Shown: positions 1-32,078 of the stretch, one piece after another
Position numbering within the stretch: position 1 is the first letter of the stretch
Layout of the letters: every line of letters begins with the position of its first letter
Source: Nostoc sp. GT001
GTDB lineage: Bacteria > Cyanobacteriota > Cyanobacteriia > Cyanobacteriales > Nostocaceae
Length of the DNA stretch: 32,078 nucleotides
Assembly: GCF_030382115.1 (NCBI RefSeq)
Contig: NZ_JAUDRJ010000001.1
Coordinates: 311,689-343,766 of the forward strand
Direction of reading: 5' to 3'
Position numbers and translations under genes: made by a program
The notes under the pieces: generated by a model
The model's input: only the letters and a program-made list of their open reading frames with translations
The model's database searches: none
What the model was told of the DNA's origin: nothing

Positions 1-60
1 AAATTGAAAATTTGGTGGCTCTTTTTCAAGAGGGGTTTGAATCCCCAACTGAGGTAAAAC

Positions 61-92
61 CTTCTGCCTTCTGCCTCCTGTCTCCTGCCTCC
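61..92. repeat. Heptanucleotide tandem repeat (CTTCTGC-type STRR)
   Basis: About four and a half copies of a 7-base unit, CTTCTGC drifting to CTCCTGC/CTCCTGT. Short tandemly repeated heptamers are typical of intergenic DNA in filamentous cyanobacteria. The rest of bases 1-177 shows no convincing gene; an open frame across it is encoded partly by this repeat and is judged spurious. Confidence 0.75.
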
Positions 93-177
93 TTCAACTC
101 CCTTTATCAGTTAGTCGAACGGCAATTGCTCAAATCGACACCTTGCCCAAAATTCTTTATGTCTTTTTGTCAAAGGT

Positions 178-1446
178 ATGGCTTCAATCCCAAAAACAGA
201 TGTGGCTCAAGCAATTGCTGCCCTTTATCGAACTGAATGGGGGCGCATTGTCGCTATTCTGATTCGGCTGGTCGGAGATTTTGATGTAGCTGAAGAAGCT
301 GCACAGGCAGCATTTACAGCGGCAGTGAATCAGTGGGAAAGCGACGGTATTCCCGATCGCCCCCGTGCCTGGATTATCCGAACTGCCCGGTACAAGGCGA
401 TCGATCGCCTCCGACGACGCACGAAACTGACCGAAAAACTGGAGTGGTATGCGGCATCTGGCTTAATTCCATCCACTGAAGAACCAACCTATGACAGTGA
501 TGAAATTGGAGACGATCGCCTGCGATTAATCTTTACCTGCTGTCACCCAGCACTGGCAACGGAAACTCAAGTAGCATTGACCCTGCGAATGTTGGGTGGA
601 CTGGAAACCGACGAAATTGCCCGCGCCTTTCTTATACCGACTGCAACAATGGCACAGCGGTTAGTTCGTGCTAAACGCAAAATTCGAGACGCAGGCATTC
701 CTTACAAAGTACCTGAGACGACTGATCTCGCTCCCCGGATAGAGGCAGTCCTGACAGTCATCTATCTCATCTTCAACGAAGGCTATGCCGCAACCAAAGG
801 AGATGCGCTCGTGCGGGCTGACCTGTGCATCAAAGCGATTCGCTTGGGGCAACTGGTGCGGCAATTGCTGGCACCCCAACCCCCATCTGAAGTCACAGCA
901 CTGGTGGCGCTGATGTTATTGCACGATTCGCGGCGCAATGCGCGTCTAGATGAGGCAGGCGATTTGATTTTGCTAGAAGATCAGGATCGCAGTCGTTGGA
1001 ACCATCTACAGATTGCTGAGGCGTTACCTCTGGTAGAGGAAGCGTTGCTCTTTGGAACCGGAGTGTATGCCCTGCAAGCGGCGATCGCCGCCCTCCATTG
1101 TCAGGCAACCCGCGCCGAAGAAACAGACTGGGCGCAGATCGTGCGGCTCTATGAGGTGTTGGAACGCTTGCAGCCCTCACCCATTGTGGCCTTGAACCGA
1201 GCAGTGGCGATCGCAATGGCAGACAGTCCTCAAGCCGCATTTGGACTGATTGATCGCCTTGCTCCAGAACTGGACAGGTATCATCTCTTTCATGCCACCC
1301 GTGCAGATTTATTCCGGCGTGTTGGAGCATTAGAGGAAGCGACTCAGAGCTATACACGGGCACTAGAATTAGTGACAAATGACAGTGAGCGTCGTTTTCT
1401 GGAACGTCGGTTGCGCGAAGTTCAACCTAACATTCAGTCCGGCTAA
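178..1446 (+). CDS. ECF-type RNA polymerase sigma factor, ECF42-like, with DUF6596/TPR extension
   Basis: A 422-aa extracytoplasmic-function sigma factor that would redirect RNA polymerase to a small promoter set. Sigma region 2 lies at about residues 15-80 (…VGDFDVAEEAAQAAF… and …ARYKAIDRLRR…) and region 4 at about 113-172 (helix-turn-helix with LETDEIARAFLIP). A long C-terminal extension of about 240 residues carries the DUF6596-type segment (VIYLIFNEGYAATKGD) and TPR-like helices near the end (HATRADLFRRVGALEEATQSYTRALEL). Length and layout fit the ECF42 group, which is thought to use this extension in place of an anti-sigma factor. ECF42 genes usually sit beside a DGPF/YCII-domain gene, but none is seen here; only a 25-codon remnant follows. 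Base composition is richer in GC than the conjugation genes further right. The ATG at 178 places region 2 at the usual distance from the N-terminus. Confidence 0.9.
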   Translation: MASIPKTDVAQAIAALYRTEWGRIVAILIRLVGDFDVAEEAAQAAFTAAVNQWESDGIPDRPRAWIIRTARYKAIDRLRRRTKLTEKLEWYAASGLIPSTEEPTYDSDEIGDDRLRLIFTCCHPALATETQVALTLRMLGGLETDEIARAFLIPTATMAQRLVRAKRKIRDAGIPYKVPETTDLAPRIEAVLTVIYLIFNEGYAATKGDALVRADLCIKAIRLGQLVRQLLAPQPPSEVTALVALMLLHDSRRNARLDEAGDLILLEDQDRSRWNHLQIAEALPLVEEALLFGTGVYALQAAIAALHCQATRAEETDWAQIVRLYEVLERLQPSPIVALNRAVAIAMADSPQAAFGLIDRLAPELDRYHLFHATRADLFRRVGALEEATQSYTRALELVTNDSERRFLERRLREVQPNIQSG

Positions 1447-1522
1447 GGGTTTACAACAGTTTAAAGCGCCAGGCATCCATGATGCCGTTGAAAAAGAAAT
1501 GAAAAATCTTCTAACAGGGTGA
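1445..1522 (+). pseudogene. Possible 3' remnant of a deleted gene
   Basis: Directly after the sigma-factor stop, another frame stays open for about 25 codons with a plausible protein-like tail (KGLQQFKAPGIHDAVEKEM…) and then TGA. There is no start codon with room upstream, so it would be the C-terminal end of a lost gene. The family is not recognised. A short random open frame is a real alternative. Confidence 0.25.
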
Positions 1523-1563
1523 ACTTGTAACTTAACAAAAGGCAAAAGAAGACAAGTCGGCTT

Positions 1564-1577
1564 AGTACTTTAGTACT
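1564..1577 (+). promoter_or_regulatory. LexA (SOS) box
   Basis: AGTACTTTAGTACT fits the Anabaena LexA consensus RGTACNNNDGTWCB at every position. It lies 2 nt upstream of a perfect -10 hexamer, so bound repressor would cover the promoter of the downstream VOC gene. The consensus is recalled from the literature; binding is inferred. Confidence 0.65.
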
Positions 1578-1579
1578 GT

Positions 1580-1585
1580 TATAAT
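1580..1585 (+). promoter_or_regulatory. -10 box (TATAAT) of the VOC gene promoter
   Basis: Perfect TATAAT about 95 nt upstream of the VOC gene start. No good -35 hexamer is visible at the normal spacing, because that stretch is occupied by the LexA-type palindrome. Confidence 0.5.
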
Positions 1586-1679
1586 CCAATCGTTTCATCA
1601 AGTTGTGTTAGGGTGCAGCAAATCACCGATCGGCTCTCTGGCACATCCACATCCACCTCAACTGATAGAGGATTCCGAC

Positions 1680-2105
1680 ATGGATAACAATCCCAGCATT
1701 CTCTCGCATGTTTCGATTGGTACTAATGATTTTGAACGAGCGATCGCCTTCTATGATGCTGTGTTGCCAACATTGGGCTGTAAGCGATTTATGGAGCATC
1801 CGGGGGCGATCGCCTATGGCAAACAGTATCCCGAATTTTGGGTGGGAACTCCCTTCGACGGGCAACCTGCAACGGTTGGCAATGGAACTCACATTGGTTT
1901 TATTGCTCCTACAAAAGAAGCAGTCCACGCCTTCTATGAGGCAGCATTAGCGGCAGGAGGCAGCTTCAATGGTGCCCCTGGTGGCAGACCCGACTATAGT
2001 GAGCCGTATTACGGCTGCTTTGTGCGCGATCCAGATGGACACAAAATAGAAGCCGCCTTCTGGGATGAGCAGCTTGAGCAGCAACTCAACCAGAACAATG
2101 GTTGA
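1680..2105 (+). CDS. VOC family (glyoxalase/dioxygenase-fold) protein
   Basis: A 141-aa single-unit vicinal-oxygen-chelate protein. It has the N-terminal beta-alpha start (ILSHVSIGTNDFERAIAFYDAVLPTLG) and the C-terminal half ending FVRDPDGHKIEAAFWD, the classic end of the metal-binding fold. H10 near the N-terminus and the E in HKIEAAF near the C-terminus sit at metal-ligand positions of the family. The substrate cannot be inferred; relatives include glyoxalases, dioxygenases and bleomycin-type resistance proteins. The frame is open further upstream, but the ATG at 1680 gives the standard N-terminus and the extra residues would be encoded by leader DNA. Transcription probably starts from the TATAAT at 1580 under LexA control. 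A second, broken VOC gene follows 37 nt downstream. Confidence 0.88.
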   Translation: MDNNPSILSHVSIGTNDFERAIAFYDAVLPTLGCKRFMEHPGAIAYGKQYPEFWVGTPFDGQPATVGNGTHIGFIAPTKEAVHAFYEAALAAGGSFNGAPGGRPDYSEPYYGCFVRDPDGHKIEAAFWDEQLEQQLNQNNG

Positions 2106-2142
2106 CCAGAGAATGACTCATTTTTAGAGGCAAGATAACACT

Positions 2143-2274
2143 ATGGAATTCCATCGAGGTCGCCTGATTGACCATGTTCATCTACGGGTTGCTGATGTTG
2201 CTGCCAGCAAACGGTTTTACCGGGCAGTGTTGCGAAATAAATGTACTCCCGGCTCCTGCTTATCGCCCCACTAA
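2143..2274 (+). pseudogene. Truncated VOC family gene, N-terminal 30 codons only
   Basis: The ATG at 2143 starts a typical VOC N-terminus (RLIDHVHLRVADVAASKRFY, then RAVL). Similarity stops abruptly at about codon 30 (near base 2233), after which the frame runs through unrelated sequence and ends at 2274. About three quarters of the domain is missing, so this is a broken gene. The break is a clean candidate for the edge of inserted or rearranged DNA. Confidence 0.75.
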
Positions 2275-2321
2275 TTCTGTTAAAATCGCGTCTTCCAGCA
2301 CGTAAATTTTGAGGCAGTGCC

Positions 2322-2807
2322 ATGTGTGCAAAGGGATTTGGGCAATCTCAACCTACTAAAATCGATAAACTTATTGAATCTGCGGTGCGTTATTGCCACA
2401 AGCGACACCCAGAAGCCTTAGACAGCATCTTTGATTATCTACCTGTCAACCTCAACCAACGAGTAGTAACGGGTATTTTGGCAGCATTGCAGAAAGATAT
2501 TGACACTTTGAGTTGGTTTTGCGGTTACATGGCATCAGAAATCAACCGCAGTCAGGACAACCAAAAGCCTCATCATCCCATTGCGGAACTTAGCAAAACT
2601 CTGATTAAATCGGGGATGAAACCTTTTACTGATTTTATGCCTTACCCAGGTTGCCGCATCGTTATACTCAATTCGGAAAAATTTGAATCATTGCCAGAGT
2701 CAGTTCAAGATGTGGTGCAGCAGGCTTTTGACATCAAGGAAAGTACTGGGAAAGAGGCACAAAGGATAAATGATGCCTTACTGCAAGAGTTGGTGGTTCA
2801 GGAATAA
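2322..2807 (+). CDS. Hypothetical protein, 161 aa
   Basis: Family not recognised. It is a soluble, mainly helical-looking protein with no signal peptide or membrane segment. It holds an internal GMKPFTDFMPYPGCRIV stretch and ends in a charged helical tail (DVVQQAFDIKESTGKEAQRINDALLQEL). A GAGG Shine-Dalgarno at 2311-2314, 7 nt before the ATG, supports the start, and TAAAAT at 2281-2286 could be a -10 box. It is the first intact gene after the broken VOC gene, so it may belong to the inserted DNA. Confidence 0.7.
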   Translation: MCAKGFGQSQPTKIDKLIESAVRYCHKRHPEALDSIFDYLPVNLNQRVVTGILAALQKDIDTLSWFCGYMASEINRSQDNQKPHHPIAELSKTLIKSGMKPFTDFMPYPGCRIVILNSEKFESLPESVQDVVQQAFDIKESTGKEAQRINDALLQELVVQE

Positions 2808-2833
2808 AAAATTGAATAACAGGAATTGTGGTA

Positions 2834-2932
2834 AGAGCGCCAGCCATATCGCTCTTCATTAAAGCGAACGCGAGTAGCGTCTCGTAGAGACGAAAAAAGA
2901 GCGATGCCTCCGGCGGGCGGGTACGCCATCGC
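2834..2932. repeat. Composite palindromic intergenic repeats
   Basis: Three palindromic units in succession: AGAGCG…CGCTCT (2834-2855), CGTCTCGTAGAGACG (2878-2892), and a GCGATG…CATCGC hairpin (2901-2932) with a GC-rich interior. These are the mosaic intergenic palindromes common in Nostocales genomes. The last unit, read on the opposite strand, resembles the repeat at 4467-4499. Confidence 0.7.
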
Positions 2933-3017
2933 ACCTACAAATGATTAACTGTGATGCATAAGTTGTTAGATTATTTCAGTTAAATATATATATACAATAA
3001 CCAACACAGAATCACCT

Positions 3018-3221
3018 ATGAAACTCGCTAATTCCCTCAATTTGGCAAATTTTGTTGGTTCTATTTTACTACCTAGAATCGCTAACAATCAAACAGCTAC
3101 TTCTAACAAGAGTGAAATATCAATTACTTTACCCAGTAATCCCATAAATATCAATTCTCTGCAACCCTTTGATACTGCTGTTATTGCTTATCACATGATG
3201 GGTCTTGGCAACTTTGAATAA
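3018..3221 (+). CDS. Small hypothetical protein, 67 aa
   Basis: A 67-aa protein of unknown family with a mildly hydrophobic N-terminus (NLANFVGSILLP) that is too short and polar-flanked to call a signal peptide. The middle is Ser/Thr/Asn-rich and the C-terminus is YHMMGLGNFE. Support for a real gene is positional: AT-rich promoter-like DNA precedes it (TATATATATA around 2985-2995) and an intrinsic terminator follows 37 nt after the stop. No clear Shine-Dalgarno is visible. Confidence 0.5.
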   Translation: MKLANSLNLANFVGSILLPRIANNQTATSNKSEISITLPSNPININSLQPFDTAVIAYHMMGLGNFE

Positions 3222-3258
3222 AGCATAGTTTCAGTACAGCCTTTGAAAAGCTACTTTA

Positions 3259-3283
3259 CCTCTCCAACCTTGGAGGGGTTTTT
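3259..3283 (+). terminator. Intrinsic terminator
   Basis: Stem CCTCTCCA / TGGAGGGG (one G-U pair), 4-nt loop, then TTTTT. It is placed 37 nt after the 67-aa ORF. Confidence 0.8.
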
Positions 3284-3399
3284 AACTGGTGCATTAATTC
3301 TTAAAATCAACATTATATTACTCCAGAAGATAGAGACATCTTAGAAAAGTTAAAGCACACTAGTAAGAGCAACTTTAACTATTCAGTAATGGTGTAGCA

Positions 3400-4332
3400 A
3401 TGTGGCTAAAATATGGTGTAAATGAAGAAGGTATCTTGATATGTATTGAAGATATCAATAGGGGGAAGACTTCACTTAAGTGTCCTTACTGTAATAGCAG
3501 TCTAACTGCTAAAAAAGGCAAGGTGAAAGAGCATCATTTTGCTCATAATGAAGAAACCTGCCGCCCCATAGCTAACCGAGAATTCCCTACTCTGCCACTC
3601 TATGACAATTTCAACGTTCAATTATCTGGCAAGGATTTGGCACAGTTAAAGCTGCTTTGGCAGGAGTACGGAGCCAAAAATTACCCTATTAGTTCCTACT
3701 TAATTACTTCTGGTTTACTCAAAGCAGGAGTGTTAAGAAAAAACCTATACTTAACCCCAACAGAATATGAATTTAGTGATTTGGGTAAAATTCCCGTTGG
3801 AGCGCTAGACTTTGCGCGGTTCAATGATGTCCAGGAGCCACTATTACTTAAAAAACTGCTGAAGCTAGAGCTAGCTTTTAAACACGCCGAGTACAAAAAT
3901 GCTCCAGATTTAGCATATCGATTTACTGATTTCAAGCTGTATCGCGCTCAACTTCAACGTATTCTATCCTGTACACTATATTTTTTAGAAATACAAACTA
4001 ATATTAGCACTTTGTACAAGATAGGAGTAACCCAAAGACCCGTTATCAAGCGAGTGGCAGAAGTAAAAATAGATTTACTTGCTCATTATTCGAGTGCTGC
4101 TATTAAAGTATTAGGAACTTGGGAACATAGGGGAAATATTGAATTATATTTCAAACACCGTTATCAAAGCTTTAATCATCCCATAGGGAGTTTAACTGAG
4201 TACTATAAATTTAATGCTGAGGATACCGAAATGGTACTGCGTGACCTACAACAAATGCAACCTAAAATACTATCTCAAGATGAAATAGATATTTTTGAGG
4301 AGAATTATAGCTGGGAGCAAATTGCTGTGTAG
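3400..4332 (+). CDS. CoiA-like zinc-binding / GIY-YIG-type nuclease family protein
   Basis: A 310-aa protein with two recognisable parts. The N-terminal 60 residues resemble competence protein CoiA: a CPYC motif (about residue 28-31) followed by KEHHFAHNEETC, a likely Zn site. The C-terminal half (about 200-300) looks like the GIY-YIG relatives T5orf172/MUG113: LYKIGVTQRPVIKRVAEVKIDLL, then GTWEHRGNIELYFKHRYQ, and a final LTEYYKF. In that family YKIG and the R of the first helix form the active-site core. The middle segment (about 70-190) is unassigned. Proteins of this build are common on plasmids and mobile elements and probably act on DNA; the substrate is unknown. The start ATG at 3400 follows a stop codon closely and has no strong RBS. 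Confidence 0.75.
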   Translation: MWLKYGVNEEGILICIEDINRGKTSLKCPYCNSSLTAKKGKVKEHHFAHNEETCRPIANREFPTLPLYDNFNVQLSGKDLAQLKLLWQEYGAKNYPISSYLITSGLLKAGVLRKNLYLTPTEYEFSDLGKIPVGALDFARFNDVQEPLLLKKLLKLELAFKHAEYKNAPDLAYRFTDFKLYRAQLQRILSCTLYFLEIQTNISTLYKIGVTQRPVIKRVAEVKIDLLAHYSSAAIKVLGTWEHRGNIELYFKHRYQSFNHPIGSLTEYYKFNAEDTEMVLRDLQQMQPKILSQDEIDIFEENYSWEQIAV

Positions 4333-4466
4333 TATTCTCATAATCCCGTAGGAAAATATAATTAATTACCAAATAAAAATAATTATTTTATTGCTATATC
4401 TCTAAATACTCTACCACTGATGATAAGGCGACTGCCAACTCTTGATACAGCAGTATTTACCGAGGA

Positions 4467-4499
4467 GCGATGGCGTAACCGCCCAGCGTAGCTGATCGC
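4467..4499. repeat. GCGATGGCG-type palindromic intergenic repeat
   Basis: A short GC-rich unit, GCGATGGCGTAACCGCC… ending TGATCGC, matching in reverse orientation the last unit of the repeat at 2901-2932. It is embedded in AT-rich intergenic DNA. Confidence 0.55.
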
Positions 4500-4523
4500 A
4501 GTGGTCAAGTGCATTACTTGAGA

Positions 4524-4874
4524 CTATGCACTCATAGATTCAGAAGCCAGCAAACCCGACATCTCCAATACTCGCTGTGACCAAGTAGACGCAACAGATG
4601 CAATATCCGTAATTTCCATTGATTTGTCCCAAACATTGATCCAGTTTTGTAATAAGTCTTGGAGTTGATTTAATTCAACATTATTTATTTCACTTTTTTG
4701 TTGTATTAAAGACACGTACAACAAACTTTCTGACAACAATATTGGAGCTAATTCATGAATTGCACTCTTTTGTGACCAAGAGTTAAGGCGTGCCAAACTA
4801 GCTGCCAATTCTCCTAATTGTTGCGCGTGGGGTTGACGTAAAAAACTCGCTTCAATTGCACTCCAGTTAGGCAT
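4524..4874 (-). CDS. Hypothetical protein, 116 aa, partner of DUF5674
   Basis: A small helical protein with no recognised motif (…QQLGELAASLARLNSW… then …LNQLQDLLQNWINVWDKSM…). Its ATG overlaps the stop of the DUF5674 gene by one base (TAATG), so the two are translationally coupled. The function is unknown. The tight coupling of two small cytosolic proteins is reminiscent of a two-gene stress or toxin-antitoxin-like module, but nothing in either sequence proves this. Confidence 0.7.
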   Translation of the reverse strand: MPNWSAIEASFLRQPHAQQLGELAASLARLNSWSQKSAIHELAPILLSESLLYVSLIQQKSEINNVELNQLQDLLQNWINVWDKSMEITDIASVASTWSQRVLEMSGLLASESMSA

Positions 4875-5209
4875 TACAATCCTCCTAGCAATTGCTTGGT
4901 AATTTGGCTAACTTGTTCTCGAATTTGGTTAGACTGTATTATCATACTACGGTTATTCTGGCTTGGGCGAATGTTGATGATTGACTCAAACACGATTTCT
5001 TGAGTCAAAGGAGACCAATCCACACCCCAAATATCTCGTTGTCTGCTACCGTCTTTGAGTAACTCTTGTTCGCATTCGTAATGGCGAACGCCACCACCTG
5101 CAAGAATTTTGCGTTCGATGTCTACTGCTATTTTAATGAATACATCCCAAGTTTTCACCATTTCGTCTATTTCTTCACGACTAGCAGGCTCACGGATTAT
5201 TAAAATCAA
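4874..5209 (-). CDS. DUF5674 family protein
   Basis: A 111-aa protein that I recognise from family memory as DUF5674: N-terminus MILIIREPASREEIDEM, core VDIERKILAGGG followed by ELLKDGSRQRDIWG, and SIINIRPSQNNRSM near the end. No biochemical role is known to me. The start codon is TTG (5209), where relatives have ATG in front of the same ILIIREP sequence, so initiation may be weakened. Only 41 nt separate the start from the end of the IS4-family element, so the gene has probably lost its original promoter. It could now rely on read-through from the transposase gene, which points the same way. Confidence 0.8.
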   Translation of the reverse strand: MILIIREPASREEIDEMVKTWDVFIKIAVDIERKILAGGGVRHYECEQELLKDGSRQRDIWGVDWSPLTQEIVFESIINIRPSQNNRSMIIQSNQIREQVSQITKQLLGGL

Positions 5210-5249
5210 TTGAATTTAGTCCCAAGTAGCAATCAACAAGATCATTCCA

Positions 5250-5275
5250 TCAATACCTCTGCCAATTTACGAGGG
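5250..5275. repeat. IS left terminal inverted repeat
   Basis: Pairs with 6678-6703 in inverted orientation at about 21 of 26 positions. The TCAATACCT core is identical in both ends. The transposase stop codon lies within it. Confidence 0.8.
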
Positions 5276-6607
5276 TTCAACGCCAGTGGAAACGGGATGA
5301 ATACGTCCTAAAGAAGTAAGCTTGGCAAAAATCTGGGTTAATAAAATAGGCTCAGGGATTTCGGGAAGCATTTTTAACATTTCACGAACATATCGAAAAC
5401 CACGATGGTAAGCCTTAAGGTCAATAATGCCAGAACCGGGATTGAGTTGCTGGAAATCAGCGAGAAGATGGTGGGATAAATTGACCATAAAAAATGCTAA
5501 ATTAGAAGCATTAGTCACGGCAGTTTGGCTCAGGTTCATAAAATCTTCCAATCCCCAAAACTGCTTGGCATCCCTAAAATTAAACTCGATTTGGAAACGG
5601 AGTTTGTAATAGTCGATAATTTTTTCAAATGACAGAGTTAGGTCGCTAGAAAAAATAATTACATGGCTGCAAGCATTAGTTTTAAGATTGGTTTTGACCA
5701 AAATCACTACATTGAGAGCTTGGGCAAATTCTTTGTGAATAAGAGTGGCTTGATAAATATCAGTTTGAATATCATCCTCAATAGCACTTTTACATAAGTA
5801 TTTGTCAGGTATATTACGATAGTCTAGCTTATCACCGTATTTACGACGAGAGCGCTTACTGGAGTCAGGATTTTCATAAGGGAAGTATAATGCTGAATCA
5901 TGGCGCAATTTGGAAATTATCTGCAAGTTGACAAGACGTGCCATCTGCAAAGCATTGTTGTTACCAAAATGACCATCTACTACCAAGTAGGTGAGGGAAA
6001 TAGAGTTAGCTAATAACTTGAATAGTGAACCAATCATTTTCTGAATTAGTATTAATTCAGATGTTAATATCACTTCCTTTTTATTTTTGTTTTTACTTCC
6101 TTTTGGTCGTCCACGCCCACGCTTTTCTTTTTTGTTTGGTTTTTCGATTGTCGAGGTACTTTTTGTTTGAGTATCTTTCTTTATTACCTGTTCTATCTGA
6201 ATCGGAAACGAGTGCCTCTGTTCAACACTCACTAATGATAATACAAAGAAAGATAATCCTGATATCGGTTTATTGGCTAGGCTAGAAAAGAATCTATCTA
6301 ATCCATAAGTCTTTTTACCCGATTTACTGACTACAACTTCATCTCCTGCAAGCAAATATACCTCATTCGCACGGAACAAATGCTTGCGGAAAAATAGCCA
6401 AAACAATGTAGCCCAAGGTATTACTGTATGAAAAAACCGCAACATCGTCCGATAACTACCACCAATGCCTGCCCAACGGGAAATTCCCAACATCGTGACT
6501 CGTCCGCTCATCGCTAACATAGCCAGGATTATCTGGTTCAATTGCCGCATCGTCGTAGCGTTTATCTGCGGTAGCAAGCATTGTAGCAGTGATAAGATAT
6601 CGGACAT
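5267..6607 (-). CDS. IS4-family DDE transposase
   Basis: A 446-aa transposase with a full-length, uninterrupted frame. The catalytic triad can be placed: first Asp in YLLAGDEVVVSKSGKKTYGLD, second in YLVVDGHFGNN, and Glu in the IS4 signature Y-x2-R-x3-E-x6-K, which is present exactly as YKLRFQIEFNFRDAK. A basic Lys/Arg-rich stretch (RGRGRPKGSKNKNKK, about residues 163-177) may contact DNA. It performs cut-and-paste transposition of the surrounding element. The start at 6607 leaves about 70 nt to the right terminal repeat for a promoter. Nothing suggests inactivation, so the element may be mobile. Confidence 0.92.
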   Translation of the reverse strand: MSDILSLLQCLLPQINATTMRQLNQIILAMLAMSGRVTMLGISRWAGIGGSYRTMLRFFHTVIPWATLFWLFFRKHLFRANEVYLLAGDEVVVSKSGKKTYGLDRFFSSLANKPISGLSFFVLSLVSVEQRHSFPIQIEQVIKKDTQTKSTSTIEKPNKKEKRGRGRPKGSKNKNKKEVILTSELILIQKMIGSLFKLLANSISLTYLVVDGHFGNNNALQMARLVNLQIISKLRHDSALYFPYENPDSSKRSRRKYGDKLDYRNIPDKYLCKSAIEDDIQTDIYQATLIHKEFAQALNVVILVKTNLKTNACSHVIIFSSDLTLSFEKIIDYYKLRFQIEFNFRDAKQFWGLEDFMNLSQTAVTNASNLAFFMVNLSHHLLADFQQLNPGSGIIDLKAYHRGFRYVREMLKMLPEIPEPILLTQIFAKLTSLGRIHPVSTGVEPS

Positions 6608-6677
6608 GGGCTGATTGTAGTTTTTGAGTTGTCGTTGTGAGAGACAATAACTCTACTACATCGGCCCTCTCTCCTCA

Positions 6678-6703
6678 TCCTCTTATTTTGGCTAAGGTAT
6701 TGA
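6678..6703. repeat. IS right terminal inverted repeat
   Basis: Inverted partner of 5250-5275. It ends 18 nt before the start of the next ORF. Confidence 0.8.
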
Positions 6704-6721
6704 GAAAACAGAACAGTTTAC

Positions 6722-6949
6722 ATGGCAGTAGATGACACTTCAACTTTACCTGTTGAAAGATTACGTAATGTAACTCATGTACAGGTAGCTTTTAGTCAAT
6801 CAACTGCGGCACGGGCTGTTAAAGAACTATTGCCACACTCGACTCAACTCAAGTGCGAAAGTCGGGATTGGAATACGCAGTTAATCAATTTCTCCCATCA
6901 ATTGCAACAACGTTATTCACAACAAAAACACGAGGAATTAGAGCTATAG
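6722..6949 (+). CDS. Small hypothetical protein next to the IS, possibly 5'-truncated
   Basis: A 75-aa protein of unknown family (VDDTSTLPVERLRNVTHVQ… ending QQKHEELEL). It begins 18 nt after the IS end, and its frame stays open up to the IS border, so the original gene could have been longer and cut by the insertion. No Shine-Dalgarno is visible. It may be a fragment rather than a working gene. Confidence 0.45.
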   Translation: MAVDDTSTLPVERLRNVTHVQVAFSQSTAARAVKELLPHSTQLKCESRDWNTQLINFSHQLQQRYSQQKHEELEL

Positions 6950-6963
6950 TTGCAAAAAAGTCA

Positions 6964-7002
6964 AGCTACTCTAGTACCGATTTTTTCAGTACCAAAGTAG
7001 CT
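6964..7002. promoter_or_regulatory. Long inverted repeat containing a GTAC-N11-GTAC palindrome
   Basis: Arms of 14 nt (AGCTACTCTAGTAC / GTACCAAAGTAGCT, 12 pairs) surround an 11-nt centre with six T. The inner part (6974-6992) has the same GTAC-N11-GTAC layout as the sites at 9292-9310 and 31433-31451. It lies between the stop of the 75-aa ORF and the start of the split AAA+ gene, so it may be an operator; a bidirectional terminator is the main alternative. Confidence 0.5.
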
Positions 7003-7056
7003 AGTAAAGAGTTTTAGCTATCAATAATATTGGGGTGAAATTTAACTAAAGCCCTA

Positions 7057-7689
7057 ATGAATAATGAGTTAATTAAACAAATATTTGGATTAATTAAGCT
7101 TAACAATAAGCTGATTGCTGTCGAGTCTCCATTGCAAGAGAGGGTCAGGCTGCTCATCAATCTAGCTAGTGAATGCCAGCAATACAACATTAACTGTTAC
7201 CTGTGGACGCTGGAGGATGATGCGCTACACCACTTATCCAGTAATGAGGGAGGATTAAGTTTACAAAGAGTTGACCAGTATCAGGCGATCGCCAAAAGCA
7301 GGCGCGAACATTACTTTGAAATTCTCCGATTCTGGAAAACTACCGATTTACAAGGGATTCTCATACTAGAGGGCATATTCCCCTGGCTGGGAGAGTCTAC
7401 CACTGACCCCGATTTCTTTCTGACTTCCGAGTGGATTAAGTCTGCCCTCATTAACCTGAAGCTGTGCAATCACTCTTGCAACAAGACAGCGATTCTCTTA
7501 GGGTCAAACGCCACTGTGTCATCTGACATTGCCCCCGAAGTTCCTACCATTGTGCAACAACTGCCAGCTATAGAGGAAATAAGTAGTTACTTAGCTCAAG
7601 TATTACCTGATTACAGCCGCAGCGATATTCATGCGACAGCGATCACTGAGCTTAGGGATCTACTTGGCAGACATTGGCTATGGAATTAG
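7057..7689 (+). CDS. N-terminal part of a split Ycf46-like AAA+ ATPase
   Basis: A 210-aa product that resembles the N-terminal half of Ycf46-type ATPases: an inactive P-loop-like domain with LINLASECQQYNINCYLWTLEDD, a central DLQGILILEGIFPWL strand, TAILLGSNATVSSDIAPEVPTIVQQLP, and a linker IEEISSYLAQVLPDYS. The AAA+ core that should follow in the same chain is encoded in the +1 frame, overlapping by 59 nt. The frame ends soon after the sequence GAG-CTT-AGG-GAT (CTT at 7651-7653). A +1 shift there would continue smoothly into GIYLADIGYGIRQAIANHE of the downstream frame. No Shine-Dalgarno is obvious before the ATG. It is either the first of two subunits or the first part of a frameshifted single protein. 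Confidence 0.7.
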   Translation: MNNELIKQIFGLIKLNNKLIAVESPLQERVRLLINLASECQQYNINCYLWTLEDDALHHLSSNEGGLSLQRVDQYQAIAKSRREHYFEILRFWKTTDLQGILILEGIFPWLGESTTDPDFFLTSEWIKSALINLKLCNHSCNKTAILLGSNATVSSDIAPEVPTIVQQLPAIEEISSYLAQVLPDYSRSDIHATAITELRDLLGRHWLWN

Positions 7690-8686
7690 ACAGGCGATTG
7701 CAAATCATGAAATTACACCGCATGAGTTAGTAGAAAAACTGTCCGCTTACAAAATCGAACTGTTTAAGCGAATTTATAATATTCAATTTCTCCAACCTCC
7801 AAGCACACCCATTGGTGGTTTAGAACTGATCCAGCAAGCGTTTAAAACTTATAAGCGCCTTCTATCCTCATTGGCTAAAGCTTACAATCTTCGTTTACCC
7901 AAGGGGATTTTACTAATCGGTCCACCGGGAACAGGAAAATCTTACTCGGCTAAAGCAAGTTCTGCACAATTGGGGCTACCTCTGATTATTTTGGAGTGGG
8001 GTAGTTTCCGCAGTTACGGTAATTTGGCTGAGTACAAGCTAAAGAACTTACTCGCACTGGTAGATCGAATCAACCGTGTAATCTTATACCTCGATGATTT
8101 TGATAAGGGATTCGCTGGGGATGACGATTTATCAAAACGACTAGCGGGAATGCTTTTAACCTGGATGCAAGAACGTACTAGTGAGGTTTTAATTATCGCT
8201 TCGGCTAACAATATTCAATGGCTACCACCAGAGCTAACCAGAAGTGGACGCTTTGACGAGATTTTTAAGGTGGATCTCCCAAATTACGGCGAACGCCACT
8301 CAATTTTCAAGATCCATCTCGCTAAATTCGATGCTCGTTTTCGTAACGGGGGCGATGGGTACAGCGAAGAAGAATGGAAAAGGTTACTCAAAGCCACGCA
8401 GCGATGTGTCGGGGCGGAGATTCAAGCCATTGTTGAACGTGCCGCCGTCTCTACTTTCTGTCAAATGTTCGGCGACGATGTTTCTCCCCTTCAAGAACTA
8501 CCACCACTAGGAATTACATTATCGGCATTGCTGGCTGCAAGGCAGAGTATGAATCCTCTGGCCATCCGCGAAGCTGACCGAGTTGAAAGTATGCGTAACA
8601 TTGCGGCTTTACATGGCCTTCCATCTAGCCCGATTGATTCATCTATATATAGTCTCGGCAATGTTGATATTTTTGGTGAAACATGA
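7631..8686 (+). CDS. AAA+ ATPase (Ycf46/FtsH-like core)
   Basis: A 351-aa AAA+ ATPase core. It shows Walker A GPPGTGKS (about residue 96-103), Walker B VILYLDDFDKGF (Asp-Asp instead of the usual Asp-Glu), sensor-1 region LIIASANNIQWLPPELTRSGRFDEIFKVDLP with the arginine finger in SGRFDE, and a C-terminal lid with a GAEIQAIVERA helix. The best match from memory is Ycf46, but the N-terminal domain is in the preceding overlapping frame. The ATG at 7631 lacks an RBS and adds about 10 residues that do not look like family sequence, which favours frameshifting from the upstream ORF over independent starting. The downstream DUF192 gene overlaps by 4 nt (ATGA), so all three are one operon. The role is unknown; these ATPases usually remodel proteins. 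Confidence 0.85.
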   Translation: MRQRSLSLGIYLADIGYGIRQAIANHEITPHELVEKLSAYKIELFKRIYNIQFLQPPSTPIGGLELIQQAFKTYKRLLSSLAKAYNLRLPKGILLIGPPGTGKSYSAKASSAQLGLPLIILEWGSFRSYGNLAEYKLKNLLALVDRINRVILYLDDFDKGFAGDDDLSKRLAGMLLTWMQERTSEVLIIASANNIQWLPPELTRSGRFDEIFKVDLPNYGERHSIFKIHLAKFDARFRNGGDGYSEEEWKRLLKATQRCVGAEIQAIVERAAVSTFCQMFGDDVSPLQELPPLGITLSALLAARQSMNPLAIREADRVESMRNIAALHGLPSSPIDSSIYSLGNVDIFGET

Positions 8687-9252
8687 AAACTTTAAAAATT
8701 AATTCCGAAAAGCATTTATACGTTGCTGCCTTCAAGTTACTGAACATACTAGGCCTCCTAGCTGGAGTATCAATTATCGTTGGCACTGTGGCGCTCGATT
8801 ACGTCCAAACTCGTCCCCAGGATTTACCAGTTACGCACATTCTCACCAAAGGCGGTCGCACATTTAACTTGGAAGCCGCTTCTACACCAGAGCAATTAGA
8901 GAAAGGGCTGAAATTTCGCTCATCCTTAAACGGCGAGCGCGGAATGTTATTCAATTTGGGAGGAGAAATTTATAATGTGCCTTTTTGGATGTACAAGGTA
9001 AATTTTCCTTTAGACATCTTTTATCTTAAGGACAATGTGGTGACAACTGCGGTTTACAATGCCCAACCGTGTTACAAAACCCCTTGCCCCATCTACAAAG
9101 GGAAAGTTGCCAATCAAGTGCTAGAGCTAGTAAAAGGCGCTGCCAATATCAAGGTTGGCGATCGGCTTAACATCCAACCCTTATCAGTTTTGCCTAAGAA
9201 TAATATTGGTATTTATAGCGGCAATTCTTTGAGAACCAAAAATAATCGCTAG
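8683..9252 (+). CDS. DUF192 domain protein, membrane-anchored
   Basis: A 189-aa protein with one N-terminal membrane segment (about residues 19-40, LLNILGLLAGVSIIVGTVAL), followed by a DUF192 domain from about 58 to 155. The domain shows the typical order: AASTPEQLEKGLKFRSSL, GMLFNLGG, FWMYKVNFPLDIFYL, then VLELVKGAANIKVGDRL. Two Cys residues lie in NAQPCYKTPCPIY. DUF192 proteins are small, mostly envelope-located beta-folds of unknown function. Here it is translationally coupled to the AAA+ ATPase (ATGA overlap), so the two probably act together, the ATPase inside and this domain outside the cytoplasmic membrane. Confidence 0.85.
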   Translation: MKTLKINSEKHLYVAAFKLLNILGLLAGVSIIVGTVALDYVQTRPQDLPVTHILTKGGRTFNLEAASTPEQLEKGLKFRSSLNGERGMLFNLGGEIYNVPFWMYKVNFPLDIFYLKDNVVTTAVYNAQPCYKTPCPIYKGKVANQVLELVKGAANIKVGDRLNIQPLSVLPKNNIGIYSGNSLRTKNNR

Positions 9253-9291
9253 TAATTGTATAACGTATTTTTGAAAAATCAAGAAACCATA

Positions 9292-9310
9292 GTACTGAAA
9301 AAAACAGTAC
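9292..9310. promoter_or_regulatory. Perfect GTACTG-A7-CAGTAC palindrome
   Basis: GTACTGAAAAAAACAGTAC, with perfect 6-nt arms and a 7-A centre, 43 nt upstream of the small BRO-like ORF. The spacing between the GTAC cores (11 nt) is identical at 6974-6992 and 31433-31451, and the whole left arm plus A7 centre is identical to the copy at 31433. It is too widely spaced to be a LexA box. It is a candidate operator for an unknown dimeric regulator. Confidence 0.6.
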
Positions 9311-9352
9311 CTAAATAGCTTCGTGTGTTGAATCAAATATGGCAATCTATTT

Positions 9353-9679
9353 ATGGGAAGAGTATGGACATATTGGGAATTTGATCATCCTTTGGGTAAC
9401 ACGGTGCGAGTAATCTCTACCCCACTAGGGTTAGAGATATTTGCCGAAGATGTGTTCAACGTCGTTGCAGCAGAATTAAATAACGAAAAAATAGTACTGA
9501 TGAATATTCACAGTCAAGAACGTTATGTAGTTATTGAAGAAGAGGTAGTAAAAATAAAAACTTTAAATTTTACAGCCATCAATACCTTAAAGACGATTGT
9601 AAAAGCGGACTTGATTAATAAATTTGTGCATTGGGTACGTATTACAATCCGACCGATATTTCAAAAACAGTACTTTTAA
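9353..9679 (+). CDS. Small hypothetical protein, possibly BRO-N-like
   Basis: A 108-aa protein. The first 60 residues (WEFDHPLGNTVRVISTPLGLEIFAEDVFNVV… then …VIEEEVVKIKTLN) are loosely like the N-terminal BRO domain, in which an aromatic-rich strand, VRV and a xxAxDV helix start are usual. This is a weak, motif-level resemblance. No membrane segment. It lies between the GTAC palindrome and the TraL-like ATPase gene (29-nt gap), so it may be the first gene of that transcription unit and could be its DNA-binding regulator. A half-site CAGTAC occurs near its 3' end at 9668-9673. Confidence 0.55.
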   Translation: MGRVWTYWEFDHPLGNTVRVISTPLGLEIFAEDVFNVVAAELNNEKIVLMNIHSQERYVVIEEEVVKIKTLNFTAINTLKTIVKADLINKFVHWVRITIRPIFQKQYF

Positions 9680-9708
9680 AAATTTAGTCAATACCAAAAG
9701 GAAGAAGA

Positions 9709-10899
9709 ATGATGATTATTAAGATAGCCAACGATAATAACCGAAATACTGGCAACAATCTGGCAGATCAACCCTTTACTAATACACAGTTTAACAATAT
9801 AGCACCCAACAATGCGATAGAAGAAAACACTAGTAATACAGATCCCGATAGCACAGCAACAGATCCTGATAGCCCAGTGCCCGACAATATAGCACTTAAC
9901 AATGTGACAGAAGAAAAGACTAGTAATACAGATCCCGACAGCCCAGTGCCCGACAATATAGCACTTAACAATGCGATAGAAGAAAAGGCTAGTAATACAG
10001 ATCCCGACAGCCCAGTGCCCGACAATATAGCACTTAACAATGTGACAGAAAAAAAGACTAGTAATACACAGTCTAATAATCCAGTATCCGAAAAGGATAA
10101 TAAAAATAATCCAGAACAACTAAGAAGATTAGTAATGGTGACAGGAGATAAAGGAGGTGTTGGTAAGTCAACTTTTGCCAGAGGTTTAGCGCAAACTTAC
10201 ATAGATAACGCAGTAAAATTTGTCGGGTTAGACGCGGATAATTCTAATCCACACTTGATCAGATTTTATGAAAAAGCTGCAAACATTCATCGTTTAGATA
10301 TATCTAACTCAGATAAATTAGACGAATTTGTAGATAATTTAAAAGAATTAGTCTATCCCAAATCAAAAGAATCTGGGAAAAATCAAGAGGAAAAATCTTT
10401 GATACTACTAGAAACGCCATCACAATTTCTGCCAACTTTAAAAATTTTAATAACCGAGATGGGGTTTTTAGATGTAGTAAATAATAAATGTAAAATGCGG
10501 GTGACGATAGTAGTAGTTATTAGCACAATAATTGATTGTATAACTCAACTACTAGAACTATATAGTTTTTGCGGTGATCGCGTTGATTATGTAATAGTAA
10601 AAAATTCGTTTTACGGAGAGGCGGAACAATTTGCTTTTTATGATAGTTCCGAAGAAATAAAAGTAATTGAACAGCAAGTAAAAGCAACAGGGCATGATTT
10701 CACAAGTATAAATATGCCAAAACTAGCGAAAAAATCCTACGATTATTTAGATGTGAAAAATTTGACATTTAGACAAGGACTTGAACAAGATGAATATCCC
10801 TCTGTATTTGGTAGAGTCTTAAGCTGGCTGAACAATTTTAAAGGGCAAATAAAGCCAAAAAAAGATTTATTTGGCATAGAGAAGATTTTATCTGAATAG
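9709..10899 (+). CDS. ParA/MinD-type ATPase resembling IncP TraL, with repetitive N-terminus
   Basis: A 396-aa protein. Residues 1-30 lead into a low-complexity region made of 23-residue repeats (about 30-128; unit NIALNNVTEEKTSNTDPDSP plus VPD), acidic and Asn/Pro-rich, probably disordered. The P-loop domain follows, with deviant Walker A GDKGGVGKS at about 146-154 and VGLDADNSNP after the next strand. The switch strand is ILLETPSQF, with Glu where Asp is usual. The later order (TIVVVIST…, VDYVIVKNSFYGE, MPKLAKKSYDYL, LTFRQGLEQ) matches the layout of plasmid RP4 TraL, a conjugation ATPase of unclear role. A Shine-Dalgarno-like GGAAGAAGA lies just before the ATG. The next gene, 8 nt downstream, encodes a shorter relative. 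Confidence 0.8.
   Translation: MMIIKIANDNNRNTGNNLADQPFTNTQFNNIAPNNAIEENTSNTDPDSTATDPDSPVPDNIALNNVTEEKTSNTDPDSPVPDNIALNNAIEEKASNTDPDSPVPDNIALNNVTEKKTSNTQSNNPVSEKDNKNNPEQLRRLVMVTGDKGGVGKSTFARGLAQTYIDNAVKFVGLDADNSNPHLIRFYEKAANIHRLDISNSDKLDEFVDNLKELVYPKSKESGKNQEEKSLILLETPSQFLPTLKILITEMGFLDVVNNKCKMRVTIVVVISTIIDCITQLLELYSFCGDRVDYVIVKNSFYGEAEQFAFYDSSEEIKVIEQQVKATGHDFTSINMPKLAKKSYDYLDVKNLTFRQGLEQDEYPSVFGRVLSWLNNFKGQIKPKKDLFGIEKILSE
9796..10092 (+). repeat. Intragenic 69-bp tandem repeat
   Basis: Four units of 69 nt (23 codons): 9796-9885 (with a 21-nt internal duplication of the GATCCTGATAGC part), 9886-9954, 9955-10023 and 10024-10092 (degenerate 3' end). Units 2 and 3 are nearly identical at DNA level, which suggests recent expansion and likely length variation between strains. 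Confidence 0.85.
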
Positions 10900-10907
10900 G
10901 AATAAAG

Positions 10908-11606
10908 ATGTCAAAAAGAATGATTATAACTGTAGGAGATGCGCGGGTGGGTAAGTCTACAGTTATCAAGCTATTGCTAGAAATGTTTGCCCAACAAGGA
11001 AAACGGATAAAGGTTTATAACCAAGAATCATTCTCTGTATTTCAAGCTTATGAACATATAGCAACCATTAAGAAGTTTAATTTATCAAATGACGATGCTG
11101 ATGCAATAGCAGATGACTTAAATCATCCTGAGTTAGATGTGATAATTGTTGATATGCCCGGACAAGATATTGAAAAAGTAATTCAATATATCGAGAGTGC
11201 TAGCTTATTTGAGGTTGTAGTAAAATTTGGTTGGAATTTAACATTTCTTCAACCTATTTCTCACAGGGAAGACTGTATATATTACTTAAATGCAATCATC
11301 CAGAACGCGACTAATAACGCTAACTACGTGGTTGTGAAAAATTACCATTTTGCGCCAGAGTTTAGAGAATATGAGGAGAAGATACGGAAAAAGCTGTTAA
11401 TAATAGGGGGTACAGAAGTAGAATTAGCGGCTCTACACCGGAATCATTATCAAGGGATGGAAAAGACTGGTAAACCATATTCAGAAGTTTGCCAGGATCT
11501 ATCAATGATTTTATTTTGGAGAAGCTTCATTTTTCAGTGGATTAAAAAGTTTCGTCATTCAGTGATGAATAACAATTTGGCTATTAAATATCTAGGGCTT
11601 GATTGA
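10908..11606 (+). CDS. Second TraL-like P-loop ATPase
   Basis: A 232-aa P-loop NTPase. Walker A is GDARVGKST at residues 10-18, the switch/Walker B strand is LDVIIVDMPGQD, and a later strand NYVVVKNYHFAPE parallels VDYVIVKNSF of the upstream ATPase. The C-terminal part (VELAALHRNHYQGMEKTGKPYSEV) resembles the end of TraL-type proteins. It lacks the GGVGK lysine of ParA (ARVGK instead), so dimer chemistry may differ from its neighbour. The gap to the upstream gene is only 8 nt, so the two are co-transcribed and may form a heteromeric pair. The tail is basic with several aromatic residues (FWRSFIFQWIKKFRHS), suggesting membrane or protein contact. Confidence 0.75.
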   Translation: MSKRMIITVGDARVGKSTVIKLLLEMFAQQGKRIKVYNQESFSVFQAYEHIATIKKFNLSNDDADAIADDLNHPELDVIIVDMPGQDIEKVIQYIESASLFEVVVKFGWNLTFLQPISHREDCIYYLNAIIQNATNNANYVVVKNYHFAPEFREYEEKIRKKLLIIGGTEVELAALHRNHYQGMEKTGKPYSEVCQDLSMILFWRSFIFQWIKKFRHSVMNNNLAIKYLGLD

Positions 11607-11634
11607 TGACAAAAATTAGGGTGTTGGGTATTGC

Positions 11635-11700
11635 CTGAGTGTGTTTAAGACAATTAAATTTTAGTTGCGTCAAGGAGTTGAACATTTTCTTGATTCCCCA
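11635..11700 (+). repeat. 66-bp dispersed repeat, copy 1
   Basis: CTGAGTGTGTTTAAGACAAT… to …TTGATTCCCCA, 62 of 66 positions identical with 21146-21211 in the same orientation. It is flanked by short inverted sequences (AGGGTGTTGGGTATTG on the left, CAATACCAGCAACCC on the right). It lies between the second TraL-like gene and the DUF6753-like gene; the interval 11607-11799 holds nothing else recognisable. Confidence 0.85.
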
Positions 11701-11799
11701 ATACCAGCAACCCCAATACCAGCAACCCTCTCATCCAGTTGTATCAAGGGTTTCTGCTTAACAAGCGTGCCATTCACCCTACACCCAACCCCCTACTTT

Positions 11800-12393
11800 A
11801 TGACACTACAAGACACATTACAAGGTTATTCCCCATCAGAACAAAAACGCATAGTTGAAGGGGCATATCAACTAGGAATTACACCAGACGATCCAGTTTT
11901 TAGGATGATGGCGACACTGGGCAGGTATGAAGAAACGATCATAGACCTCCAGGCAAGAATGGAGGCAATGATAGAAGCGTGGGCAGCACTGATAGACCAA
12001 AAACTGGATAAGACAAGCAAACAAGCCGAGTCAATGCATTATACAGTTGTGTCAAATGCTGTACGTGATGAGATCAAAAAAATCAAGCCCACCAGCACAG
12101 GCATGAAAGTGCAGGCAGGCTGGGGATTGGGGACAGTATCTCTTGTGTGTGGATTAGTAGCGGCTGGCAGTACCTTGCTGGGTTCGCTGACCACATGGAA
12201 TCTGGTGCAAAATATAGGAACGAATCAGTCAGTAGTAGTCTCACGTAACGAGATAAAGATTCTCCAGTGGGCAAAATCCCAAGAGGGTAAACAAATGTAT
12301 CAAATTATCTTGAAGAATCAAGCAGCAATTGAAGCCTGTCAAACACAACGCAGTAAAACCCAAGGCTATTGTTTAATTCAAGTAAGTAAGTAG
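11800..12393 (+). CDS. Membrane protein, DUF6753-like
   Basis: A 197-aa protein. The N-terminus (LQGYSPSEQKRIVEGAYQLGITPDDPVFRMMATLGRYE) is of the kind I associate with cyanobacterial DUF6753 plasmid proteins. A long helical or coiled-coil stretch follows (about 45-100), then one hydrophobic segment (GLGTVSLVCGLVAAGSTLLGSL, about 108-129), and a C-terminal domain with two Cys (IEACQTQRSKTQGYCLI). It is probably a single-span membrane protein. The frame is open upstream to a TTG at 11665, but that part is encoded by the dispersed repeat, so the ATG at 11800 is preferred. It converges directly on the response regulator gene, with adjacent stops at 12393 and 12394. Confidence 0.7.
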   Translation: MTLQDTLQGYSPSEQKRIVEGAYQLGITPDDPVFRMMATLGRYEETIIDLQARMEAMIEAWAALIDQKLDKTSKQAESMHYTVVSNAVRDEIKKIKPTSTGMKVQAGWGLGTVSLVCGLVAAGSTLLGSLTTWNLVQNIGTNQSVVVSRNEIKILQWAKSQEGKQMYQIILKNQAAIEACQTQRSKTQGYCLIQVSK

Positions 12394-13047
12394 CTAACCT
12401 ACTTTCAGGTAATCTTGTTCGATGTACCCAAGTTTACTAGCTTCAATCAGAGCATTGACGCGATCCTTGACATCTAACTTCGCAAAAATCTTGTTAATAT
12501 GACCTTTAACGGTACTTTCAGTAATAAATAACCGCTCGGCAATCAGCTTATTAGAAGAACCATCTGCCATCAAAGAGATAATTTGCATTTCAGTGGCACT
12601 AAGATGATCTTGGTAAGTCTTACCCTTAATTTTCTGCTGGAAGAAGAAATTATTTCGGCTAATATCAGGGTCAAAAAAAGACTTGTTATCGTAGAATGTG
12701 GTTTTAATTGCTTCTAAAATCAGAGGAACATTATTCTTTTTGAGAATGTAAGAATCAGCGCTAACATTTAAAGCTGATTGAACAGTGCCTTGAGAAGAAT
12801 GGGAAGAAAGAACAACAATTTTAGTCTTGCTATTCACTTTGACCTCTTTGATCACTTCTAGCCCCGATATGTCAGGTAAACCAATATCCACCAAAATCAC
12901 ATCGGGATTTAATTCCTTAACTAAATTAATCCCTTCAATACCAGTACGAGCAACGCCGACCATTTCCATATCTGGTTGTTGATTGATAGCAGTAGTGATC
13001 CCCAACCTAATGAGTTCTTCATCCTCAATGAGCGTTAATCGAATCAT
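12394..13047 (-). CDS. NarL/FixJ-family response regulator
   Basis: A 217-aa two-component regulator. The receiver domain (1-120) has acidic pocket E8-D9, phospho-acceptor D54 (VILVDIGLPDISG), the S81 switch position (VVLSSHSS) and K103 (YILKKN). The LuxR-type helix-turn-helix occupies about 150-210 (LSATEMQIISLMADGSSNKLIAERLFITESTVKGHINKIFAKL). All residues needed for phosphotransfer and DNA binding are present. It is transcribed away from the histidine kinase at 13305 with a 257-nt shared upstream region that contains an 18-bp palindrome, so the two are a plausible cognate pair. LuxR-type regulators bind palindromes, so the 13171-13188 site may be its own operator. Confidence 0.93.
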   Translation of the reverse strand: MIRLTLIEDEELIRLGITTAINQQPDMEMVGVARTGIEGINLVKELNPDVILVDIGLPDISGLEVIKEVKVNSKTKIVVLSSHSSQGTVQSALNVSADSYILKKNNVPLILEAIKTTFYDNKSFFDPDISRNNFFFQQKIKGKTYQDHLSATEMQIISLMADGSSNKLIAERLFITESTVKGHINKIFAKLDVKDRVNALIEASKLGYIEQDYLKVG

Positions 13048-13170
13048 AGATCACTTCGATTATAAGATGACTCAATATTTATAGCATAGTTGTTGGTGTT
13101 AAGCCTTTTACTTTTCATGTCTGTAATATAAAATAAAAATAATCAAAAATCTTTCCAGATAAATGAAATA

Positions 13171-13188
13171 AACTTTAGTACTAAAGTT
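13171..13188. promoter_or_regulatory. Perfect 18-bp palindrome between regulator and kinase genes
   Basis: AACTTTAGTACTAAAGTT is perfectly self-complementary. It misses the LexA consensus by one base. Its central place between divergent two-component genes makes an operator, possibly autoregulatory, likely. The rest of 13048-13304 is AT-rich leader with nothing else clear. Confidence 0.6.
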
Positions 13189-13304
13189 GGATTGGATAAT
13201 TTCTTTTTATAACTAAAATAAAAGTATTCTCAAATCTTGTAGACATAATTAGTATTTATTCATAAAAGTAGCCAAAATAACCATCTGTCGTTGGAAACAT
13301 AGTT

Positions 13305-14069
13305 ATGCAACAGGAAGTTTTAAGCAAACAGTTGGATTTATCAGCCTTACTCCATGATGTGTCGAATTCTTTTAAAGGGGCATCGTTGATTGTAAATCAG
13401 TTAATTGATGGCGCTTATGGATACTCTTTAGAAGAAATCAGACCATTTCTGATAGCCCTACGAGATACTAATGATCGGGGTATGAGCTTGGTTGAAGCTA
13501 ACAGAGTCTCTCAAGAAGCTAAACCAGTAACAGTAGCTCAGTTTGATATGTTGAGTTTTTTACAAACAACTTATTCCCTATTCAAGCCAATAGCGCAGTA
13601 TCATTCCTTGAATCTCCACTACGAAACTCAATCATCATACAAGCATGGAACGCAAGTACGGGGTGATAGCATAAGTATTGACAGAATGCTGTGTAATTTT
13701 GTGACAAATGCTATTAAGTACACTCTTGCCGGAGATATCTTTTTAAGGCTGCTCAATCAAGAAGATGATTTAGCGATCGAAATTGAAGATACTAGCTGTG
13801 GAATTGCCGCAGAACAACTATCAAATATATTTATCCCATTATGGCGAGCGCCAAATAGCAATTTATTACATCAATCAGGGATGGGATTAGGACTGTACAT
13901 CGCCTTATGTGTGGCTCATGCTCATGGTTTGAAGATAAGCGTAAACTCGGTAGCCAAACAAGGAACCAAATTCACCATTATATTTCCTTACAAAGATGAC
14001 GGGGTTTATGGGGTTGATGGTAGGATGTTGCCCAAATCGCAGAGGTTACAAGATGCGTTACCTATATGA
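13305..14069 (+). CDS. Soluble sensor histidine kinase
   Basis: A 254-aa kinase without membrane segments or recognisable sensor domain. The phospho-acceptor region is right at the start: H17 in LSALLHDVSNSFKGA. The ATP-binding domain shows the N-box (DRMLCNFVTNAIKYT), the G1 box in the form IEDTSCGI (second Gly of DxGxG altered to Cys) and the G2 box GMGLGLYIA, ending with FTIIFPY. Input must therefore come through a partner protein or the short N-terminal part. The response regulator gene at 12394-13047 is divergent and the small membrane protein gene overlaps the 3' end, so that protein could provide the membrane or sensory link (inference). Confidence 0.88.
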   Translation: MQQEVLSKQLDLSALLHDVSNSFKGASLIVNQLIDGAYGYSLEEIRPFLIALRDTNDRGMSLVEANRVSQEAKPVTVAQFDMLSFLQTTYSLFKPIAQYHSLNLHYETQSSYKHGTQVRGDSISIDRMLCNFVTNAIKYTLAGDIFLRLLNQEDDLAIEIEDTSCGIAAEQLSNIFIPLWRAPNSNLLHQSGMGLGLYIALCVAHAHGLKISVNSVAKQGTKFTIIFPYKDDGVYGVDGRMLPKSQRLQDALPI

Positions 14070-14295
14070 TGTGAAACTTTGGGACAGGATCGAAACAGGA
14101 GTGGAATTTCTAATTTTTGTGGCTTTGATGATAGCGGCAATTATCAAACTGGGATACAACGATTTTCTACAAGCATTGTTTTACATAGTATTAGCTGTCA
14201 TCATCTCACCCTGGTCACAATTCGAGCGGGTGACTAAGCGATATGTCTTAGTAAGTGCTTACATTCTTGGGTTGTTTGTCGGGTATTTTAGTTAG
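14053..14295 (+). CDS. Small two-span membrane protein downstream of the kinase
   Basis: An 80-aa protein with a strongly hydrophobic middle: FLIFVALMIAAIIKLGYNDF followed by LQALFYIVLAVII, a loop SPWSQFERVTKRY, and a last hydrophobic stretch VLVSAYILGLFVGYF, i.e. two or three membrane helices. The ATG at 14053 is preceded by AGAGG (14041-14045) at good distance. An earlier in-frame ATG lies deeper inside the kinase gene and is less likely. It overlaps the kinase end by 17 nt, so it is coupled to it. It overlaps the 254-aa minus-strand gene by 4 nt at its 3' end. Confidence 0.65.
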   Translation: MRYLYDVKLWDRIETGVEFLIFVALMIAAIIKLGYNDFLQALFYIVLAVIISPWSQFERVTKRYVLVSAYILGLFVGYFS

Positions 14296-15056
14296 TCTAA
14301 CTCTGGCCCGTCGGGAGATTGCTCCTTTTGCTGTTGCTGTTGCTGTTGCACTCTTGTATCAAAGTTGATCAGCTTTTGTATTTCTTGTGGTGAAAGGTGA
14401 TTGTGTATGACCTTGTATTCTTCCTCTTCTTCTACTTTATAAGCACTAAAAGCCGATTGATTATCACTTTTGCGCCAAACAGTCAGACGCTGCATACCTT
14501 CTCTCATCAACAAATTTAATTGATAAGCCATACCTTCATAGACCCGACCGCCAATAGTATCTTGTCCCTTTGTAACGATAATATTCATTAGTGCAGGAAT
14601 AAGAGATTTTTTCGCAACCTCATCATTTTCACTCTCAACCGATTTTGACTGTTGGCTATCAACAAAAGGCAGTTTGCGCCCTTTAGTTTCTAATATCTGC
14701 TGCAAGAATGTCTTTTTCTTTTCATTGATCAAATCTTCAACTCTTGTTGACTTATCTATATCAGGTGTTTCCTCGGATTTATTTAAACCAAATTTTTGGG
14801 CGTACTCTTGGTAGTATTTTTCCTTAAGGGATTGCCTGTAATCTTCAATACTTTGAGCATTTTGCGTAAGAGATAAAGTATTTCTCACCTCACCAATAAT
14901 ATTTTCGCGCTCTGTAGCGTCTAGTGTGGGGGTTATTGACGGTGAGGGTGGGTATTTCTCCATCATCAGCGCCAGTCTGTAGGCCAATTGGTTGTCAGAA
15001 AAGCCACTGTTGCGGTTGATGATAGTGATGGTTTGTGCCACTGAGCTAGATTGCAT
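14292..15056 (-). CDS. Hypothetical protein, 254 aa, last gene of the conjugation cluster
   Basis: Family not recognised. It is a hydrophilic, highly charged, probably helical protein with no signal or membrane segment. Notable parts are IEDYRQSLKEKYYQEYAQKF, a conserved-looking core LIPALMNIIVTKGQDTIGGRVYEGMAYQLNLLMREGMQ (about 150-190), and a C-terminal glutamine run (QQQQQQQ) coded by GCTGTT-type repeats on the plus strand. It begins 5 nt after the DUF3854 gene ends, so it is co-transcribed and may be a cytosolic partner of the relaxase or DUF3854 protein. It converges with the small membrane protein gene, with a 4-nt overlap of ends. Confidence 0.75.
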   Translation of the reverse strand: MQSSSVAQTITIINRNSGFSDNQLAYRLALMMEKYPPSPSITPTLDATERENIIGEVRNTLSLTQNAQSIEDYRQSLKEKYYQEYAQKFGLNKSEETPDIDKSTRVEDLINEKKKTFLQQILETKGRKLPFVDSQQSKSVESENDEVAKKSLIPALMNIIVTKGQDTIGGRVYEGMAYQLNLLMREGMQRLTVWRKSDNQSAFSAYKVEEEEEYKVIHNHLSPQEIQKLINFDTRVQQQQQQQKEQSPDGPELD

Positions 15057-15061
15057 AGGTA

Positions 15062-18000
15062 TTACAATTCTAATTCCTCTGAATTAGTAGTAGGTTGTTG
15101 TGGAGTGTGAGATTTCTGGGAATGTACTTCAACCTTGGGCGTATAGGTATTGTTAATAATCTGGCTACGAGTATTGAGCAAATCCTGAATAATATCACTC
15201 AAAGGAGGGAGTGAGATGTTCGTTTGCCCAATGTTCTGCTGCTCGAATTGACTTTGAAGGAGAATTTTCTGGTAAAGTTCACGTTGCTCTCCAATAGTCA
15301 GCTTGCCAGTTTTTGAAAGTTTCTCCCGTAAAGGGTTGTTGTACTGATTGGCAACACTAGACCAAGTTTTATTCGTTTCTAAATCGTGCCAATGAGAGGC
15401 GATGTCAGGATGGAGAGACACGGGTGTATCACGCTTTGGGTCAGAAGAAAACTGTGGCTGTGCTTCTTTTTGAACCTGCGATCGCAAATCATTAACAATA
15501 TAAGCTAATGGTGGAAGCACAATATCAGTACGCCGAAAGTGATTGATTTCACTCCAAGCCTGATTTTGAATCTGCTGGTAAAGTTCACGCTGTTCACCAA
15601 CAGTTAATTTTCCAGTTTCCTGAATTTTAGATTGAAATTCTAAATGTCCTTGCGCTACAGTCTCATGACAAAAACCATCTTTTTCTAACTGCTCCCAATA
15701 TTGTTTCAAAACTGGATGTAGTGGTAGCACAGCGTTATCTAAGTTAGAAGAAAAATTGGGCCGTTTTGTTGGTTGTGATGGTGTTGTGCTGTTAGGTGTT
15801 GGTGTAGTTGAGTGTGATACAGCATTCTGTTGTTTTGGAGAATTAGAGCTTACTCCTTGTGGGTTTGATTGTGTCTTGCGATCTGGTACGTTGGGCGTAG
15901 ATTGAGTAGATTGGTGTGACTGCTCCTCGTCTAAATTACGGGTAATTTCGGGATGAATGGGCAAGTCGATGTCACGGGTGTCTGTCGGGTCGCCAAATAA
16001 TGCTTTGTAATTAATATGCAGCTTTTGAGCCAATAGTCTTAACTTCTCCAAATCAGCTTCAGTGATAGCCATCCCTTGGACTTGATGAGTCATACCTGTG
16101 TCAGTTTTCTCAAACTGAAAGCGAACAGATTCCCGATTTGTACCATTGTGTTCAGTTTTGAGTAATTGCAGAGTAGATGTATTGTCACTGGTTTGCCGAA
16201 AAAGAATCCGGTAATTGCCCAAGGTCAAATCGTCTTTCTCGAAGCTAGTAATACTTTGTGTGAGTATTTTTAATACCTCGTTTTCTTTGAAACTTTCTAA
16301 AATATTGTGTGTGCCTTTAGGAGAGACTGAACCAACGACAGAGGCTATTTTGCGAGGGTCTTCATCAACCGAGGGCAATTCTTTACCAGCTTTCAGGTAG
16401 TCAGCCACTAACAAAAACTCCTGCCTTTCAATAGGCAGAATGTTAATTTGTTTTTCTCCCCAAATTTTTGGCTCAGACTCTATTTCTGTGTAAGAAAGTT
16501 TAATATTGCCTACGTGTCCCCATTTATCAGCTTGAAAAGTCATTAACTCTACATCATCATGGCGACGAGAGATACTGTATTTATCAGCACCATGATTCTT
16601 AATTACAAAAGCATCAGCATGGTAAATTTTGCCACTGGTCTGCTGTTGTTCATCTTTCGCTTCAACACCATATTTTTTTAACAAACTATAAGCAGCAAAA
16701 GCTATTTGTTTATTCTCGCTAGCTTCTAGGCGCTTTCTAAAAAAATTAGGCTCATAAACTGTAACATTTTCTTTTTTAGCCCAGGAACTAATGCTTTTTG
16801 TGTTTTGTGGAATTACAGGAGTTTCAGTTGGCTGGGCTGGCTCAAAAGCAACATCTAAATGAATAATATCTGAATCAATAACTTTTATATCTATAATTTG
16901 TGAACCAAGGTCAATAGGTGATTTAGCACGACTTTTTTTAAATACACCAATGTTTGCTTCTAATTCGGGAGCATCTGTCACAGTAAAATCTCCTTTTTGT
17001 TGAGCAATTGTTTTGACTGTGCCATCTTTGAGCTTGATAGTAAAACGTAAACTATCAAGTTGATTTTGATGCCATGACTCTAAAGCTATAGCTCCGGCAG
17101 ATAGCTTTTCAAAACTTTCTCCTCCCTGTGCCACTATAAAATCATCTACACCCTTATCCGGCTCTGGCAGCGTTATTACTTTAACGACAGCACCAAATTC
17201 TTGTAATAACCTTCCTGTCTGACAAATATCTCTTTGGATATTGAGTTTAGTTTCAGGCTTCGTTTCATAATCAAAGCAGATTTTGATTTCTCTACTCTTA
17301 GTTGCGAAAACAGCTAACTCATCAGCCAGATAGGAATCACCAATTTTCTTGCCCCACTCGTTTTTGGGTGAGCGATAGCCGGAGGAAATTCCCGGTAGTC
17401 CGATGGCTGCGTGACCTTGGCTTAACAGACTAGCCGCCTTCTTCGCGCCCTCTGTAATGACGAGTGGGATATTGTGTTTATACACACAATACCAAAAACC
17501 ACTTAAGCGATCGCTGTCGGTGGGGTTTACTCCAGCTTTTGAGTAAATATTTTGGGCAATTTCCCCTGGAACATCTAGTAAGAAAATACTCAAATCAACT
17601 GATGGTGGATGCTCATATTTGATGAACTTGCCTTCAACCGCAACAGTAAACCCATCTTTTTTCACGGTTTTGGGTCTGGGGCGGTTTGGCTTATAACATC
17701 CCCATTCTTTAACTTGAGGTTGCTCACCAGGGGTAAGATTAGCAAATGTGCGCGGGTCTACTCCTGAATTACACCACCAGCCACCTGCATCTAGATGGGA
17801 ATAGAGTTCTAAAAGCCTAATAGAGAGGCTACCTGTATTTGTACGTGAGAGTTTGTCGCTGATCATCAGCCGTTCCCAAGCTTCATGTTCGCCACCGACA
17901 TAGCTAAAATGAAGACTAGAGAAGTTGAGATGTGCAATATCTGGTGCGATCGCGCTGCCTACTACGAGTTCGTGCCAATGTTGCGGATCAATATGTTCTG

Positions 18001-18574
18001 GGTGAGGCGGGATATCTTGAGTATTTTGTCGCTCAAGTTTTTTACTACTTATGCCATTGTTGGCGCTTTCAACTGTAAAAAAAACATTTCTATGGATGGA
18101 AGCATTTAAATCTAAATTTTCTTGGTCTTTAATAGGTAGATATTCCTGGGGATTTTGAGAATCGATTGGTATAGTTAAAAACTCAACAGATGTGGCAGAA
18201 GGCGGAAGAATTAAGGGGGAATTGGGGTTGGGTAAAACTGGAGGTAAATCAGGAGCAGGAGAAAAATTAGGTGGTGTTATATCATTACTACCGGGGAGAA
18301 GTTTAGGCAATAAATATGCCATTATCTCTTCTACTTGTTCTATTTCCTCATCTGTTACACCTTCAAAGTTACCTTTAGACCATTTCCAGCCACCATCCTC
18401 ATCAGGAGTAAGAAAATAAGTTTCTTCTCCTATTTCGATTCGACATTTTAGATCAATAGCTGATTCTATTGATTTGTAAATAAACTCTCCTAAAGGATAA
18501 ATAAAAGCTCTAATAAAATGCTGACTAGCTCTAGCGTAAGCGGAAGTGAGTTGCAAATGTCGTTCATCAAACAT
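15062..18574 (-). CDS. Large DUF3854 (TOPRIM-like, CyRepA/primase-associated) protein
   Basis: A 1170-aa protein. The N-terminal ~95 residues are an unassigned domain; a Pro-rich linker follows. DUF3854 lies at about 200-500: GGWWCNSGVDPRTF, then PLVITEGAKKAASLLSQG (about 370), LPGISSGYRSP, and the acidic ICFDYE (about 431), the TOPRIM-like order seen in plasmid primase/replication proteins. The middle (590-860) is unassigned and a Ser/Thr/Pro/Gln-rich linker follows. Two tandem domains of about 80 residues close the protein (about 949-1027 and 1051-1131), each beginning LHP and containing GKLT[V/I]GEQRELYQ. Unlike CyRepA-type initiators I know of, no Walker A helicase motif is visible. As it sits in the transfer operon right after the relaxase, a role in DNA processing during transfer or re-priming in the recipient is as likely as replication initiation. 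Confidence 0.75.
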   Translation of the reverse strand: MFDERHLQLTSAYARASQHFIRAFIYPLGEFIYKSIESAIDLKCRIEIGEETYFLTPDEDGGWKWSKGNFEGVTDEEIEQVEEIMAYLLPKLLPGSNDITPPNFSPAPDLPPVLPNPNSPLILPPSATSVEFLTIPIDSQNPQEYLPIKDQENLDLNASIHRNVFFTVESANNGISSKKLERQNTQDIPPHPEHIDPQHWHELVVGSAIAPDIAHLNFSSLHFSYVGGEHEAWERLMISDKLSRTNTGSLSIRLLELYSHLDAGGWWCNSGVDPRTFANLTPGEQPQVKEWGCYKPNRPRPKTVKKDGFTVAVEGKFIKYEHPPSVDLSIFLLDVPGEIAQNIYSKAGVNPTDSDRLSGFWYCVYKHNIPLVITEGAKKAASLLSQGHAAIGLPGISSGYRSPKNEWGKKIGDSYLADELAVFATKSREIKICFDYETKPETKLNIQRDICQTGRLLQEFGAVVKVITLPEPDKGVDDFIVAQGGESFEKLSAGAIALESWHQNQLDSLRFTIKLKDGTVKTIAQQKGDFTVTDAPELEANIGVFKKSRAKSPIDLGSQIIDIKVIDSDIIHLDVAFEPAQPTETPVIPQNTKSISSWAKKENVTVYEPNFFRKRLEASENKQIAFAAYSLLKKYGVEAKDEQQQTSGKIYHADAFVIKNHGADKYSISRRHDDVELMTFQADKWGHVGNIKLSYTEIESEPKIWGEKQINILPIERQEFLLVADYLKAGKELPSVDEDPRKIASVVGSVSPKGTHNILESFKENEVLKILTQSITSFEKDDLTLGNYRILFRQTSDNTSTLQLLKTEHNGTNRESVRFQFEKTDTGMTHQVQGMAITEADLEKLRLLAQKLHINYKALFGDPTDTRDIDLPIHPEITRNLDEEQSHQSTQSTPNVPDRKTQSNPQGVSSNSPKQQNAVSHSTTPTPNSTTPSQPTKRPNFSSNLDNAVLPLHPVLKQYWEQLEKDGFCHETVAQGHLEFQSKIQETGKLTVGEQRELYQQIQNQAWSEINHFRRTDIVLPPLAYIVNDLRSQVQKEAQPQFSSDPKRDTPVSLHPDIASHWHDLETNKTWSSVANQYNNPLREKLSKTGKLTIGEQRELYQKILLQSQFEQQNIGQTNISLPPLSDIIQDLLNTRSQIINNTYTPKVEVHSQKSHTPQQPTTNSEELEL

Positions 18575-18621
18575 ATTTTTTATTAATTATTTATACACTG
18601 TGCCTTGTGCTGTACTTTTGT

Positions 18622-19110
18622 TTAGGAACAACAGTTGCAGCGGATTTGCAAATATTTATTATTAACAGGGTTTTCTAAAATCCGAGAACAAGATTGACGT
18701 AAAACCTCATATTGTTGCCACTTAGCCCCCAAGTATTTGACATCAATGAGCTTACCTTGGGGTGTAACCCGATTAAAAACAATATGAATGTAAACGTTAC
18801 TTGGATTAATATCAACAAAACAAATGTACTGCAAATCATCCCAGCCAATACCATGAATATATTGATTAACAATTTGAATACATAATTTTTGATTTAGGTT
18901 AATATAAATATTTTTCAAACTGATGACAATATAGATTCCCAAACTCTTAAGTCTTGGTCTAGTTCCAGACAAGGCATTAAAATCATCAATAATTTGAGTT
19001 GGAGTCAGATTAATATCAATGAAACTACTATTAGCAAGAATATACTGTTGAGATAAAGTTCTAATTAAGTCAAAATTATCAATCTTCAATTCTTCAATAG
19101 TCATTTTCAT
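18622..19110 (-). CDS. Small MobA/VirD2-type relaxase homologue with degenerate metal site
   Basis: A 162-aa protein following the MobA/VirD2 relaxase layout: FIDINLTPTQIIDDFNALSGTRPRLKS (about 30-56; relatives have an N…F…RP-L pattern here), the first strand GIYIVISL (57-64), a helix with IHGIGWDDLQYICFVD, and motif III as NVYIHIVFNRVTPQGKLID (105-123). In active relaxases motif III carries HxDxx…HxHxVxNR; here the outer positions are F98 and Y107, so only H109 remains of the usual three histidines. Y23 could be the catalytic tyrosine. The protein is about half the usual length. The start ATG at 19110 lies 4 nt after the VirD4 stop; an earlier start would overlap virD4. It may be inactive, use other ligands, or need a partner. 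The neighbours VirD4 and DUF3854 fit a relaxosome. Confidence 0.7.
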   Translation of the reverse strand: MKMTIEELKIDNFDLIRTLSQQYILANSSFIDINLTPTQIIDDFNALSGTRPRLKSLGIYIVISLKNIYINLNQKLCIQIVNQYIHGIGWDDLQYICFVDINPSNVYIHIVFNRVTPQGKLIDVKYLGAKWQQYEVLRQSCSRILENPVNNKYLQIRCNCCS

Positions 19111-19114
19111 AATA

Positions 19115-21019
19115 TTAAAACCCGATATCAGAAGGAACTTGGTCTTGATTAACCATACTGCCAACGTTTTTTGATGTCAGACCGGGATTATTAGAAACCG
19201 CTTGAGGATTTTGGGGAAGGGGAAAGCGTAACTCAACTTGCCTAACTCGTAAAGCTAAATCCTGCCTAGAGGGAAATTTCTGCGTACTTCTCCTAGCTAG
19301 TAAACTAACAATTCTCGCCCATTTAAGTTGATTGTATTTCTCAATATTTTTGAGAGCTTGAGAAATTTTAATAGTTTTCAATAGTGGAACTGAACCTTCG
19401 TTTTTATTAGCATAAGTAGGGTTAATAAAAACGCATTTACCAGCAATTAACTTCAGAAATTGAGCCGATTCAAAAAGCTTTCTAGTTTTTTCTTGATCAC
19501 TAATACTAGTGCTGTTATTTTTACTACCAGTAGAACGGCTTTTTTGCTTGTACTTAATCTCTTCATCTCCCAAGAAGTTGGAGAATAATTGCGCTGACTC
19601 GTTCTCACCAGGATTGAATATAAACTTAGTGCTGCAAGCCCCCAGGATCGCCTTAGCGATATCTTTACCGTAGTTCTTCTCAAGCTGCCCCATATTTTGG
19701 AAGCCGATAATACCACAGAAGCCCTCAGAACGAGATTCGTTGAGCCATCTATACAGGTCAGGTAAGTAAATCGAGGGTAATTCATCCAGTGCAACGATGA
19801 GTGGATCAAGTCGCTTTTTGGCAATGTTACGGGCGATGGTCATGTGTAAAATGCTGGTCATCAGGGGCCTCTCTGCATCTCGGCGTTCTCTGTCTAACCC
19901 GAAAATAATCATCTGCTTACCTTTAATTTCCAAAGGTAAAGTTGTCTTACCGATGAAACAGCCTAGTGTGTTTTTCGCCATAAAGCGAGTGAACATAATA
20001 CTGGCGGTAGCAACAATGCCTGCAACAGTTTTTTCAGATGCAGCAGAACTGAACAACTGACCAAAAGCAATTTTTACCCAAGGGTTAAGGGAAGCAGCCA
20101 TCAGGCGCTTGACCATAAGTTCACTAGAGAGTATTGCAGCACAAGTCATGACATCGGCGTAATCGCCAAATTCTTTAGCTAACATCAATATTGCTTGAGT
20201 CAGCTCGACCCCCGAAGGGCCAAAGAACCCATCTTCAGTTGAATTGCCCAAAAGTCGAAAATTCTTATTGATGACAGTGGAAATTTGTCGGGCAGATTCA
20301 GCATCACTGCTGTCTTTGAGGAAGTCTAAAGGATTGCAGACTTCAGATTCAGGAAATCCCGGTGCAAAGATGTGAACATCATAGCCCTTATATTTAGCAT
20401 AGGCAGCAATTTTCGCTTGAGAAGCGTATTTGAAGTCATAAACTATACATGGAAATTCTTGATCAATTGCCGAGTAAATCATCGGATTAATGGCACTGAA
20501 TGTTTTTCCACTACCGGGAGCGCCGATAACTGCCGTACCTCTTTGCACATCAGGAATATAAAAAGTATTAGTCTGCCAACCCAAAATACGCTTGTGAGGT
20601 CTGGGGAAAGGGGAAAGGGTAAAGGGTAAAGGATTTAAAACCTTTCCCCCTTCCCCCTTACCCTTTACCCCGCCAAGTTCACTTGGCGAACTAGTAGTGC
20701 CACCACCTTTTCCTTGATGCTTACCAATGTAAAGTGCCGCACTATCACATTGGGGATTGACGATTTGCAAGATGGCTTTTTTCTGAGCAGTAGCAGTTTC
20801 TTTACTACCACCCCAATAACTGGTAGCAATTTTCTTCTTGTTACCATCGCCAAAAAACACCCTCATCAAAATATAAGCACCAAGTAAGGACAAAACTGTT
20901 AGTCCATTGGGGGTGAAAAGAGAGTGAGTGTACTTGCCAATTGCGTCATTATGATTTTGTAATTGCTCAAATCGAAATCCTTGAGAATTAGCGCTATTTA
21001 TTTTGAAAGATTTGCTCAT
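19115..21019 (-). CDS. virD4: VirD4/TraG-type coupling protein
   Basis: A 634-aa T4SS coupling ATPase that would bring the relaxosome to the channel. A hydrophobic N-terminal segment (LTVLSLLGAYILMRVFF) anchors it. Walker A is GAPGSGKTFS (about 165), Walker B LIVALDELPSIY (about 405), followed by the conserved ESRSEGFCGIIGFQNMGQLEKNYG. Between the membrane segment and the ATPase domain is a low-complexity insert (KGEGGKVLNPLPFTLSPFPR) coded by an inverted genomic repeat (20603-20671). The frame is open upstream to 21214, but that stretch is coded by the dispersed repeat and G-rich heptads, so the ATG at 21019 (MSKSFKINSANSQ) is preferred. It lies downstream of the secreted 396-aa gene and 4 nt upstream of the relaxase gene. 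Confidence 0.92.
   Translation of the reverse strand: MSKSFKINSANSQGFRFEQLQNHNDAIGKYTHSLFTPNGLTVLSLLGAYILMRVFFGDGNKKKIATSYWGGSKETATAQKKAILQIVNPQCDSAALYIGKHQGKGGGTTSSPSELGGVKGKGEGGKVLNPLPFTLSPFPRPHKRILGWQTNTFYIPDVQRGTAVIGAPGSGKTFSAINPMIYSAIDQEFPCIVYDFKYASQAKIAAYAKYKGYDVHIFAPGFPESEVCNPLDFLKDSSDAESARQISTVINKNFRLLGNSTEDGFFGPSGVELTQAILMLAKEFGDYADVMTCAAILSSELMVKRLMAASLNPWVKIAFGQLFSSAASEKTVAGIVATASIMFTRFMAKNTLGCFIGKTTLPLEIKGKQMIIFGLDRERRDAERPLMTSILHMTIARNIAKKRLDPLIVALDELPSIYLPDLYRWLNESRSEGFCGIIGFQNMGQLEKNYGKDIAKAILGACSTKFIFNPGENESAQLFSNFLGDEEIKYKQKSRSTGSKNNSTSISDQEKTRKLFESAQFLKLIAGKCVFINPTYANKNEGSVPLLKTIKISQALKNIEKYNQLKWARIVSLLARRSTQKFPSRQDLALRVRQVELRFPLPQNPQAVSNNPGLTSKNVGSMVNQDQVPSDIGF
20603..20700. 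repeat. Inverted repeat plus small palindrome inserted in the virD4 frame
   Basis: Arms of about 30 nt (20603-20632, GGGGAAAGGGGAAAGGGTAA…; 20641-20671, …TTACCCTTTACCCC) with an 8-nt loop. Directly beside it is CGCCAAGTTCACTTGGCG (20671-20688). Both resemble intergenic cyanobacterial repeats, but here they are translated in frame within the coupling protein. Confidence 0.75.
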
Positions 21020-21145
21020 TTTAAGGTAGAGAATTAGGTTGACCAAGCCCCTTCGGGGCAGGGTGTAGGGTGTGGGGTATAGGGGAATGTCACTAAGAAA
21101 ACGTGAAACCTCGCGCTTGGCAGGGTGTTGGGGGTAGGGTGTAGG

Positions 21146-21211
21146 CTGAGTGTGTTTAAGACAATTAACCTTTAGTTGCGTCACGGAGTTCAACATTTTC
21201 TTGATTCCCCA
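21146..21211 (+). repeat. 66-bp dispersed repeat, copy 2
   Basis: 62 of 66 bases identical with 11635-11700. It is flanked by G-rich heptads on the left (GGGTGTTGGGGGTAGGGTGT) and their inverse on the right (CCCAACACCCTACCCCCTAC), so a long cruciform is possible. It occupies the interval between the secreted-protein gene and virD4. Confidence 0.85.
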
Positions 21212-21236
21212 CACCCAACACCCTACCCCCTACACC

Positions 21237-22427
21237 CTATTCTGGTTGACCAAGAACGATGGGGTCTTTCTCTTGGTACTCAATAAAAGGTACAGGCCCT
21301 ATGAAGTATGGACTGCAAGTGCGACCAATGAAAGGGATAGTTTTACAGATACGGAAAAACATAGTAGTCTCCACCTTTCCACTGCCTTCATAAATATTCC
21401 AAACAACTTGCTTAAAGCTGGAGCCAAAGGGGTTTCGACCAGTAGGCTCTTTACCATCATTAAGAGCTTTTAAAATGCCAAATCCACCATTAACCTTTTG
21501 GAATTTCCCAGATATCCATTGTGTTCCAGTAGTCTCACCAATGCCGGACATTTCCGCATGAGCGCAATTGTTTTGTAGACAGGGAACATTAAAGCCATCT
21601 TGATAGCTACCAGATATAGAGCGGGTACGGTTAGCCTCAATATCTCCCAATGGCAGATCAAATGAAGCAACAAATGAAAGGTCGAGTGTTTCCAGCCCTG
21701 GCAAATTATCCCATGTCAAAGTTGATAGTCCAGGTACTCCATTAATTTTGGAGTCTTGCCAATTCTCAAATCTATTAATAGATGTGTTTTGAATGTCGGA
21801 AATAGATGTTAATGAGTAATTTTTTAAATTTATTACTCTTCCTAATGGAACGTCACGTAAACGAGAATTTTGGCTGGCGTTACCTATTGTGCCCCCAGTA
21901 ATTCCAAATCTTCTCAAAAAATCGCTCACAGGTTTAACACTTGTAACATTTCTATTACCTAAGCCAGGAATCGCTTCGGTTAAAGATGGTAAAGTTTGCC
22001 ATTGAGTTAATTGAAAATCATCTAATGTTAACCTACTTAAATTGATTCCTTGTACTGAAGCTATGGTTGAGAGATTTAAATTTTCTATTGCTAATTGAGG
22101 TGTTTCAAAATCTCCCAGTTCCATAAACTCGCTAATGCTTTGTCCTGCCGTCCAGGTTCTAGTTTCTGTACCTCTTGTGCTTGGGTAGGTAACACTGCCA
22201 CTAAGAGAAATAATCATGTCGCTAAAACGCAAGCGCGACCAATCAGGAGTAAACCCATTAGGAGAATTTACAATGGGTACTTGTGCTGAAGCCTTGGGCA
22301 GCAAAAAGCCTACAAAAGAGTTCAATAGCCCATATCTTATGAAACTATGAATAAATAAGCTACCTACTAAACTAAAAAAGATTAAGTAACGTAAGGCGTT
22401 ATCATTGAGGCGAAAAGGTGATTTCAT
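21237..22427 (-). CDS. Secreted/periplasmic protein of the T4SS cluster, unknown function
   Basis: A 396-aa protein with an N-terminal hydrophobic leader (about 12-46) ending in PKASAQ, a likely signal peptidase site, so it is exported. The mature part has no family I recognise. It contains repeated L-x-L/N-L strands with ISDIQNTSINRF-like and LPGLxTL-type turns (NLPGLETLDLSF), suggesting a beta-rich, leucine-rich fold. It also has two Cys pairs (CLQNNC; CKTIPFIGRTC) that may form disulphides. It is translationally coupled (4-nt ATGA overlap) to the VirB9/TraK-like gene and precedes virD4, so it is probably an outer part of the transfer apparatus such as a pilus assembly or mating-pair factor. 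That role is inferred from position only. Confidence 0.7.
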   Translation of the reverse strand: MKSPFRLNDNALRYLIFFSLVGSLFIHSFIRYGLLNSFVGFLLPKASAQVPIVNSPNGFTPDWSRLRFSDMIISLSGSVTYPSTRGTETRTWTAGQSISEFMELGDFETPQLAIENLNLSTIASVQGINLSRLTLDDFQLTQWQTLPSLTEAIPGLGNRNVTSVKPVSDFLRRFGITGGTIGNASQNSRLRDVPLGRVINLKNYSLTSISDIQNTSINRFENWQDSKINGVPGLSTLTWDNLPGLETLDLSFVASFDLPLGDIEANRTRSISGSYQDGFNVPCLQNNCAHAEMSGIGETTGTQWISGKFQKVNGGFGILKALNDGKEPTGRNPFGSSFKQVVWNIYEGSGKVETTMFFRICKTIPFIGRTCSPYFIGPVPFIEYQEKDPIVLGQPE

Positions 22428-23179
22428 AAACTATTACCTTGTCTTAAATTATCAGAATTATTATTTAAAGCAATTAATTTGTTAACTAAGTCTTGAGAGA
22501 CAGAAGCCTTATTAGCAGCAGTAGAAATGTCATCACCTGCTTGTATATAACCGATTAACTTTTGCAATCGTTGGTGTAGTTCATCTTGCTGAAGAATCCA
22601 TCCACTTTTAATAGCGACAACAATACCGCCTCGAATTTGGTTAATTGTTTGCTGTGTTTTAACTAATGATTGCAATTGAGGCTTCGGGACTGTTTGTTCT
22701 CGTGCGACATCATTCTGGATCGTTACCTGACTATATTTAGAAGTGCCATTACTTGTTGCTAGCCGAAAACTGTAAGCTTTACGCTCCCCAGAGGATGACT
22801 GCGTAATTACTGTTAACAAAGTGGTAGATGTTTGCGGTATTCCGGGAATGTTTACTCTCTTGATCCGCCGCAGATAAATCAGCCCAGCACCGGGGTTAGA
22901 GCAATTTTGATCCAGTCCCTCTAAGCAACCATCTGTGTCAAGCAGAATTTGCGACGGATCATCTAACCAGACTTTTTTGATTGTCTCGCCAATTTCATAG
23001 AAAGAAATTGCTACACCGTGACCATTCCAGACGTTGATAGTTTGTAGTTTGGCCTGCGTCCCACTAGCCATTGATTGAAAGATGGTACGGACAACTGGGG
23101 CGGCAATTGTGGATATTGGAGTCAGAGCGAGAGCCAACGCTAGAGTGCCGCTTGTAACTATGTCAATTATGCTTTTCAT
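22424..23179 (-). CDS. VirB9/TraK-like periplasmic T4SS component
   Basis: A 251-aa protein with a signal peptide (about 1-26, …LALALALTPISTIAA). The N-terminal domain follows VirB9/TraK logic: INVWNGHGVAISFYEIGETIKKVWLDDPSQIL, later GLIYLRRIKRVNIPGIP, and TTLLTVITQSSSGERKAYSFRLAT. In VirB9 proteins such strands form the ring around VirB10. The C-terminal half is helical (QTINQIRGGIVVAIKSGWILQQDEL…) and has no clear VirB9 C-domain, so the assignment is at the TraK/VirB9 superfamily level. It is coupled by 4-nt overlaps to VirB10 before it and the 396-aa gene after it. Confidence 0.7.
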   Translation of the reverse strand: MKSIIDIVTSGTLALALALTPISTIAAPVVRTIFQSMASGTQAKLQTINVWNGHGVAISFYEIGETIKKVWLDDPSQILLDTDGCLEGLDQNCSNPGAGLIYLRRIKRVNIPGIPQTSTTLLTVITQSSSGERKAYSFRLATSNGTSKYSQVTIQNDVAREQTVPKPQLQSLVKTQQTINQIRGGIVVAIKSGWILQQDELHQRLQKLIGYIQAGDDISTAANKASVSQDLVNKLIALNNNSDNLRQGNSL

Positions 23180-24732
23180 GGCAACTCCAAAGAACGATTT
23201 ACATTAAAAGTGACTTTGGTTCCCTGTGGAATAAACCAAGTATTAGGGCGAGAAGTAATTTCTTGAGTAGCACGTTGATTGCGTTGACTAAGATTTTGGC
23301 TGATGTTACCAAAAAACCCTGACATTAACGCACCAGTGAGATTGCGCTGATTGCCACTACTACGTTTGCGAATCCTGCCTGTGAGTTCATCAGAAATTTC
23401 TTCTTCACTATCCGGTTGGTTCATAATCTCCCCAACCTTCCCTAATGCAGACACAGCGCCACCAAACAAGTCACTACGGGCAATCTCGCCACCCCTGTCT
23501 TGAAATCTCCGAGCAATCAGGGGTCTACCACCTTCCCCAGTCACAGAAATCGCACCCGCTCCTATCGGATATTCTGTATTATCTTTGATGATCGCTCTAA
23601 CATAAGCGACAGCGTAACTGCCGCCATCAACCGAAGCTAACTCGACTGCAAACATTGTTCCCGAACGGATTGCCACTTGCCCATAGTTATCGCGTAAATC
23701 CTCTTGCAGCCTAGCAATAGACTTAGTGTTATTAGAGGTTGGTGTTTGTGTCTTTCCTTGTCCTGAACTATTAACTGTGGTTTGAACTAATGGGGTAACG
23801 ATCACACCACTAGCAAATGAGCCAACTGTCAAATAACGAGTTTGTTTTCCTTGGAGAATTTGGCTTTCTTGAGGTAAATAATTGTTAGCTAAAGTAATCT
23901 TGTTAACTTTAGAAGTTGCTTGCCACCTGGGGCGGATCTTTTCAATCGACTCGCTTGCCACCTGGGGCGTGGTTTGGTCAAAATTGTTTGTATCTGTTTG
24001 TTCATTCGGTTGATTTTGAATTGCTTGAGCTTGAGATTGAGCCGGATCTAATGAAGATTGTTTGCTGGTGCTAATTTCGGTGTATGCGATTTTGCCGTAA
24101 GAACCGATGCCTCGGAGTTTGTTCAATTGTTCAAGAGGATCTAGGGGCGTTACTGTCCGTGCAGATATAGAGGATCTTGGAGAAAAACTCGTGCGTGTTG
24201 GTGGCTGAGTGTAGGTTCTTCTAGGTTGTGGTGCAGTCTGAGTTACGCGACGTGATTGTGTATTTTGAACCGGATATGGCGCAGGTCGTGGAGATGGTGG
24301 GTTAGATGGCACAACTTTTTGGTCTACTGAAACTGGTACTGGCGCTAGTTGGTCAAATTTATTTTTGTTAATGCGACCTAACTCATCTTCTTGATCCGAC
24401 AGAGCTAGTTTTGCACGAGCGTCACCATCCCCCTCATCATCTTGTGTTTGTTCTGTAGCAGTAATAGTTTCCCCTGGCTTTTGACCAATCTTTGGTGCTG
24501 GTGCGGGATTGAAAACGCCATTGAGCATCAAAAATATCGCTAAAAATCCAACTCCAAAAGGGACAGCAATTATTGCTAGTCTTGACCAAGGAGAAGTGAC
24601 AAATGTGTGCTTAGTCGCTACTAATAAACTTTCCAGTTCTGGTGCTTTTTTAGCATTAGTTTTATTAGTATCATCTATTTCAAGCAAATCCTCTATAGTT
24701 GATACAGACCCTTTACCGTTGTCTTCGCTCAT
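23176..24732 (-). CDS. virB10: VirB10/TraB-type T4SS core protein
   Basis: A 518-aa protein with the standard VirB10 build: a cytoplasmic N-terminus (1-52), one membrane helix (about 53-73, LAIIAVPFGVGFLAIFLML), a long Pro/Gln-rich periplasmic linker (about 125-260), and a C-terminal beta-barrel domain from about 290 with IRSGTMFAVELASVDGG, VRAIIKDNTEYPIGAGAISVTGE and the late hydrophobic GGAVSALGKVGEI. It ends WFIPQGTKVTFNVNRSLELP, the usual VirB10 tail. It spans both membranes and links the inner-membrane motors to the outer ring. The gene overlaps its neighbours by 4 nt on both sides. Confidence 0.85.
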   Translation of the reverse strand: MSEDNGKGSVSTIEDLLEIDDTNKTNAKKAPELESLLVATKHTFVTSPWSRLAIIAVPFGVGFLAIFLMLNGVFNPAPAPKIGQKPGETITATEQTQDDEGDGDARAKLALSDQEDELGRINKNKFDQLAPVPVSVDQKVVPSNPPSPRPAPYPVQNTQSRRVTQTAPQPRRTYTQPPTRTSFSPRSSISARTVTPLDPLEQLNKLRGIGSYGKIAYTEISTSKQSSLDPAQSQAQAIQNQPNEQTDTNNFDQTTPQVASESIEKIRPRWQATSKVNKITLANNYLPQESQILQGKQTRYLTVGSFASGVIVTPLVQTTVNSSGQGKTQTPTSNNTKSIARLQEDLRDNYGQVAIRSGTMFAVELASVDGGSYAVAYVRAIIKDNTEYPIGAGAISVTGEGGRPLIARRFQDRGGEIARSDLFGGAVSALGKVGEIMNQPDSEEEISDELTGRIRKRSSGNQRNLTGALMSGFFGNISQNLSQRNQRATQEITSRPNTWFIPQGTKVTFNVNRSLELP

Positions 24733-25520
24733 TTCCTTCTCCCGAAGTTTAAATCTACAATTTCTGTAATTTCTAATCCGGCGCGACGGGCTGCATAAAT
24801 CTTCTTAGCTAACTCAGTGGTATTAGCTGGGATATATTCTGGATTAGAAATTGAAGAAACTGTAACGGTTTTATTGAAAGCAATTCCTTTACCTGAGTTA
24901 TACTCACGGTCAAAAGTTACCAGTGTACCAATAAAATCTATTTCCCATTTCCCTGATTTAATTTGACGTGGTTGGGATATGAATCGGGGAATTAAAGATA
25001 CTTGAGTATCACCATTGAATATACCTGTCGGAGTGATTGATGCTAATTTCTTGAGAAAGGCGGGGCGAAATCCTTCATTTTCACTTAAAGCAAATGCAGC
25101 ATCATAGGCTCTAGTCGCAACCCGACTATTAGATTTATTATTAAGTTTACCTACTTCTACCCCAATATCTTGCTTAGTGATAGGTTCTCCTTGATCATTA
25201 AATGCTTTTACTAATCCATCCCAATTAAACGTAGTAATAAATGTATCAGATACAAATTTTTTAATTACTTCATCAGACCGTTCTTTTGGGTCTACTACTC
25301 TAGCGGCGATTGTCTCTCCTGAAGAGAGTTGTACTAATGCCAACTGTTTTTTATTTAAAACACTAACTGCTCCATAATTTAGAAATTGTAATAATAGAGA
25401 AAGCGCAGCCATTGAAAACCCAGCCAGGGAAATTATTCCGACTCTTGTTGTTACATACTTGTTGTAACTAAGTAATTGTAATGGTTCTTTGGGTTGAGTT
25501 TTTTTTTGATGATTCAGCAT
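24729..25520 (-). CDS. VirB8/TraE-like inner-membrane T4SS protein
   Basis: A 263-aa protein with a short cytoplasmic N-terminus, one membrane helix (about 28-50, VGIISLAGFSMAALSLLLQFL) and a periplasmic domain. That domain contains DEVIKKFVSDTFITTFNWDG, a segment with a bound-strand pattern TQVSLIPRFISQPRQIKSGKWEIDFIGTLVTFD, and IVDLNFGR at the end. Size, topology and position between VirB6 and VirB10 match VirB8/TraE, which dimerises in the periplasm as an assembly scaffold. Sequence-level similarity is modest. Confidence 0.7.
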   Translation of the reverse strand: MLNHQKKTQPKEPLQLLSYNKYVTTRVGIISLAGFSMAALSLLLQFLNYGAVSVLNKKQLALVQLSSGETIAARVVDPKERSDEVIKKFVSDTFITTFNWDGLVKAFNDQGEPITKQDIGVEVGKLNNKSNSRVATRAYDAAFALSENEGFRPAFLKKLASITPTGIFNGDTQVSLIPRFISQPRQIKSGKWEIDFIGTLVTFDREYNSGKGIAFNKTVTVSSISNPEYIPANTTELAKKIYAARRAGLEITEIVDLNFGRRK

Positions 25521-25525
25521 AAGTT

Positions 25526-26626
25526 TTATTTAGCCAATTTTCCGACTAAACTACCACCTTTAGTAGCAACACCTTTAGCAACCTCAATAGCAATACCACT
25601 ATAAGTTTCAGTAGCTTTATTAATTTGAATTAAAACAGAAACGCCACCACCAGCCGCTAAACCTGTAGCTAAGAATGGCGCAATTATACCAATTGTAAAT
25701 AGGAAGAACATTGGCTGATAAGATTTAGATTCAGCGACTAATTGCCCGGCGAAACCAACTATGATATTGAAGCAGAGCTTGCCAAAACCTACACTGAAAT
25801 ATCCTACTAACCAACTGTAAATTGATTTAGCTCCGTAAGGTAGCAGAGAACCACCAACAGCTACAGGCCCCAACAGTGCTGTTACAAGCATAGTCAGTTC
25901 AATTCCCCATTGATAAGCCCCATTCATCCCGACTAAAATTATCGTAACTATATCAGTAACAGCAGACCCAACAAAAGCATTAATGGGAGATAACATTAAA
26001 TCGATTCCATTTGCTTTTCCATCTTTCACATCATTAAAAGCATCGATAGCGCCATCAACCGCATCTATAAACCAAGAAAAAGCTCCATTATTTTTGTTAA
26101 ACTTATCTGGATATTTTTTGGTTAAATCTTCTTTAGCTTGAGCCAAACAGTTAATTTGTTCTTGTTGACTTAAAGATGAATTCCTACATTTATTTACAGC
26201 AATACCAATAGCGCTACGTGCTGCTTCAGTTCCCAATGCACTTTCAAATGCTTGCTTGAGGTCAATTCCTGCCGCCGCTTCGCTAAGAACTATATTATTT
26301 ACATTATTAATATAGTTTCTAATCCCCAAAGTTGACTTTCCTAGTACATCCCCCTTATTACTGAGCAAAAGAACTACTATTAACGGCCAAATAAAGTCTG
26401 TATAAGCTCTTTGTTCTTCCCCCGCCATCATTTTTTTTGTCCATTCAACGACGAAGAAAGTTAGTGTTGCTACAGCAAATAAAGCTCCGACTGTACAAAT
26501 TGCTGAATAAACACCACCTGTAATAGTTTCGTTCCAAAGCTCATCAAATCCTTGAGCTATTGAAGCTGCATTTTCTTTTGCTAAATCAGCTAAATCACCA
26601 CCATCTAGTTTGGCTAGTAAAAACAT
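25526..26626 (-). CDS. VirB6/TrbL-like polytopic T4SS protein
   Basis: A 366-aa membrane protein. Hydrophobic segments can be placed at about 40-60 (AICTVGALFAVATLTFFVV), 78-90, 222-262 (two helices around MLVTALLGPVAVGGSLLPYG), 268-292 (VGYFSVGFGKLCFNIIVGFA) and 300-335 (FFLFTIGIIAPFLATGLAAGGG). Between helices 2 and 3 lies a long soluble loop with two Cys (KCRNSSLSQQEQINC). This layout matches VirB6/TrbL, the inner-membrane channel part. The gene starts 120 nt after VirB5, the widest gap inside this part of the cluster, so an internal promoter or processing site is possible. Confidence 0.75.
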   Translation of the reverse strand: MFLLAKLDGGDLADLAKENAASIAQGFDELWNETITGGVYSAICTVGALFAVATLTFFVVEWTKKMMAGEEQRAYTDFIWPLIVVLLLSNKGDVLGKSTLGIRNYINNVNNIVLSEAAAGIDLKQAFESALGTEAARSAIGIAVNKCRNSSLSQQEQINCLAQAKEDLTKKYPDKFNKNNGAFSWFIDAVDGAIDAFNDVKDGKANGIDLMLSPINAFVGSAVTDIVTIILVGMNGAYQWGIELTMLVTALLGPVAVGGSLLPYGAKSIYSWLVGYFSVGFGKLCFNIIVGFAGQLVAESKSYQPMFFLFTIGIIAPFLATGLAAGGGVSVLIQINKATETYSGIAIEVAKGVATKGGSLVGKLAK

Positions 26627-26746
26627 GATTTGAATCCTTGCTCAATACAGTAATTTTGTCAGACATTTGAACGCTAGTTGATTGTTTGTGTAGGAAGGAA
26701 AAGCTCTTGTAACTTTCCCTCCTACTGTGTTTCTATACCCTTTTAA

Positions 26747-27454
26747 TCAGTCAGCAGAAGTAGGATCTAGCCGTGCATTAAGTACCACTTCATGCACTAA
26801 AGACAATCTGCCATCTTCTTCGGAGTTCTCCTTTTGCCTTTGAGAATCAAGATGCTCCGCTACTTGCGTTAGCATCAAGTTAGAGTAAGCATTGTCCTGT
26901 CGGGCTAATAAAGAATCAGTACGCTGCTGTGCCAACATTGACACAATTAAGCCGTTCTGAGACGCGATCGCTTTGAGAACGTTTTGAGAGGCATCCATAT
27001 TCTGCGCCTCATCAGCAATACCTTTTGCAAGTTTAGCGATTTGTGCAGTAGTATCAATTTTTTCTTGAGTTTGCTGCTGTCCTTTTTTTCCAATCACGCT
27101 GGCAATCGAGCCAAGCGTCAATTCACGCTCTAGCTTCTGTGCTTTTTCTTGGGCGACAGGATAAGAATAATCATCCTTGAGCGTATTTTTCAATTGTTCA
27201 GCCGAAGCGATTGGGTCAGGCGCACCCAATTGTCCAATAGAACTATCAATTGCCGCATTAGCATTTTCTTTGATGTCACCCCAAGCACTGTTAATCTCAC
27301 CCTTGGCCCATGCTTGAATTTCCGAAACTTCTCCTTGAAGATCCGATACGATAGAACTAAAAAAATCGTTGATGCTGATGCCATAGCTAGGTGCAGCAAT
27401 AAAGAAACTGCCAACTGTAGCAGAAAGTATTACCCCAATTGTCCGCTTTTTCAT
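26747..27454 (-). CDS. VirB5/TrbJ-like secreted T4SS protein
   Basis: A 235-aa protein with a signal peptide (1-25, VILSATVGSFFIAAPSYG). The mature protein is almost entirely helical with heptad character (SEIQAWAKGEINSAW…, KAQKLERELTLGSIASVI, VLKAIASQNGLIVSMLAQQR…SLLARQ, then MLTQVAEHLDSQRQ), as in VirB5/TrbJ, a minor pilus component. Its ATG abuts the VirB4 stop (TAAATG), so it is coupled to VirB4. Confidence 0.72.
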   Translation of the reverse strand: MKKRTIGVILSATVGSFFIAAPSYGISINDFFSSIVSDLQGEVSEIQAWAKGEINSAWGDIKENANAAIDSSIGQLGAPDPIASAEQLKNTLKDDYSYPVAQEKAQKLERELTLGSIASVIGKKGQQQTQEKIDTTAQIAKLAKGIADEAQNMDASQNVLKAIASQNGLIVSMLAQQRTDSLLARQDNAYSNLMLTQVAEHLDSQRQKENSEEDGRLSLVHEVVLNARLDPTSAD

Positions 27455-30274
27455 TTAAGCTACTTGTCTTGTATGTGATTTTGAAAGTAAATTCTTCGCT
27501 AATTCTGATAACTCTTCCCCCCGAATCATTCTGATATAATCCTCACTAAATTTGACTAACCCAAGTAGAGGATTATCTTGATAGTGCTTGAGAAACAAAC
27601 TGCGTAATTCTTGTTCGTTTGGATTATTAGCAACTGAGGCTAATAAACAATACGCAGGATAATAGCGACAGAATGTGAGTTTACCGTTATCATCAAGCAA
27701 CCATTGTGAGTAAATCCCCGACTTTTTGGGATAAAAAGCTTCTGTACTGTTGACCCTGATGATTTCAATAGGATATTTAAAGCGAACAATAAACGGGTCA
27801 ACGGCTGATGATTGAATCCTGCCTACTAAACGTGTAGTTATATTGGCAAATATCTTCTGTGCAGATGCGCTCTGATATATAGTCTCTGGTTCTTGGGCAG
27901 AGATGATGACGCGGATACCAGACTTAGCTCCATTGGCACACAATCGCCCAATCAACGAGGCGATCGCATCGAATTGAAACAATATTGGTGCTTCATCAAG
28001 GAAGAATATCGAAGCTTTTGATGATAATGCACGACGTAATGCAGCAGAATATGCACTAAGAGCGAGTATGGCAGCATCAGCTTCACTCGATAAATTACGT
28101 AAAGCGAATACTAATAATTTGGCATTAGTTCTAAAACTGGATGGGCGTGAGATTGATTGTCCTACCCTGGTACTCAACCAATAATTTATTCTCAGCCTGA
28201 TTTGCTGTAAGGCTTCGGAAATCTCTTGACTCTTACTAGCAATAGAATCTAATTGTATGAAAGCTGGAGAACAAAAATTATAAAAATCTTTGAGCGTCGG
28301 AGTTTCGCTCCAATATTGGCTTCCAAATCCATTTTGTATTGCTAACTTGTAGCGCGATTTAATTTCGTCATCATTAAAAAACGTTTTTAATGTTAACGCA
28401 ATGATTGACTCAATATTAGTGGTAATCGTTGGGCTGACACCAATCATGCTCGTCCCTATCACCATTGTCATTAGCACTGATTTGAGGAATTCCTTAAAAT
28501 CGTTCAATCGCTCATTTCTCAGTTCTGCATCCAGAGAGCGCAAATCAGGAAGTTCAAAAAGATTGTTTGATTCTTTGGAGATGTCAAAGTATGCCCCATC
28601 TTCGCCCAGCAGATTTGTGTAGTCGGTGAATGTAGAAGTACCATCTGGTTTAGGATAATCTAGTGCCACTACCGGAATATCTTGTGCAAGTGCCGGGGTA
28701 AGAATACCTGCCACCAATACAGATTTACCTGAACGAGTTGCGCCGAAGACTGCCAAATTCTTATGATTTTGGTATAAGTCTAGATGTACTGGTGTGCCCC
28801 CTTCTTCTGCAATCAACTCAAAGCCAGTGCAATCGCCTGTGGCAGTCCTAATCAACGGCATCAGCCCTGGTGCTTCCGAACTAAAATATGGCAGTCGGCG
28901 GTTAAAAGGCTTGGTTAACAACGGCTCCCAAACAAATGGGCAACACTGCAACCATGTCTTCCAAGCGTATTCAATCTCCCGGTCAACTACCGCCGGACGC
29001 AAGAAATAGCTGGCAAGATATCGGCAAGCTTCGTCTAATTCCCGTAGGGTTGGACGGTGAACCAGAAAAGCAACTGCGGTATGCACTACTACACTACCTT
29101 TATATATTGTCTTCTGCGCCTCTACAGCCGACTCAATATTCATCCCCGATTTGACATCAATATTTCCTTTATCTGTAGATAAAGAAGTGCTGGTAATTGA
29201 TTGTTTGGTAATGCGTTGAAGATTTGTTTTAGAAATAGCTTGATTTGCCTTTGTTAGCTGACAAATAACCTCTGTATCATAAATACTATCTCTAGAGATT
29301 AATTCCCACAAATAACGTAATTGAGCTTGTTCGTCATACCACCCCCCTGGCTTTTGGCTGAAGTTGAGCGCCCCAATATATTTATTTTGTAGTTTTACCC
29401 ATTTTCTATCGAAAAATGGCACAGACTCCTCATTCTCTAACATCTGGTGGCGGATGTGAAAATCGCTCGTCTGAGTTTCTACTATTCCATCTATTGGGTC
29501 AATTTTTAATGGATTAGGGATTGCCGGAGGAGTAGAGCAATTAAGCTGTTGCCAAATTGTTGACCAAATTTCTTCAGCACTTAAAACCCTAATCCCCAAC
29601 TTCATCTTGTTGCCCAGGATAGCTGACCACTGTAAAAATCCATCGTTAAATGAATTTTGCAGAATATTTTCAATTCTAGTATTGTTATGGGCGTGAATTT
29701 CACCTGTAAAGCGAAACCAGCCCTTTTCTAATTTTCTAATCAGAGATTCTATAAAATCCTTAGACCGTTCATCGTCATCAATAACAGTGTAAGTACACCA
29801 TAGTCTCAAAAACTTATTCTTCCTAGCTCCACTTTCCGTTAGTTTTTTAGTCCTTAATCTTTCACTACGTATTAACAATTTTAATTGGTCAATCTGACAA
29901 TTACTCTCTAGCTTGGACAGTTCTTCTTGTCGGTGATAATCAGACGTAAAAGAACCTAAATGTATTGTTAAGTTTTCCCCTTCGGGAATTTCTTTTAGCC
30001 CCGCTTCTATCCCCTCAAAGATAGGCAGCATTTGCGATGATTCTAAATTCGGATGAATCCCTAAACAATCAAAGCAGAATTTAATTTGAATATTTTCACC
30101 TTTTTTAAGAATTAATGCGCCTACGCCCTGCCTACCTCCTAAGTTGAGGTCACAAATCCCCGCTAAATGGATAATATCTTCAAAGGGAGTGAGCATTTTC
30201 ACAACACTAATCTGCTCGTTTTCTAATGCGACTTTACCTAATTTATCTTTAGCCTTATTAGAAGAATTTGGCAT
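27455..30274 (-). CDS. virB4: VirB4/TraC-type T4SS ATPase
   Basis: A 939-aa ATPase that powers pilus assembly and substrate transfer. The N-terminal half is an unassigned VirB4-type region. The ATPase domain has Walker A FGATRSGKSVLV (about 510) and Walker B SIFFLDEAPILFQFD (about 755), then GLRVIISAQEP-type sensor sequence (SGIRVIISAQEPETIYQSA) and ITTRLVGRIQ. The frame is open to a GTG at 30289, but the ATG at 30274 (MPNSSNKAKDKLG) is as likely; neither has a strong RBS. It lies 46 nt after the VirB3-like gene, and VirB5 follows immediately. Confidence 0.9.
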   Translation of the reverse strand: MPNSSNKAKDKLGKVALENEQISVVKMLTPFEDIIHLAGICDLNLGGRQGVGALILKKGENIQIKFCFDCLGIHPNLESSQMLPIFEGIEAGLKEIPEGENLTIHLGSFTSDYHRQEELSKLESNCQIDQLKLLIRSERLRTKKLTESGARKNKFLRLWCTYTVIDDDERSKDFIESLIRKLEKGWFRFTGEIHAHNNTRIENILQNSFNDGFLQWSAILGNKMKLGIRVLSAEEIWSTIWQQLNCSTPPAIPNPLKIDPIDGIVETQTSDFHIRHQMLENEESVPFFDRKWVKLQNKYIGALNFSQKPGGWYDEQAQLRYLWELISRDSIYDTEVICQLTKANQAISKTNLQRITKQSITSTSLSTDKGNIDVKSGMNIESAVEAQKTIYKGSVVVHTAVAFLVHRPTLRELDEACRYLASYFLRPAVVDREIEYAWKTWLQCCPFVWEPLLTKPFNRRLPYFSSEAPGLMPLIRTATGDCTGFELIAEEGGTPVHLDLYQNHKNLAVFGATRSGKSVLVAGILTPALAQDIPVVALDYPKPDGTSTFTDYTNLLGEDGAYFDISKESNNLFELPDLRSLDAELRNERLNDFKEFLKSVLMTMVIGTSMIGVSPTITTNIESIIALTLKTFFNDDEIKSRYKLAIQNGFGSQYWSETPTLKDFYNFCSPAFIQLDSIASKSQEISEALQQIRLRINYWLSTRVGQSISRPSSFRTNAKLLVFALRNLSSEADAAILALSAYSAALRRALSSKASIFFLDEAPILFQFDAIASLIGRLCANGAKSGIRVIISAQEPETIYQSASAQKIFANITTRLVGRIQSSAVDPFIVRFKYPIEIIRVNSTEAFYPKKSGIYSQWLLDDNGKLTFCRYYPAYCLLASVANNPNEQELRSLFLKHYQDNPLLGLVKFSEDYIRMIRGEELSELAKNLLSKSHTRQVA

Positions 30275-30320
30275 AACTTTACCAATCACTGAAATTTAAC
30301 TAAAACTTAGAACTTAGAAC

Positions 30321-30686
30321 TTATTTTTCTTCCGACTTCCGACTTCCGACTTCTGACTTCTGACTTCTGACTTCTGACTTCCGACTTCCGACTTCCGACT
30401 TCTGTTGTATTGATTGAAATCTCATATATCCCCTACTAATCCGAGGGACGCTGACGAACTTACCGAAAAAGTCTTTATTTGTAGAAATTGTCCACCATGT
30501 TGCCCATCCCCAAGCAATACTTAATCCTGTACCTAACCAACTTGTTTTCAGTAGATAATTAAAGATAAATACATTGACTACTGCTATTAATGTCCAGGCA
30601 AATATTTGGTCAGCAGGGAATGGCCCTAGCCTTGGTCTTTCTCCTAAAATCCTATTTACTGTCCGAAAATCATGTTTCGTTGACAT
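30321..30686 (-). CDS. VirB3-like small membrane protein with repeat-coded tail
   Basis: A 121-aa protein with two hydrophobic segments (about 28-46, QIFAWTLIAVVNVFIFNYLL, and 50-65, GTGLSIAWGWATWW). It lies immediately upstream of VirB4, the normal position and topology for VirB3. Residues from about 95 to the end (SEVGSRK repeated) are encoded by an array of the 7-bp CTTCCGA/CTTCTGA repeat. Because 7 is not a multiple of 3, the repeat reads as a 7-residue peptide. The tail therefore looks like a secondary extension of a roughly 95-aa protein. Confidence 0.75.
   Translation of the reverse strand: MSTKHDFRTVNRILGERPRLGPFPADQIFAWTLIAVVNVFIFNYLLKTSWLGTGLSIAWGWATWWTISTNKDFFGKFVSVPRISRGYMRFQSIQQKSEVGSRKSEVRSQKSEVGSRKSEEK
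30329..30404. repeat. Heptamer tandem array (about 11 copies) inside a coding region
   Basis: Eleven consecutive units, CTTCCGA x3, CTTCTGA x4, CTTCCGA x3 and a last partial CTTCTG. The same unit occurs at 31713-31750. It codes for the C-terminal tail of the VirB3-like protein. Confidence 0.9.
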
Positions 30687-30765
30687 ACTTATTGATTTAA
30701 TAAAAAGTTATCAGCTATTAATGCAAATACGTATTTATCAATAACTGATAACTGAAAAAGCTTTT

Positions 30766-31353
30766 TTACTGAACAATCAAGCCAGTAATTAAATCTCCAA
30801 CAAAAACTGCCATAACTATGATTAATGGAGTTCTTGCTAGTGTCTGCCAGTCTTCATCATTCCGGGCAGATTGAATAATCCGAACTAGACTGATACCAAC
30901 ATATAATAGGAATAAAGCTCTTAATACATTGAAAAAAAGTGCGATAACTGCTGATGTTTGTCCATTACCGGCATTACCAAAAGTGTTGGTCATCCAAGTT
31001 TGAGCATTATTGAAAAACTGAGCATTAGCTGGAGCCGCCGCAAAATCAATTACACAAATTACTGCTAACAGTGCAAACAACACAGCATAGACATTAACTC
31101 CATACTTTCGTTGTACTTTGTCGAAGTTAGTAAATAATGCTTGTGACTGTTTCGGCAAGGCAATGACGATGGCAGACGCAATCATAAATCCACCCATCAA
31201 TATATTGTGGACGGACATCTCTGCTATCATCAACACACCAGTCACACCCATGAGTGTAAGTGTGCTTTTTGTCGCCCTCTCATTCTTTGGAGAAGGCGAG
31301 AGGGTTGCTGTTGGCGAAGCAGCAAAATCTGGGTATCCATAAGAAGTACGCAT
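30766..31353 (-). CDS. VirB2-like pilin precursor, first gene of the T4SS cluster
   Basis: A 195-aa protein. A soluble N-terminus (1-28), coded partly by a palindromic repeat, precedes hydrophobic helices at about 30-65 and 88-108 (VYAVLFALLAVICVIDFAA). It then has APANAQFF, a plausible pilin processing site, and finally a small mature-pilin-like part with two membrane helices (VIALFFNVLRALFLLYVGISL and LIIVMAVFVGDLITGLIV). This resembles VirB2/TraA, the major pilin, although the long N-terminal part is unusual. As the first gene of the cluster it follows the regulatory region at 31430-31500. Confidence 0.65.
   Translation of the reverse strand: MRTSYGYPDFAASPTATLSPSPKNERATKSTLTLMGVTGVLMIAEMSVHNILMGGFMIASAIVIALPKQSQALFTNFDKVQRKYGVNVYAVLFALLAVICVIDFAAAPANAQFFNNAQTWMTNTFGNAGNGQTSAVIALFFNVLRALFLLYVGISLVRIIQSARNDEDWQTLARTPLIIVMAVFVGDLITGLIVQ
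31267..31296. repeat. Small palindromic repeat within the pilin-gene 5' end
   Basis: Arms CCCTCTC and GAGAGGG enclose TTCTTTGGAGAAGG; neighbouring GGCGAAGCAG sequence resembles scattered GCGAAGC-type intergenic repeats. It is translated as part of the N-terminus (ATLSPSPKNE) of the VirB2-like protein. Confidence 0.5.
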
Positions 31354-31432
31354 CTGCTTTCGTTCTCCTGAACGATGTCTTGAGGGATAGGCACATTCTT
31401 GAATAAGTCAACCCCAAAATCCACAAACTCTG

Positions 31433-31451
31433 GTACTGAAAAAAACAGAAC
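31433..31451. promoter_or_regulatory. GTACTG-A7-CAGAAC palindrome upstream of the virB operon
   Basis: Same layout as 9292-9310, with one base different (CAGAAC for CAGTAC). It lies about 80 nt upstream of the VirB2-like start and overlaps the LexA-type box at 31447-31460. Confidence 0.6.
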
Positions 31452-31460
31452 TGTAGTACT
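31447..31460 (-). promoter_or_regulatory. LexA-type box at the virB operon promoter
   Basis: Read on the minus strand, AGTACTACAGTTCT fits the Anabaena LexA consensus RGTACNNNDGTWCB at every position. TATACA just upstream (31460-31465 reversed) may be a -10 box. This would give SOS control of conjugation genes; binding is inferred. Confidence 0.55.
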
Positions 31461-31484
31461 GTATAAACATTTCTAACAGCAATC

Positions 31485-31496
31485 ATCTACGTAGAT
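31485..31496. promoter_or_regulatory. 12-bp perfect palindrome
   Basis: ATCTACGTAGAT, further upstream of the virB operon. Possible second operator; short enough to occur by chance. Confidence 0.3.
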
Positions 31497-31593
31497 AAAA
31501 ATCTCTTTCTTGTATTATCAGTCTTTGTGCTTGATATAATCACATCCTTAATCATTATTTAGTATAAATATTTGTGCAAACTCTTCAGTAAGT

Positions 31594-31698
31594 GCCAAAT
31601 AGGGGGGATTGACTATTGGCTAGCTTTATGATTTAACATATCGAAATTAGCTTTAACAAAGTTTGGGGATTTAAGTTAAGAGCCTAATTAAAATCCCC
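31594..31698. other. Two hairpins in the long intergenic region, candidate oriT or terminators
   Basis: GCCAAATAG/CTATTGGC (31594-31620, one bulge) with GGGGG in the loop, and GGGGATTT/AAATCCCC (31665-31698, 18-nt loop). Neither is followed by a clear T run. The interval 31354-31962 (609 nt) contains no convincing gene; besides these it holds the operon operators and a heptamer array. Such a place, between divergent transfer genes, is where an oriT would be sought. Confidence 0.3.
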
Positions 31699-31712
31699 GT
31701 TACAAAACTGTA

Positions 31713-31750
31713 CTTCCGACTTCCGACTTCCGACTTCCGACTTCCGACTT
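31713..31750. repeat. Heptamer tandem array (CTTCCGA x5)
   Basis: Five full CTTCCGA units plus CTT, the same unit as at 30329-30404, here intergenic. A minus-strand frame through it is considered spurious. Confidence 0.9.
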
Positions 31751-31962
31751 GTTTAAGTATCCCTACTCTCCATAAATTTAACTTTACCTTCGATACCTCA
31801 CCATGTTTTGCATCATCACTAAAAACTGTTAAAACTTGAGTGCATGTATAGAACAAATATGTATAATACTTGCAGCTTGTAATTCAGCATTTGTTAGAAG
31901 TAGATATTTGGTCAAGCAAGGAAATTGGGAATTAATTTTCATAATCATTTGTTGGAGTATTT

Positions 31963-32078
31963 ATGAGTACAAGAAAAATATTTACAGCACTTGTTTCAAT
32001 AGGTGTAGCACTATGCTTAGGAGCTTGCCAGTCTGAAAGAGACTTGGTTGCTCAGGCAGAGAATGACTTAAAACCTAC
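31963..32078 (+). CDS. Lipoprotein, partial (runs off the window)
   Basis: The ATG at 31963 is preceded by GGAG at 31954-31957, a good Shine-Dalgarno. The first 38 codons show a type-II signal peptide: MSTRKIFTALVSIGVALC followed by lipobox LGAC with the acylated Cys at residue 22. The mature part begins QSERDLVAQAENDLKP. It is divergent from the virB operon. No VirB7 was found elsewhere, so this could be the T4SS lipoprotein or a surface-exclusion protein, but an unrelated host lipoprotein is equally possible; the visible part is too short to tell. Confidence 0.75.
   Translation, partial: MSTRKIFTALVSIGVALCLGACQSERDLVAQAENDLKP

Follow-up and report, generated by a model that had tools for sequence, protein, structure and literature searches.

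Palindromes conserved ahead of virB2 and three accessory operons as putative operators of a plasmid-encoded two-component regulon in Nostoc sp. GT001

The tra boxes of Ti plasmids serve several operons per plasmid. TraR is a plasmid-encoded regulator with a LuxR-type HTH, which activates transfer genes from a site of roughly 18 nt (excerpt of PMC9654057). Plasmid RK2 of the IncP group shows dispersed operators for its core operons under the plasmid-encoded global regulators KorA and KorB (excerpts of PMC4889941 and PMC11790492), and for VraR, footprints are reported on two promoter regions next to each other, from -50 to -75 and from -46 to -26 (excerpt of PMC6612188). Little is known about the transfer control of native cyanobacterial conjugative plasmids. 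In the excerpted text of PMC8600333, pCC7120alpha is stated to be the only cyanobacterial plasmid reported as transmissible in vivo. In the titles and abstract openings of the open-licence PMC literature, no description of the operator and regulon presented here was found.

The locus lies in a window of 32,078 nucleotides of Nostoc sp. GT001 (contig NZ_JAUDRJ010000001.1, positions 311,689 to 343,766), the whole stretch of DNA that was analysed. It resembles TraR and the tra boxes in having a plasmid regulator with a LuxR-type HTH that would act over transfer genes, but TraR has an AHL-binding N-terminal domain, whereas the GT001 regulator contains a phospho-receiver domain in its place and has a kinase gene next door; the GT001 site, unlike the tra box, combines a double dyad with an A/T tract. 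Dispersed operators of core plasmid operons are shared with KorA/KorB, but the Kor proteins are repressors (KorB is a ParB protein) with another fold and another site. VraR/LiaR and NarL have the same receiver and GerE architecture, but they are chromosomal and respond to stress or nitrate, whereas the GT001 regulator has its gene next to virB genes on a plasmid of conjugative type. This element is a replicon of plasmid size and not an ICE within the chromosome, for which the preliminary description had allowed. Its relevant features are the following:

6974-6992, + strand: core of putative operator A, GTACCGATTTTTTCAGTAC; the palindromic match reaches about 6964-7002
7057-8686, + strand: AAA ATPase gene, the first behind operator A; read in two frames here but as one ORF in relatives
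8683-9252, + strand: gene encoding a DUF192 protein (domain match)
9292-9310, + strand: core of putative operator B, GTACTGAAAAAAACAGTAC
9353-9679, + strand: gene encoding a Bro-N-like 108-aa protein, the first behind operator B (predicted structure, fold search)
9709-11606 (9709-10899 and 10908-11606), + strand: two ParA/P-loop ATPase genes behind operator B (domain match)
11770-12393, + strand: gene encoding a DUF6753 protein (domain match)
12394-13047, - strand: gene encoding a response regulator with receiver and GerE/LuxR HTH, the candidate trans-acting regulator
13172-13187, no strand assigned: single dyad ACTTTAGTACTAAAGT, in the gap separating the response regulator and histidine kinase genes
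13305-14069, + strand: gene for a small HATPase_c histidine kinase, oriented divergently to the regulator gene (domain match)
13996-14295, + strand: ORF for a hydrophobic protein of 99 aa; it overlaps the kinase gene, and its product may be a membrane partner
27455-31353, - strand: virB2/virB3/virB4-like genes behind operator C (named by position, the preliminary description and annotation of relatives)
31433-31451, - strand: core of putative operator C, GTACTGAAAAAAACAGAAC; virB2 is on the - strand
C1:289425-289443, outside the window, 22 kb to its left: putative operator D, which precedes orfD

The three palindromes of the window have the sequences described previously and exceed chance: GTACTG-N7-CAGTAC with at most one mismatch gives three matches in the window versus 0.02 expected, and none of 100 shuffles reaches three. 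The preliminary description had seen two GTAC-type cores in each, which applies to the sites at 6974 and 9292, but the right core of the third is GAAC. It had also proposed scanning for GTAC-N11-GTAC with one mismatch, and this looser pattern shows no enrichment in the window (eight matches versus 5.4 expected; 17 of 100 shuffles reach eight). The signal resides in the 12 specified bases and the A/T spacer. In a scan of the 7.9-Mb genome, all four exact matches to the refined pattern fall on the 362-kb plasmid C1, the fourth being operator D, and the reversed-pattern control gives none on the forward and one on the reverse strand. When 24 sites, all from relatives, are used to train a weight matrix, it scores the four sites at 34-48 bits and the next-best place of the 362-kb plasmid at 14.8, a contrast that is not independent of homology because orthologous sites share descent. 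The same site is thus found ahead of several plasmid operons and is absent elsewhere in the genome, as expected for a multi-operon regulon. The 19-bp palindrome is present as a core, but the true unit is larger: the full site of about 33-43 bp consists of two overlapping 16-bp dyads, GTAC-centred and spaced by 15 bp, with an A/T tract in the middle. The centre of operator A lies 74 nt upstream of the ATPase start codon, that of operator B 52 nt upstream of the Bro-N-like gene and that of operator C 89 nt upstream of virB2. The ATPase gene, previously called split, is indeed read in two frames, but it is one gene, frameshift-broken relative to its relatives. No Pfam match was found for the VirB2 and VirB3 proteins. 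A scan for a sigma-70-like promoter detected none at the expected place, and promoter and terminator scans gave nothing exceeding shuffles.

The cyanobacterial LexA consensus is RGTACNNNDGTWCB, and an exact match to it, AGTACTACAGTTCT at 31447-31460, overlaps operator C and is preserved in several close relatives. A LexA (SOS) box at operator C is nevertheless highly improbable, since the consensus is barely informative (79 matches genome-wide versus 54 for the reversed control), its spacing is GTAC-N4 and not GTAC-N11, the match is not preserved in MS1, T. variabilis and Halotia, and neither operator A nor operator B is overlapped by one.

As the preliminary description had suggested looking for, the palindrome stands ahead of the same set of four genes in related large plasmids from cyanobacteria of the Nostoc type (the AAA ATPase gene, the Bro-N-like gene, virB2 and orfD), with few misses. 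Both the constant spacing and the upstream positions are borne out. Counted without a shuffle control, relatives with at most one mismatch in the two GTAC cores are 13 of 13 at slot A, 12 of 16 at slot B and seven of 11 at slot D, and slot C has the site at the fixed spacing in 10 of 12, the remaining two having a 10- or 12-base spacing. In Trichormus variabilis ATCC 29413 the system is present on plasmid A. Inverted arms around a 7-bp spacer are also the geometry of a recombination site, several plasmids have an integrase gene near virB2, and a recombinase is an attractive reading because plasmids differ by an inversion of the B-to-C segment relative to what flanks it. Sites for a plasmid tyrosine recombinase (loxP/dif-like) or for ParB-like partition are, even so, very improbable. 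Where gene blocks are rearranged or gene order differs, each site travels with its own operon and retains its flanks and its distance to the following gene (at slot A, 74 nt in 11 of 13 relatives and 73 in two), so no junctions fall within sites; the A/T spacers are unlike one another within one plasmid, whereas a tyrosine-recombinase core would have identical crossover spacers; pNOS3756_1 and pNSMS101 contain an integrase beside virB2 and no such site; and at B and C the sites change in concert with the regulator.

The palindrome is found at 17 of the 18 virB2 loci with the regulator on the same contig and at six of the 31 in genomes where no regulator was found. The comparison was done both ways, with G442 as called and as regulator-positive, since the apparent long in-frame insert in its regulator is a run of N. 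Five palindrome-bearing virB2 loci have no intact regulator in the available sequence (G498, G356, G499, G423 and p057_G); p057_G of strain C057, which has operator C and no close regulator, was treated as degraded because the surrounding 40 kb is without most virB genes.

Across four representative plasmids, the arm sequences co-vary over the four slots of a plasmid (4 of 13,824 permutations), which implies one trans-acting protein and supports the earlier proposal of a common operator joining accessory and virB operons. A hairpin in the leader RNA or DNA, or a terminator between operons, would also have paired arms: the near-perfect outer arms change together on both sides at A (18 of 720 permutations) and D (4 of 40,320), site A scores terminator-like on the - strand, and a T-rich stretch follows site D. 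This explanation is very unlikely, since arm covariation is weak or marginal at B (119 of 720) and C (8 of 120), pairing alone does not demand the same arm letters at all four slots of a plasmid, terminator-like matches are no commoner than in shuffles (three versus 2.4), and no gene on the - strand reads towards site A.

Operators B and C follow the divergence of the response regulator more closely than that of the genes compared with it, operator A does so partly and operator D does not. Operator-C distances track the regulator given virB2 with a partial r of 0.69 (0 of 5000 permutations) at n=16, that is, 16 of the 18 same-contig loci, omitting G392 (no site) and G489 (partial regulator); such Mantel tests on few, kindred plasmids overstate significance, and the contrast depends on one mosaic plasmid, without which the partial r that virB2 retains for operator C is 0.39 (p 0.016). 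In gene-by-gene distance tests, with 13 plasmids for C and 10-15 for the other comparisons, operator C tracks the regulator also when any one of 10 further plasmid genes is controlled for (n=13), and operator B does so given BRO, ParA1, ParA2 and HK (n=15). With all plasmids, operator A follows ATPase, DUF192 and HK at least as well as the regulator, and operator D follows orfD2, HK and BRO better. The regulator of Nostoc ATCC 53789 is of the T. variabilis type (76% identity to T. variabilis, 59% to the GT001 protein), and its operator C has two mismatches from T. variabilis and 13-17 from the type predicted by its virB2, which is 91% identical to that of GT001. Operators A and D of this strain did not follow its regulator: operator A shows one mismatch from the other type and 10 from T. 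variabilis, and operator D one to three and seven, respectively. It looks as if ATCC 53789 had exchanged its regulator for a foreign one, along with operators B and C to match, and had retained its virB genes. In strain C052, the plasmids C052_A and C052_C share one regulator/operator type and a third, C052_B, has another.

The same operators could be read by another plasmid protein, above all the Bro-N-like protein, which had been the other candidate. Bro-N is a phage antirepressor/DNA-binding fold; the predicted model resembles viral Bro-N domains (four matches at E<=0.001, among them one with the name BRO N-terminal), although three of five structure models were poor and the protein has no match in Pfam or, at E<=0.001, in the PDB. 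It is encoded immediately after operator B, operator-D distances follow it more closely than they follow the regulator (r 0.88 versus 0.75), and its Mantel r for operator C is 0.81. Given the regulator, its partial r falls to 0.18 (p 0.07) for C and -0.03 for B. Moreover, NLP1 and XA010 carry BRO, ParA1, ParA2 and ParM of the ATCC 53789 type (88%, 98%, 97-98% and 98-99%), but their operators A and B are identical to those of GT001 despite a BRO only 66-68% identical to the GT001 one. Protein distances therefore make this candidate unlikely, and the same comparisons at operators B and C favour the other protein originally named, the response regulator.

This regulator belongs to the NarL/FixJ (LuxR-type) family, with Pfam matches to Response_reg (1.4e-21) and GerE (1.7e-16), and its nearest solved structures are VraR and NarL. 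D54, presumably the phospho-acceptor as in the family, is invariant in 10 of 10 aligned proteins. The divergent HATPase_c protein, in the same place in most relatives, is by adjacency a candidate cognate kinase. The single dyad in the divergent promoter region of the regulator corresponds to the large site reduced to its two outer arms, which have a single GTAC in common, and is the only exact copy in the genome; it is exact in only five of 16 plasmids, and it is missing in FACHB-892, though the regulator there is 99% identical.

We consider it fairly probable that the palindromes serve as operators in a single regulon encoded by the plasmid, with the response regulator as the most likely operator-binding protein. 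A dimeric protein of this NarL/LuxR type would bind pairs of GTAC-centred dyads upstream of four operons: AAA ATPase-DUF192, Bro-N-like/ParA/ParA/DUF6753, virB2 onward, and orfD. Because each operator has four half sites, two dimers would probably lie side by side. The adjacent histidine kinase would phosphorylate the regulator and set operator occupancy, and the conjugation genes would thereby switch together with the accessory operons. The analysis shows the sites themselves, how many there are and where they lie, that they are conserved and change in concert, and that they are associated with the regulator; binding by this protein, the dimer stoichiometry, activation or repression, control by phosphorylation and the signal are inferred, and co-regulation of the four operons by this two-component system is a prediction.

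The finding puts forward a defined site together with a candidate regulon and a named candidate for its regulator, with T. variabilis ATCC 29413 as a carrier strain. It is possible, though rather doubtful, that the regulator, with its operators, makes up a specificity code that can be exchanged and that insulates related conjugative plasmids in one cell; if so, the two-component system would decide, plasmid by plasmid, which conjugation machine turns on.

All three sites described earlier before operons of the element are present in the window, although the right core of the third is GAAC. Allowing one mismatch, GTACTG-N7-CAGTAC shows three matches in the window against 0.02 expected, and 16 places genome-wide against eight for the reversed control. 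The looser check proposed in the preliminary description, GTAC-N11-GTAC, gives eight matches against 5.4 expected, which is not significant. The refined pattern GTACYGAWWWWWWCRGWAC is found at four genome places, all in C1, the contig containing the window (C1:311689-343766). Among them is a fourth site, D (C1:289425-289443), upstream of a 144-codon ORF. Alignment of 28 sites shows that the palindrome reaches about 33-43 bp. The original observation is confirmed and enlarged. The consensus from 24 sites of relatives is TACTTTGGTACTGAAAAAAACAGTACTAAAGTA, and the full site can be read as two overlapping 16-bp dyads, GTAC-centred and 15 bp apart. Covariation between the two halves of a site is seen in A and D, but is only weak in B and C.

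The genome has 7.9 Mb in six contigs, and C1 has 361,862 bp. Its closest PLSDB relatives are large Nostoc plasmids typed as conjugative, MOBV and MPF_T, and C1 is treated here as a plasmid of this large conjugative Nostoc family. The features concerned are:

C1:292892-294356, 5' part of the split relaxase gene mobV
6722-6949, 3' part of mobV
5251-6702 and 6722-6949, with C1:292892-295808, regions concerned in the mobV interruption
7057-8686, AAA ATPase gene, in two overlapping frames
12394-13047, NarL/LuxR-type response regulator gene (the regulator)
13305-14069, kinase gene

About 24 kb separates the two mobV parts, with an IS copy of 1,452 bp at either end; the two copies are identical and point the same way, and AGAAA stands at both outer edges, which resembles a composite transposon. 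The ATPase is a single ORF in relatives, and its two frames here may reflect either a frameshift or a sequencing error.

In related plasmids, slot A lies 74 nt before the ATPase gene in 11 plasmids and 73 nt before it in the other two of the 13; slot B is before the Bro-N-like (BRO) gene, slot C before virB2 and slot D before orfD. Taking the best-scoring place within 460 bp, with no shuffle control, sites whose two GTAC cores together contain no more than one mismatch are found in 13/13 (A), 12/16 (B), 10/12 (C) and 7/11 (D) cases. ATCC 53789 and SO-36, the two C-slot misses, do carry the site, its spacer being 12 or 10 bases long; in SO-36 the score missed slot B, although a related sequence is visible there. 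The block order is variable, mobV-ATPase-DUF192 adjoining either BRO or virB2, but each site remains with its gene. Among 388 Nostocales genomes, the refined pattern shows 21 positions in 13 genomes: 13 precede one of these four genes (four own, nine in other genomes), and the remaining eight, placed elsewhere, look like chance. The other genomes with such upstream sites are mostly the named plasmids (Halotia G342, ATCC 53789 G383, pNLP1 G240), and since only G327 is new, the scan adds one genome. In another plasmid, G292:C2 (L241), which has a distant regulator, the C slot upstream of virB2 is occupied by ACTTTATTACTAGAAAAAGATAGTAATAAAGT, a diverged palindrome whose spacer is 12 bases long.

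The arms change in concert. In most slots they are ACTYTRGTAC-like in clade I, ACTTTCGTAC-like in T. variabilis, and CCAAAAGTAC-like in Halotia, SO-36 and C052_B. Arms of different slots agree at 5.2 of 8 positions within a plasmid versus 3.2 between plasmids; 4 of 13,824 within-slot permutations match this agreement, the same count with MS1 replacing the GT001 plasmid, and 1 of 216 in a three-plasmid version. This change is explained if a single trans-acting protein serves all four slots.

The presence of the regulator was compared with the palindrome at 60 virB2 loci drawn from 192 genomes belonging to the family. A score of at least 7.0, a cut-off picked after the scores were seen, is reached by 17 of the 18 loci that share a contig with the regulator (at least 10 of the 18 being replicons also in the slot counts), four of the 11 whose regulator lies elsewhere in the genome, and six of the 31 in genomes with no regulator at E<=1e-60. 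Shuffling in two-base blocks (1,200 shuffles) puts the null points at 6.1 (5%) and 7.9 (1%), and Fisher tests give p = 4e-7 for the 7.0 cut-off and 4e-5 for 7.9. Among the six site-bearing loci scored as regulator-less, G442 does have the regulator, with a run of N in it, G499 has a piece of it, and the match of G484 is another repeat. The virB2 of a second replicon in the same host as C1 (G000:C2) has no site. Before virB2 in L038, L139 and L140, without a close regulator, another repeated element is apparent by eye only, around AACAAAATGYAGA ... ACAAAYATTT.

In Mantel tests, which are liberal on related plasmids, operator C follows the regulator given virB2 (partial r 0.69, 0/5000 permutations, n=16), and virB2 given the regulator gives 0.10 (p 0.13, n=16). 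Conditioned on each of ten other plasmid genes in turn, the partial r of the regulator stays at 0.69-0.86 (0/4000 each, n=13), and these genes given the regulator show -0.22 to 0.18 (n=13). Operator B shows the same pattern. Operator A is mixed, the kinase, ATPase and DUF192 equalling or exceeding the regulator unless ATCC 53789 is omitted, and D tracks orfD2, BRO and the kinase, not the regulator.

ATCC 53789 shows a natural swap: its regulator is 59% identical to that of GT001 and 76% to that of T. variabilis, and its DUF6753, virB4 and virB2 are 94, 97 and 91% identical to those of GT001. Compared with T. variabilis its operator C shows two mismatches, against 13-17 when compared with clade I, and for B the figures are 8-9 and 13-14; A has 1-2 from clade I versus 10 from T. 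variabilis, and D has 1-3 from NLP1 and XA010, 11 from GT001 and seven from T. variabilis. Thus, B and C moved with the regulator, and A and D did not. NLP1 and XA010 contain foreign BRO, ParA1, ParA2 and ParM, yet their operators A and B are identical to those of GT001, which disfavours these four as the trans-acting protein. Of the two candidates initially proposed, BRO loses ground and the response regulator is the probable one.

The regulator contains receiver and GerE domains, and the solved structures nearest by sequence are VraR and NarL; VraR is reported to bind two neighbouring promoter regions (PMC6612188). Most A-C sites are 50-100 nt before start codons, which would fit control of initiation; a consensus promoter scan at the sites found none. 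A single dyad, ACTTTAGTACTAAAGT (13172-13187), lies between the regulator and kinase genes; ACTTTNGTACNAAAGT has no other exact match in the genome, and there are three one-mismatch places and three for the control. An 18-bp perfect version is found in five of 16 plasmids but not in others whose regulators are nearly identical, so that autoregulation through it is only faintly suggested. At 254 aa the kinase is small, and no sensor domain is recognised in it; its end is overlapped by a hydrophobic ORF of 99 aa, and several relatives retain this pair (here 13305-14295). In NIES-3756 pNOS3756_1 (L148:1114-4119) a more distant response regulator (32%) directly follows the ATPase and DUF192 genes, which suggests that the ATPase operon was linked to a regulator before this operator type arose.

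The common-operator reading, in which the palindromes are operators of one regulator, is well supported by the same slots in relatives and the concerted arms; the system so read is closest in working to TraR/tra box and the Kor regulons.
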